Shown here: positions 1 to 64,000 of the stretch, one piece after another
Layout of the letters: each line of letters opens with the position of its first letter
Numbering within the stretch: position 1 is the stretch's first letter
Position numbers and translations under genes: made by a program
The notes under the pieces: generated by a model
The model's input: only the letters and a program-made list of their open reading frames with translations
Database searches by the model: none
Told to the model about the DNA's origin: nothing
Source: Branchiostoma floridae
Lineage: Eukaryota > Chordata > Leptocardii > Amphioxiformes > Branchiostomatidae
Reading direction: 5' to 3'
Assembly: GCF_000003815.2 (NCBI RefSeq)
Contig: NC_049986.1
Coordinates: 20,621,254-20,685,253 of the forward strand
Length of the DNA: 64,000 nt

Positions 1-480
1 CAGTACTGTTGGTGATGGCCGTAATTTCGTTCAAACTTTTGACTAGATATATTTCCTTAAATATAACTTGATGGCTGTTATGTACATATACTTCTGTAAG
101 TTGTGTCCAAGTTTCGTTGTAGTAGGATGAAAAATGTCTACGTTACAGGGTTGAAAAGATAGTAACTCCTACGTGCCCCCAGACCCGCGCCGGGTCTCTC
201 TGGGGGCACCTAAAGCTTAATCCGGGCAATATCGAGTAAGTCACGACCTGTCATTCAAATGTCAATCAACTGTTTCTTCGGATTGCACCTGGTGGCTTTC
301 TCACGGTGTGGATTAGGGCAAGTAACTGTTAGTGATCGAGATCGAGAAAAAATCATCTCCTCCCACTTGTCAGCAGAAGTCAGCTTGATTTAAAATTTGT
401 ATACATATACATGTATCTGTGTTATCCAAAACAGGGGAACAAGATTAGGGGATGCTGTTTTATATCAAAGTTACTCATGC
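1..480. other. no gene seen
   Basis: I see no supported coding or RNA feature here. The stretch is ordinary AT-leaning DNA with a short GC-rich palindrome-like patch near 175-212 (a CCCCCAGA and TCTGGGGG pairing) that may be a degraded transposon end. Confidence 0.5.
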
Positions 481-1925
481 AGGATGTTTTCTACTTATTT
501 TTAAAAAATCTTTTTACTTGGTTTCGACTTACTTTTTAAAATCTTTTTACTATAAAAACACTTTCGACTTATTTTTTAAAATCTTTTTACTTGGTTTCGA
601 CTTATTTTCTAAAATCTTTTTACTATGAAAAAATTCGACTTATTTTTAAAAATGTTTTTACTTGGTTTCGACTTATTTTTAAAAATGTTTTTACTTGGTT
701 TCGACTTATTTTTAAAAATGTTTTTACTTACTAATTGGTTTCGACTTATTTTTAAAAATCTTTTTACTATAAAAAAACTTTCGACTTATTTTTAAAAATC
801 TTTTTACTTGGTTTCGACTCATTATCTAAAATCTTTTTACTAACTTTCGACTTATTTTTCAAAATCTTTTTACTTGGTTTCGACTAATTTTCTAAAATAT
901 TTTTACTTGGTTTCGACTTATTTTTTTAAATCTTTTTACTCGGTTTCGACTTATTTTCAAAAATCTTTTTACTTGGTTTCGACATATTTTTAAAAAAATC
1001 TTTTAACTTGGTTTCGACTTATTTTTACAAATCTTTTTACTTGGTTTCGACTTATTTTTTAAAATCTTTTCACTATAAAAAAAAAACTTTCGACTTATTT
1101 TTTAAAATCTTTTTACTTGGTTTCGACTAATTTTCTAAAACATTTTTAATTGGCTTCGACATATTTTTTAAAATTACTTGGTTTCGACTTATTTTTTTAA
1201 ATTTTTTTACAAAAAAAAAACTTTCGACTTATTTTTAAAGATCTTTTTACCATAAAAAAATTTCGACTTATTTTTAGAAATCTTTTTACTTGGTTCCGAT
1301 TTATTTTAAAAATGTTTTTACTTGGTTTCGACTCATTTTTTTAAAATCTTTTTACTTGGTTTCGACTTATTTTCTAAAATCTTTTTACTATAAAAAAAAT
1401 TCGACTTATTTTTAAAAATGTTTTTACTTGATTTCGACTTATTTTTAAAAATGTTTTTACTTGTTTTCGACTTATTTTTTGAAATATTTTTACTTGGTTT
1501 CGACTTATTTTTAAAAATCTTTTTACTATAAAAAAACTTTCGACTTATTTTTTAAAATCTTTTTACTATAAAAACTTTTGACTTATTTTTAAAAATCATT
1601 TTACTTGGTTTCGACTTATTTGCTAAAATCTTTTTACTAACTTTCGACTTATTTTTTAAAATCTTTTTACTTGGTTTCGACTAATTTTCTAAAATATTTT
1701 TAATTGGTTTCGACTTATTTTAAAAAATCTTTTTACTATAAAAAAATCTTTCGACTTATTTTTTAAATTTTTTTTACTTGGTTTCGACTTATTTTTTAAA
1801 ATTCTTTTTACTTGGTTTCGACTTATTTTTAAAAATCTTTTTACTTGGTTTCGACTTATTCTTTAAAATTATTTTACTATAAAAAACTTTCGACTTATTT
1901 TTAAAAATCTTTTTATTGTTGTTTT
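481..1925. repeat. AT-rich 33-bp minisatellite
   Basis: About forty diverged tandem units fill this block. The commonest unit is near 33 bp and reads roughly TTGGTTTCGAC, then TTATTTTTAAAAATC, then TTTTTAC. A variant replaces the TTGGTTTCGAC head with TATAAAAAAACTTTCGAC. The block is non-coding: every frame is full of stops. Units differ mainly in A and T run lengths, as expected from slippage and unequal exchange. Confidence 0.9.
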
Positions 1926-3165
1926 CAATCGTACCTTTTGATAAAGGGCGATTGGTCTATTCAACATATGAGAAAGAGATATGCTATCGATTTATGCCTC
2001 TTTTCCTAGTGTGTCATAGGCTACACCTGCCTTGGGGTGCTTGATTGACGGGACATGTGCGTGACCGGTGCATGAACCCCAGAGTTGACCCCGGGGTCGT
2101 CACGCTGAGGACTGCGTTCAGGCGAAGTAATCTTGCAATAACATCTTAGGCAAGTAATGTGTCATTCAACCGGTCACTGTAGTTTTCCGCCTTGACAAAT
2201 GAAATTTTGCATAGTCATTAATATTAATTGTATTTACATCGTTTTTACCGAATCATGGCCGAGAAATTTGCATATACTAGCCAAATTTCTGTGTGTAGGC
2301 GGGACTCAAACAGTTACAGAATAACACAGACCAACTCCTCGGTTCCAGGGGGCGACCTGCCCGAAGAAAACTCTACAACAGACCTGGGAACCCCCTGAGT
2401 TAGAGTCTCCGCGCGATGAAATTTATAGAGATCAGGGTAGCATCCAGGCTACCAGTCTCTGGGAGTTCTTCCACTTTTATTTTGGGAATTGTACCGCTGA
2501 GGAGTCCGCTGTAGCTCCTAGACTTTTTCATAGAGTCTAGAGACGTGTTGCCGCCCGTCGGATCACCACAGTATGTTTTGTGCCGGAAGTAAACAGGCAA
2601 GGACAGTACTTCTAAAAATTTGGGCAGAAAACGAGGTAGGTGTTTTTTTAATGTGACTGTGTTCGACTAACGCCGGCGGCATATGTCTATAAAAGGACCC
2701 AGTCGGACAGTTTGGGGGGAACGAAAAGTACGTTACAAATGATAACAAGAACAAAAAACGAGCAAACTCCAATTCCCTTGTGAAAAAAAACTTAAGGTAT
2801 GTATGGGTATGATCAACGTTAATAGGTACGTTTTCATTATGGTGGCCATCATGCCGATGCAACATTCGTAATTTCTCTTCTTTTGGGCTGTTTAATTTTT
2901 TTTTAATTTGTGGGTTCGACATCTCTCACGCACCTTGGCCATCAAGCACTAATCTGAAGGGGCTATTGTTTCTTGTCCGTAATCTGGGACGTTGTCCGTA
3001 ATCTGGGACGCAGTGTAACCATATCCACATTCCAGATGTTTCACGTCGAGTTTGCGTGGGGTTGTGCAATATACAGATCAGATTGTGTTAGAACTATGGT
3101 GTTTTTCTATGTTTCGAGAATATGTTCACGCTTTCAAGTTTGGTGCAATTCCTTTTTTTTGTACA
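1926..3165. other. no gene; transposon remnants
   Basis: No supported gene. Around 2380-2455 the sequence CCCCCTGAG, then a divergent spacer, then CATCCAGGCTACC resembles the end at 9885-9957, so a fragment of the same inverted-repeat element family probably lies here. The short open frames do not resemble known proteins. Confidence 0.4.
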
Positions 3166-3385
3166 TGTCAACTCAGCAGACACGAGGTTGGGGCTGCAGG
3201 TGGGTTAAAACCAGGTGCAGGATGATGGGACGACGAGGAGCGGAGATCAGATTAAGCTACCGGTGGTCGACAAGGCAAGTCCGAGGAACCGGTCGCCGAC
3301 GTAGCCAGGAAGCCATAGTTCCAACAGCCTCTACACAATTCCCCAACTCCAGAGCTGACGCCACCCCAAGGAAAGCATGAAGGTG
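3166..3385 (+). repeat. exon-like repeated block, copy 1
   Basis: This block follows a pyrimidine-rich stretch ending in AG and closes with ATGAAGGTGGGTTTCACC, which resembles an exon end with a GT donor. It is clearly related to 5005-5160 (same strand) and 5470-5700 (opposite strand). The copies share a GACGACGAGGAGCGGAGAT-like core and a VVDK-type coding possibility, but none has a long open frame. It may be a decayed exon or part of an unnamed transposon. Confidence 0.45.
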
Positions 3386-5004
3386 GGTTTCACCCGTATC
3401 ATTGTTAGCTTAATGCAAATTTTAAGACCTGCTTCCAATACCATATTCTGCACGCCCCACGTAGTGAACAATCGTAGAAACCCTGAGGCAGACGCTTCGG
3501 TAAATTTTAAAGTTTTTCTCGTTGTATTTTAGGTACCGCTTTTATTGCCACATTTTGTCCGCTCCACATGGTGAACGTCATAATTCCATTCGTCGAAAAT
3601 CCCTATAAAGGCAGGTCTGACATTCTTTGCCAACTTTTCAAAAACAATAAAACACAATGGGGTCACAGGGCATATATATATATATATATAACTTTGTTGG
3701 TAGCGTCACTATTTACCCGTAATTTTGCTATTCAAAACAACGATTTACTTTCTCAAATTACGTCTTTTTCAAACATCAGACACACCTGCACGAGTTAGCA
3801 TCGGCAGTCACATTCCATCTGTGCACTATCGGTAGCTGCGATCAAAATATGGTTGGGCCTAGGGTTCTAGACAAATATACTCAGAATTGCATGCAATAAA
3901 TACTTTGTTCAATGACTTCAAACGTGGTGAAAATTACTCAACGACTGGCTCGTTAAAAATAATAATGTACACAAAAATGTTTAAACGTTTCCAGTACACC
4001 AAGAGTTCTGATCGAACATGTCCGTGACTCACCGTGATTCACCGTTAATTTGACGTTCTGGTCAGGTCTAATTATCGCAAGTGTTCTGATACGTGTATGT
4101 AAAGGGTTAGTGTGTGACCACAATCGTTTCCCTCTCATAGCAAAGAAAATGGAATGTAAATGATATAACGAACTGTCCCTTAAAATGTTTGAGTTGTCAG
4201 AAGAGCGCAGTTGGTAGTTTCAATTACAGAGAATCACGTCGCAGCTTACTACGGGTCACTAAGTCGTCACCCACCTGTCAGTTAGCCGCACAGCTGCATC
4301 GGGATTATGTTTCTCACATCACAGGGAAGGTTAATAACAGTGACATTAAGGGCGTGTGAACAGCTCAGGTCAGCTAGTGTAGTTTATAAACAATCAACTT
4401 GCATGCCACACTGTACAGTAGAGTTACGTGAAATTTGTTAGTATTTACAGTTACGCTGCCCTGTCATATCACATGTCAACGCACTAGAATACCCTCAAAA
4501 ACGTATTACTATAACGCCTGTGCACATGTGTATTTTTTCACTCATGTTATTATGCGTAGCTTTGTCTGCTAGCCAAATTTTCTCACCACAATGCAGGAAA
4601 TAGCGTTTCAAGGGGTCAATAGTTCAAACTGTTCCCGGGGAGAATACCCTCAGTCCCACTTGTCACGCCTTCCATGCTGCACATGCTGAAAATTCGGCCA
4701 ATAATATTTCGCCCAAACCTTAAAAGTAAGAAATTCACTGCCGCCGCCTCTAAAAAATGTTCGTCGTCACTTCCAAACAACATAAAATTAATACTTTGAT
4801 GCAGAACTAGCTAACTTAAGATAGTTGAATCCAACTCTAAGTGTTGAAGTAAGCCTCACGAGGTAACGTAATTCGTAATACATTAGTATCATTCGCGTGC
4901 AATACCCTGTACAGGGAAACTAATATAGTATGTTACACAAAATCGCGCAATCACGTGAATGGAATGTTTGGAGAATATGTCTTGTGTGATTCTTTTATTT
5001 TTTT

Positions 5005-5160
5005 CTTGTCAGATTGGCAGACGACGTGAGGTCAGGGCTGCTATGATGATCTGAAAGCGGGAGTAGGATGATCATGAAAAAAGGGACGACTAAGAGTGGA
5101 GATGAGATGAAGCGACAGGTGGTTGACAAGTCACGCCTGGCCGAGGAACTGGTCATTCAA
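5005..5160 (+). repeat. exon-like repeated block, copy 2
   Basis: This is the second copy of the block at 3166-3385. It follows a T-rich run ending TTCTTGTCAG, a good splice-acceptor sequence. It pairs as an inverted repeat with 5561-5697 across the assembly gap, so the region could form a hairpin or the gap could hide a mis-joined duplicate. Frames contain stops. Confidence 0.5.
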
Positions 5161-5296
5161 ACATGCAGGAATATTCTTGAGAGACATTTCAATGTTTTAA
5201 AAGCCTAACGAAGCACTTTTGTATGGAACAGTTAGGTTTCCGTAGAAATCAAGAATAAATTTTGCTTCTCCAATGTTCTTTGCGGATAAGCCTCAA

Positions 5297-5396
5297 NNNN
5301 NNNNNNNNNNNNNNNNNNNNNNNNNNNNNNNNNNNNNNNNNNNNNNNNNNNNNNNNNNNNNNNNNNNNNNNNNNNNNNNNNNNNNNNNNNNNNNNN
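5297..5396. other. assembly gap (100 N)
   Basis: One hundred unknown bases, probably a gap of arbitrary size. It lies inside the spacer of the inverted repeat formed by the exon-like blocks. Confidence 0.99.
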
Positions 5397-5469
5397 TCGC
5401 GAACAGAACATCTGGGTAACAATCAACAGTAGTTCCAAATCGGTAATAATGATCTGGGTGAAACCCACC

Positions 5470-5700
5470 TTCATATTTTCGCTGGCACGATGTTGGTCCT
5501 GGAGTTGTTCTGTGGCTTCCTCTGGTTAGCTATTAGGTCGGCGGTTTGTTCAAAGCGACCAGTTCCTCGGCCAGGCGTGACTTGTCAACCACCTGTCGCT
5601 TCATCTCATCTCCGCTCTTCGTCGTCCCTTTTTTTCATGATCATCCTACTCCTGGTTTCAACAAATCCTACAGCCCTGACCTCACGTCTGCCGTTTTTGT
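5470..5700 (-). repeat. exon-like repeated block, copy 3 (inverted)
   Basis: Read on the minus strand, this copy contains a short open stretch (GDEMKRQVVDKSRLAEELVA) ending in a stop, then a segment closing in ATGAAGGTGGGTTTCACC as in copy 1. It is the best preserved copy. Whether it is a real exon, a pseudogene or a transposon piece cannot be settled here. Confidence 0.45.
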
Positions 5701-5739
5701 CGGGAAAGTCGGAAAATAAGAGTCCGGTCCAGTTTCGAT

Positions 5740-8320
5740 GATTTCGACAGGGATTTGAATATCGTTTATCGAATACCGTCCCTTTCCCTCGTCTCCACTA
5801 TGGAATAACCCATGGTTGCTGAGCAATGACATTCACTGCCTAGTGTTCATATTGCGTAATGCAGATGAAAGGCCAAGCCAAGCTGACTCCCAGCCAAGCA
5901 GTCATTTCGCTGCCAGACAGAGAGGAAAAAAGCCACGCCACGGGTCTTGAGCTGGTCTCTGATGATCAATAACACCTGCTGCCATGAAGTCAACACACTC
6001 CCTTTCACTTCGGTAAGTAACTCAGCTTCCACTTCTGCGTACCGAAGAGGATCTTAGAAAAGTTCCTTTGTCTGGTTTGATCAGAGCCAGGTATACAAAT
6101 TAGTAGTTTATCAAAGATTATCAAATTGTTAGCTTCGTACTTTTTTTAATTTGTACGTAAATGCACTTGACCTGTTCTTTTTGTCAGTAAAGATTATCAA
6201 ATTGTTAGCTTCGTACTTTTTTTAATTTGTACGTAAATGCACTTGACCTGTTCTTTTTGTCAGTATATATATATATATATTTGTTTTAAAAATGGGATAT
6301 ATCTTGTGGTATGCAGTGTCCGGAAAACAACGTCGTTTGGGTTGTCTCCCGAGGATTCCGTCCCAGATTTCGGACATTGTGTGTAACAGTAGAACACAAT
6401 AGGGCTACGGAACTGCTAAACTAATAACATATAATGATATATCTCATTTTCAAAACAGATATGTATTCAATTTGATTCCTTCTAAAGGGATATATATTAT
6501 TACATTTCTTATTATTCTTACTCTATTTCTTATAATTCTTATTCTTATTCAAAAGCGAAGTATCATTTTGAAATAGCTTGGATATTTCAATCGACTAGAG
6601 CGTTCAAGTTGATATACGTGTGCATGTTCTCTCTCAATCTCTGCACAGGTCGGGCAAGAGAGATAAACACGGGCAAGACCGACTCCTCCCGCCGCAACGG
6701 ACGTCGCTGATGGCTTGCGCTGGAAGACGAGCTGTATCACTGTGGGGAAGGACGCCCGTATGCAAATTGCAACAACTGACGGGACCAAGGCTGGGAGCCA
6801 TGCAAAATCCGGAACAACGTCGCCCTAAGGAGCAAGGCCATGAGAGGAAAATGCCAGACCGGAGCAGAGCCGCGTACAGCCAAGATTGCGCTGCTACAAC
6901 TATGGAAATACTGACGCCAGTTTATGGACTGATGTACACGTATTGTCTGCATTACTAGTATTTGACTTTACAGACACAAATACGTATTGTCTAGTCTATT
7001 ATGTGTATCAAAGAATATACAAGTAATGTAATTGACTCAGACGACGACAGTCCAAATCAAACCATGTGCGGATTTACGAATGGTGGAAATCCCATACAGA
7101 CGCACGTACGGTCTCATTGATGAGTTTTTAACTGCATTGGGAGTAATGGCATGCAAAAATACGTGTTTCACATGGGCGCGTACAAAATGAACGCACTTGA
7201 AATATGTTTATTCTATTTATTCTTTGTTGCGCTCATTTACGTTTTATCTTGTAAAAAATCTTATATGACAATTAGAACATGCATGAAGTTAGTACACACC
7301 GCAACGGGGACTGCACAACTCAGAACTGTGTGCCTCCGACCCAGACCGCAGCTACCGAACATTGCCTGCTAATTTCTTGAAGTAGAAAGAAACTTTCACC
7401 AATCTAACGTTAGAGATCAGTTGGGCTGGATAAAAGGAAAATTCTCATCGCTACAAAAACACCTCCGTGCAGCCGCTTACTTTTTTGGGCCGTAATTTGG
7501 AGTAATACATCAACGGGACCTTACAAATATTATGTATGCAAGCTGATGTTGCATTTCAGTCCATCACTTGCAACAAGCTAGATACAACGCAATGGTTGCT
7601 GTATGTACCGGCATGTATTAGTCTATATTGTGCCATGATTATTATTCTCAGACGGTTTCCGGTAATTCGTTAAATTTGATAATGTGAACTGCAACAGACC
7701 GAGATAAAGTACTAGTAACAATGTTGTGTGATGTGAGCGGACAGCTGTGTAACTGTCTGTCAGGTAAGACAGAATATAAAGACGAGAGATTTATTTCTAA
7801 GGCAATTCAGGAGAGCAACAGACCGAGTGACATAGCATTATGACGTCGCAGTTAGTATACGTTCAAAGTCTCCCGTGCCCAGTGTACGGAAATCCCTATC
7901 TCTGTGTCATTTCTTTATCGTTAACGTGGTCGTCTTCAAATCAGAATCCAAAAGAATTAGTTACATGTCCAAGAATACCATTGTTTATCAGAGGAAGAAA
8001 ATCGTTGTCAGAAACATCGGTAAACATTTATTTTAATTCTGAATCATTAACCATATCAAATTCTACTTTGTTGAATTCCAAAACCGCCCTGTCAAGGCAT
8101 ATCATTACATATTGTAAGAAGCAAAACTTAATATACAAAAATGAACAGCTATGACTCATATAACATTTTAATCTCATGCAAAACCACTACCTCACCACAA
8201 CACTGACTGACCATCATTGTTGTGCGGCTGTCGTCGCTACTATGGAATGTCTTTCCGACAAGTCCACAAGTCCACAAAGCTCACAACATTAAACAGCATC
8301 GTTAACACATCAAGATCGGA
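5740..8320. other. no gene seen
   Basis: I find no supported gene. The stretch includes a direct duplication at 6113-6265, listed separately, and scattered short open frames without recognisable motifs. Confidence 0.4.
6113..6281. repeat. 76-bp tandem duplication plus (TA)n
   Basis: A unit of about 76 bp beginning AAAGATTATCAAATTG and ending TTCTTTTTGTCAGTA occurs twice head to tail with almost no differences, followed by a TATATA run. The near identity suggests a recent duplication. Confidence 0.85.
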
Positions 8321-8325
8321 TATAA

Positions 8326-9130
8326 AACCACCATCCCATTGTTGTTGTTTTGTTGTCTTTGTTTAAAACAGACTAATCATCTGTTGTGCGGCTGTCGTCC
8401 CTACATGTCTTTCCGACAAGTCCGTCACAACAAGTTCACAACGTTCCACAGCATCGTTACCACCATCCCATTGTTGTTGTTTTGTTGTCCTTGTTTAAAA
8501 CAGACTAATCATCTGTTGTGCGGCTGTCGTCCCTACTGGTCTTTCCGACAAGTCCGTCACAACAAGTTCACAACGTTCCACAGCATCGTTACCACCATCC
8601 CATTGTTGTTGTTTTGTTGTCCTTGTTTAAAACAGACTAATCATCTGTTGTGCGGCTGTCGTCCCTACATGTCTTTCCGACAAGTCCGTCACAGCAAGTT
8701 CACATATTCCACAGCATCGTTAACACATCAAAATCGCATATAAAACCACCATCCCATGGCCATTGTTGTTGTTCTTTTGTTGTCCTTCCTTAAAACCGAC
8801 TAATCATCTGTTGTGCGGCTGTCGTCCCTACATGTCTTTCCGACAAGTCCGTCACAGCAAGTTCACATATTCCACAGCATCGTTAACACATCAAAATCGC
8901 ATATAAAGCCACCATCCCATGGCCATTGTTGTTGTTGTTTTGTTGTCCTTGTTTAATACAGACTAATCATCTGTTGTGCGGCTGTCGTCCCTACATGTCT
9001 TTCCGACAAGTCCGTCACAGCAAGTTCACAATATACCACAGCACCGTTAACACATCAAAATCGCATAAGAAACAACCATCTCATTGTTGTTGTTTTGTTG
9101 TCCTTGTTACAAACAAACCGTGAAACTGTG
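8326..9130 (+). repeat. 132-160-bp tandem array
   Basis: Units begin near CATTGTTGTTGTTTTGTTG and contain ATCTGTTGTGCGGCTGTCG and TTTCCGACAAGTCCGTCAC. Unit starts lie near 8337, 8469, 8601, 8761, 8924 and 9082. The first three are 132 bp apart. Later ones are about 160 bp because of an added ACACATCAAAATCGCATA segment. As 132 is a multiple of three, the array gives a long repetitive open frame that I do not consider a gene. Confidence 0.9.
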
Positions 9131-9284
9131 GTGCCTATATCTTCCGACAAGCCCGCAACAACAAGCTCAAAACATAACCACAGCTTCCCCAAGATGCCCC
9201 AATCCCAGCATGCCCCACACCAAACATGACGACACATTTCCCAACATGCCTCACACAACATGGCACCAACTTTCCCGGCATGCC

Positions 9285-9330
9285 TCACTCCCAGCATGCC
9301 TCACTCCCAGCATGCCTCACTCCCTTGACA
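9285..9330 (+). repeat. short CAGCATGCCTCACTCC repeats
   Basis: Three tandem copies of a 16-bp unit (CATGCCTCACTCCCAG) lie just before the YY1-like promoter motifs. Looser CATGCC-containing relatives extend back to about 9190. Confidence 0.75.
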
Positions 9331-9334
9331 TCAT

Positions 9335-9375
9335 CCAACATGGCGGCGCCCTATAATACAACATGGCGGCGCCCT
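9335..9375 (+). promoter_or_regulatory. tandem YY1-type motifs, possible promoter
   Basis: The motif AACATGGCGGC occurs twice about 23 bp apart, inside a short duplication (CAACATGGCGGCGCCCTA). It fits the YY1 consensus AAnATGGCGGC, often found just downstream of TATA-less start sites in animals. It lies about 820 bp upstream of the first zinc-finger coding exon on the same strand, so it may mark that gene's promoter and untranslated first exon. This is inference from motif and position only. Confidence 0.4.
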
Positions 9376-9792
9376 ACTCCGCTAACGAAAACAAAACAGG
9401 TTGTGCTATCGCAAACCTGTAATAATTTGAATGAGGGAGGGGGGCGTCATGGATATTTGCAAATTATGCAAGTAACAATCAGATATGTATGAAAACAAAG
9501 GGAAGCAAGGCCTTTAGATGAATTTCTGATGATTTATATGGTGCATTTTGGTTTTTGGTCAGAGCTTTCAATATTGCATGTTTTAATAGTAGCTAAGCCA
9601 CCACTCTCACCCCCCACCCCACCCCATGGTGTCGACTTCTCTCCCTTAACTACCTTTCTTTCCTGTCCTTCTGTAGAATCCAGATTTCTAGTTAGAATTT
9701 GTCATGGCCTTCATTTCAATTTGATGCAATTTTTTTGAAGAAGTGTACTAGTAGTATGTAACTTGTCACATGATGGGGGATAGCCCCTCCAA

Positions 9793-9957
9793 TCGCCTGG
9801 ATGCCAGATTGTTTCCTGGGTCTATACAGCTCAATTCCTTGCCTCTAGGGCCAACATGCCCCACAGAAATTCTACAGCAGGCCCCCTGAGTTACACCCAG
9901 ATAAACCGTGCACGATAGATATTATTGAGATTGGGCAGGGGTCTGGTATCCAGGCTG
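9793..9957. mobile_element. small inverted-repeat element
   Basis: The left end (CGCCTGGATGCCAGATTG) and right end (GGTCTGGTATCCAGGCTG) are imperfect inverted copies. The element has no coding capacity. It belongs to the loose group in this window whose ends read GCCTGG(A/G)TNCCA. Confidence 0.5.
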
Positions 9958-10191
9958 CCACTCCTACATGGGATGGCATAGTCAAGTTGTTGACAAGCCT
10001 TCCTATCATGTGCACTTCGCTTTGCCTCGGCTGCAGTCATATATTCTTTTGAAGTTTTAAACATGAGATGCCATTGTGAGTCTGAGCTATTGCTAGGCAC
10101 TGTGATTATGGCATAAGTCTTGAAAAATTGCAGGGTTGCATCGTCCATGTAACCAGTGTAGCTTATGAAGTTTTTTTGTTTGTTCGTAGAA

Positions 10192-11223
10192 ATGGATGAG
10201 CCAGGCCATGCAGTTATCGTGAATTGCTCGGCTATGGAACATCCTGGGAACGAGAATCAAACAGACACAGGAAGACAACAGGACAATGAAGGAGTGTATC
10301 CATGCAGTGTAGGCTCCACGCAGTCTGATAAGAGGACAGACAGCAGAGAGGATCAGACAACAGACACAGAAGGGCAGCAGGACAAGGAAAGGGAGAGTCC
10401 ATGTGAGGAAACCTGCAGTGTAGGCTCTGCCCAGTCTCATAATGGGACAGACAGAGAGGGTAAGACAACAGACACAGGAGGGCAGCAGGACAAGGAAAAG
10501 GAGAGTCCATGTGAGGAAACCTGCAGTGTAGGCTCTGCCCAGTCTCATAATGGGACAGACAGAGAGGGTAAGACAACAGACACAGGAGGGCAGCAGGACA
10601 AGGAAAAGGAGAGTCCATGTGAGGAAACCTGCAGTGTAGGCTCTGCCCAGTCTCATAATGGGACAGACAGAGAGGGTAAGACAACAGACACAGGAGGGCA
10701 GCAGGACAAGGAAAAGGACATTACATGTAGGAAAACAAGCGACACCAACTCTGTGGACATAAACACTGCATCGCATGGAAATTCTCAGAATAGTGCAGGA
10801 CAGAAGTATGTGGCAAAGTATGCGGTTAATTTCCCCTTGTATGTTTGTCAAGAGTGTGGCTACACCGCACTTTCCAAGCGTATCTTCTCCAAACATGTGT
10901 CAAAACACCAAGAAGCAAAACCTTCCAACAGCAGCCAGTGTGACTTTTGTACAGTGTCGAAAGGCAAATGTAGTGTAGACTCACATAAAACTAAACAAAA
11001 ACAACCAGGTGAACCATATAGGTGTGACCATTGCGAGTATTCTACAGAAAAATACTGTAATCTATATCAGCACATGCTCATACACACTGGAACAAAACCC
11101 TTCATGTGTGGAGAGTGTGGATACAGGACAAATCTTAAGCACAATCTGGTGATTCATATGAGAAGGCATACAGGAGAAAAGCCTTACAAATGTGACCAAT
11201 GTGATTATTCTTCTGTGCAGTAG
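10192..11223 (+). CDS. C2H2 zinc-finger protein A (frameshifted)
   Basis: This is a probable nuclear DNA-binding zinc-finger protein. The ATG follows a splice acceptor (TTGTTCGTAG) by two bases, as in zinc-finger gene B, so an untranslated upstream exon is likely. Residues from about 65 to 180 are acidic 36-residue repeats containing SPCEETCSVGSAQSHNGTD. Fingers follow: YVCQECGY, a degenerate CDFC unit, YRCDHCEY, FMCGECGY with a TGEKP linker, and YKCDQCDYSSVQ, which is cut by TAG at 11221. Shifting frame by one base restores this finger (SSLRKHIMAKH) and one more (HVCERCGYRT). A single extra base therefore truncates the protein by about 40 residues. It could be an inactivated copy, an allele or an assembly error. 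Confidence 0.75.
   Translation: MDEPGHAVIVNCSAMEHPGNENQTDTGRQQDNEGVYPCSVGSTQSDKRTDSREDQTTDTEGQQDKERESPCEETCSVGSAQSHNGTDREGKTTDTGGQQDKEKESPCEETCSVGSAQSHNGTDREGKTTDTGGQQDKEKESPCEETCSVGSAQSHNGTDREGKTTDTGGQQDKEKDITCRKTSDTNSVDINTASHGNSQNSAGQKYVAKYAVNFPLYVCQECGYTALSKRIFSKHVSKHQEAKPSNSSQCDFCTVSKGKCSVDSHKTKQKQPGEPYRCDHCEYSTEKYCNLYQHMLIHTGTKPFMCGECGYRTNLKHNLVIHMRRHTGEKPYKCDQCDYSSVQ
10393..10716 (+). repeat. 108-bp coding repeats in gene A
   Basis: Three near-identical full units of 108 bp (36 codons) start at 10393, 10501 and 10609, with a diverged partial unit before them. The near identity suggests recent unequal exchange. The frame is kept across units. The homologous region in gene B is older and more diverged. 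Confidence 0.9.
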
Positions 11224-11394
11224 CAGTTTAAGGAAACACATTATGGCTAAACACACCAACAAGAGACCCCACGTGTGTGAGAGATGTGGATACAGAACGG
11301 CTCAAAAGTCGGCTCTGCGCACTCACCAGAAGTCTTACTAGTACTGGTGCAGTGTCTTACTCCGGGAGGAACAGGAAGAAGAGGAGAGAGAAAA
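11224..11394 (+). pseudogene. out-of-frame C-terminal fingers of gene A
   Basis: In the +1 frame relative to gene A, the DNA continues the broken finger (SSLRKHIMAKHTNKRP) and adds HVCERCGYRTAQKSALRTHQ, then KSY and a stop at about 11339. After that stop, YWCSVLLRE and a run of glutamates match the end of gene B, where KSYWCSVALREFEEEEERE is continuous. Gene A thus has both a one-base shift and an extra TAGTAC relative to B. Both point to decay. Confidence 0.7.
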
Positions 11395-11577
11395 ACTCTT
11401 GTACGGATGATCAGCTGATAGACTTTATTTACTATGAGACAGTCAGGACTTACATATTGTTAAACAGTAGTGTCCTAAATGTTAATTGCATCTCTCAACT
11501 GTAACATGGTTGAATATGGCAGATGACATTTGAAATGGTGCTTCTGGGAACATGGTCAAAGCACTGTGTGGAGGTAG

Positions 11578-11583
11578 AATAAA
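11578..11583 (+). terminator. poly(A) signal candidate, gene A
   Basis: AATAAA lies about 240 bp after the last finger-like codons of gene A. It is the first canonical signal downstream on this strand that I noticed. Confidence 0.4.
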
Positions 11584-11964
11584 AGGCAAAGAAATGAGTG
11601 GTGCAGGTACAAATTGCATTGTCCATAAAATGTGTATTTTAATCATCTTTTGTTCATTGTCTATATGGAATAGATAATCCCTGTTCTTTGCATATAGAGC
11701 ACCAAGAAAAGTAAAGGAAATTTATTATCATTATAATTTTTATCAATTAAGCAAGGGCAATGTCCTTGTCATAAGGATCTTCAAGTAAAAAGATTTGTGG
11801 CTTAACAAGCTAGGTTGGATCAGACGTGCTAAGAGATAATTCTACATGTATTTATGAGTGGTTAAAGTTTGTAGATGAATGGTACATCTCAGTCTTTCAA
11901 ACTGCAATTCTGCAATTCAATCTAACACCTAACCAGTAGTTAAACAGTGAGGGCCTTGTGTACG

Positions 11965-12551
11965 TACGAGGGGCGTTCAAGAAGTAATCCCCCTGACCCA
12001 TTTCCCAAAGGAGGAGATTAATGAAACTTGGTGCAGTTATTAGTCTTTCTCTTCATAGGAATCACCCAGAGTTATGCATTTCTACCATCGTTTGATGCAG
12101 CTCTGTACACCGTTTTTGTAGGACGCCCCATGCCAGGTTGGTCCTGCAACAGATGCCTCATCAATGGCAGAAGAGGGACGACCAGGTCTGGGAGCTGTTT
12201 CCACAGACTTCCGGCCATGTTTGAATTCACAATGCCAGCGTTTTACAAGGTCATATGATGGGGAATCATCACCATAAGTTTCTTTTATTTCATCAAAAGT
12301 CTCATTTGGTATCCATCCTTTCAAATACAAAAACCGGATCACTGCGCGACACTCAACTGGCTCCATTTCACACCTGGTCCATTTCACACCTGACTCAGTT
12401 CAAACACCTTTAAATCAAAAACCAAAATTAGTTCAGAGCTGTTTTTTGCAACATAACCCATAGAGATATGAATCATTACATATGCAAAATTTCATCTAGA
12501 TCAGACAACTGAAAGTGGGTCAGGGACATTACTTCTTGAACGCCCCTCGTA
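11965..12551. mobile_element. internally deleted mariner transposon
   Basis: The ends are long matching inverted repeats: CGAGGGGCGTTCAAGAAGTA on the left and its complement on the right, extending to TGGGTCAGGG with two mismatches. Each end is bordered by TA, the target duplication of Tc1/mariner elements. The body of about 580 bp is under half the length of a full mariner. On the minus strand it encodes the transposase N-terminus joined to its C-terminus, so it cannot move on its own. Confidence 0.92.
12050..12387 (-). pseudogene. mariner transposase remnant
   Basis: The minus-strand frame starts MKWTRCEMEPVECRAVIRFL and contains the N-terminal helix-turn-helix segment typical of Mos1-type transposases (DLVKRWHCEFKHGRKSVE, then PRPGRPSS). 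The sequence then jumps to YKNGVQSCIKRW, a stop, and KCITLGDSYEEKD, which resembles the extreme C-terminus of mariner transposases. The whole DDE/D catalytic core is missing. Confidence 0.88.
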
Positions 12552-13780
12552 TAACATTTAGCTTTGTTTCATTTAATAAAACATTTTTATTGCGCTTGAT
12601 GCATAGCTTCTTGATGTTCTGTTCATAAACAACTACACAGACATACACAATGAACATAGGCACAAACGTGCGGATATTGTACTAGCAATCAAAATGACCC
12701 ACAGGTCAAAAACGTATTTCGGTGACCCCACGTTGCACTGGGTAATCAGGAGTCTGACCTTTGAACCGCAGTAGGTTTGGGCCGCCATTTTGATCATAAC
12801 CAAGTATTTCTTGTCACAATTTAGACCCGTTTAATAACCCATTTTCAAGCGTTTCGCATCAGAAACATCATAGAGCAATAGGTAAGACCTTAATCTACTA
12901 CTCTCCGTATTATCTTGTGATGGTATGGCAGCATCTTGTTGTCATAGATGTGTTTTTTTAGTCATTGATTCGCAAAAAAATGGGGAGGGGGGTCAATTAG
13001 GAGATGTGAAAATATTTATATATAGGCGGGTAGAATAAAAGCGACAGTAAGACTAGACTAGCAGAATATACTGTATAAAGTATATTTTAATATTTATTTT
13101 TATGTGACAACCCATATAAATCCTTAATGTTGATATAACCACTTGAGCAAGTCGATGTGGGAGGGGCGGGGTCGCAACAAATGAAAAAAAGTTATACCTA
13201 AAAGTTCCAAAAAATGTCAACACAGCATTAGAAATACGCAAGTTGTTGTTTCGCAGCTCTCAAAACTACGTACGTGGCGATATAGTATCTGCATAATCTC
13301 TCTGGAGGCGAGGCAAGACAATTTGTCTAGTTTTTTTTTTTTTAATTTGTATTTCAGCATTTCTATATGGTCTATAAACAAAAACTTTGTATGTAAACAA
13401 ACAGGTGTATACGTTGAATTAACTACATAACCGTTAAATGTCTATGAATAAGTATCAATATATCAACATGTTAAGTCTAGAGCATCATTTATAACGTAAC
13501 ACTATTGGTTCCAAGGTCTAAATATTCTTCTAACAGTTATATATCTTTACTGTGACATGTATATATTATATTCCTATGCTACACAGTAAGGGTTATCTCT
13601 TCCCGGGATGTGCTCTATTGAGTTTATCCATGCCAGCAACCATTAGCTGAAGCTTTTCAAGGCTGCATATCAAATACCTACTACTGTTTTAAGTATGATA
13701 CTAGTAGTTATACTTACAAAATACATACAGATAAATGTCTGAATGTAACATCAGTCTTGTGTACTTCTTTTCTTTTTATA
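12552..13780. other. upstream/intron region of zinc-finger gene B
   Basis: There is no coding feature. It contains a YY1-type site at 12781-12791 and AT-rich DNA. The last 40 bases before 13781 are pyrimidine-rich and end TTTTTATAG, the acceptor used by the coding exon of gene B. Confidence 0.5.
12781..12791 (-). promoter_or_regulatory. YY1-type motif upstream of gene B
   Basis: GCCGCCATTTT is an exact inverse match to the YY1 consensus AAnATGGCGGC. It lies about 1 kb upstream of the gene B coding exon, similar to the spacing seen for gene A, and may mark the promoter. Orientation is opposite to the gene. Confidence 0.3.
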
Positions 13781-13783
13781 GAA

Positions 13784-15161
13784 ATGGGCGAGCCAACCTG
13801 TGTATTTCCTGTAAAGGTGAAAGTTGAAGACCTGTCTACCTTAGATGCTTGGAATGAGACAGACAGCAGAGAGGACCAGACAACAAACACAGGAAGGCAG
13901 CTGGACATTAAAAAGGAGAGTTTATGTGAGGAAACCTGTAGTGTATGCTCTACCCAGTCTGATAACAGGACAGGCAGCAGAGAGGACCAGATAATAGACA
14001 CAGGAGGACAGCTGGACATTAAAAGGGAGAGTCCATGTGAGGAAACCTGCAGTGTAGGCTGTACGCAGTCTGATAACAGGACAGACAGCAGAGAGGACCA
14101 GACAACAGACACAGGAGGACAGCAGGTTACTATTAAAAAGGAGAGTCCATGTGAGGAAACCTGCAGTGTAGGCTATACTAGTACCCAGTCTGATAACAGG
14201 ACATGTACAGACAGTGGAGAGGACCAGACAACAGACACAGGAAGGCAGCAGGACATTGAAATTAAAAGGGAGAGTCCATGTGAGGAAACCTGCAGTGAAG
14301 GCCCTACCCAGTCTGATAACAGGACAAACAGCAGAGATGCCCAGACAACAGACACAGGAGGGCAGCTGGACATTAAAAGAGAGAGTCCATGTGAGGAAAC
14401 CTGCGGTGTAGGCTCTACCCAGTCTGATAACAGGACAGACAGCAGAGATGACCAGACAACAGACACAGGAGGACAGCAGGGTATTATTAAAAAGGAGAGT
14501 TCATGTGAGAAAACCTGCAGTGTAGGCTCTACCCAGTCTGATAATAGAACAGACAGCAGAGAGGACCAGACAACAGACATGAAAAGTCAGCATACAGAAG
14601 ACCAACCTTACAATTGTAGCCTTTATGACTACTATTCTACAGCACAGAAAGGTACCGTAATCCAACATATGCATGCCAAACTCACCAGCAAAAAACAGTA
14701 CGTATGTGGAGAGTGTGGGATGACGACGGCATACAAGTCCTCCCTCACCTTGCACATGAGACGACACACAGGCGAGAAACCTTACATCTGCTACGAGTGT
14801 GGTTTTGAGACATCACGCAAGGGTAATCTCGACGATCACATGCTCATACACACTGGTGAGAAACCCTACATGTGTAAGGTGTGCGGGTTCAGGACGGCTA
14901 GCCGGTCGCACCTGTATGTGCATGCGAGAAAGCACACAGGTGAGAAACCGTACAAGTGCGACCAGTGCGACTTTTCTGCAACGGGGAAATCACGGTTGGT
15001 GCGACACAAGCGTAAGCACGTGCCGTGGGAAGAGAGACAGTACGTGTGCGACAGGTGCGGGTACAGGACCGCGTTTAAGGAGCACCTGGTGGTACATCGG
15101 AAGAGCTACTGGTGTAGCGTCGCTCTGCGCGAGTTCGAAGAGGAAGAAGAACGGGAAAGAG
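13784..15161 (+). CDS. C2H2 zinc-finger protein B, main exon
   Basis: This is a probable nuclear DNA-binding regulator. The ATG is two bases after the acceptor TTTTTATAG. Residues 10-15 (VKVKVE) and six later repeats each carry a SUMO consensus, IKKE or IKRE, in units like DIKRESPCEETCSVG, TQSDNRTDSREDQTTDTGG (about 25-270). Finger region: a degenerate unit (about 276-305), then YVCGECGM, YICYECGF, YMCKVCGF and YKCDQCDF fingers with TGEKP-type linkers (306-419). A final YVCDRCGY finger ends H-x5-C (HRKSYWC), then an acidic tail. Reading through gives a stop at 15262. A phase-1 donor (AAAGAG/GTAACC) at 15161 instead matches the phase-1 acceptor at 15810, so splicing to the next exon, giving about 771 residues, is likely. 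Confidence 0.85.
13857..14580 (+). repeat. coding repeats with SUMO motifs in gene B
   Basis: About seven units of 108-123 bp encode Cys/Ser/Thr/Glu-rich repeats around CEETCSVG. They are related to the gene A repeats but more diverged in sequence and length, including small in-frame insertions such as YTSTQ and IEIKRE. Six units keep an IKKE or IKRE tetrapeptide. Confidence 0.9.
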
Positions 15162-15259
15162 GTAACCAAAGCCTTACACACACTTGTCTATATTTGCTTT
15201 TTTCAGGACAGCACTGCAGTGAAAGCCAACACATATTTACAATGTGTATACTTAATGTG

Positions 15260-15349
15260 TAGCCTGAGTACCATCCTCTGTAGTGACCGCTGGCACAATA
15301 CGTTCGCTTGCGAATGTAGCAGTCACTACAGAGGATGATACTCGGGCTA
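15260..15349. mobile_element. 90-bp inverted-repeat element
   Basis: A near-perfect hairpin: TAGCCTGAGTACCATCCTCT at the left, and on the right AGAGGATGATACTCGGGCTA. The central loop carries ATACGTTCGCTTGCGAATG. It lies in the inferred intron of zinc-finger gene B. Its first three bases happen to supply the stop codon if the intron is not removed. Confidence 0.85.
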
Positions 15350-15810
15350 CTTAATGTGTGGGGTATGTACAGTAGAAGCTGTTTAATTGCACAGCCCATT
15401 TGCCAGCGTGTTTCGTGCAATTAACTGGCCGGGTAGTGTAACAGTGCAAATTTATTAGTATCCAGCTGGACCGCACCGACTTGGGATTTTGGGACTCCAG
15501 GCAATTAACAAAAGTGTGTGGTAATCCGTTGTGCAATTAACTGGCTTCTACTGTACATTACAGCTGACAAGCTGCAAATGCCGACATTATCTTGATATGT
15601 AATTAAAAAGGCATACTATCTTGTTGTTGCACACATGTTAAAATGGTTGCATTTTATCTTGTAGTTAAAAAAGACCTTATGAAAGTTCCTGTACTTTTGC
15701 TGTATCATCAAAATTGTCCTTCTTTATCATCCATTTAGTCATTGTGTTTCCAGGACGTTAAACATGGGCATTGATTGACTTTTTTCCATCTTGTTTTTAC
15801 CTGCTCCTAG

Positions 15811-16748
15811 TGTTAAACAAGCAAAGTAGTGGGAGTCCTGACCAAGAAACTCCCAGTAGTAGCCACCCTGGAAATGAGAAAAAGATTAGAAAAGAGGGCC
15901 AGACAACACCCACTGAAAGGCACCAAGAAAAGGATGAGGAAAATAGTGGTGTAAACTCATCCTCCATTGACAAAAAACCTGTATCGCACCCAGATTTACA
16001 AGACAGTACAGAACTGATGGACATGGACAAGCATGTGGACAGCAATGATTTTGAGTCCCCCATCTACGTATGTGATGAGTGCGGGTACAGCACATCTTCT
16101 CAGGGCCACCTATCCAGACACATGAGGAGACACTCAAAATCTTACAAGTGCGACCAGTGTGACTTTATCTCCAAGGGGAAAGGTACCTTCGACTTGCACA
16201 TGCGTAAACACAAGATTGAAGAATCCGCGAGCAAGGCTAAGCAAGCTCGCAAAAGGAAAAGACGTTCAGGTAAAAAGCTGGTCAAGAAAACTTCAGACAA
16301 ACACTTGATCAGAGATTCTGTTGCAGTTGAGAAACCCTTTAAGTGGGTTGTGCGGAAAAACTTGCTAGAGTCAGCACAAATAGCTGAACACACTGGTCAG
16401 AAACCCTCCAACTTTGAACAGTCTAACTGTTGTTCTGTGCAGAAAAACTCTCTAAAGCCACATATGGCTGAGCGCGCTTGTGAGAAAGCCTTGGAATATG
16501 ACCAGTCCGACTGTTCTGCTATGCAGATAAACTCCCTAGAGCCACAGATGGCTAACCACCCTAGTGAAAAAGCTGTGAAATGTGAACACTCTGACTGTTC
16601 TGCTAAGCAGATAAACTCTCCAGAGTCACATGTAGCTAGCCACAGTGGTGTGGAACTCCACATGTGTGGAAAGTGTGGGTACACAGCTGCTGATGGATCA
16701 GATCTATCCAAACACATGTGCATTTCCTGTGTGGTACAATATGTTTAG
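15811..16748 (+). CDS. zinc-finger protein B, probable C-terminal exon
   Basis: A pyrimidine-rich acceptor (TTTTTACCTGCTCCTAG) precedes an open frame of 311 codons plus stop in phase 1, which fits the gene B donor at 15161. It encodes two good C2H2 fingers (YVCDECGYSTSSQGHLSRHM and YKCDQCDF with HMRKH), then a strongly basic patch, KQARKRKRRSGKKLVKK, a likely nuclear localisation signal. A row of decayed finger-like repeats follows (about FEQSNCCSVQKNSLKPHM onward) whose cysteines or histidines are missing. The last unit is MCGKCGYTAADGSDLSKHM. It could be a separate gene with its own first exon. The phase match favours one gene. Confidence 0.7.
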
Positions 16749-16858
16749 ATCATATTGCCTTAAAAAAAAATAACAAGAGTGTACGTCTATAGTCAGATCT
16801 GTTTATTAAAAGTTTTTCATAAGCTGTGTTCTAAAACCTTTGTTTCTGAATCTGTGGC

Positions 16859-16864
16859 AATAAA
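16859..16864 (+). terminator. poly(A) signal candidate, gene B
   Basis: AATAAA lies about 110 bp after the TAG of the C-terminal exon, a typical distance for a compact 3' UTR. Confidence 0.6.
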
Positions 16865-16897
16865 ATGTGTCATGAAATACATGTACAACAAATCCTA

Positions 16898-17007
16898 TAG
16901 CCTGAGTGACATTCTACTTGTAGTTTAACAGCTAGGGCTCCCATACTCTCCCCCTAGCAGTTTGTTAGAGAAGGGTATGGGAGTCCAGGTAAACTATACT
17001 CGGGCTA
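16898..17007. mobile_element. 110-bp inverted-repeat element
   Basis: The ends TAGCCTGAG and CTCGGGCTA pair, and inner segments (AGTTTAACAGC; CTCCCATACTC with GGGTATGGGAG) also pair imperfectly. The ends match those at 15260-15349, so it belongs to the same non-autonomous family. Confidence 0.75.
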
Positions 17008-17600
17008 TACATGTCCCACAAACATATCTACTACTTTAATACTTATATCAGTAATCAAATGGAAAAGTTTTGTTTTGTTTTGTTTTAGCTTAATTTACAA
17101 GAAACAACCGTTTCAGTTACACATTAATTTCATGCTCAAGTGCACTGGACAGTGTGAAGCATTTGTGATACATCTTTTATCAATATCAAATTCGTATGTA
17201 CATTTCTCACACCACATGCAGTGCATCATACTAGTGTTATTTTCCCCCCATCTTCGCTCACATTCAAAATACATGTGTTTTAAGACACAGCAAACGTAAA
17301 TCGTGTTACAACACCCACATATATGATGTTTGCTAGGTCTAGCTAGTTGGTCCATGATCATGATGCAACCAACTTTTGGAACATAGTATAGACAATCGTC
17401 CCGTTTTCTCCCTTCCACGTCAAACTCCCCTTTCTGGTATGAGAGAACCTAGCTAACTTTAAAATCGCGAACCAGTGCCCCCCCCCCCCCCAAAAAAATT
17501 AGCCCCGTCAGAAGACTGCAACGGAGGCTACAACCACTGTGTCCACTCGGACTATCACATGCAATTTTGAAAAGAACGGACCAGAAATATATAGATTTCC
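17008..17600. other. intergenic; 3' flank of mosaic gene
   Basis: This stretch lies between two converging genes. It contains a C-run at 17478-17491 and no coding feature I can support. The 3' UTR of the minus-strand mosaic gene must end here, but I could not identify a clear AATAAA on that strand. Confidence 0.4.
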
Positions 17601-17601
17601 G

Positions 17602-19558
17602 TTAAGCCTTGGGCCTTATTTTCATCTCGGTGAATTTTAGCGACTCTTCAGGCCCTTTAAAGTCAACCCAATTGACTCCCTTCCCGTAAGTGTTGTCACC
17701 ATAAGCACCGTTCAGGTTAGCATGGTGACAGTCATTGTACCACCAGGCTCCTGTGAACTGGACGGCACAGTGAGAGCCCGAGACGTCGTGGTCTCTGTCC
17801 CCGTCCTTGGTGCTGATCTGCATCCCGCTGTGCCAGGCCATGCTGTCACCTGAAGGAAAATAAAGGACCATTTATTATTATCTGTGGGGAAGTGTGGCGT
17901 TACTATAGGGTGTTTGGCCTTGAAACCAGAGGTTCTGAGTTCGAATCCTGTCTTGTACCCTTGCGAAAGATACCATACACGAATTTCCTCATTCCACCCA
18001 GACGTAAAAAAGGGGTACCGGACTTCGGCTAGGGAGGTAAAAGGTGGTGAAAAGAGAAGGTTGGGCTCCACCTCCCAATACCGTGCTCTAGATACAATGG
18101 ATAGCAACTCACTGCAGCTTCGGTATTTAAAAAAAGGGTTGTTGCATGCACTGCACTAACTGGTTAGAGTGGCGGTCGTTGGGTGGTTCTAAACTGAGGT
18201 AACTTTTTTTATTCATCCCCACAAGTTATACACGTGAGCTTTTCACGATGTAGTCTATGGCTACGAAGGTAGAATAGTGGCACCACCTAATAATAATGAT
18301 CTCTGACTTCCAAACTTGTGCACAAACTGTTTTCGTGTATGTAATGCAATTACAATGACATTCTGGTAACTCGACCTATTAAATAGATTGTAGAATGATT
18401 TTAAATTAGCTCGTTAGGTAGGTTGTAGAGTTATTGATAATGCTAGTGACGTGAAACGTTATATTACCATTCCTGTGTTTTTCTCTGTCCCTACTTGTTG
18501 ACTATCCAATATCAGCTACGCTGCCTTAGAGCCTGTGTAATGTACTCGACACATTTGCTAAGAACAACGATGTGCACACCTGCAGTTCCGCTGTAGCCCT
18601 CAACCACCAGCCTGTACTTGTCTGACTCATCCCCGACGCTGAAACTGTCGTACACCGCATACGCAGTAACCCCTTCCACAGCCTCCAAATCCACCCTCAG
18701 CTCGTAGGCTTTCTGAGTCGTCAGGCGGTGAAGATTGTCGTTTCCCAGCCAGAACTCGCCGCTCACACTGCCGAGAGGGAAGCCTGCCTTGTAGCTCTTC
18801 CAGTCCAAGTAGAAGTCGACCGATCCGTCCTGGCGTCTCTGGAACACCTGAAAAGTTAACGTAAGAAAGTAATGGACGTATCATGTGAAGATGGGTACTT
18901 CTGATGGGAGAGGTATTATGCAGTGCTACTAGTATTAAACTGGTACATGGTAGCTGTAAGAACTCAATTACACACGCATAGTCAGTCACACAAATACAAA
19001 GAGAGAGATACGCTCCGCTTGCACACACACATACAATAGCCAGGCACACACGTAAACACATAGATAAACTCATACACGTAGACAGACCTTCCCTGGAACA
19101 CCTTGAAAGTTTCAGAACAAGTTTAGGGTAAGACAAAAAATAGGACGTAAGGACGGGACGCTTATGCGGAAGAGGTATTTCACACTGCTATTATACTGCT
19201 GGCAATACAAGAACTCCATTGCGCACGCAAAGACAGACGCACACACACATGCGCATATACAGGAACACAAGCAGATGAATGGATACGCAGACAAATAGAC
19301 AGACATTGACATATTACACAGACAAATAGACAGCTAGACGCACACACGCGTGCACGCTCGTGCGCAAAGACAAGGAGCAAAGTGAACATCTGATAAGTCG
19401 TACCGTCCAGCCGCCCCCGTCGGTGTCCATGTCACAGTACACCAGGAGCGCCCCCTGGCGGTCCCGCGGGTACACCGTGTAGGGTCCGCTGGGCAGGTCC
19501 GGGCCGGAGAGATGGATGTCCTGACAGTCTTCCGGTAGAAAGGCGGGTCCTCGTGGTC
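17602..19558 (-). CDS. mosaic gene exons 31-33: fibrinogen-related domain
   Basis: Exons 19558-19404, 18847-18580 and 17849-17602 encode residues about 1615-1837 and the stop. It is a full FRe[65 protein letters not shown], then [30 protein letters not shown] and TEMKIRPKA. Four cysteines give the two usual disulphides. The DRDHD segment matches the calcium site of tachylectin and ficolin type domains, which bind acetylated sugars. It ends right after KIRPKA, as FReDs usually do. Confidence 0.95.
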
Positions 19559-22500
19559 CTGAGGCACAGCAAAATAGAGAGCGGTGTAGACCAAAAAGGA
19601 ATTCCGTTACGTTAACGGTAGTTAGACAATCAGGTAAAGCTTGGTTCACATGTGCGTAATAATGCATTTAATTGTAATCAGTGGCCAAACGACCGTATGG
19701 AAGTCTTAACCTCTACCAGGCTCCACAGATCGCTGGAAAATAGTACAAATTGGACAGATATAGACGCATAGCATGCCAGAGGAATTAAATGACCGAGGAG
19801 TTTGGTTTGCGACCCATGGCCAGGTAACTTAGCCTGGGTACCATCCGGATAGAAGTTCGCTCCTATGTTCGCTTCTGCTATGAAACACAGAGAAGCGACT
19901 GTATATAGTGTACAATGAAAGTCAGAGCTAGAAGCGACTGTATATAGTATATGATGAACTCCGGAGCGAACTACTTTCCGTATGGTACCCAGGCTACAGG
20001 TAACTCGTTTGGGATGTTATCTGCCGATATTACGCCACTACATTAGCGTTGCAACCTTTATCCACAGCAAAACAAAACACTCAAATAAAGTCCCCACCAT
20101 AATAAGCAGTCTAAAAGTAATTACTGAAAGTTTATTGCAAGTTCGTACCCGAGGGCTAATTGCAAGTGACAAAAAGTGGCAGACAAACAATGGTAAACAG
20201 TAAACATTAGTAACCGACTTACTCTAGTGATGAATTTAATTAAATTAAATTAAATTAGACAAAGCACAAAACTTAGCTATAGTATAGGGCTTAAATTCTT
20301 TTTCGGAGACAGTAGAAGACGAAGGGTCCCACCTTTTCTATAATGTGTGGGTTTTGTGATGTTAAGAGGAAGGTAATTTACTTTTTGTCTGTAAACGTGG
20401 AGAGGTAAGAGTGGAATTTGGTGGCTTCTTTAAAAATCTCCTTCCTTTTACTTGATAATAAAAGGGACAGCTGCAGTTTGGAATAAACAGGAGTTCGTTT
20501 TCTACTGCATCTAATGTACAGTATTTACAAGTCTTTCGCGGACAAGTAACTCACCAAGCGCAACGTGGTAACACCCCATGACCTCCACTCTCATGCTGAT
20601 CCACCTGTGCCACGTCACGGGGACGATCCGCACGTACCTGGCGGTAACAGGTGACTGGAGCATGTGACCAACCGGCGTCGTTCTGTCAGTGTTACCTGTG
20701 AACACCTGGCGAAACACGGGGAAATGATAAGTTATATTTTTGCTTTATGGATGTTAATGTATTAATCCCATTTTGTCTGATCAGGGGGGGGGTGCCAGCA
20801 CCAACTTTGATGTCACTGTCGAGAGGACTAGGACTACGAAACTTGGTGACATTTCCTAAAATATTGTTGGTAAAAATTCTACGATAAAACCATGACTTTG
20901 TGATTTTTCGTGATTTTTTGGTTTCTGGCAGCCATATTTTCTCAAATTTACCAATTTTGGTTTGCACAATGAGGCTGAAAAAGGGGAAGGGCCCAAAGGC
21001 CTGGTCTAGATAGGGTTAAAGGCATGCAATACGCCTGCAATGCAGTATCTGAATGTTCAAAGCATAAAAACAAAGTCACTGTTTTTAGTCATCAACATAT
21101 CTTATTACACTGAGCATCAATATTCCCCAGGTATGTATGCGGCTTTTGTAGTGCCACGAGAACGTCTTAAAGTATGCGAACTTCCCTTGAACTTCGCGAA
21201 CTTCGCTTGAGTTGTCGAAGCACGAAGACACTTTTTTTTATTTCTGAGAAGATGATCCTTTTTAACATGGCGAATAACAGCATCATATTATGATAACTCT
21301 AGTCTACCGTATCGAATCCTTCGCTGTCTTGATAGGTCGTCCAAATGCCATGAGCGCCCCCTGTGTTGAACTGCAGCTTGTATGATGTCACCCATTGGTC
21401 ACCGTTAGCGCGACCTTGGGTGATCACCCCGGAAACGATCGCCATACCCAGGTCAATCTGAAAACAACACATTTGTTCAGGGGTCAGCAGCTATAGTATA
21501 CATTTTGTCACCAGTGATATAATCACCTTAATAGAGCTTCACGCTAGAGATTACAATATCAATCTTTTATTACACAGCTACTGTCCTCTGACAAGACCGG
21601 CAATAAAGATTCCTTATTTTTTTACACATCTTTATTTTCGTATACAATTGCTATAGTCTAAAGGCACGGCCGCAATCGAATTTGTCCTCCTTTTGTTGAC
21701 ATGTACGCACATGCCGATTTCTCTACAAAGAGCCATCCACAACTTCTGAAGTTATTCTGTCGACTAACCGTGACACCCATAAACAAACAAACAAACAAAC
21801 AAACCCACCCACAAAGAAATTACACCGCCCATCGTCAAGCATAAATGACACACTAGCTGCTATATATGCTGATGTTCACCCTGGTTAAAACAGACTTTTA
21901 GCCAGGGCCGGCAGAAAATGTGTTCGGCAGTCAAGGCAGGTCTTCCGAAGGACATTAGAAAAGCACACCCGGGACCTTCCATGCAGGGAGAATTGCAAGC
22001 CTTGCTTCCGTCTGGTGTCTCTTGCCGTACAGAGCATCCGAGAGGGACTGGTCAGTGCTATTAATAATGACCAAATCGCCTAGCTTACTGTAGCTGATGT
22101 TTAGTTCTTAAATAGCCCAGCACAGAAAAAAAGAAAACAGATTGAACCGAAAACATAACATTCTCTGCAAAGGTAAAGGTGATAAAACAATTCTTCTCTT
22201 ACCTGCAGCCACTCACTGGCGGTGTTAGACAGTGCGCACCAGGCACTCTCACTGTTCAGACGACTCTGAGGTTTCGGACAGCTCTGATGTGTAGATGATG
22301 TCGTGATGCTTTCGTCGAGGATGTGTCGAGATTCCATTCCCAGCGGAGAACTGCAGCCTTCAAAGCAATTATAGCCTTTGAAAACGATCCTGGGTTTACT
22401 TCTAAGTACATACTTTTTCAACTTTTATAACAATTATAATGATAATGATCTTAATTTGCACGTTCTTGCCCATATGGGCTAAATCCAGTAGTTTTTGTAG

Positions 22501-25500
22501 TACAATGTCTTATATCATACTATCTACCTAGACACACTTAGGCGAGAGTCTGGGCTCTACAGACAGCTGAGCAGCACAACTGAACTAAGATCACTGATGA
22601 AGGATAGGGAGGAGTGGAGTAGGAGGGTCCAGCAAGCTTCCCGAGTTGGATTCTGATGTCCTCAACTGACTGACTGACTGAGTGTAGTCAGATGATGTCA
22701 TTTAGTTTGTCATTTAGTTCGTCTTTTACCAATTTACCAACTGTGTATCTAAATTCAGGGCATTAATTAAAGAATTGCGTATATGCTATAGATAGTTATG
22801 CATTAAGCCATGTTGATTTCATTATATAATAGAATAGACTGTCAGTAGAATGTGAAGTGATAGAATAGAATAGAATAGAATAGAATAGAATAGAATAGAA
22901 TAATATAGTTCTGAGGAAGGGCAAACATACCTTCTTCCCTACAACCGAGCACCTCCACCCTCATACTGATGTGTAAAACCCAAGTCTGCACCACGAAGCG
23001 GACGTACTGGGCAGCCACGGGCGGGCGCAGGATGTGGGTTACCGGGGTCCTTCTGTCCGTGTTTCCGGTGAAAATCTGATGTGAAGAAAATTGCATAGTC
23101 AGAAGTTGTAAACATTTTTTGTGCGCTGAATATGTACTTGTCACAACAAATTTGGCATCAATAATTGATACTTGCCTGTAGGCGAACAAGGACGAACAAA
23201 ATTATAACACATCGGTAGCAAGGCACCTTGTCCGAGCCGTCGGTGTCCGTGTAGGTTGTCCAGGACCGTCCGCTCCGGCTGTGCTGTAGCTTGTATGACG
23301 TTACCCACTGGTCATGTGTATCCCGACCCTGCGTGATGACGCCGTGCACCACAGAAGTTCCGCCCAAGTCAACCTAGACAAAATACCATATTTCTGGCAT
23401 TAAAAAGACTATTCGAAGCAAATGTATGTTACCATTTTTCCATATTCTAGCCTTTGACATCAGATAGTGTTTTCCGACCTGGGTATGACGTGAATAAAAT
23501 ACAAACACGGTGAATTTCGTATCGCCCTCGGTCCACACGGAATACACCGTGTTGCATTCTATATCATTATATTTATACGCATGCATGATGCAGTGACTGA
23601 CTCCATGTCATTCGAAATAAAGAAGACGCACAATATGAATAGACTTTACCTGTAGCCATTGTCCTGCCTCCAAAGTTATACTCGCCACCCAAGCTGTCCT
23701 TCCCTCCAGCGTGTTCAGCCGGCCGTGGTACGTCTTGTGGTTGATGTCGTAGACTGATGACGCAGTGATGCTGCTGTCAGGGATGCTACCATCCTCCATC
23801 CCCATCGGCTCCAGGCAGGCTGCTAAACAACACGAAAAACAGTTTTAGAGCAAGGTGCGGAGTAGGTAGGACCAGAGACAACCTACTGAAATGGGGACGG
23901 GTGAACTCAGCTGAGTGTCGTTGTGGCCACCCAACCCAAACCATGGGACACATTACGAAGGACTGTGTATTAGGCCCCAACATCTCCAACCAGGACCTAC
24001 TAGAAGCTAACGAGAAGGCCGTGGCCTGGCTGCAGTACTGGCACGGAACGCTATCATGATAATGGTCAGGTCAGTTATATGCCAAGAAGGGTCAACTCCC
24101 AACCCTTAAGCAAAATCATCACAGGGAAGAGAGTGCAGCTGGCAGGGCACATCCTGCGCCTACCAAACCACAGACATTCCAAGACAGCCATGACTCGAAT
24201 TCCTCCAGGTGGAAAACGTAAGAGAGGCAGACCAAAAAAACACATGGAGGAGGCCATTCAGTGATGATCTGAGGGGAGCCAGCATCGCGTGGGGACAGGC
24301 AGAGATGGATGCGACTGACAGAGGAAGATGGAAATTACTTGCTGCCTAATGTGCCTCAATGCACAGGAGGACCTAAGGTCTAAGGTAAAGGTCAGTTATA
24401 TGCGATAGGGGCTTAATCAACTCCTAACCATGATCTGGAGACATTAATATCTAAATCTATAACAACATGAACATGTTGTCAGTTATGCTTGACAGGGATT
24501 TAACTCACAACCATGGTCTGGAGAAAGTCAGTGACCAGATGTGGTTAGCTATGTTTAAGTCAAGTGTTACTACTACGTATAGTATACAAGCTAGAGAGCA
24601 AAACTAGCGATCGCTGTTGTTGCTTATATCCGGGGTATTTGACGGCTGGTGCCTACCAGAAGGTCAGTAGATTGGATCAAAATTTGATATTTAAATTAGC
24701 AGATCAAATTACTGGCTAATATGTAACCTTTGCGAGGGGCCAGTCCTGGCCTATGCACATATATACATACATACATGCATGTAACCTTTGCCAAACACCT
24801 GCTTTTTGTCTACCACTGTGTCACCGAGACATCATCACGATCGCTCGTATATAATCATGTACTGACCGATGTCCTTGCATCCTAGCACCTCCGCCCTCAT
24901 GCAGATATACTCGTGCCAGGTCTCGGCCACAAACCGGACGTGCTTCGTCACGACGGGGGAGTCCAAAAGATGGGTTACCGGTGTCGTTCTGTCCGAGTTT
25001 CCATCAAACACCTAGGGGGAAAAAACGGAATTTTTGCTATCATTCTTTTTAAATTTTGTCATTAATCTGTATACCAATGTTACCCAAGCTGTCAACTAGG
25101 TATAGGTAATCTGTCAGTTAGCCATTGGTCAAATCTGCAGGAGCATAACACTACTAGTACATAGTTCATGAAGAAGAACAAGACATCCCTACTCGTTTGG
25201 AAAAAAATCCTGATTTCTTTTTATCGTCATTTTATCGGAGTTATAAAGTATGAATTGCATGCTGCAAATAGAAATTCAACTCTCTTAATACCGTAAGTTC
25301 ATGCAATGCCTATCATCGTTAGGCCCCAATACGGGATTTCTTACTTTTACTTCATATCAGTATCAAGAGCTGCGTATTCAAGCCACAACCCTTCACCTTA
25401 TCAGACAGGTCCTGGTTCTTGTACGGCGTGAAGGTCGTTCCATCCCAGCTGAAGTGGAGCGTGTAGGAGGTCACCCACTGGTTATACAGCGATTGACCGC

Positions 25501-28500
25501 GTCCTTGGGTTATGACTCCGGTAACGGCCACCACACCGAGATCCACCTATAGAAATACTTTGTATTCATTCAGATGTCTGGATCTCCCTAGAGGAACCCA
25601 TTTTCTGAACAACGCTAATAGAGTTACGTGTAGTACTTACCATGCCATAAAATTATCCTTTAGATACTAGAAGTGAATACAGTATGTACATGTGCATACA
25701 TTGTAATATGTAAATCATGTAATATTATATAATATTACGTAAATTTGAATATATCATAAGATCTTATACAGGAGAGAAACAGCAGCCATTGAGAGACTTC
25801 CATAGTTCAGCAGTCCGGGAAAAGAAACTGTTGAAATAGTAGGACTTTGAGACTTGTAATTGGACGGTGTAGGGGTGACGTAAGCATTAGCGCAGGCGCC
25901 TAGAGCCCACGGTGAGAGATCTCAAATAAAAACAAGGCTTTAAACCATTGAAAAGCCTTTCTTGGTGGGATTTTATGTGAAATCTGGGCATTTTGGGAGT
26001 GGCTGCAGTAGGAAAGACCCTACACTGGTAGAATTAGTTGTAAAAAATGACCTTTCTCCATCGAGGGGGTTTCCGCACCCCCCTGAAATAGTGGTATCGT
26101 CGCCAGAATGCTGTTTTCAGCCAAATGGGCCAATCCAAGGGCTCTAATCAGGGGGGTGTATCAAAAGATTAGCCGTATAGAAATTCTTGCCAAGGAATTT
26201 GCCGAGACTGGACATATTAGGCTATCATTTGAAGGTAAGTTTGTATGGCTTGAACTTTTTATTCTTGAGATAATTGCATATTTGTTTCCTCAACTCTCCC
26301 ATTGGAACGCATGTATTAGTGGCTGAAATTCTAATGTCATCGTCTCCCCTGTAGCACTATGCAATAAAGTTTTTCCATGCCTGAAGCCTAGCTTACACAA
26401 AGCCGAATATAGCTCCCGAACACCAGCCGAGCCTTAACCGACTCAGGTCGGCAATAGTTCGGGAGCAGTCTGACCAGTTCAGGTCACGCCTATCCTTTAG
26501 CGCCGAAAATGTCCCGAACATGTCCTAACCATCTTTCGACCAGTAAATGACTAGCTCCCGACAGTGTCCCGAATGCTACCCTCGCCGACTGAGCCGAACG
26601 CCAGACGAGTTAGCTCCCGAATCACTCCTAAGCATAGTCGGGAGAGATTCGGGAGGTAAATTCAGCTATGTGTAACCGGGGCTTAACACAAGTGCGTCTC
26701 TCTAGGACCTTGGCGAATTTAGGGGGGTGGGGGTGGGGTGGGGGATTCGGGGGGTGGACGTCGATTCAACATTTGTAACCGGGAATACGACAGGAAAGGA
26801 AAATATGCCGGAAAAGGAAAAATGCCGGGAGAGGAATATATATCGGGGGCTGTCCTCCCAACCCATCCCACCCTCACCAAAAAAAAAAAAAAAACTTTCA
26901 CCAAGGCCCTAGAGACGCCGGAAGGAGACTAGTCTTACCTGAAGCCATTGTCCCCTCGCAAGGTGTCCAGCACACCAGGCATGCGCGCCCAGCACGCCGT
27001 TCAGCCGCCCGTAGTAGCTGGAGTGCTGCTCACCTGTCGCAAAGGACGACGCTGTGACGTCACTGTCCGGGATGTCCCTTGACTCCATTCCCAATGGGGA
27101 CTGGCACGCTATGATGCAAGATATAATCCAGATAAGACCAAACCGAAAGAATCACTTTGTTTAGAGAAGCCACAAAGACATATCCTAACTTCCCCACACT
27201 CACAGACTAACAGAAAGCCTGAAATCTTTCTCTTGAAATCGCAGAACCCACAAATTGTAGAAAAGGTAGGGCTTTTTGTCTCCCTCTACTTCCAAAAAAG
27301 AAGTCAAACCCAACCTGTTTAGAAATAGCCAACACTAGTATTAGTCGTAAGAGTAGAATTTTGATTATAACTGTTCATTGTCACTTGTATCTCTCCTATG
27401 TTTATACCATGTACTTGCAATTAGCCCCCGGGTATGAACTTGCAAATATATTATAATCAAGTATCGGACATAGGAAAAAAATGTTGTGCTTTTCGTTACA
27501 CAACCGACGTCCCTAACAAGAAACTGCCGACCGTAGCTGTTAAGATCTATTGCTGACAAGTAACATAAACTTCTGACATATCGGTGATATTTTTCAAGCA
27601 AATTCCTAATGCAACCAGACAAACCATCCATCATAAGACATATCCGTTCTTTTATCTCCACTATAACAGAAAAGCGAGGTGAAGTTTAATCCCCGTGTCT
27701 GGGGAGAGCCACACCCCAGGCACGTTAAAGAACCCGGCACATGTGCGATGGTGCGGTGTGAGTGGTCCAAAACCTACAGTTCCTTGGCCGCACCTGGGGC
27801 AATTACTGTCGTATTGAGGTCACCTGAGTGGCGCCGAATGGCAGCTCGCTCCAGACACTTGCGACAGTCGTATTGAGGTCACCTGAGTGGCGCCGAATGG
27901 CAGCTCGCTCCAGACCCTTGCGATTTAGCCCCGCCTATTGTAAGCTCCCCGCAATTCAGCCTCTGGCTGCAAAGAGTGAGTAGTCGGCCCACCCAATAAC
28001 AACAATAACAATTTATCCAATCTTTTCTGCAAGTCATGTTGTGACCTGTACTTAGCCCGGTGTGGCAAAAATGTGCAACAAAGGACTTCAATCTATCAAT
28101 TTAGGCTCCGAAGTTCTGTCCACTTTGATCAAGACAGTTACTGATATAGCTACATGTATTATGATGTTTGTTATATAGACTACGTTATGACACTTATGTG
28201 ATGAAGTATCAAATGCCAGGCCATATCCTCTTCTAATCACTGATTTCGTAAAATAATATCACAAAATTGGTCGCTTACGAGAACATGTCGGTAGCACAGA
28301 CGTCCACCTGCCGTCAGCTCGACAGCTCACACTAGGAGCGCCCTCTAGGATAAACCCAGCGTCACAGGCAAACTGCACCTCGTCTTGGTAGGAATTACTC
28401 TGTCCCATGGTCATGGTGCCGTTTGTAGGAACCAACAGTGGCGGGCACGTGATGGCTTCTGGGAAGGGAGAACGACATACAGAAAGTGTGGGCATCTATC

Positions 28501-31500
28501 TGTCTCAGGAAACAGACAGTCAGCCACCATCGTGGGTTAGGTGACCCGTCTGCCTGGCCTGCACATGTCTTTTTAAGGTGAAGGAGGGGTACCCCGGGTG
28601 TGCACTTCATTCTCCACCCTTTCGTCTACTGGCGCATTGAGTCCCACAGGTGCAGGAACTGTCATATGTAAGACGGCACCATCAGATACAGCTTAGTTAT
28701 TTGGGGTGTAAGTGTCAAGCAGATGTAGTGGTAAAAGATAGTAACGTTTTCGGACAGCCAGAGAAGGTCGGCCGTCAGAGATCATGACGAATTATGCAAA
28801 CTGCCACAACTGCATTGAGATTTGAGGACGTAGCGTAACTGTAGTACTTACCTGCCACATAGGGGGCGTTGCAGGCTTCATTACCGAATATAGCTGAAAA
28901 CGCAAAGATAATATCAGATCAGTTCATGTACGTTCTTCAAGCTTAAATTTGATACTTAAAAGTTAGTCCCTGTAAAATTAATGTTGCTTTTCTGAATATG
29001 AATAAGGAAATGACTCATTTTTTTGGTTTAGTAATAGTAAGCACAACAATTGCCCTAGGTCTTATCCAGCCAGTGCTAAATGCAACATATAAAGTAAAAA
29101 CAGAAACAACCGGTGAACAATATCAATCCGTAGATGGACTTTACACTGAATAAGTCGATGAAGGTTAGACATCCAGGTAATGAGACAGTTACTCAAGCAA
29201 CTGGGTATGATTTGGGAAACTGTCCGACAGTCATCCGGCGTTTTTCGTCAGTGACACTGAAGTGATCTGGTAGAAACTGGTCTTTTGTATCCTAACTATG
29301 AATGCAAAAAAAGCTGAAAACAACTTTGGGTATCCAATAGGAAACAAGGTACTAGTAAGACAAAGTCAGACTAAAGGCAATTTGGATTCCAATTGGAAAC
29401 AAAGGTAAGGCAAGGCTGAGACAAAATTGATACAAATTCTTCACACTAAAGTTTTTCCTCACCATCTGTCTGTTTCCAGCTAACAGAAAACGATGATGGA
29501 ACTGCGGGGTTTGTATGGAAGACGATCTTCACGGCACTTCCTACGGAGCAGATAACGTCTGGCGGGGTGCTCCCGCAAAACTTCCCAAGACTCTGCCACG
29601 ACTCGTCTACAGTGTCAAACAACTGCAAAAGACAAAAGTAACACAGTAACGTTTTTTAGATAGTTTGCATCAGGTAATTTTTGTCTATTGATAACGCCTA
29701 GAAGTTTTATGATGTTTATACTTTAATTTAGATGACTCACGAATGCTCAATGATCATTGACGCAATTCTGGTAATATAGAGTTGATTTCGTGTACATGCT
29801 ATGTCATTACAATCTGCAAAAAGTTTTGGAGATTTGTCTGATGATCCCTTGGTAACCCAAACCGTTTTATTAGGATACCCTCACAGTTATCGAATACTTA
29901 CAAGGATAAGCATTACTAAGCGTTTTGACGACTATGGGTATAAAGACGGGTGGCCAGCCGTGCAAAGTTTGTGCAACAGTGAATTCCATAACTGACGAGA
30001 AAGGCTGTACACGGATGAATTTAAGGCTATAGATTTGCATGATTTTTGCTCGGGCCAAAAAAAAAGCAACAAGAAATATACCTGAGAAAAAATTATTGTT
30101 CACAGAGAAGCTATCTCTGCAGGTTCAATAGAAGTCAAAGAATGAGAGAAAAATGTCCTACCTCCAAGTAGTCATGACCACAGTCCTCGTCATACTCCAC
30201 AGAGAAAGAACTGAAAGTAAGTTCCACCCTCTTTCCTCTGGCAACAGTGACCAAACCCTCACAGGACACATCGGACGGCTGTGGGAACAACGATTACGTC
30301 AGTCAGTTCTATATTCTATTCTATTCTATCCTATTCTATTCTATTCTATTCTATTCTATTCTATTCCATTTTATTCTATTCTATTCGGTTCTGTTCTATT
30401 CGGTTCTGTTCTATTCGGTTCTATTCTATTCTATTCTATTCTATTCTACCTACCTACCTAGTCCCTTGACCTATGAATCTATCTTCATGGTAGACATAAA
30501 GATGGATTCTAATTGTTCTATTCTGCGTTATTCTGTGCAGATGTGTTATATTCAATTCTGTTGTATTCTATATTATTCACCTCTTATATTTCTATTCTGC
30601 TCTTTTATATGCTGCTCTATTCTATTATTTTCCTTTTTATTCTTGTGAGTAATGTTCGGTTTATGGCAAACTGTGCTTTACGGTGTCGTAATGATATGAT
30701 TAGTGACCCACCGCAGGGTATTGTGGGTTCTGCACCTCGCCCCCGCTCCCCGAGGTGACGACTTGGCACGCTTTGGTATACCCTGACGGAGGAAAAAACA
30801 TCGAAATATTTTACAACTTTTATTTTGTGTTATTAGCAGCTTTGGGATACTTGTGATGGGCGTATTTTCATCATTATTTCGCATTTCCTGTGTTTGTGAA
30901 CAGTACTGTTCAAAGCTGCACTGGATCCACTGGGTGAAAGCCACCATCTCAGACAAAACCCTGTCACTTAGCCTGGATACCATACCCCAACTTTTCATGT
31001 CGGGGTCTGGCAGGATGGCTGTAGAAAGGTTCTCGAAGGCCCTTGATCAGAAGGAGGACAACCTAGGATTGATGACCACTCACACCACAGGTAGCCAGCT
31101 ACAACACACCACAGTTGGTCAGCAAGCTATCACAGTAGCAAACCAGGTACTTAGTCACTGTTATGGATTTAAAAAATACAGTTGGGGGTCTTTAACCAAT
31201 CATGGTGGGAGTGTAGTACCTCCTGCTGATCCTGCTGCTGTTCTATTGGTGGAGTTTTTTGCCAACTATCTGAGGCAAAATTGAGAAGCCGGCCTATGCC
31301 AGCCGGCCAGACCCCTGCACGTTAGATACTTGAGATCGGGCTGGGGTTTGGTAACCAGGCTACCTCTCAATGTAAACAACAACATGCTGTTTACTGCTCG
31401 GTCTGCTAAGGTGGGCTTCTTCTTCTTCTAAATTCACGTCACATGGGACGTAAAATACGTGACGTCCGACCTATTACGAACACGTCACACGAAAGCGCGG

Positions 31501-34500
31501 CAGGCATACATGACTTCAGTGTATCAATAACTTAGTTAATTTTTAATTAACGATCAATGACTACAAATTGAACAGGACGCTACTTAATTGTCCACGTCCC
31601 ACTTTTTAATCATTTTGCTATCGTTATAAGACGTACTGTGGCAATATATCTGTTTCAAAAATACGGGAGCTATATATGTGACGTTTGACCTAAATTCACC
31701 TCACATGAGACGTAAAACACGTGACAGTCGACCTATTACGAACACGTCACACGAAAGCGCGGCATACGTTACTTATTGTATCAATAACTTAGTTAACGAT
31801 CAATGACTACAAATTGAATAGGACGTTACTTGTCCACGTCCCACTTTTTAATCACGTCACGTGCGATACGTCACATTTCTGACATTAGCTTTGTCATTGA
31901 TAAAAGGACGTCACGTATGCCGCACGTAAGTGTGACGTCTCTGTAAAACGTCGGACGTCACGTATTTTTCGTCTCATGTGACGTGAATTTAGATAAAACG
32001 TCACGTATATATCTCCCGTACTTTTGAAACAAATGTATTCCCATGATACGAGTTAAATACGGATCAGTGACACGGAAATGATGCCATAATATGAACCCTA
32101 AATAAGCGGTCATACGTCGACGATGCCGCAAATAAGGCATAAAAGACCTGTTTTCTGTGGGTACGAAGTCTGCATTTCCGTGGTACAAGATCTCATAAGG
32201 ATAACAAGTACTTTTGTAAACAAACTGTATCTCAAAGACCGATGCCCGCCTGTGCTGTTGGGTTCCCCAGTTTGATAAATGATGTACTTTATAGATGGAT
32301 AAAATGCTCCAACCTGGTATAGGAATCCGATCGTACATGTTGCCAGCCGATGTAGACACTTTCTCCTCATCTGAGCAGAGCCTGCTTTTCATATAGCATT
32401 GATTGTTTATTTTGTACTGAAACGAAAGGCATGTTGAGTCGGCGCAACACGCTTCCGCACAGTCCTGGAGGGTGACACCAGGAGGACTGGATATGTCTGA
32501 ACCTGGACAACCAGTCCGGGGGACGTGGCGAAACGCTGATAATCCACATGTTTCTGAAAAAGATGAATAAACCTTGAAGCCGGTCACAAGTATTACAAGA
32601 TTTACTGCGATTCACGCAGTATATGAGGGCCCCCAAGGGGGGGTACCGACAACGCTCTACGCTAAATTCGGGAGGGCCGGCTACGTAATACGCTAAATTA
32701 TGGACGCCTTATTACGCTCTACGCTAAATTACGAAGTTTCATAATGCATTATGCAAATCTTTATCGCCTTGTGGCTGAACTCCGCCGACGGCAGAACACG
32801 TGAAGAGGAGATCTAAACAAAAAATGATAATTCTATCAACAAGATTCAAATTCACTTAGCACTGGACAGAAGCGGCGACAGCGAATTTCTTATGTGACGT
32901 AATTTTCGCCACTTGTAGCACCGAAAGCGGAGGCGCAACAATCCTAGGGGCGTCCGGGGGCATGCTCCCCTGGGAATATTGTGAAATGCTGACCCTCTGA
33001 AACGCCATTTTATGCATTTTGAAGGGCAAATTTTGCTCACAGACTTAGTTAAGTTAAATGGCATTTCAATTAGAAATTCACATGGTTTTTAGCTTTTAAG
33101 TTATTGAGAGCAACGCCCCCCAAACATCATTTCCAAGAAAGCACTCGAACTGTCGCAAGGTAGGTACGGGAAAATTTGGAAATTTGTACCCTCTGAAACA
33201 CCATTTCCTGCAGTTTGAAGGACAAAGTTTGCTGGCAGACTATATGCTCAATGTAAAGACATTTCTGTCAGAGAAAAGTTTTTGAATTTGAGGGCCATGA
33301 GCGCCGGAGAGTCGTGAGCACCCGAGGCCCAAGCCGTCGCAAGCCCAAGGGCTGCCCGGAGAAAATTGAAATCTTGACCCTTTGAAATGTCATTTCCTGC
33401 ATTTAAGGGGCACATCTTGCTTCTAACTAAGCTAAGTTCGGTAAAGAAATTTTTACTAGTTCGGGGGAGACGGTCCCGCAACATATTTTTACCATGTCCA
33501 ATGCCGAAGGGGTGAGCCATCGCAAGGAAGGTCCGGCGAAATTTTGAAATCTGGACCCTTTGAAACGCACTTTCCTACATTTTCGCAGGTAAAATGTGCC
33601 GGTATACTAGTTAAGTATAATAAAATTTTGATTATGCTTTACGAACAATTAATATGAATTACGTTTTACGGTAAAATCCGGTTAGCTTCTACGTAATACG
33701 TTAAATTAAAGGGGCCAATATCGCTCGACGCAAAATGCACTGATTACGCTCTACGTTGAATTCGAGCGGTTCCGCTACGGAGTACGTAGAATTAAAACCG
33801 CCGATTACGCTCTACGGAAAAGGGCTTGGGGGCCCCCGTATATGGCAATATATCTGTTTCAAAAATACGGGAGCTATATACGTGACGTTTGACCTATATT
33901 TACGTCACATGGGACGTAAAATACGTGACGTCCGACCTATTACGAACACGTCACATGAAAGCGAAGCATACCTGACTTAATTGTATCGATAACTTAGTTA
34001 ACGATCAATAACTAGAAATTGAGCGGGACGTTATTTGTCCACGTTACAGGCGACGCGTGTGCCCCGTAACGCGAGTAAGGACACCGTACATACGCAGCGC
34101 ATATAAGCAGGGCCTGCATATACGGTAACCTGGCAATCACACAGAAATCGCATGCTCAACCTACTTACCACTTACGCAACGAACGATACACACAACCGGC
34201 TCACGACCAGGCGTGGCGTGTAGACCTTATGCAGCCGTGCAAGTGACGCGCGTTGAGACGTACTCCCTCCCTTCTCTTACTATTCCTTCCCCACTTTTTT
34301 TAGAAAAACATGACTTCCAAAAAACGAACGGACCAAAAGCACGTACGGTGGGTTGTGCCCTTAGCTTAAGACGTAATTTAAATATCGTCATCAGGTATAT
34401 GATATCGCAATTCAGGCGATACTGTATCGTTCTGTTTTGTACATTCTATATCGGAATATCGTATCACAAAACGTGCGTTAAAGTGCGTAATGATTATGGC

Positions 34501-37500
34501 CATAGATTACAATCATGTTGATCACTGTTCATTGTCACATGTATGTTTCTACCATGTATTTGCAATTAGCCTTCGGGCATGATCTTGCAAATAAACTTTC
34601 TATTATAAAGATTCTTCAATTGACGCAGTTCAGATTCCCGTTTGGATGTTGTTTTGATCGGACAATTCTATCATACAATATATCTTTTTTCAGAGTAATT
34701 CTGCCAAAGGTGATCGAAAAGAGAAGTTGAATATGTCTTACCATCCTGTATCTCGCAGACGTAGCGGAATAGTTGGAGGCAGTCTGCGTCTGCCCACTTG
34801 TCTCGTCGTTCGCCCACTTTGTTCCCGTAGACGATGTGCGCACAGCCGACTGGGTTGTCTGGCTCCCCGGACGCCCAACTCGTAAAACTGCCCAGTGCGG
34901 TGCCCCTGTCGTCTCTCCATACACCCGCTGTCTTCCTTATACCAAGCCAAAATTGAGCGTCCCTGTATTGTTAAATGTAAAAGTGCATGACATCAGTTTG
35001 TTACTGCCTCTCTTATCGCTAGTTCTGCAGACAACAATATCCATTCAACATCTTTCGGACGCAGCAACATCTTGTGCTGTAGTGCTATGTCAACCAGCCA
35101 GAATTGCCATGATGAAAGTGACAGACGGTCACCAAAAAGTCGTTATGAATAAAGCAACTTTTGTGTTAAATGAGTTTCTTTATTAAGTGACGTACCGACC
35201 TGATGAAACTGTTCACGAATTTCCATTCAACTAGCAGTGAGGCCAAAGCCCATACATTTGTCACCTTACCTGCTGACGCAGTTCTTTAGGAACGCCAGGT
35301 TCTGTTGTTCCTCTTCGTTCCTTGGAATCGCAACGATGCCGCCTTGTCGTCTGCATTCTTCCTGTGCGCCCCCATACGTTGAGTTGCCTTCAGGGACGGT
35401 GTACGTCTTACCACTGGACAGTACGATTCGGTTGTCTTGCGGACAGGGTGCTTCAAAGACAAGAGTTCGGAGACCTAATACCTCCATGAAATATTCTGAT
35501 GATGCAGATGACTTTCACATCTGCATAATTTATGCTTGATTATGAACATCTTTAACTAACTTACAAAGGTCACAATACTGACAATCCAATCATTTACTAT
35601 ATGTACTGAGATTAATTAGGGCACTTTGACGTTAATCGTATGCAATATTATGCAATTTAGGGACTTATTTGCATGATTGATATCTGCTAATCTTCTACCT
35701 ACCACAAACTATATGATTTATGTTACAGGTATTTGAGTCCTAAAAGGGAAACACTATAAATAAAAATAAGATTTAGGCCGGACGAGATGGCCGACATCTG
35801 CCCGCTAGGCCAACAATATTCTTCTTGCGTTGAGATACATACAAACTACGTTGGAAATTGGACGGTATTCCAGACATAGTTTGCACGGGCGTTCAACCAA
35901 TCAGATATTGATTATACTAGTAACGCTTACATAGGAAACTTGATAATTCTCTTCCTTTCGTAGATTCCAGCTCTGTTGAAAAGCTGCACATTTCTTTGGA
36001 CAGTACAATTAGTTTTTGCAATATTATGCAAATTATGGAAGTGTTGCAAAATTGATGTCTGCTAATCTTCCTACCTACCTACCACAAGTTATATGTTACA
36101 GGTATTTGTGTCCTATAATGGAAAACACTATAAATATAGATTTTCTCATTAACCCTATTCAGACCGGGCTTTTTTGGTCTTCCATGGACGGGGGCTTGGG
36201 GGGAGGGGGGATGGACGGTCTTTTGAGGCCCGCCCCTTCTGACACCTGTAATTCTAAAACGAATTATCGTATGGCCACCAAATGTCGGACCTGACGTGTG
36301 ACATCTGTAAAACACGTCACGTACTTTGTGTCACACGTGACGTGAATTAAACACGGATCTGTTAAAACACGTCACGTACGTTCTACAGAGTGGGACGTGG
36401 ATATTAGTCACGTTCTACTCAATCGTTAACTAAGTTATTGATAAAAAGACGTTACGTATGCCGCACGTAAGTGCGACGTTTCTGTAATACGTCGGACGTC
36501 ACGTATTCTACGTCTCATGTGACGTGAATTTAGATAAAACGTTACGTATGTAGCTCCCGTATTTTTGAAACAAATATATTGCCATAGCCTACCTGGTGAA
36601 AATGGTGAAAACACTTGGACCTCGCACAGGGTCAGTACTCTGGGTCCGGGAAGACGGACGCCCACATACCGCCCTTGCATCCCCTGACAGGAGACGGCAA
36701 TGGACGGCTGGGTCACGTCGATTTGATGGTCGCCTCCACACTTGGGGTTCGTGCTGACCTGGTCGGAGTCCCCGATGTGGATGTTGAAGGGGTTGAGTCG
36801 ATCGGAGCAACAGTCCATGCGATTGAAGATGACTACTCTGTAGATATCAAAGACAAATCAATGGAACCAAAGTTTTAAATACATCCGGGTAAACACAGCA
36901 TAAATCCTATGAACATTGATAGATCTTTAGTCACTATCATCGTTGATGGCATTGAGAGTTTTATATCTTTCCCTTCCGACAACAATTTGTTGTTGGTTGT
37001 ACAATTGAGTTCACATCTTAGTAATCTACACATAGAAAGAAAAAATGAAAGGTTTGGAAGGGTTTGATTTTGAAGGTGAAGCATAGTTACTTTTTTTTAT
37101 ATTCCGGCGTTTTTCTTTTGAACAGGCGCACGTACTAGTAGTTAGTCATTTGACATTAGAGAATGTGTTTAATTTAACCTCCACATTTTCTCAAAATTAT
37201 ACTTATCAGTATTTCAGTGTGCATGTCACCGCGTTTGTTTGTTTTTGTGCTGTTGATATATACTTCGCCATTGTTGATCAGGCAGACGCGGATGAGAGAC
37301 TCATGGTATCTATATAACGTCCATCATTTCACACAGTGCCCACACAATCCACCTAGCACCTCATAATGCAAGAGAGAGTGATCATGTGACCAATGACACC
37401 TACGTCATGGCAGGGACGTCACCACCTCATTCACTTCATCTTTACTTATTTTACCAGGAACTGACTCAGGTCAGACAAGACCTGCTTTCCAGGCAAGTCT

Positions 37501-40500
37501 GGGTACATAGAAACAACACAATAACAATAAAGGTATATTTCAATAATAACATGTAAAAAAGATATTACATGTACTAAGCAATTAGGTATAAGTCATTTGA
37601 ACTTCATCAGGCTACGTGATTCGAGAGGGAGATTGTTCCACAGCTGCACGCCGTAGTACTGCAGACTGCCACGAAATGATGTCACTCTGACAGGTGGCCA
37701 TTAACATAACCATCGCATAGTGGCACTGTAATGACAGCGATATGCATTCTGTATACCTACCTTTGAACCGTATACGATTGCCCGAGGTCCACCCACCATG
37801 CGGGGTTGTCCTCCTGGTCTGTATGCGTACAGGAACCGTCTGAGTAACTGGTGCGTGTGCTCCCGTCCACGGCACGGCTGGCGACCCCTGGCCCAGAAGT
37901 GCTTGTTTGGTGCGCTGTCTTCTCCTGGGCGACATTGACACCTGTCGCAGGTGACAAGATTCAATTTCAGTTTCTTTATTCAAAGGGGGGGGGGGGGGCA
38001 AGGTCGTGGAGAAGAAGTGTAGAGCGAGACCATGATGAGATGGGATGGACGTGGGAGAGGGTGCAACGGACAGCATCAGATAAGAAACGGTGGAGAACGG
38101 CCCGCCTCAGTAACATTGACTGACATGCTCCGAAGATGATGATGCTGAAACTCCACAAGAGAGTGTTATTTTCCGATTGATATCAATTTTATCAAGTAAA
38201 ACACGCATGCCACTTCAGGGCAGTGAAGACTAATGGAAGTCTATATTGGCGATAATGTAAAAGTAGCAGTGCAGGGTGCCATAATCTCATCCATGAACAT
38301 TCCAGGTCATGAGAACTCACCCCACACAGCAGCCCGCTATCTCAAGTGTCCAAAAGTCTGGTTTTTTTTTTTAAATTGCGACCACTGGAAGTCGTCGTAG
38401 CGTTCAAATGTACCGCCATCTTGGGTTTTCATGACGTCATTTTAGGGACTGACCACATCAAATTAGGGGTCAGCACAGGCCTAAAAAATGGACCAAAACC
38501 TTGTTTCTTTGCCTAATCTGAACGTCTGCACCCTACACTGTCTCACCAATATGAAATTTCTCTTACATTTTCATGTTACAGGTCGAAAATAGACTACAAT
38601 ACTGTATGGACTCATTTTGGGCCTTCCGCGGCTAGGTCAATTAGGGTCATTGTCCTTCACATTTTACGGTAAAGTACCCACTGGTCTCGCGTACATCAAA
38701 ACTCATGCAGTATTGTGCGAACCTCCACAAGTACTCTTTAATTGAATTGATTGCAATTACCAACCTGGCCATTGCATTGGTATATGTTGAAAGATATTCT
38801 ATGCAATAGTCGTATATTAAGTGCTACTTACCTGGTACATAGGGGGTGCTGCATTCTGTCTCTGTTCTTGTGTTTACTGTAGGTGAAAATGAAAAAAAGA
38901 GCCTTAAGGTTCCAGGTCGGAGTTCAAATCTGGCGGAAGGTTGGTGTAATAGGCCGGAAGTGCGCAGTTGTCTTCCTAAATTTGGCTCTCTGTTGCTAGG
39001 TGATCGTTATAGCTGAGCATAGATTTTTCGAATTTTCTGAAAAGACCATGGGTTGACTTTCTTTGTGTGCGTGGTGCAGTTGGTCGACGCCTTTTGTGTA
39101 TTAGTCCGCGGCAACGGTGGTGCGTTTTTTTCGAGGTTGTCCGCCTACCTCCGAAACTCCGGTCTGAGACCATAATGAACACCAAAAACATCATTACTCA
39201 ATAAAAGCTATCTTACCAGCTTTACAGTCTATATTGGTGCTTAACATGGTTTTATTTCAAAACTAAACAAAACCCCGAAGGTAACAACGAAAAACATCAT
39301 TTCACCACCTTTCGGTTGCCAAGCAACAGAGAACAAAGATGCGATGCTGTCGTCTGCGTGGAAGACGACTTTGACGGCGCTTCCGGTCGAGCTGATGGTC
39401 GCACGAGGTCTGGTGCGCCCGCAAAACTTCCCCAGACTTTCCCACGCTTCATCCACATAGTCAAATAACTGCAGAATAAAAGATACAAGCAGAAAAAAAC
39501 TATCACATCAGCTTTACACAATACACCAAACACCGAACAAGTATAATTGTCATCTACTACTAGTATATTTATACCATAATGTATGGCATACCTACGCTTA
39601 TCCAAGTTGCTCTCACCAGCTTCTTAAGCATTCAGCGGTGACCGGTTGTGCCCTCCCACCACCCCCACCCCCGATAACCCTTTGTAAAGGATACATCTTT
39701 TGGAGAAAACTTATATTTACTATTAGCAAAACAGCAAAAAGGTTCTCATAGTCATACCTCCACGTAGTCAAATCTGCAGTCCGCCTGCGGTTCCACGGAG
39801 AAGGGATCCCGGAACGTCAGCTCCACACGCTTCCCTCTGCCGGCATTCACTAGCGCCTCACAGGACACGGAGGACGGCTGGAGAACAGGAGAAGAACGTT
39901 TTTTTTTTCTATTCGAATTCTTTTCCATTCTATTTTATTCTATTCTATTCTATTCTACTCTGTTCTATTCCATTCTACTCTGTTCTATTCAATTCAATTC
40001 CACTCTATTATACTCTGTTCTATTCCATTCCATTCTATTCCATTCTACTCTGTTCCATTCCATTCTATTCTGTCTAGTTCTGTTTTATCATGTTCTGCTT
40101 TGTTGTGTTCTATCTGCACTGTCCTACTCTGTTTTATTTTGTGGAGTTGCTGACAAAGAAGGATGTCGTGAACACATGGCACTATCCCTATTCTCATGAA
40201 TATCTGTGTGAAAGCACGCTTCATTGCTACTACTAGTATACCGCCAGTAAGGTGACGAAATGATGCTATTCGTGTCCTACCTTCGGGTGCTGCGGGTTCC
40301 GTATCTCCCCTCCACTCTCTGTAGAGACGACCTGGCACGTCTGGTAGACAGGCATCGAGGGGGTGTCTGGTGGGGATAAAGATGTCATCGAGATGCAACA
40401 CTTTTCGACAGCCTTTTAAGAGTCATTGCAGGAGAAAACCAGGCAGAGGTCGGAAGATGGGGGTCGGCCAAATCAACTCAAACTTTTTATGTGGGATAGG

Positions 40501-43500
40501 TATGGGGAACTATGAACAGCCATTTGATTAAAACCCTCCAGCTATTTTTCGTTATGGCGTTCTGGGGCCCCCCTCTGAGACCCTCCAAAATCAAACTTTT
40601 GATAACTGAAAATTACTAAAATTGCGATGGCTATTCTGATACTTCTGATTAAGATATGACAAAAAGTTTTATATTCCCATATTCCATGTGTTCTTGAGTT
40701 TTACTGGTAAAAATTTGAAGATGAAGTATTGAAATTGAGAGGGTGTTACAGGGGGTTACCAGAACCAATGAAAACACAATTTTCAAATCTCTGAATTTCT
40801 GTGATCTTTCAGGGGCTTGTTCTCCGACACCCAGCAATTTAAATGAAGGATTTTACCTTTACTGGAGAGAGGAATATCTACTAATTGAAAATCAAGCGTC
40901 GTTTAATTGGGCCATGTATACTACGAGCCGTGAGCGGGGGGTCTTTATGGGGATTTTCCAGGTTTTTGACTATGTCAAAACAGGTAATAACTGCTCACTA
41001 CGGGGTAATGGACAGCAACTTTTTGGTGTCCCTGTGTAGGATCACTGCTTAATTGTCGAAAATGCTTCAACTAATTGCAAGTAATTATTGGGGCTCTGTA
41101 TGGGGGATATACGGCAACTTGAAAATGAAATATACTGGTTTTACCCGGATTTGTTGCTCTGTATCAATATGGGGTAAGTTATGTCATTTATTTGTGTTTC
41201 TGTATAGGAACAATTCTTAACTGTCAAACAAAGCTATAACTATTTACTGCTATTCATTTGGGCTCTGTATGGGGCATATCAGTATGTGTGAAATGGAATT
41301 AAGCTGCTTTTACACATCTCAGTATCTCTAAGACGTCAATTAATCCCTCACAAAGTCTGCTTTCCCTATGTGATACATAATGAAAAATTATCTACATGGG
41401 GGTTATCTCTATACTCCACATACTATTTACTGCACTGCAGGCCACATGGGTGACCGCATACTATGATTGGCAATCTTCAACATAGAAACATGACCTTAAC
41501 AAAGAATTTTAGCTATTAACAAAATACGATGTGTAAAAGTATACCAATGGCTTGTTAGTATGCCTGACTGTTCATTTATTCATCACCATAAGGACAGACT
41601 AAAACATTAAGTCTATGAGAAACCTACATATAGAACCCTATTACAATGGAGCATACTGCCTGCAAAATACACAAACGCACTGTTGAAATGCATATTCACA
41701 AATGCACACTTTCAGTTTTCTTGGACTGGTACAATAAGCTGGGTCTGATGTAATTTTTTACCTGCAAAGGGTAAGAGATTACGATTGTGGCTAGGCCTAA
41801 AAATCCACATGTTTGGTACAGAGTTTCTATACAGTTGTAAAAATCATGTTACAAAACTTTGTCAAATTACAAAAAAATCAACTTGCACATGTACATGTGG
41901 ATAGGATGTTCTCAAATACCTGTATGAAAGAGTAGAACCTGTTATGGGAAGACGGAAATGATCTGATTATGCACTTCAGTTGCTTTAGCTTTATTGATTT
42001 GAGACCTTTTGTTTTAGCCTGAGTTTGCACAAGTTTATGTCTTCAAACATGACAACATGACAGGATGACTGTAGCCAATACTTAGAATTAAAGTATACAC
42101 TGTCTTTTGCGGCGCCTGCCACTCGCTTTCCTCATCTATCGCTTCCATGTCGGTGACCAGAAATTCTGTGCTTTCTTGCTGTCTTTGTGCTGCTGAATGT
42201 TTGTAATAGCTTGTAATCTGCTTGGCTGTGTGCCACTGGGCTGGAACAACCGCGCTTGCCATCAGATTCCCTAACGTGCTGTGCACATCTCGTGGGCCAC
42301 TTGCAAAGCACCAGCTTTCTGCCCAGACGTAGCCCCCCGATTGAAAATGTCAGTCAGATAGGCCTAAGTTTTCATCTTGTCTGACATCCGTTGGCAGCAT
42401 TTCCTTGTCCGGATTGCCCAGCCTTTATTGACAACTTGGTAGGACGCCCAATCCGGATTCTTCTTGTGACTATCAGGCTAGGCCAGGGCCATGAGTAGGG
42501 CTGGGTACCGGTACAAAACCGGTTTTTCTCATTGAACCGGTCCAGAAAAACCGGACCTGAAAAAAATCGGTAGACCGGATGTTGGACCAATTGGAAAATG
42601 AACTGATTACATGATCAGGCATTCACACGTTTTCGGGGTTATCGGTCAAGGCAAATAAAAAAGAGCGAAGCAGAGTACACTCTATAGTAATTTTACCAAC
42701 TTTTACAGTCAATCGTACAGAGGTAGTTACCCATGTAGGATTTTTACAACACCAGTGGGAGTCGAATGCTACACAATACAGATTTTTTTCAGCAAAATGG
42801 ACCATTGTTACCCAACCCTAGCCATGAGCTATTCCAGTCACAGCTTGAGCCCACTGCTTGTGTATTCTGTTGTACAATGTATGTAACGTTGGACTCCCGC
42901 TCTAGTTCTTTAAAGTGTTCTCCAACGTTCTAGCTTGTTGGCTGAGCTGAAGGCTGTCACATATCCTGGCTCAGGGCAGCAGAACAACGCTGACTTTGAC
43001 CAACTGCCGATGTTGTGATGTGACTCGTTTGTGACTGTGGGGTACCAAACGGTGCTGTGTCAGGGTTGGAAGGTCATGTATCTGTGGCACTGTGGCAAAG
43101 TTCACTACTTCTCCAACCCCAACATCAAAGGCTCTCCAGACTCGTACTAGTATGTCTCAATCAGTTGCAAACAAGAATTGTTCTATTACTTGACATCTTC
43201 CCATTTTTGCCTTGCACTGCTCTTAGCTTGCTTCATCTGTTTGTGCCACCGCAATTCTATAGTCCTCTATGCCTCCATGGGACCCTCCACACTTCTTTCA
43301 TGTCTTCAGAGGTCAAAACATCATGTTTTTCATTGACATACCGTATTATGTGAGTCTTCATTGATGTTACCTTGCGATCACAAATGTCCTTGCCTCCTGA
43401 GGGTCTGAGAAGTCTAAGCGCAGAACTGATATGCTAGTTTTCTGACCGATCGCTGGCAGAGACAAAATCAGCGGAACACAGTGATAACACCCTGTAATAT

Positions 43501-46500
43501 CTCAAAACACTTTTATTAGTAAAAGATTCTTGGACTTCACGGTCTGAAGTACACTTTGCAGAATAGCACAGACAGCTGACCATGCCAGTCCTGTCGGCAG
43601 TTGTTAAAAATGTGGAGAAAACACTCCACATCATACTTGCCTTTATAGCCCTTCGTAATTACTGCAGCCATTGGGATCCATAACTTCATACTAAAAAGAA
43701 CATGGGACTTTTAATTCGATGGCTCTTAATTTTTAATTCACCAACCCACCTATCTCACATGCAAAGTATGCGCAGAAGATTACTGACCCAGTTCTTCTCG
43801 CTTCTGCCAAAGATTTCTGATGCAATGACCTATTGAGTATATCATGTACGTGGAGACCTGATAACCCCCATGCAGAGCCTCTTTCCATCCGCCAAAGCTA
43901 CATGATTGAAAAACCGACCAGTCCAGATAATTTACCCGAGAAACAGAAAATAAAGTGAGAGGCGAGGCGTAACTCGCACGATCTGTACAAGTTGTGGTGC
44001 TATCTGTTTCGGCGCGAAAAGGGGGTTGTTCGATATGTAGCGATCAAGGGTATGTTGTCAGTAGAACAAACGAGGTCTACAACTGTGAATTCAACCAAAA
44101 TTCGTGGAAGCTTACGTGTAATTATCACTGTGCTGTTCGGAAAGGAGAAGGTAAGAACTGACCCGAACTCGCTCTTGTAATAGTCCAGAATGGCACGGTG
44201 CGTGAACCTCCCCAAAAACCATTGTTTTGATTTCGTCCCGTCGCCGCGCGGTTCACCCGCTGCAGACAAGCTAATTCATGTTCAGTCTCCCGGGGACTAT
44301 GGCTTCGTAGACAGCTCACAACGCGACTTACAGGTCCACGAAGTTAATTGTCAACAACAACGGACTGGCTTCCAGAATGGCGGTGTGATTTCCCGCCGAA
44401 GGGACCGAGGTTCACCGAGCAAAATGGCTGGCATGGCCAGAAGTTTCAATTCTGATTTGTGACGTCAGCGCGCAGGCAATCAGAACGAGGCCATTACGTC
44501 ATCGGCCAGCGCGGCGGGAGAGGGGAGGAGAGCGCGAAGTTCAAACGTGTCTACAGGGTCATATTGGGCGGATTAATGTAAAAATTGACGTAAATCAACT
44601 TTTTAATGAGTAAACTACTGGAAAATAATGAATTGAAGATTTTCTGATGCTTTCCTTTAAGTACCACATGGTAAATACATAATAGTTATGATTCTGTAAG
44701 GAATGTACTATTTGAGGACTTACAGAGCAACAAATGAGGGTAAAACCTGCAAAATTCATTTTCAAGTAGCCGTATATCCCCCATACAGAGCCCCAATAAT
44801 TACTTGCAATTAGTTGAAGCATTTTTGACAATTAAGCAGTGATCCTACACAGGGACACCAAAAAGTTGCTGTCCATTACCCCGTAGTGAGCAGTTATTAC
44901 CTGTTTTAACATAGTCAAAAACCTGGAAATCCCCATAAAGACCCCCTGCTCACGGCTTGTGGTATACATGGCCCAATTAAACGACGCTTGATTTTCAATT
45001 AGTAGATATTCCTCTCTCCAGTAAAGGTAAAATCATTCATTTAAATTGCTGAGTGTCGGAGAACAAGCCCCTGAAAGATCACAGAAATTCAGAGATTTGA
45101 AAATTGTGTTTTCATTGGTTCTGGTAATCCCCTGTAACACCCTCTCAATTTCAATACTTCATCTTCAAATTTTTATCAGTAAAACTCAAGAACACATGAA
45201 ATATGGGAATATAAAACTTTTTGTCATATTTTAATCAAAAGTATCAGAATAGCCATCGCAATTTCAGTAATTTTCAGTCATCAAAAGTTTGATTTTGGAG
45301 GGTCTCAGAGGGGGGCCCCAGAACGCCATAACGAAAAATAGCTGGAGGGTTTTAATCATATGGCTGTTCATAGTTCCGCATACCTATCCCACAGAAAAGT
45401 TTGAGTTGATTTGGCTGACCCCCATCTTCCGACCTCTGCCTGGTTTTGCCTGGTTTTCTCCTGCAACGACTCTTAACCGTCACTCTCCACGACTACACTT
45501 TTGTCATTACCCAGTTCCTTCTCTAGTACGAATTCGTCAAAATGAAAAGGTAACGGTCGTTTCGTCAGTTCACAACAGACGTTTTGCTTTGTTGCAAGTC
45601 GTTTAGCCACGCACAAGCCGGAAAATATTTGGTACCATTTTGTGGCGGTCACAAGGAGCTATATGAGCCAGATGATCTGCATACGCGGGAGTGCATAGGG
45701 ATCGTCGGGATTAAAGAACAAATACGTTTATTTCAAATGCAATGTCTTACACTAGTTACATGTGGTCCAACAACGATGACAAAATTCCCCACCTCAACCA
45801 GGTAAATGAGATAAAAGAATTACCCAAGAGTTCTGGAAAGCCCGCCTCTCTCAGGAAGGGTGGCCATCCCGAGTGGGTCCCCGTGACGAGCAACCTCCAG
45901 TATCGGGCCGACTCGGCGAACCCGCCGAACTCCTGGGGTTGCCGCGTCCCTGCTGCCACGTCATCGACCGTGATGACGTCACTCCATCCGTACAGCCCAC
46001 AGGTTGATGACGTCTGCAGCGTGAAGGCGCTGACGTCATGCACGGTGTCTCCATAGTTGGTCAGGCTAAACTTGGTGACTGTGCTGTTTGTCTTTCCCGT
46101 GTCGTAAACTATGTACCTAACGTAGTATCAAACAAAATCTATATTAGTAAATTACTCAGATGAAAGAAACGATAATGATTGCAAATCGCACTCGAAAGAC
46201 ATGAGTTTTAAATTCAGCCTCGCTATTGCAGAAGTCACATAATTTTTTGTACCAATAGCAATGTCGAAACCATATCTGCTCGATTCAGTACATCTCACTT
46301 TACATGCCATGACGCCTTGTTAGGCCTACGTCCCATTACCCAGGGTGTCCGCGCGGTGTCTAACCGAACTAGGCCCCGGCCGGGCTCTGAAGCCGGGAAG
46401 ACATCGGCTCACGTAGTCACNNNNNNNNNNNNNNNNNNNNNNNNNNNNNNNNNNNNNNNNNNNNNNNNNNNNNNNNNNNNNNNNNNNNNNNNNNNNNNNN

Positions 46501-49500
46501 NNNNNNNNNNNNNNNNNNNNTTGCTCGATGCTCGGCAGGCAACCGTGAGCTGCCCTGGGGATGTCCACGGGTACCCCGTAGGGGTCTGGCAGTGGGTCGG
46601 CCGATTCACCCCTTGTAGATGTATGGTCCTACTCTCCAAGCAGAGGTTAGNNNNNNNNNNNNNNNNNNNNNNNNNNNNNNNNNNNNNNNNNNNNNNNNNN
46701 NNNNNNNNNNNNNNNNNNNNNNNNNNNNNNNNNNNNNNNNNNNNNNNNNNNNNNNNNNNNNNNNNNNNNNNNNNNNNNNNNNNNNNNNNNNNNNNNNNNN
46801 NNNNNNNNNNNNNNNNNNNNNNNNNNNNNNNNNNNNGGGCGGTTATGGGCTGGCTCGTCTTTGTTGACTTTTGTGCGCCACGTGGTACTAACACTAGTAG
46901 AAGAGGAAAATGCCACTGCACTTCGATTGGCAGGGTGAGCACATGCCGCTTGCTCAGCTCAGGCTAAGCTCGAGGGTGGCGACGGCTCGTCACCGTTTCA
47001 TCCTTGCCCGGAAGCAGAGAGACAAGCGGAACGGCAACGCCAGAGAAGAAGATGTTGGGTTCGGCTCTGGTTGAGGCGCCGACCCATGTTTGGGTTCTAC
47101 GATACGCTGATGAGCAAGCTAGAAATGCGAGAACACTGTTGCAACTTTAAGTCATTTGTGCGCATGGTGTCTCAAATGTTCTATGACCTGCTCATGCGTG
47201 TGAGACCTTCCATTGAGAAGAGTAGAAAGTGAGTTTTTTTACTGATGATATATCCCTAATATTTTCCCCGCCGGGACCCCGGTTCAATTTAAGTCCGACT
47301 TAAAACCAACCGGGGCCTCGCCCGAGGCCAAAAATAACCCGGAAGCCGCTGGGAGACCCACAGGACACCCACCGGAAGAGCAAAAAAACAGTCCGTAAGT
47401 TACCCGCTCGGGTCCCTATGTGGAAATGTGACCATGGCCCAAATTGTCCCGTTCGATCAACCGAGGGACCCCGTCAGCGGCCCTGGCGGTGTTCCGGGAT
47501 GACACAACGGATGCAATAGTTTGTAATGCAATAATGTTGGGCCTGTACCGTCGAGTACCGTCGGGATGCCGGGCGGGTACTGGGTGGGTACTGTAGGGGA
47601 GCCTGTCGATGTGTCCACGATTAGTTGACGGCTTTGATTCGGCGTATTTTCCTACCCGGGGCCCGGTTGATTTTAAGTTCGTCTAAGAATCAACCGGGGC
47701 CCCGCCCGAGCCCCAAACTAGCCCGGCAGCCGCCGGGGGTCTCACGGGGTCCCGCCCGAAAGTGCAACAAATCAGCCCCTAACCTACCCGGCCGGACCCC
47801 TTTGTGTAAATGTGACGTTAGCATTATGTGGGAAGTGGACAAATGAGGATTTGTGTATTTTATAGCACTTAGAATTGGGTTGTAGTTTGGCACTTTCGAT
47901 CTGACTTTTCGTGGAGTTATATTGATAGTCGATGTGAAAACAAGTCGTTTAATCTTATAATTACTGCAGCACCGACTTGACAACGTTTAATTAAAAACAA
48001 TGAAAAAATCTCAGAATCTGAAAACGCTGAACACGAGAGAGTTAGGCTTAGGTCACATTTCCAAACCGGGGCCCGGCCGGGCAGCTTTCGGGAGCGAAAA
48101 GAGTGATATCAAAGACATCAAAATACACAAAATGTCAAAATAAGATACATAGGCATGATATCTTTACATTTCTAGGTATACATTTTCATTTTTCGTTTCT
48201 TAAGACATCCCGGTCGGGCCCCGGTTTGGAAATGTGACCTAAGCCTTAACAGGAACCAGCAGTGCAGTGGTGTATAGACTTGTTATTGTCGGCAACAGTG
48301 CTGACATGCTATACAAAACTTACCAGTTGTTGTAGTGTTGACCGGAGCCCATAGGACGCCAGTGTGTAAGGTGGTTGCCGTCTGCTGTCCTGTCGGCACT
48401 GTAACCGGCCGCGTCATCGGCCCAAGAACTTCCCGACGAACCGACGACCTCCACTTGGGGCAAACTGGAAAGTACTGCGATAAAATACAATAATTAATTA
48501 GATTATGTTGATAACACCAATTGTGAAGTACTCAAGGGAAAATTCAGTACGTTTATGAAGGTCAGATAACCAGGTAAACAGTATTCAAAGATAATTCAAG
48601 CTCTTTTTATGGTTCTCCTGTCGGTTCGACAGATGAGCAGGCAGACAGGCATTTACCTGTTTTGCCTGACCTGCACATGACTTTTTATGGTAAAGGAGGG
48701 GTGTGCAATTCCTTCTCCACCCTCTCGTCTACCGGAGCACTTCAACTGGATAAAATTGGGAGCTTACTATAATGATCTGGAGGTTACCCAAATAAATCAA
48801 TGAATGAATTATGGCACATTTTTGCCACACCGGGCTAGTAGAACCTATCAATACTCGTACGATTCAACATAAGTCAAAACTAGCTCATTCTATAGAGCTG
48901 AGGAAGAGTGAAGGAGGTCACTCGAAACGTCCGGATGTAATCTCCAAATTTTATCCGGTTGAAGAGACTGTCTTTAAACAGACAAGCATGATACAGTATT
49001 AGCTTGGTAAACCTAGCGATGATTTTATCATTTCTTTCGTGTTGAAATACGGTCCATGCTGCGGGCAAGGACAACGTTTGACACAAACATACTTTCATGC
49101 AATGATAAGTGCTTAATTTTAGAAAAAAACTTACGTTTCTGACAGACATAACCATCCGCTTTGGTGCAAGGCCAATCGTTCCACTGGTTCGGGATGGAAC
49201 CTGTATTAGGTCTTATCTTGACACAGTCATCGTTCTTTTTGTTGTTCGGCTGCCCCGGAATCCATGCGCTGAACTCACCCAGAGGACTCCCGTCTTCCCA
49301 AACAAAACTGCCCTCGTTTTCTATGTCGTTCAAACCGATCCAAACTCTCTTGTCTGGTGCCTGCAGATTTCTGAGGGAAACGACGAAATCGTGAGTGTCT
49401 TGGTCCTTAAAGATCCCAAGTGTCGCTCCTTCCTTGACGCAAGCGTCCCTCGCTTTCGTGTACGTCTCAGGCGTGTTCGTGAAAATCTTGAAGGCGTACC

Positions 49501-52500
49501 AACCGTGTTGCTTCCACTCGTCTTTGTCATCTGTAACAAACATTTAAACATGTATAACCATGTGCAAATTAAGACGATATTCTGTATATCGTGCCATTAA
49601 TAGATTGATAATGATTCATCGATTCTGTCTTATTCAAAACATACAGAAAGCATCAAAAGAAGAATGTTAAAGTCACAATTTCTACACATATACTAGCTAT
49701 AAGCTGAGCTTCTATATTATAGAGAAAGTGTGAGGCATAGGCCACATGATCACCATGTGTTGTCGACCGCATGAGGAACTCGACCGTCACATGTCTGATG
49801 ACAGTTTGGCTTTGTTTTTCTTGCCACTTACCTACTCATTTTCAAAAGGACGCTTTCTGGGAAGTAATGACTGCAATGATTTGAAATTTGGAGGATATTG
49901 ATAAAAGGCTTCTTACTACGAGGAGATCGAACTGGTAAAAATCCCGACCACTACTATCTCCACGACCCAACTTCTGCTTGGAGAATCTCTCTTAGCTACA
50001 TCCGTGCACTTCATATGACGTCATTAAAGTACGTACCTTCTTCAGACTGCCTTTCGTCCGTCTGACAGTCGTCTCCATGGAAACCGGCGGGACAAACGCA
50101 GGTGGGGCGGCAGTGGTTCGGCTGCGTCTGACGCGTCTTCAGCAGACGGGAGGTGCAGATCCCGCCGTTCCGACAGGGGTCGCTTCCCTCGTTGCACGGG
50201 CTCCAGATGCCCTAATAAGGAAGTATTTGGGGCCACATGACTAGGACGAAATTTGCGTCAGCCATGTTGGTGGGTTAAAGCCGAATGCGATTTCGCATTC
50301 TTTATATTAAAAAGACTTTTCCCATTCGTTTGACTTGAACATGGAAACCTACGTTTGCATACTTTTCAGGCAACAGCAAACTAGTTCATATGTCATACAT
50401 ATTGACCCAAGATGTGTCTACCTTATCTATCATTTAACATAGACCTGCCAGCTGACAAAGCATGGAAAGCTGTGCATTTTGCGCTAGTGTTTACGCAATC
50501 AGGTCACGAATCTCACTTGCTTTCAATAATTAATCAGCCTCTATTAAAAAAGCTTGTCCTCAATATTTTTGCGTATAATAATTCCACACAAAGCCACGTA
50601 ATGCAGACTCACAAAGAAGGCTATCGCATTGCGCTTGTAGTAACTCCACCCATTGACGGCTTTCACGTCTTCGGGAAACTCTCTCATGGTGGCATTGTTG
50701 ATCTCGCAGCGCTGCTCCGCCTGGCGGTACTGGTAGGATTTGCAGTCCGGTGTGAGGCGGCAGAGTTGAGCACACTGAGTGGAGTGGTCCACCTGAAACC
50801 ATGGAAACGCTGGATTGTTGCTTGTATTGCAAACGGTAGGGCGCTCATAACTTTAGTTTTCTTTTCAATACGATAATATAGATGTCTAGACAGGTACTAC
50901 TTTATTATTCATGTCCACTTGTCTACGTGCTATGTTAAACCATAGAACAGACAGATTGCCCTTTGAATTCCTTATACCCCCTCACATTAGGCGAAAATCG
51001 ACCGGACGACGATTCTGCGACTAAATTACAAGGAGGCATGACCCTGACGGGAAAGGGGGAACTCTGCAATTTCTTCGTCGGCAGCAGAGTCATGGATCCT
51101 CGTAATTTAGAGCTCGCAGACTCGTCGTCCGATCGATTTTCACTTAATGTGAGGGGGGTATAAAGATGTATCAAATGTCTTCCTTTTTAAAAGACATAGT
51201 CAGAGATACGCGTCAATGTCTTCGTGTATAATTATTGGCGATAAGCCATGGCAATAAAAACATTTTAAATGTGAACGTAAGACAAAGAATGGACTGGATG
51301 TTAAATCCTATAGTTAAGCAGCATTTTTATGATGGGTTTTTATGTTTTTGCCCTCGCGACTTTTGGTGTCTCCAGGCAGGGAATGTCATCCGTTAAATTA
51401 AGTCAGTATGGCCGTACCCCAGCATACAACTATATATTACATAGAGAGTTGATTCCCTCACTTTAGACACAAAAGTAGCACTGACAAATATATATTCCTC
51501 ATGCGCTTTGACAAACCGACAATAGCTAAACCCATACAGTCCTACATTGTCACCATTACCAAGAAGCGAGAAGAAGCCGAACTTATAGACTAGATTTGTG
51601 ATACTCTTATTGTCTTGTTGTGACCTGTACTTTGCTCGATTGGGCAAAACTGTACAATAAATGTCTTCATTCATATAACAAAACTATAACATGTATCTAC
51701 AAGGGAAGTTACCTTGTAGTACGTGTTGATCCAGTGAAGATGCAGCCATTTGTTTCTGACAGCCTCCTGCTCAGCCTGTTTCTCCATGGCCAACAGCCCT
51801 TCCTCTTCGCTATCGTACCTATTAATGAAAATTCACTCGAGTTGCACAAATAATTAAATAGACAACAGAATGTTTAGATCTTAGAAACCCTCATGCAAAC
51901 GCGGGTAACCCCCTTATAGTAATGTTCTGTACATGTTATATCTTGCAATAACGATGTTACAATCATTACATTTCCTTCTTTTATCTAAATCTAGCTGTAG
52001 AAGCCGTAACGGATGTCCATTTATATACCACAGTCACATTTGCAAACCAGGGCCCGCGGTCGGACTGTTTTCGGGAACGCAAAGTATACTACAAAAGACA
52101 ACAAAACACGTAGAGCGTAAAGTATAAATAGTCATTGCTATGATCTGTGTGTATTCCTTAATAAACACTTTTGTTTATTTTTTTGTTTTCCCGGAACATC
52201 TAGCCTGGGTACCATCCGGAAAGTAGTTCGCTCCGGCGTTCATTATATACTATATACAGCCGCTTCTAGCTCTGACATTCACTATACGTAACGTTATATA
52301 CTCTATATACAGTCGCTTGTCTGTTGGATAGCAGAAGCGAACATAGGAGCGAACTACTATCCGGATGGTTCCCAGGCTACGTCACATCCCGACCGGTTCA
52401 GAAATGTGACCATATCGCTACTTTGCATACAGTTGTGGTGGTACTATTTAGGCCTACATTACATTATGACACATTTCCTACCCAGGGCCCGGCCGGGCTG

Positions 52501-52905
52501 TTTGTGGAAACGAAAATTAATGTTTATTTATTTAAAATGCGACGGTAGATTACACAGACCTATAGGCGGCACAACTGATTGCATAGATCTACAAATAACA
52601 TAACGTACAACGAAAATTAACATAACATATATAACATAACATAACGAAAATTAATGTTTATGCCTGAGTGAATATGAATATGCACAAGGCATGCTGTTAA
52701 ATTTTTTTCAGTCTGCTTTATGTTTTTTATTTTGTTTTTTGCTTTTGTCTTTGATGCCGTAATTTCGTTCCCAAAACATCCTGACCGGGCCCCTTTTGTG
52801 GAAATGTGACGGTAGCCGTACTCACCTAACCGCCTGGACACACGTACACAGTCCCAGTACTCCTACTAAGAGGAGGAAAAACGCCACAGAACAACCTGGC
52901 GTCAT
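17602..52905 (-). CDS. secreted mosaic multi-lectin protein (33 exons)
   Basis: One gene predicted to encode a secreted 1837-residue protein. Coding exons from 5' to 3': 52905-52826, 51818-51713, 50792-50613, 50211-50037, 49530-49135, 48474-48324, 46116-45824, 40366-40281, 39877-39758, 39468-39306, 38876-38832, 37941-37761, 36837-36593, 35474-35270, 34962-34742, 32553-32314, 30782-30712, 30278-30162, 29622-29463, 28893-28852, 28458-28279, 27108-26939, 25546-25397, 25011-24867, 23822-23650, 23373-23227, 23075-22931, 22357-22203, 21457-21308, 20705-20555, 19558-19404, 18847-18580, 17849-17602. Lengths total 5514 nt, with GT/AG at each junction and matching phases throughout. Domain order is signal peptide, helix, PAN, EGF, CTLD, galactose-binding-like, CUB, FTP, CTLD, PAN, CUB, CCP, three F5/8C, FReD. 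The likely role is extracellular carbohydrate or ligand recognition, for example in innate defence; this is inferred from domain families. I do not recognise a named orthologue. Confidence 0.88.
17883..18105 (+). mobile_element. tRNA-derived SINE
   Basis: GTTCTGAGTTCGAATCC at about 17932-17948 matches the B box of tRNA-type Pol III promoters, and the upstream ACTATAGGGTGTTTGG region could hold a decayed A box. The body has CCTCATTCCACCCAGACG and GGGGTACC segments that recur in the element at 59500-59730. The element sits in an intron of the mosaic gene, opposite to its transcription. Confidence 0.6.
18950..19340. repeat. CA-rich low-complexity stretch with internal duplication
   Basis: The intron between the first two FReD exons contains two related blocks of about 230 bp (roughly 18870-19100 and 19100-19330). 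Each has GACGGAC/GGACG-like and AGAGGTATT segments and then CACACACA-rich DNA. It is non-coding. Confidence 0.6.
19830..19996. mobile_element. 167-bp MITE, TAGCCTGGGTACC family
   Basis: TAGCCTGGGTACCATCCGGA at the left pairs with TCCGTATGGTACCCAGGCTA at the right, and GAAGTTCGCTCC with GGAGCGAACTAC. Two direct GAAGCGACTGTATATAGT copies lie in the middle. It is the same family as 52201-52379. Confidence 0.9.
20555..22357 (-). CDS. mosaic gene exons 28-30: F5/8C domain C
   Basis: Exons 22357-22203, 21457-21308 and 20705-20555 encode residues about 1463-1614. Motifs are [61 protein letters not shown] and MRVEVMGC. It has the same exon layout as A and B. Middle exon and last exon join as DT/VFTGN. 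The last exon joins in phase 1 to the fibrinogen-related domain ([18 protein letters not shown]). Confidence 0.92.
20718..21022. mobile_element. decayed element ending CCCTATCTAGACC
   Basis: The right end GGCCTGGTCTAGATAGGGTTAA resembles, in inverse form, TTAACCCTATTCAGACCGGG at 36150. A GGGGGGGGTGCC run near 20787 resembles its interior. The left boundary is uncertain. Confidence 0.35.
22500..22690 (+). mobile_element. LINE 3' fragment
   Basis: A plus-strand frame reads [18 protein letters not shown], similar to the extreme C-termini of non-LTR retrotransposon polyproteins. A GACTGACTGACTGA repeat follows it, which could be a LINE tail. Only this end is present. Confidence 0.5.
22848..22905. 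repeat. (TAGAA)n microsatellite
   Basis: About eight perfect TAGAA/AATAG units lie just past the last donor of F5/8C domain B. The same pentanucleotide, on the other strand, forms arrays at 30307-30450 and 39905-40130. Confidence 0.95.
22931..23822 (-). CDS. mosaic gene exons 25-27: F5/8C domain B
   Basis: Exons 23822-23650, 23373-23227 and 23075-22931 encode residues about 1308-1462, with the same structure and phases as domain A. Motifs are [64 protein letters not shown] and MRVEVLGC. The middle exon uses a weak donor, AAG/GTGCCT. A TAGAA repeat lies about 25 bp past the last donor. Confidence 0.92.
23870..24390 (+). mobile_element. LINE reverse-transcriptase 3' fragment
   Basis: Plus-strand frames show two pieces of a non-LTR retrotransposon polyprotein C-terminus. 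The first is [20 protein letters not shown] then MGHITKDC, with the CxCG-QTxxHIxxxC pattern. The second is [29 protein letters not shown] and [11 protein letters not shown]. The tail is TAAGGTCTAAGGTAAAGGTCA-like. Frames are interrupted between the pieces. The element lies in an intron of the mosaic gene, opposite to its transcription. Confidence 0.8.
24867..27108 (-). CDS. mosaic gene exons 22-24: F5/8C (discoidin) domain A
   Basis: Exons 27108-26939, 25546-25397 and 25011-24867 encode residues about 1153-1307. Typical motifs are [75 protein letters not shown] and MRAEVLGC. The first and last cysteines close the standard disulphide. Internal introns are phase 0 and borders phase 1. Such domains bind membranes or glycans through loops at the barrel tip. 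Confidence 0.93.
26385..26685. mobile_element. 301-bp MITE, AGCCC-CGGTTACAC ends
   Basis: The left end AGCCTAGCTTACACAAAGCC and right end GTGTAACCGGGGCTTA pair imperfectly, as do ATAGCTCCCGAA and TTCGGGAGGTAAA. GCTCCCGA segments recur through the body. It is non-coding. Confidence 0.75.
27808..27930. repeat. 61-bp tandem duplication in a dispersed repeat
   Basis: A unit of 61 bp (GTCGTATTGAGGTCACCTGA onward) occurs twice with one or two differences. Upstream, 27700-27770 contains CACGTTAAAGAACCC, a motif I associate with dispersed repeats of marine invertebrates. No gene is evident. Confidence 0.7.
28279..28458 (-). CDS. mosaic gene exon 21: CCP/sushi domain
   Basis: Residues about 1093-1152. 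[18 protein letters not shown], then [19 protein letters not shown] and [10 protein letters not shown] give the four cysteines and the invariant tryptophan of a complement control protein module. It is a single 180-nt exon with phase-1 borders, the classical mobile form of this module. Confidence 0.93.
28852..28893 (-). CDS. mosaic gene exon 20: short linker
   Basis: A 42-nt exon encoding [14 protein letters not shown] with phase-1 borders and strong splice sites (TTTTCAG and CAG/GTAAGT). It is the counterpart of exon 11. It joins CUB 2 to the CCP domain. Confidence 0.75.
29145..29275 (-). mobile_element. dispersed repeat with CGTCAGTGAC motif
   Basis: On the minus strand this contains GTCACTGACGAAAAACGCCGG followed by a CTGTCGGACAG-type run. 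It is a clear relative of 62630-62760. The family looks like the 3' part of a retroelement, but I cannot name it. Confidence 0.45.
29463..30782 (-). CDS. mosaic gene exons 17-19: CUB domain 2
   Basis: Exons 30782-30712, 30278-30162 and 29622-29463 encode residues about 963-1078. The four CUB cysteines are kept ([26 protein letters not shown]). It shares exon cuts, phases and many residues with CUB 1, for example GKRVELTF and SLGKFCG. The first exon uses a weak donor, GCG/GTGGGT. CUB 1 and CUB 2 are clearly duplicates. Confidence 0.88.
30300..30460. repeat. (TTCTA)n microsatellite
   Basis: About thirty TTCTA-type units with CGGTT variants begin about 25 bp from the acceptor of CUB 2's middle exon. 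The open frames across it are artefacts of the repeat. Confidence 0.95.
30969..31362. mobile_element. 394-bp inverted-repeat element
   Basis: TAGCCTGGATACCATACCCC at the left pairs with GGGGTTTGGTAACCAGGCTA at the right. The body contains an open stretch ([20 protein letters not shown]) that does not resemble a known protein. Ends match the TAGCCTGG family in this window, though the body is unrelated. Confidence 0.75.
31639..32043. mobile_element. 405-bp MITE, TGGCAATATATCTG ends
   Basis: Left TGGCAATATATCTGTTTCAA pairs with right TTGAAACAAATGTATTCCCA. The inverted arms run on through ATACGGGAGCTATAT and GTGACGTTTGACCT for over 100 bp. The body is rich in ACGTCAC and GACGT motifs. A half-element at 31430-31640 precedes it, and further halves lie at 33841-34050 and 36290-36587. 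Confidence 0.85.
32314..32553 (-). CDS. mosaic gene exon 16: PAN/apple domain 2
   Basis: Residues about 883-962. The sequence [19 protein letters not shown], then [29 protein letters not shown] and LCSDEEK has the PAN pattern, with the disulphide core around CxxxCCxxxxxCxSFxY. It is a single 240-nt exon with phase-1 borders. The donor is the less usual CAG/GTTGGA. Confidence 0.82.
32618..33842. mobile_element. 1.2-kb element with GGGCCCCC ends
   Basis: The left end TATATGAGGGCCCCCAAG and the inverse right end CTTGGGGGCCCCCGTATA pair over about 20 bp. Each arm contains ACGCTCTACGCTAAATT-type subrepeats. The centre has four diverged tandem units of about 190 bp, each with a CCCT(T/C)TGAAA block (near 32992, 33187, 33377, 33555). 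There is no transposase frame, so it is non-autonomous. Confidence 0.8.
33841..34050. mobile_element. left half of TGGCAATATATCTG MITE
   Basis: Beginning TATGGCAATATATCTG, this matches the left half of 31639-32043 and stops near CCACGTTACAGGCG. It abuts the preceding 1.2-kb element directly. Confidence 0.8.
34742..35474 (-). CDS. mosaic gene exons 14-15: C-type lectin domain 2
   Basis: Exons 35474-35270 and 34962-34742 encode residues about 741-882. Landmarks are [33 protein letters not shown], then [31 protein letters not shown]. The EPN and WND positions read EPD and WAD, so calcium and sugar binding may be altered. It is split by a phase-2 intron, unlike CTLD 1, and so was acquired independently. 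Half-copies of one MITE family flank the exon pair. Confidence 0.88.
36145..36290. mobile_element. fragment starting TTAACCCTATTCAGACC
   Basis: A G-rich fragment with the end TTAACCCTATTCAGACCGGG, which recurs inverted near 21000. It has no coding capacity and ends at the following MITE half. Confidence 0.4.
36290..36587. mobile_element. right half of TGGCAATATATCTG MITE
   Basis: The right half of the family at 31639-32043, ending TTGAAACAAATATATTGCCATA. Its end lies only about 5 bp from the splice donor of the second FTP exon. With 33841-34050 it flanks both CTLD 2 exons in the orientation of a single element's two ends. Confidence 0.8.
36593..37941 (-). CDS. mosaic gene exons 12-13: fucolectin-type (FTP) domain
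   Basis: Exons 37941-37761 and 36837-36593 encode residues about 599-740. The fold landmarks of fucolectin-tachylectin-4-pentraxin-1 domains are present: [39 protein letters not shown] and [16 protein letters not shown]. The fucose-binding pattern H-x26-R-x-D-x4-R is exact: the histidine of SCTHT lies 26 residues before RMD, followed by four residues and R. The adjacent CC pair seen in eel agglutinin is also kept. Binding of L-fucose with calcium is therefore a fair prediction. Confidence 0.92.
38832..38876 (-). CDS. mosaic gene exon 11: short linker
   Basis: A 45-nt exon encoding [15 protein letters not shown] with phase-1 borders. It matches exon 20 ([11 protein letters not shown]), which also follows a CUB domain, so CUB plus linker was copied as a unit. 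The single cysteine may be paired or free. Confidence 0.75.
39306..40366 (-). CDS. mosaic gene exons 8-10: CUB domain 1
   Basis: Exons 40366-40281, 39877-39758 and 39468-39306 encode residues about 461-583. All four CUB cysteines are present ([26 protein letters not shown]). Other CUB landmarks are [21 protein letters not shown] and the closing FSVAWQP. Internal introns are phase 0 and outer borders phase 1. An AGAAT pentanucleotide repeat sits about 30 bp upstream of the middle exon, as it does in CUB 2. Confidence 0.9.
39900..40135. repeat. (TTCTA)n-like microsatellite
   Basis: Diverged TTCTA, TTCCA and TCTGT units start about 25 bp from the acceptor of CUB 1's middle exon. The position matches the array beside CUB 2. 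Confidence 0.92.
40416..45476. mobile_element. 5.06-kb foldback element
   Basis: The arms 40420-41165 and 44726-45472 are inverted copies of about 750 bp with few differences. The same 62-residue frame (starting [12 protein letters not shown] or [12 protein letters not shown]) occurs in both arms. Outer ends read GAGTC(A/G)TTGCAGGAGAAAAC, each bordered by TTAA, which may be a target duplication. The 3.5-kb centre has only short frames (up to about 90 codons) with no recognised transposase, and a CpG-rich stretch at 44200-44560. It lies in the intron between the galactose-binding-like and CUB 1 exons. Confidence 0.85.
42496..42820. mobile_element. 325-bp MITE nested in foldback element
   Basis: TAGGGCTGGGTACCGGTAC at the left and TTGTTACCCAACCCTA at the right are inverted copies. 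The body has CCGGT-rich segments. It lies inside the 5.06-kb foldback element and so inserted later. Confidence 0.65.
45824..48474 (-). CDS. mosaic gene exons 6-7: galactose-binding-like module
   Basis: Exons 48474-48324 and 46116-45824 encode residues 313-460. Motifs are [16 protein letters not shown] and [12 protein letters not shown], later [26 protein letters not shown] and [13 protein letters not shown]. The order (DG-N-x-TxW, a W-YIVYD strand, ARYWR, WPPFLRE) resembles discoidin-fold galactose-binding domains but is distinct from the F5/8C copies downstream. Assignment to a named family is uncertain. The intron between the two exons is split by two assembly gaps. Confidence 0.65.
46421..46520. 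other. assembly gap (100 N)
   Basis: One hundred unknown bases within the intron between exons 6 and 7 of the mosaic gene. Flanks are GC-rich with CCCGGCCGGGC-type repeats, a likely cause of assembly failure. Confidence 0.99.
46651..46836. other. assembly gap (186 N)
   Basis: One hundred and eighty-six unknown bases, in the same intron as the preceding gap. Its non-round size suggests an estimated length. Confidence 0.99.
47260..47830. mobile_element. two GC-rich CCCGG element relatives
   Basis: Two blocks (about 47265-47450 and 47640-47815) each contain CCGGTT, a (C/T)TTAAG(T/C) hairpin and AACCGGGGCC, then end in a TGGAAATGTGACC or TGTAAATGTGACG segment. They resemble the ends at 48044-48246 and are probably decayed members of that family. 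Confidence 0.55.
48044..48246. mobile_element. 203-bp MITE, AGGCTTAGGTCACATTTCC ends
   Basis: AGGCTTAGGTCACATTTCCA at the left pairs with TGGAAATGTGACCTAAGCCT at the right almost perfectly, and the arms continue into AACCGGGGCCCGGCCGGGC. It is the best-preserved member of its family here. Others are at 52033-52410 and 52468-52810. Confidence 0.92.
49135..49530 (-). CDS. mosaic gene exon 5: C-type lectin domain 1
   Basis: Residues about 181-312, a complete CTLD in one exon. Landmarks are [33 protein letters not shown], then [21 protein letters not shown] and GYVCQK. The WND motif and nearby acidic residues suggest a working calcium site. The sugar-selecting triplet is QPN, mixing the EPN (mannose type) and QPD (galactose type) forms, so specificity cannot be read off. 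The exon is phase 1 on both sides. Confidence 0.93.
50037..50211 (-). CDS. mosaic gene exon 4: EGF-like domain
   Basis: Residues about 123-181. The motif [18 protein letters not shown], later [17 protein letters not shown], gives the EGF pattern: C, C-x-N-G-G-x-C, C-x-C-x3-G-F-x-G-x2-C. An extended loop with a possible extra cysteine pair lies between the third and fifth core cysteines. The exon begins in phase 0 and ends in phase 1, where the run of phase-1 module borders starts. Confidence 0.85.
50613..50792 (-). CDS. mosaic gene exon 3: PAN/apple-like domain 1
   Basis: Residues 63-122. The cysteine pattern in [20 protein letters not shown], then RCEINN and a GWSYYKR end, fits the core of PAN/apple modules (C-x3-C, C-x-S-Y-x-Y, then C near an asparagine). 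It is short and lacks the outer cysteine pair, so it is a minimal PAN. Both borders are phase 0, unlike the later PAN exon. The two were therefore probably acquired separately. Confidence 0.7.
50973..51162. mobile_element. 190-bp hairpin MITE
   Basis: TATACCCCCTCACATTAGGC pairs with CACTTAATGTGAGGGGGGTATA, followed inward by GAAAATCGACCGGACGACGA and its partner. Nearly the whole element folds into one hairpin. It lies between exons 2 and 3 of the mosaic gene. Confidence 0.92.
51713..51818 (-). CDS. mosaic gene exon 2: acidic/helical linker
   Basis: Residues 27-62 of the mosaic protein. The segment [19 protein letters not shown] then [16 protein letters not shown] is charged, lacks cysteine and is predicted by eye to be helical. 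It could drive oligomerisation, a common arrangement at the N-terminus of soluble lectins. That role is inference. The exon runs from phase 2 to phase 0. Confidence 0.75.
52033..52410. mobile_element. GTCACATTTGC-type MITE interrupted by another
   Basis: The ends GTCACATTTGCAAACCAGGG and CCGGTTCAGAAATGTGAC pair, as in 48044-48246. The right arm is split by an insertion of the TAGCCTGGGTACC element at 52201-52379, which dates this copy as the older of the two. Confidence 0.8.
52201..52379. mobile_element. 179-bp TAGCCTGGGTACC MITE
   Basis: TAGCCTGGGTACCATCCGGA at the left and CCGGATGGTTCCCAGGCTA at the right pair. It shares GAAGTAG, AGCGAACTAC, TATATACAGTCGCTT segments with 19830-19996 in inverse order. 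It is inserted in the right arm of another MITE. Confidence 0.9.
52468..52810. mobile_element. GACACATTTCC-type MITE next to exon 1
   Basis: Left GACACATTTCCTACCCAGGG and right TTTTGTGGAAATGTGAC pair, with CCGGCCGGGC and GACCGGGCCCC inside. The end lies about 15 bp from the exon 1 donor of the mosaic gene. Confidence 0.8.
52826..52905 (-). CDS. mosaic gene exon 1: signal peptide
   Basis: The exon encodes [18 protein letters not shown] then LCTCVQA, a hydrophobic core followed by small residues, which is a standard secretory signal peptide with a likely cleavage after VQA. The donor AG/GTGAGT is in phase 2 and joins exon 2 to give AVRYDSEEE. The ATG at 52905 is the only one that puts a signal peptide in frame with the downstream exons. 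A transposon copy ends about 15 bp beyond the donor. Confidence 0.82.
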
Positions 52906-53028
52906 TTTGTCTCAAGTGAGTCGAGCTTTTCAGCAACAGCCTTCCCAACCTTCCAACAAATTCGTGGACACTCAGTAGTACAACACGTTTCGCACACGAT
53001 ATATGATGAACTTTTGTAAGGCATGTGG

Positions 53029-53035
53029 CTTTATA
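53029..53035 (-). promoter_or_regulatory. TATA-like box, mosaic gene
   Basis: Read on the minus strand, the sequence is TATAAAG about 125 bp upstream of the signal-peptide ATG. A short 5' UTR beginning near 53000 would fit. This rests on position and a single weak motif. Confidence 0.25.
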
Positions 53036-53059
53036 CCTACTTACCTACTTACCTACCTA

Positions 53060-54340
53060 GTCCCTTGACCTCTAGGTCGTTGAAGGGACAATGTAGATAT
53101 GAAGATATGTGGCTTTATAATGATATTATATTAATGAATCGGCAAACTAACAGATCTTTGCTTTATACACACTCAAGAAAAGGGATAATCGTTTACTTCA
53201 AAACCCATTGTAGTATTTTATGGGTCATGAGTTTGCCCTAATTTACTATTCATAAGAAAAGAAGACTATTGAATACGATGTAAGGGTAAGTCATCCACGA
53301 TTCAAGCGTGTCTTTTATGCCCAAGGTAACAGATATGCTGGTCATCTGATGCAGATCAAGTCTTTTCTTCAGAACAGATTTTTCCGAATGTATTCTTTTA
53401 GTCAGAATAGATCCGGGTAGAAAGAAACCTATTACACCAAGGACATCCTTGATTAGACCAAGTGACCACAATACCTACTGGCTTAACCGGTGCATCAGGA
53501 AGCGATTAGCCAACACAATGGCAAACGTAAAACGCTCGAACGCGTTTCTTCTGACAAAAGACGTCTGCCCTGTGATCATAAGCTCCTCCATTTATTCATT
53601 TTGACGACAGGTGCAGTGTTCAATTGGGTAGGAGGCCCGGTAGGTTGTGAGTTAGCCTTGTATTCTGTGGGTCGTGAGTCCGATCCCAGACCAAGTCATA
53701 CAACAACAACAAAAAAAGTTTTTAAGAGCGGTGCATGATGCTTTCTCTGTTTAGTACTCAGCATTTGTGTCACTGATTCTGAAAAACAGCTTACTCTTCC
53801 TGAAATTCATAATTACGGCGCTAGATGTCGCTGTAGCAATGTTTCGGTGATGCATTTTCAAAAACACGTTTTGACAACACAATCCTTATTCAGCCCTTTT
53901 CAAACCTCCGTTTCAAACCTCTAAACATTAAATGACATCCTTTTCCATCGACTCACTGTGTACAAAGAGGCAAATATATCAAAGATTTTTTATACCCAAG
54001 AATACTGGTAAATGATACTATAAACTTAACATGTTGACATTGGTACTTATTCATACTCATGTAGGTAATTCATGTATACACACTTGTTAGTTTTAGCAGA
54101 CCTTACGAAAGTCCTTACACTTTTCTTGTGTCAAAAAATATCTCATATAAAAGTGTACTCTTCAAGCAATCTTCTATCTGTATTTTCCTACAACAGGCCG
54201 AATCATCAACAAGGTCAGAGGGAGAGACCGAAACGAAAGGCGCGTGTGGCATCGCCCCCCTCCCCCAGTCCCCGCTGGGAGCCCATCGGCCTCGTTTTTC
54301 TTTTCCAATTTACCCCGAGCTGCGGCGGATTAGCGGATGA
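53060..54340. other. no gene; possible SINE remnant
   Basis: No supported gene. At 53670-53687 GTCGTGAGTCCGATCCC resembles a Pol III B box followed by an (ACA)n tail at 53701, suggesting a tRNA-derived SINE end on the plus strand. The rest has only short frames. Confidence 0.35.
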
Positions 54341-54375
54341 AACGTGATGCTAAAATGTCTGGGCCGGCCGAAAAC

Positions 54376-54860
54376 AGGCGCGGGAGGGGGCGGCAGGAGA
54401 CGGATGGGGCTGTCAGGCTCAGCCAGATGGGGGAGGGAGCTCCGAGCAGATGTAGGGAGGGGTTGGGGCCGTCAATCTCAAAGCAGATGTAAGGAGGGGA
54501 GGGGGCGCCTCGAGACGAATGGTGCTGTCAGGAACAGCCAGATGGGCGAGGGAGCCCCGAGCAGATGTGAGGAGCAGACTGTCGTGCCGAGCCGCAAATA
54601 CAGACAGAGGACAGAAGAGCGTAGGGAGCTATAATACGGCTGAATACCAGACTAGATCCAGATTGGTGAGGGAGCGCCAAACAGATGTAATGAGAGGTTG
54701 CAGCTGTCATGACGATCCTGATGGGTTGAAGAGCTCCAAGCAGATGTAAGGAGGGGCCTATCAGGTAGAGCCAGATTGGAGATGGGGCTCCAAGCAGATG
54801 TAAGGTAAACTTAAGGAGGAGAGTGTCACCACTCCAGGTGAGGTGAAGTAGATGTAAGGA
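54376..54860 (+). repeat. GCAGATGTAAGGAGGGG imperfect tandem repeat
   Basis: Units of roughly 50-75 bp contain CAGATG(T/G)-(A)GGAGGG, GAGCTCC(A/G)AGCAGATGTA and GCTGTCAGG segments. At least seven diverged copies are visible, G-rich on the plus strand. It is non-coding. Confidence 0.75.
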
Positions 54861-55324
54861 GGGGTTGTCGCCGGAATTTGTCGTTTCAATCAGACTTGTT
54901 CCGACGTGAAGGTTGGTGTATTCTCGGGTCGCGGTCGGGGCTTGGTCGGACTCTTTTCAGTCACTACTCTGCACAAACTGAAGATTCACTGAAGCAGAGG
55001 AAAGGTAGATCCATGCCGTGCAGTTCAACCATAAACGATACGATATATGATGATTTCTGAACCTGCAGGAACCAATAGATTATCTGTCCAGATAAAAGTC
55101 ACGTAGAATCTTGCTCTCTCATTTTAATGAAGATCAGGTATTCTGTTGGCCTTGCCCACAATACATCATTAAGCAGTAGACGCAATTCTGACGACGGTCA
55201 GACAGAGCCATGAACTAGATTGGAGACACGCCAATGGGAAAGACTAGGCTTAGGACCAACACTTTCCTCTTCGTGGCTGAGCAAGAATGGATGGGCAGAG
55301 GCCTTTATTGCAGGTAGAAGCACC

Positions 55325-55951
55325 AGGGGTGCCTAAGCATTTGCACGAACCCTATGAAATTCGTACGAATATTATGTGATACACACGAATCACTATGCGA
55401 AAACGCACGAATATTATGAAATTCGCACGAATCACTATGCGAAATCGTACGAATTTTATGAAATTCGCACGAATCACTATGTGACACACACGAGCCTTAT
55501 GTGATTTGCACGATCCTTATGCAAAAACGGCGGCCGGGAGGAGGCATGATTTTGAGCGTTTTTACCCGAGATATTTATATTTCAAGGCATGTAATGGACA
55601 TTTACCGTCGCAAAGATTTGATAGCCTGTGAGCTACTGTTTAGCTTCATTTCGGCGTGTTACATCGTATTTTCAGTCGCCGAAGCGGCGAAGCCGCCATC
55701 TTGAAAATCCCGCTCCGTTTGTCACGTGACCCCGCCAGTGGTTGCGCAATTTCGCATAAGGATCGTGCAAATCACATAAGGCTCGTGTGTGTCACATAGT
55801 GATTCGTGCGAATTTCATAAAATTCGTACGATTTCGCATAGTGATTCGTGCGAATTTCATAATATTCGTGCGTTTTCGCATAGTGATTCGTGTGTATCAC
55901 ATAATATTCGTACGAATTTCATAGGGTTCGTGCAAATGCTTAGGCACCCCT
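55325..55951. mobile_element. 627-bp foldback element
   Basis: The arms 55325-55530 and 55746-55951 are near-perfect inverted copies of about 206 bp, beginning AGGGGTGCCTAAGCATTTGC. Within each arm CGAATCACTATGCGAAA and CACGAATATTATG units repeat. The 215-bp centre includes AGCCGCCATCTTGAAAA. Flanks share AGCAC, a possible target duplication. Confidence 0.92.
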
Positions 55952-57040
55952 GAGCACGCCACCGATAGATTAGGCCGTGCAAAGAAGCGATACTGTACCA
56001 TTCTTGTATGTGAATCAACCTACAGGGTTCAATTTACCTTACCACGCCAAGTCAGGCCACCCAAAGTCGACTCTGCTCCGCAAAGTTCCTCCCACAGAGG
56101 CAGAAATCCCGGTAATTTCCCACCCTCGCCTACCCTGGGTACCAGACAGCCGTGCTGTAGTCGCTAATCTCTTCGGCCCGGGAAACAACTTGCCCCGCCG
56201 CCAAACACAGCAAGCGGGACCTGATTATATATTAAATTTATATACATCAGAGACCGGGTGCCAATAACTGTAGTAGTAGGAGTAGTAGTAATTGGTTTAA
56301 TGACAAAAAGCTGTATCAAATCGGCCTTGCACTAAACACCGAATTGTGCCGAGATTTACAAGCGAACTATGCAGAAAAACAAACGCGATAAATTACAATA
56401 TTTACAAATAACTTTCTATCATTACTAATTACTATATCATGATAGTTGCGGACTTATACAATTAAAATCTGGTCTCTGTTTGAATTTATAAAAAAAACAA
56501 GTGACTGTCCAACATGAATATCAGTAGGAGTAGCTCTTAGTGCAAATAGAGATCGGACTGTGACCTTCCCGAGCGAAAGGGCTATAATTTAGCGCGAAAG
56601 TCTGGTATCCAGGCTACCCCTCGCCCTCTGTATCCCGCGGTTCTGACCTCGCTAAACTTTCCCACAAACTTGTAACTCGGAGGTTAAACTGTTTGAGTGG
56701 CTATTACCCGTTTGCCCCCGAGGCAGAAAACACCATGCCCCGCTCAATCACGGCGAAATCACTGACACTGGTAAGTGTTTCATCATTCGTCTTTTATTCT
56801 TATATATTAACCCTTGGCACGCTGTGATATTGTTTCCCAATTCAACCCCCCTAAACTGGGTAAATGTGTAAGATCAGTAAAACTTAACTCATCTGTGCTG
56901 CTGTTGCAGATGTACTTTACCAATGCCAATCGAGACGGTTTGCTGCTGTGTGCAAGATTTAAGTGGGAAATGTCACAAAAATACAGGGTCATATAGGTGC
57001 ACTTCTGGTGAAAGAAATAAGAACATGTCTGAAAGTAGCC
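55952..57040. other. no supported gene
   Basis: Short frames only. A Kozak-like ACACCATG at about 56731 opens 13 codons that run into TG/GTAAGT, an arrangement like a first coding exon, but I found nothing on the plus strand for it to join. A GGTATCCAGGCTACC element end lies near 56610. Confidence 0.35.
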
Positions 57041-57046
57041 AAAAAT

Positions 57047-57052
57047 TTTATT
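57047..57052 (-). terminator. poly(A) signal candidate, Prrx-type gene
   Basis: On the minus strand the sequence reads AATAAA about 680 bp beyond the stop codon of the homeobox gene, implying a 3' UTR of about 0.7 kb. Confidence 0.5.
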
Positions 57053-57732
57053 CAAAATACAAATGAATTTTAAAACATCTTACACGGGTTCGTTAGAGTT
57101 GTCAAACTTGGCTTTACATTACAGCAGCTATGAATACAAAGAGAGCTCATTCTAGTCTACTACTTGTGTTAACGTTCTCAATTGGAACGAGGAATGCCAT
57201 GATCGTGTCTCTCATTAAATCGAGACTGAGAAAGGCACTTTTCAGGGAAAAATATTCCCATTTGTAGGCAATGGTTCTACCAATGAAAATTCTACCGTAT
57301 GATGCTTTAAAGCACAAGGTGGGAATTTAGCAGTTATAATTATCGATATAAAAAAATCGTAAGGCACAGTAAGTCCGAATCTTCGAGCAGATTTTCGGCC
57401 AGAGACTAAATATCGTAGTATATTTGTCTTCATTATTTTCTGACCAACTTCAATAATGGCAATGAGGACTCCCGATTTAGTAAATACTAGTACTTAGCCT
57501 AGTTAGCCATACATTCCTTCAAGTTGGCTTTTCATACATGTACAACTTATGTCTATAAAGGATATAAAACAATTTACATTGAAAATATCCACTTAAAGTT
57601 CTTAACAAAGTTTAACTCTTACGCATATTACATTATTTTTAATACCTTAGAGCTTGACAAGTTTAAAATCGTCGGTTGTCATTTTCTAAAAGCTATGACG
57701 TAAAAACTACGGTTGTTATTGCAGCAGCGCCC

Positions 57733-57904
57733 TCAAGCGGTGATGGAGCCGTGCTGCAGGCTGTATTCCTTTGCACGCAGGCGCAGGTTGGCGATGCTGG
57801 AGCCGACGTGCACGTTCTGACCAGGTGTGATGGAACAGGTGGACGGCACGACGCTGGCGTGAGACACGATCGGGTTGTACGGCGACGTCGGTGACGACCA
57901 GCTG
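57733..57904 (-). CDS. Prrx: Prrx-type homeobox gene, last exon (OAR)
   Basis: The exon follows a TTTTTCTAG acceptor and joins the previous exon in phase 2 (DYLS/SWSSPTSPYNPIV). It encodes SSIANLRLRAKEYSLQ, the OAR motif found at the C-terminus of many paired-class homeoproteins, and stops a few residues later at 57733-57735. Prrx1/2 likewise have DYLSWG before a Ser/Pro/Tyr stretch and the OAR near the end. The OAR is thought to restrain transcriptional activation. Confidence 0.9.
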
Positions 57905-58184
57905 CTAGAAAAACAACAAGAAGTAAACTATTTTTAAATTTGATGTTTCAAGCAATAAGGTTGTGCATAAAGGCGGAGTGAAACGTCAATGATAAACAGC
58001 TAAAAAGGTTTTCAATAGGTGACTTTGAAAATGAAAGAAAATGTCCTATTTCAACCGAAGTAGTCGGACGCAATCGGCACTGGTCGTGGAACAATTACAA
58101 TGGAGAGCATTGGGCGTCGGTCGGAGAGCAATCGTATAACTACATCATATTCGGAAAGCGACCAGCTCTAACCTAAGGCATTGG

Positions 58185-59230
58185 TGATTGATCGGTTCTT
58201 ACCTGAGGTAATCTGGCGCAATAGGCATTGTTCGGAGACTGATCGGACCATATTGTCATATTCGGGGAGCGATCGGTTCTTACCTGAGGTAATCGGGAGC
58301 GATCGGCGTTGGTCGGGAACGGATCGGTTCTTATTTGAGGAAATCTAAAGCGATCGGCGTTGGTCGGAGAGTGATCGGTTCTTACCTGAGGTAATCGGGA
58401 GCGATCGGCGTTGGTCGGGGCGCGATCGGTTCTTACCTGAGGTAATCGGGAGCGATCGGCGTTGGTCGGGGAGCGATCGGCTCTTACCTGAGATAATCGG
58501 GAGCGATCGGCGTCGGTCGGGTTCATACCTGAGGTAATCCGGAATGATCGGCGTTGGTCGGGGAGTGAGTGTTCGGTTCTTACCTGAGGTAATCGGGAGC
58601 GATCGGCGTTGGTCGGGGAGCGATCGGTTCTCGCCTGAGGTAATCGGGAGCGATCGGCGTTTGCCGGGGAGCGATCGGTTCTTAACATCATATCTGGGAA
58701 GCTATCCATTATTACCTGAAAGTATTGGGTTTTGCTTGTTTGTTTGTTCTTACCTGAGATAATCGGGAGCGATCGGCGTCGGTCGGGGAGCGATCGGCGT
58801 TGGTCGGGAAGTGTTCAGACCACAACGTCATATCTGGAAAGCTATCGATTCTTACCTGAAATTATTGGGTTTTGTTTGTTGGCAATATATTGTCATAACG
58901 TCATTTTCGGGATGCGATCGGTTCTTACCTGAGGTAATCGGGAGCGATCGGCGTTGGTCGGGAGCGATCGGCGTTGGTCGGGGAGTGTTCAGACCGAGTG
59001 TTAAGGTAATCGGGGGCGATCGGCGTTGGTCGGGAAGCGATCGGTTCTTACTTGAGGTTATCGGAAGCGATCGGCAATAGTTGGGAAGCGATCGGACAGT
59101 CGTATCTGGGAATAGCTGGGAAGCTATCAATTCTTGCCTGAAATTAAGGGGCTTTGTTTGTTTGTTTGTTTGTTTGTTTGCTCTTACCTGAGGTAATCGG
59201 GAGCGATCGGCGTTGGTCGGGGAGCGATCG
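58185..59230 (-). repeat. minisatellite made of a Prrx exon end and donor
   Basis: About twelve diverged units of 48-53 bp (plus partial ones) resemble the final 38 or so bases of the upstream exon together with its 5' splice site. On the minus strand the unit ends CCGATCGCTCCCGATTACC then TCAGGTAAGAAC. At least eight copies keep a perfect CAGGTAAG; others have GC, AT or altered donors. Unit donors lie near 58200, 58280, 58332, 58382, 58434, 58483, 58525, 58582, 58632, 58752, 58923 and 59049. Interspersed segments contain TGAAATTATTGGGTTTTG-type spacers. Confidence 0.92.
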
Positions 59231-59342
59231 GCTGCTCGATGGAGACGCCCTCGGGGTGGACCTGCCTGAGCAGCCCGTTGCGAGTCTGAAGCAGGGTCCG
59301 CTCGTTCCGCCGGAACTTCGCTCTCCGGTTCTGGAACCACAC
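59188..59342 (-). CDS. Prrx: Prrx-type homeobox gene, homeodomain 3' exon
   Basis: After a CCCCTCAG acceptor the exon opens VWFQNRRAKFRRNER, the end of recognition helix 3 of a paired-class homeodomain with glutamine at position 50. The FRRNER ending is characteristic of Prrx. IEQPIAPRPTPIAPDYL follows, like VEQPIVPRPAPRPTDYL in vertebrate Prrx. The intron at VWFQ is the standard position for this class. The donor is CAG/GTAAGA. The earlier homeodomain exon was not found to the right of this exon and is presumably outside the window. Confidence 0.92.
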
Positions 59343-59489
59343 CTGAGGGGACGACAAGACAAGAGGGCAAACGTCACTAAACGCGTAATACTTAGCCTGA
59401 CTAAAATAGCGCTCCTAGTTGCCGCCACCTCTCGGGGAGGGGGTCATTAACCCCAGACAGACAGAGATACGTCATACTAGGGTCATATA

Positions 59490-59800
59490 CAAACTGACCA
59501 TGCCGACCTTCTGGCATAGTGGATAAGAGACTGCTTATACTCGCCCCTTGTGCTTCAAATGTGTAGCATCGAAAGACCGTACGCGTGTGACTATGCTACC
59601 GGGCACGAGATCGATAGGTGATGGGTTCGACTCCTGGCTAGACATGGTGTCTTTGGAATAGGCACTTAACACGACTTTTCTCATTCCAACCAGGTGTATA
59701 GATGGGTACCTTGGCGATATGTCGCGTACTGACTCCTCTGGCCAGACGATTCCTCTAGTACACTATTTCCTCTACTTGTTCAATTTCTACTATACTATCT
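59490..59800 (+). mobile_element. tRNA-derived SINE
   Basis: GCATAGTGGATAAGAGACTG resembles an A box and ATGGGTTCGACTCC (59622-59635) a B box. Downstream, CTCATTCCAACCAGGTGT and GGGTACC match the SINE at 17883-18105. It lies upstream of the visible Prrx exons, on the opposite strand. Confidence 0.7.
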
Positions 59801-60779
59801 GACCAGTGATCCGAGGAGCCTGGCAGAGGCTGACTTGACGTGTAAAGAGGTAAATCACTAAAACGTTCAATCAATGGACGGATCATCTGCGAGATGGTGT
59901 CGTCGAAATCTGAAGAAAGAGATTATTACATGTACTTCCATAAGGTTGCTGTTAAAGTACGGTTTTATAAAACAGCTTTGACCAACTCTTTATCATACCA
60001 CAAATGTTCTTCTGCCTTACTGGGACGCTTACAGCGTTGTATTTCATGTAAGAGTCCCTAACTTCAACAGGCCTGGTAGGTCAGGTGCTTGTAAAGTTTG
60101 ATCGACACCTGTTATGGCTTCCCGCGAATTTACGTCAAGCCAACACATCGTCTGCCACACGCCGCTCAATAACAACCTGTTATCTCGTCTGTCCCGGGAT
60201 CAATGGCGGGAATGGATTGCAGGTCAGAGGTCACGACACCTGGTTACCCATGTCGTGCGTGGGAGTCAGACAGACGAGCTACGCCAGCCGCTGTTGTGTC
60301 CGTCGTTTAATTAAGAGCAGGAGACCCCATCAAATCTTCGGGACACGCATCCATAAAACCTGCCAGCCGGGACCCCTTCCACTGCCTTTAATTCGCCTTT
60401 CATTGGCGCCAATTGCCGGACCCCGACGCCCAACCTCGCCCGACGAACCCGACCTCTTCCCTCAGTTCGTTAAACATTTATCCCCAGGCAACAACTTTCA
60501 ATTACGCAGCGGCACAACTTCTGGTGTCCCGTTACCGGGGAAACATGTGGGGCTCGTTATGTTCCAATATCGGCGGTTACGGCTTGGCCCGGTGGCGTCT
60601 GAGCGGAATTAGCGGGCACAGGGCGGCGAGGAGATGGATGGACCACGGGCAGGGGCACAGCGCCTGGTGGGAGCACATGTACTGTACATACTGTACACAC
60701 CATGGGTAGCCTGTTGGAAGCACATGTAGGTACACACTCTCGGCTGGGCAAGTGGCTACCTAGAGCTATCACTGCACCC

Positions 60780-61150
60780 AACCCCACCACGAAATATACC
60801 CTGGCGACAAATAAACACACACACACGTTTACGTGCACACATCCGCTAGTCCGTAATGGCTACCTGTGCGCTATAAGATAACAGTTATAAGTCAGAGCTA
60901 TCACCTCCCTTACGACACATAAGCACGCGCACACACAAACACAAACCTACACATACATGCACACACATACAAACACGCACTTTCTCTCTCGAAATATCTC
61001 TCACACACAATCACACACACAGACGCACATACATACAATAAACAATAAACAATCACAAACACGCACTCACTCACACACACACATATGCACAACATACACA
61101 CACACACACACATACACATGCACAAACAATAAGACGCACATTCGCACACA
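60780..61150. repeat. CA-rich low-complexity stretch
   Basis: ACACAC-rich DNA with CACATACA and CACGCAC interruptions. Open frames here on both strands are artefacts of composition. Confidence 0.9.
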
Positions 61151-61539
61151 GTTTTTCGTGTTGCTGTATCTCCCAGCGATTGCGCCTTTATTGTACATCC
61201 TCTGCTCAAAGCTTACGTGATAGTATTATAGCATTGGCGCTGGGTGACAGAGGGGCGACGTTTCCTAAGTGGCATTTGGCACGATAAGTGGAAAATTTAT
61301 CAACCCCGATCTCCACTTTTTAGCATCAAGCTATAAGGGAAAGAGCATGCCATGAGCAATTTGACAAGAGTGTATGCGCATTGCTACTGCCTAAATCGCT
61401 GTCTAACTGTAACGGGAAGTACAGTGTACGTTTATATTTAACAAAGCACCGAAATTGTACTGCAATATTGAAATCTAGGTTCCCAGAATAACGGTTCGCC
61501 AACTCCAAAACTCCTGACGTTTTGGAGTCTATATCCAGG

Positions 61540-61760
61540 GATGCAGAAAGAGTTTTGCAACTATTTACAGTGCAATTAACATAATCGCTTGTAAAGTTGC
61601 GTAATGTTCTAAATATACATAAAAACACGTTGGCTATTTCTATATCTTCCGGGATTAAAAAAAATGATATTTTTGCAACAATTTACAGTGCAATTAACAC
61701 AAAGGCTTGGAAAGTTACGTGATTTTCTAAATAGGCCTAAAAGTAAGTCGGCTTATTCTA
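61540..61760. repeat. direct duplication of ~120 bp
   Basis: Two adjacent copies share TTTTGCAACAATTTACAGTG-type starts and GCAATTAACA, CTTG(T/G)AAAGTT, TTCTAAATA segments (about 61551-61640 and 61669-61740). Both lie in presumed Prrx intron or upstream DNA and have no coding capacity. Confidence 0.7.
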
Positions 61761-62529
61761 TTCTAATGCATCTGTTAGCACTTCATATTACTTTGGGTGG
61801 TCCGACTCCTCTCATGTATTTACCAAGTGAAGGGTTTTTACGATTGCCAAATTTTGCTAGAAGTCGAAGCGCCAGGTGGATTTACTGGCAAAAGTACCTC
61901 CTGTTTTGTCTGAACCCACAGCTTTTACTGTCACCTATAGTAAAAATTTTAAAAAGAAAACGGCGATATTTATTCAGGTCATCAGATTTAATTGCAAGTC
62001 GTCTAAGGCGAAAGGTTTAATTATGAGCAGACCAACAGTTAGGTTTGAAACTTTTATCACCTTTAAATTGAACTATTATATCTTAAAACAAAACACGTGT
62101 GACTTGCTGCTCTCGATGACTTCGTCTGGCATTAATCGAAAATTAATAGTGCAGGAATCTTTCAAATCAAACATTTGTAGACTAATTTTTTTGTGAAGCA
62201 AATTTGCTAACTAAGAGAATAAGACATGGGAAAGGTTTTAAAGCAATATTCGTGACCTTGTTTTCGTTCGCTTCTGTTGTGAACTTACCGAATTCAGCTT
62301 GTTTCTGCTATGTATCCCCCCACCCCCCAATCCTCTTCGCTCCCTTATATCTGCTCGTATATGTATCGAAGGCAGATAATTGTAATGGACAACTTCAAGT
62401 CAACTGTACACGCTTATGCCACATCTTTAGAAATTACACTTGAGCCGCATAGTTTCCATTTTGACTTTAATGACCCTAATGCTTTCTTAAATTTATTAAG
62501 TTTCTAAACGGGAAAAATATGCGTCTCCA

Positions 62530-62790
62530 AAGCACTAGTCTATTCTGAAGATGTGGCCGGGTGTGTACGGTTGATTTGAAGGTTGCCCACTTTATTTTCC
62601 TGTCATGTATTGAAAGCTTATGATGCGTTACACCAGTGTTACTGACGAAAGACGCCGGTGGCTGTCTGAAACGTCTGACCGTTTCCCAAACCATATCCAG
62701 TTGCTTGAGTAACTACTTTTTGGCGTATCTCATTACCAGGATGTCAAACCTTCATCGACTTATGATGCGTTATCAGCATGCCCGTCATCC
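62530..62790 (+). mobile_element. dispersed repeat with TGACGAAAGACGCCGG
   Basis: The segment TGACGAAAGACGCCGGTGGC, CTGAAACGTCTGACCG and a TTTCCCAAACCATA run is related, inverted, to 29145-29275. A loosely similar CGAAACGTC phrase also occurs near 48922. It is probably a retroelement fragment of unknown class. Confidence 0.45.
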
Positions 62791-62989
62791 CAAATCAAAA
62801 CGCCGTCTGACGAGTTTTGTTCCGAGTAGCGAGTAATACGGACAAGAGTGCACGCTGCGGGCCAGACAGACAACCCTGGAGCCGCGCTCAGGACCGGGCA
62901 ACTTTCCCGCCAAAACTCCGCGGGACAGAATGGCGGGAATGTCTGCGATGCGAGTACGCAGGTGCAGGTGTAGCGGGCCAGTTGGTACC

Positions 62990-63580
62990 CCTGGTAATTA
63001 TGTCCGACACGGCCGACATCATCCATAATTAGGCATAAACAGTTATGGCATGAAGAGAAATTTTGCCAGGACGGTACTGTTGAAATGCACCAATAACATG
63101 TTAGAGGTCCAGACGCAGTCTTGCTGCTTTGCAAATCGAGGCCGTTGCATGATGTTCAGCAGGCTAGCGGGTACGGCGGGTGATTATGTCCGACACGACC
63201 GATATCATCCATAATTAGGCATAAACAGTTATGGCATGAAGAGAAATTTTGCAGTATCAGTTGAATTGCACCAATAGTACGCCAGTCAGGTTCAGAGGCT
63301 TACGTTTCACTGTCATTTATGATAAAATTGAAAAACGGCGATTTTTTGTTCAGGTCAGCACTTTTAATTGCAAGTCGTCTTATAGGCAAAGGGTGTAATT
63401 ATGAGCGGTTCTACTGTAAGGTTTGGCACTTTTTATCACCACCATTACTGCTTTGCAAATCAATGCCACTACAGTACCAGTAATGTTCAGCAGACCAGTT
63501 GGCACGGCTGGTAATTATGTCAGACCTGAACGACATCATCCATAGACACTCATGTCACGACTAGGAATTATGCCAGCATC
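62990..63580. repeat. repeated noncoding blocks with TAATTA sites
   Basis: Near 62993 and 63181, two copies contain CATCCATAATTAGGCATAAA and CAGTTATGGCATGAAGAGAA. A third partial copy starts near 63508. Between them, 63320-63440 (CAGGTCAGCACTTTTAATTG onward) is a diverged copy of 61975-62065. The TAATTA cores fit homeodomain-binding sites, but this is motif-level evidence only. Confidence 0.65.
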
Positions 63581-63599
63581 GTATCTATTAAACAGACAA

Positions 63600-64000
63600 T
63601 GCCGAAAAAAAACCAACGGAACTAGCTTGATATATCTATGGATATTTCATATGTAAGATTAAGGAGGTTAAAATCAAATTGACCTCCATGGTAAGATGAA
63701 ACGTGTCTTTTATGCAATTTTGGCACGTGACTCTTGCTAGTTTCGCTGCTGCATATCTATAATGTAGCGAAAAGTTACTAATTAGCCTTGATATATTAAA
63801 ATACGATGTGACACTCGAGAAAGTGTCGACGGTCAAGGTGATAAAGTCAGCTGACGGACTGAATTGCCGCTTGTTAGCGTCGCCTCACTGCATCCCGACT
63901 CTCTACCACACCCTCTGGAGACGCCGACAGCCAGAAAAATTAATTGGTGCACCTCGTTCAATTAGGGCAACGACACCGCTGCGCTGGTGTTGTGAGATTT
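63600..64000. other. no gene seen at right edge
   Basis: No coding feature found. I looked on the minus strand for the missing 5' part of the homeodomain (residues before VWFQ) and did not see it. Confidence 0.4.

What the first reader, a model, noticed from the sequence alone, without database searches (positions are those of the whole stretch)
17602..52905. A 33-exon secreted protein combining seven or more recognition-domain families
Seen directly: 33 minus-strand exons can be joined at GT/AG sites with matching phases into an unbroken 1837-codon frame with signal peptide and stop. Known families, in order: PAN, EGF, CTLD, galactose-binding-like, CUB, FTP fucolectin, CTLD, PAN, CUB, CCP, three F5/8C, FReD. 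CTLD, FTP, FReD and F5/8C families often bind glycans, so one molecule could read several sugar types at once and tie recognition to CUB/CCP-type complement-like contacts. I know of no protein with this order. The function is inference.
Basis: partly seen in the sequence, partly recalled or inferred. Interest (0 to 1): 0.88.

Follow-up and report, generated by a model that had tools for sequence, protein, structure and literature searches.

The report
Lancelet mosaic lectin from shuffled exons
In a lancelet-like genome, a 33-exon gene for a secreted sugar-binding protein has been put together from exon cassettes that also lie, in other orders, at many places in the same genome, two of them copied in recently enough that their introns still match, so it is a good place to watch exon shuffling although this kind of protein is already known from lancelets.

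Summary
My own model of the same stretch gives 33 minus-strand exons, 52905-17602, 1828 codons, with a signal peptide and one stop. The domain calls hold too. An unbroken frame alone proves nothing: a lax gene finder also joins 86-88 'exons' here. What supports one gene is two relatives in the same genome. C9:11.40-11.42 Mb has the same signal peptide, exon 2, PAN, EGF, CTLD, galactose-binding and CUB block, then F5/8C and CCP domains and its own stop. C8:12.23 Mb runs PAN-EGF-CUB-...-FReD. No other scored cluster holds all four cassette kinds counted, but the kind is not new: 52 of 257 same-strand clusters mix them in other orders. The new point is origin. CTLD2 and PAN2 (exons 14-16) lie, with intron DNA, in cassettes 84-95% identical to copies elsewhere, bordered by a short transposon-like repeat. 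The fucose site of the FTP domain is complete; CTLD2 has lost canonical residues. Best reading: a secreted multivalent lectin made by lancelet exon shuffling. No RNA was available; inclusion of exons 14-16 and 31-33 in one mRNA is inferred.

The parts
51713..52905 (-). Exons 1-2 (52905-52826; 51818-51713): signal peptide [26 protein letters not shown] and a conserved segment [20 protein letters not shown]...
   Evidence: Top-ranked signal-peptide-like first exon of 35 kb; exon 2 is 83% identical in the C9 relative, where the signal peptide reads straight into it without an intron
50613..50792 (-). Exon 3: PAN1 domain
   Evidence: PAN_1 4e-9; 82% identical in C9 relative
50037..50211 (-). Exon 4: EGF-like domain
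   Evidence: PF00008 E 3e-4, 21.4 bits against a cut-off of 21.5; not found at E<=1 in the longer piece; 79% identical in C9 relative
49135..49530 (-). Exon 5: CTLD1, single exon, phase 1-1, QPN/WND
   Evidence: Lectin_C 4e-20; best PDB match macrophage mannose receptor 9e-39; motifs
45824..48474 (-). Exons 6-7 (48474-48324; 46116-45824): galactose-binding-like (discoidin-fold) domain, phase 1-1; large family in this genome
   Evidence: F5_F8_type_C 28.4 bits against a cut-off of 28.2; 148 hits besides the window among the 150 listed, 32-63% aa; profile matches glucanase/chitosanase chains in PDB, E 4e-5
38832..40366 (-). Exons 8-11: CUB1 in three exons plus a 15-aa link exon (38876-38832)
   Evidence: CUB 4e-17; closest relatives are CUB2 of this gene and the C9 relative
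36593..37941 (-). Exons 12-13 (37941-37761; 36837-36593): FTP / F-type lectin domain, phase 1-1, complete fucose motif
   Evidence: PF22633 3e-21; PDB FBP32 1e-48, 1k12 lectin 5e-20; residues; 150 of 483 candidates scored in the genome, second-exon matches at 65-84% aa
34742..35450 (-). Exons 14-15: CTLD2, phase 1-1, EPD/WAD
   Evidence: Lectin_C 2e-13; inside a dispersed DNA cassette
32314..32553 (-). Exon 16: PAN2, phase 1-1
   Evidence: PAN_1 3e-5; best copies at 82-89% aa on other contigs, with flanking intron DNA
28852..30782 (-). Exons 17-20: CUB2 in three exons plus link exon (28893-28852), an internal duplicate of exons 8-11
   Evidence: CUB 1e-18; CUB1-CUB2 56-60%
28279..28458 (-). 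Exon 21: CCP/sushi domain
   Evidence: Sushi 2e-9; 55% identical CCP in C9 relative
20555..27108 (-). Exons 22-30: three F5/8C (discoidin) domains, three exons each, all phase 1-1
   Evidence: F5_F8_type_C, three stretches, 6e-81; first and third exon of the third domain pair best with the terminal F5/8C of the C9 relative
17602..19558 (-). Exons 31-33: fibrinogen-related domain (FReD) and stop
   Evidence: Fibrinogen_C 1e-76; PDB tenascin-C 5e-72, ficolin-1 1e-66; a PAN-EGF-CUB relative also ends in FReD. Least certain link of the gene: the C9 relative stops at its last F5/8C
33838..36587 (.). CTLD2 cassette: dispersed DNA segment carrying exons 14-15 with introns, between inverted copies of repeat R (33841-34005 and 36422-36586, 83% complementary)
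   Evidence: 94.2% over 2481 bp to C16:2.42 Mb (33838-36283); 11 loci on 5 contigs at 84-95%, several of them partial; inverted arms
31632..32621 (.). PAN2 cassette: dispersed DNA segment carrying exon 16
   Evidence: 90-93% identity over 390-954 bp to C17, C12, C3, C13, C4 copies; the C3 and C12 copies share the edge 32621
31639..32043 (.). Repeat R, near-palindromic copy of about 405 bp with TG on both sides; short inverted-repeat transposon-like element
   Evidence: R ends are preceded by TA in 16 of 17 copies seen in the fetched sequence, this one being the exception
36283..36587 (.). Repeat R copy at the FTP-CTLD2 junction; its end follows GTAGGC-TA, the first 8 bases of the intron after exon 13
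   Evidence: 76 matches listed in the genome, 40 of 105 candidates scored; junction sequence; 19 of 32 R loci lie within 10 kb of a cassette hit

Best explanation
One gene for a secreted, multivalent lectin of the lancelet innate-defence kind, built on a conserved N-terminal anchor (signal peptide, exon 2, PAN, EGF) followed by a string of phase 1-1 exon cassettes (CTLD, galactose-binding, CUB, FTP, CTLD, PAN, CUB, CCP, 3 F5/8C) and a FReD end. The cassettes belong to a dispersed pool that has been shuffled into many orders in this genome; CTLD2 and PAN2 came in lately as DNA segments with their introns, with a short transposon-like repeat (R) at their borders. It most likely works by binding fucosylated and other glycans on microbes or particles through FTP, CTLD1, the discoidin-type domains and FReD at once; each binding site is weak and the array gives avidity. 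Shown: exons, domains, relatives, cassette DNA copies, residues. Inferred: one mRNA, glycan binding, defence role, R as the agent of the shuffling.
For: Model and signal peptide. Domains. C9 relative with the same anchor through CUB in the same order, introns of about 435-750 bp between CUB, F5/8C, CCP and F5/8C, own signal peptide and own stop. C8:12.23 Mb relative: signal peptide (by eye), PAN 43%, EGF 33%, CUB 40-46%, farnesoic-acid-methyltransferase-like domain (Pfam 2e-12), FReD 39-51%, stop, within 8.5 kb. At my thresholds no signal-peptide-like first exon on this strand between 49.9 and 24.2 kb. From CTLD1 to the third F5/8C all 13 modules are phase 1 in, phase 1 out. Shuffling: 52 of 257 same-strand clusters hold two or more cassette kinds; random placement gave 1.3 on average and 6 at most in 200 draws. 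Copying of exons 14-16 with intron DNA. R near cassettes: 19 of 32 loci within 10 kb, about 1.5% of the genome lies that near. FTP fucose residues complete. No stops in the 12 comparisons with other copies of exons 14-16. No hydrophobic 19-residue window above 1.26 outside the first 40 residues.
Against: No RNA. Lancelet gene models are known for false fusions: a Lectin_C + fn2 fusion was refuted by ESTs (PMC4967905, section 12 read). The C9 relative has a stop where the window has a donor before FReD, and a weak signal-like exon lies in that last intron (19774-19717). The signal-peptide scan is blunt: 17 hits on this strand against 15 on the other, and in C9 the true signal peptide is outranked by a CV-repeat stretch that lies inside the CUB exons (26 hits). 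The C9 galactose-binding domain is split by an intron at another place than the window's. Exons 14-16 could be cassette DNA left in an intron: skipping them keeps the frame. dN/dS of those exons against other copies runs from 0 to 1.47 on 1-20 changes (0.19 in one 25-codon piece), so constraint is weak; two comparisons have gaps. CTLD2 lacks canonical residues. In the C8 relative the exon-2 match is weak (31%, E 0.011). Function rests on domain analogy only.
Confidence: 0.68

Rival explanations
1. Two genes: a mosaic lectin ending at the third F5/8C (stop about 20514) and a separate FReD gene at 19558-17602.
For: The C9 relative, whose last F5/8C pairs best with the window's third in two of its three exons, ends there with a stop and no donor found. 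Weak signal-like exon at 19774-19717.
Against: The window exon has a good donor in phase 1 at 20555 and FReD has a good phase-1 acceptor; the signal-like exon is poor and such hits are about as common on the other strand; the C8:12.23 Mb relative shows PAN-EGF-CUB...FReD in one tight locus; only about 1 kb lies between.
Confidence: 0.17
2. Exons 14-16 (CTLD2, PAN2) are cargo of dispersed elements lying in the intron between FTP and CUB2 and are not, or rarely, in the mRNA; the real protein has FTP joined to CUB2.
For: They lie in DNA segments 84-95% identical to copies elsewhere with R repeats at the borders; skipping keeps phase 1-1.
Against: All three exons are open, with good splice sites in the sense direction; the copies compared have no stops, and CTLD2- or PAN2-like hits lie on the same strand beside GBD or FTP hits at other loci, as parts of genes would.
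Confidence: 0.2
3. A structural or adhesion protein (matrix, cuticle, mucus or fertilisation), not a defence lectin.
For: Closest FReD in PDB is tenascin-C; F5/8C, CUB and EGF are common in matrix and adhesion proteins (general knowledge).
Against: Complete F-type fucose site, CTLD with WND, and a high-copy shuffled cassette pool; a lancelet fucolectin-CTLD-CUB-APEC clade is mostly dispensable and was discussed among defence genes (PMC12373286).
Confidence: 0.2

Closest known systems
Lancelet APEC proteins with fucolectin, two C-type lectins and CUB (PMC12373286)
   Same: FTP + CTLD + CTLD + CUB in one lancelet protein, read as pattern recognition
   Different: APEC end instead of FReD; no PAN-EGF anchor, CCP or F5/8C string is named in the section read
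Drosophila furrowed / CG9095 (F-type lectin + CTLD + CCPs + predicted membrane span; PMC5712786 passages)
   Same: FTP and CTLD in one protein with CCP
   Different: predicted membrane protein; PAN, CUB, F5/8C string and FReD not named; CG9095 has lost two residues of the fucose triad and canonical CTLD residues
Own-genome relative at C9:11.395-11.418 Mb
   Same: signal peptide, exon 2, PAN, EGF, CTLD, galactose-binding, CUB, CCP, F5/8C repeats, most exon edges
   Different: no FTP, CTLD2, PAN2, second CUB or FReD found at E<0.01 in the 100 kb fetched (three N runs, one of 5 kb); F5/8C lies between CUB and CCP; galactose-binding intron elsewhere; signal peptide and exon 2 fused; ends at F5/8C
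Own-genome relative at C8:12.2279-12.2361 Mb
   Same: signal peptide, PAN, EGF, three-exon CUB, three-part FReD, stop
   Different: farnesoic-acid-methyltransferase-like domain in the middle; of the other cassettes only two short weak matches (F5/8C 14 aa, E 0.002; FTP on the other strand, E 0.018)
Lancelet exon shuffling as a genome-wide process (Huang et al. 2014, PMC4284660, passages read)
   Same: 1-1 phase bias, promiscuous domains, transposon link proposed
   Different: here single cassettes with introns and a particular short repeat are seen at the borders of one gene's exons

Membership tests
F-type lectin domain (exons 12-13) | fold family / sequence relation | tested here: met
   FBP32 1e-48, lectin 1k12 5e-20
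F-type lectin domain (exons 12-13) | His-Arg-Arg fucose triad, RxDx4(R/K), paired cysteines, calcium motif h2DGx | tested here: met
   H637, R664-M-D666-C-C-S-D-R671, AVDGS; triad spacing equals His52/Arg79/Arg86 of eel agglutinin; the review prints the motif as HX24, and no H-x24-R was found, but its own residue numbers give 26 between, as here
F-type lectin domain (exons 12-13) | fucose binding | not testable with these tools
   needs protein
C-type lectin, canonical calcium site 2, CTLD1 | EPN or QPD and WND | tested here: inconclusive
   QPN at 274 and WND at 297; rule recalled
C-type lectin, canonical calcium site 2, CTLD2 | EPN or QPD and WND | tested here: not met
   EPD at 833, WAD at 856; CTLD fold membership itself is met (Lectin_C 2e-13)
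Ficolin/tachylectin-type FReD | full FReD with acidic calcium loop and CHxxNLNG | tested here: met
   DGDRDHD at 1762 and CHHANLNG at 1787 (motif recalled); ficolin-1 1e-66, tenascin-C 5e-72; ligand binding untested
Complement recognition molecule (ficolin/MBL class) | collagen stalk that binds MASP proteases (recalled) | tested here: not met
   no run of five Gly-X-Y triplets in the 1828-aa protein and no collagen-repeat family among the Pfam hits of its six pieces
Lancelet 1-1 shuffled mosaic protein | domain-coding modules bounded by phase 1 introns, domains promiscuous in the genome | tested here: met
   13 modules 1-1; 52 mixed clusters
R as a short non-autonomous inverted-repeat DNA transposon | terminal inverted repeats, target duplication, many copies | tested here: inconclusive
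   about 405-bp near-palindrome with TG/TG flanks; TA before 16 of 17 ends seen; 76 matches; no transposase or empty site checked

The most novel reading that the evidence does not exclude
Lancelets keep a pool of interchangeable phase 1-1 lectin exon cassettes (FTP, CTLD, PAN, galactose-binding) that move as DNA with their introns, and a short TA-target inverted-repeat element, R, sits at the break points and drives the moves by composite transposition or by recombination between R copies. The window gene is a product caught soon after two such moves, so receptor diversity arises between genes and individuals by germline cassette exchange.
Probability: 0.3. Interest if true: 0.82.

Novelty: new variant of a known kind. 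Interest (0 to 1): 0.57.

Why it matters
Whether lancelets really shuffle domains faster than other animals, or only seem to because of bad gene models, has been argued in print since 2014 (PMC4284660 against PMC4967905 and PMC6071037). This locus makes the question testable on one gene: cassettes whose intron DNA is still 84-95% identical to copies elsewhere show that DNA carrying whole domain exons has moved between loci, and a few junction reads would show whether the moved exons are used. The R repeat gives a suspect for the agent.

Tried and rejected
Open frame as proof: rejected, because a lax gene finder joins 86-88 exons without a stop in the same stretch. Gene split inside 50-24 kb: looked for by scanning signal-peptide-like first exons; none on this strand at my thresholds, but the scan is blunt (17 hits in all against 15 on the other strand; in C9 a CV-repeat outranks the true signal peptide). 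R pair 33841-34005 / 36422-36586 as one transposon carrying CTLD2: possible, but the C12 and C16 copies end at 36283 without the outer R and with different neighbours, and R ends have TA next to them anyway, so TA on both sides is no extra proof. F5/8C-FReD pairs elsewhere as a test of the last link: the F5/8C search scored 150 of 902 candidates and I drew no count from it. FTP cassette at DNA level: search not answered, left open. No structure prediction or fold search was run.

Each search scored only its best candidates (150, or 40 for DNA), so counts are lower bounds. The random control spreads hits over one line of genome length and does not model gene clustering; R and cassette hits are not independent, since some cassettes carry R.

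Full report
What was checked. I rebuilt the gene from the minus strand: open pieces with recognisable domains as seeds, splice-site scores, phase-consistent chaining, then a hand-finished model. The finding's end coordinate led me to the first exon and its exon count to the second; both were later supported without it. The model has 33 exons of 42 to 396 nt, 32 GT-AG introns, 5487 nt, 1828 aa and one stop, from 52905 to 17602.

What does and does not count as evidence. An unbroken frame is cheap: with a weak exon penalty the program chains 86 or 88 pieces into unbroken frames of 2526-2641 codons. The evidence is homology. Pfam finds, in order, PAN, EGF (just under its cut-off), CTLD, a discoidin-type domain, CUB, an F-type lectin domain (PF22633; PDB relatives FBP32 and lectin 1k12), CTLD, PAN, CUB, CCP, three F5/8C and a FReD. 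The discoidin-type domain of exons 6-7 is of a family with 148 hits besides the window among 150 scored, many of them in one exon, and its profile matches glucanase/chitosanase chains.

One gene or several. This matters, since a false fusion of a lancelet lectin gene has been shown with ESTs (PMC4967905, abstract and section 12 read; PMC6071037, abstract and sections 13-14 read). Three things speak for one gene. First, exon 1 is the best signal-peptide-like first exon of the 35 kb and no other passes my thresholds on this strand between 49.9 and 24.2 kb; the scan is blunt, with 17 hits here, 15 on the other strand, and 26 in the C9 locus where a CV-repeat inside the CUB exons outranks the real one. 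Second, a relative on another chromosome-size contig, C9:11418455 down to about 11395420, has signal peptide + exon 2 in one exon (exon 2 83% identical), PAN (82%), EGF (79%), CTLD (56%), the galactose-binding domain (51-64%, split by an intron at another place than here), CUB (56-66%), then F5/8C, CCP (55%), F5/8C, F5/8C, a 5-kb gap, F5/8C, F5/8C and a stop; donors or acceptors sit at or near most aligned exon edges, with no acceptor found for the first exon of the last F5/8C. Its introns between CUB, F5/8C, CCP and F5/8C are about 435-750 bp, leaving little room for gene ends and starts. Third, C8:12.2279-12.2361 Mb reads signal peptide (by eye) with a weak exon-2 match (31%), PAN (43%), EGF (33%), three-exon CUB (40-46%), a farnesoic-acid-methyltransferase-like domain and a FReD (39-51%) with stop. 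The last link, third F5/8C to FReD, is the weakest: in the C9 relative the matching F5/8C is the end of the protein.

The anchor and the cassettes. Exons 1-4 have phases 0/2, 2/0, 0/0 and 0/1. From CTLD1 on, every module before FReD runs phase 1 to phase 1: CTLD1, GBD, CUB1, link1, FTP, CTLD2, PAN2, CUB2, link2, CCP and three F5/8C, 13 in all. Any of them could be skipped or added without breaking the frame. CUB1's closest relatives are the C9 CUB and CUB2 of this same gene, so an internal duplication is likely.

The pool. Searches of the own genome scored about 150 hits each for the galactose-binding domain, FTP and CTLD2/PAN2. Grouped by strand and 12-kb gaps the typed hits fall into 257 clusters; 52 hold two or more kinds, 10 hold three or more, only the window holds four; random placement gives 1.3 on average and at most 6 in 200 draws. 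Orders differ: GBD-FTP, FTP-GBD, CTL-GBD-FTP, PAN-FTP-GBD, GBD-FTP-PAN, FTP-CTL and more. Clusters are not proven genes.

Recent arrivals. The CTLD2 exons with their introns match C16:2.42 Mb at 94% over 2.48 kb, C16:2.03 Mb at 93%, C12:15.81 Mb at 93%, C16:2.12 Mb at 91-95% in two pieces, and shorter stretches on C14 (three loci, 84-85%), C9 (three, 88-91%) and C18 (91%): 11 loci on 5 contigs besides the window, 40 of 4637 first-look candidates scored. PAN2 with flanking intron matches C17, C12, C3, C13 and C4 at 90-93%. The C16 and C12 matches end at window 36283, and the other edge, 33838, is the start of a repeat R that the C16 copy shares. R copies stand at 31639-32043 (a near-palindrome of about 405 bp with TG on both sides), 33841-34005 and 36283-36587, the last with its end 8 bases inside the intron after exon 13 (GTAGGC-TA). 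TA precedes 16 of 17 R ends seen in the fetched sequence. Of 32 R loci 19 lie within 10 kb of a cassette hit; about 1.5% of the genome lies that near. R therefore goes with the cassettes, either because it rides in their introns or because it helps to move them; the data do not decide. Exons 14-16 differ from the other copies with dN/dS between 0 and 1.47 (PAN2 0.44-0.70 in five long comparisons, 0.19 in one 25-codon piece), on 1-20 changes each, with no stops in 12 comparisons and gaps in two: weak constraint or diversification.

How it most likely works. Secreted (signal peptide; no 19-residue window above 1.26 hydropathy outside the first 40 residues), 68 cysteines, many small ligand-binding folds in line. 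The FTP domain has the full fucose set with the spacing of eel agglutinin and the calcium motif. CTLD1 keeps WND and has QPN. CTLD2 has EPD and WAD and is unlikely to bind sugar in the canonical way. FReD keeps an acidic loop and the CHxxNLNG stretch and resembles tenascin and ficolin domains. So several sugar sites on one chain, giving avidity on glycan-rich surfaces, is the best guess; complement coupling was not supported by anything found, and a collagen stalk as in ficolins is absent.

Compared with what is known. Fast exon shuffling with 1-1 phase bias and a transposon link was proposed for lancelets in 2014 (PMC4284660, passages read) and disputed (PMC4967905, PMC6071037). A lancelet clade with fucolectin, two CTLDs, CUB and APEC, mostly dispensable between individuals, was reported in 2025 (PMC12373286, section 10 read). 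F-type lectins joined to CTLD and CCP are known from Drosophila (PMC5712786, passages read). So the kind is known; this order is new to the loci scored and the paper listings seen, and the cassette-with-intron copies at R repeats are a closer view of the process than the passages I read give.

Scores. That 52905-17602 is at heart one gene: about 0.85. That exons 14-16 are in its main mRNA: about 0.75. That FReD is: about 0.8. Defence lectin by glycan avidity: about 0.7. R as driver of shuffling: about 0.3.

Noticed in passing
window 10162-16745 (+): Open frames with C2H2 zinc-finger repeats (by eye), on the plus strand, convergent with the lectin gene; the last frame ends 857 bp from its stop.
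   Followed up: no
window 59187-59414 (-): Open frame with a homeodomain helix-3 stretch (QVWFQNRRAKFRR), upstream of the lectin gene (by eye).
   Followed up: no
window 12085-12399 (-): Open frame that looks like the N-terminal helix-turn-helix part of a mariner-type transposase (by eye).
   Followed up: no
window about 35459-35762: A common dispersed repeat (80-86% copies on many contigs among the 40 candidates scored of 4637) ends about 9 bp upstream of exon 14, so its acceptor region may be transposon-derived.
   Followed up: partly
G000:C8:23221280-23246360 (+): Array of PAN and EGF exon matches, 35-41% identical to this gene's anchor: perhaps a larger family of anchor-bearing genes.
   Followed up: no
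window 58176-59080: Imperfect short repeats giving long repetitive open frames on both strands.
   Followed up: no
L023 (C9:11418455-11418285) against window exons 1-2: Signal peptide and exon 2 are one exon in the C9 relative but are split by a 1007-bp intron inside an Arg codon in the window gene: an intron gain or loss within the family.
   Followed up: partly
L023 (C9:11415595-11415380) against window exons 6-7: The galactose-binding domain is split by an intron after VHDVK in the C9 relative but at the NNW codon in the window gene, while the 11 copies aligned are each read in one stretch of DNA.
   Followed up: no
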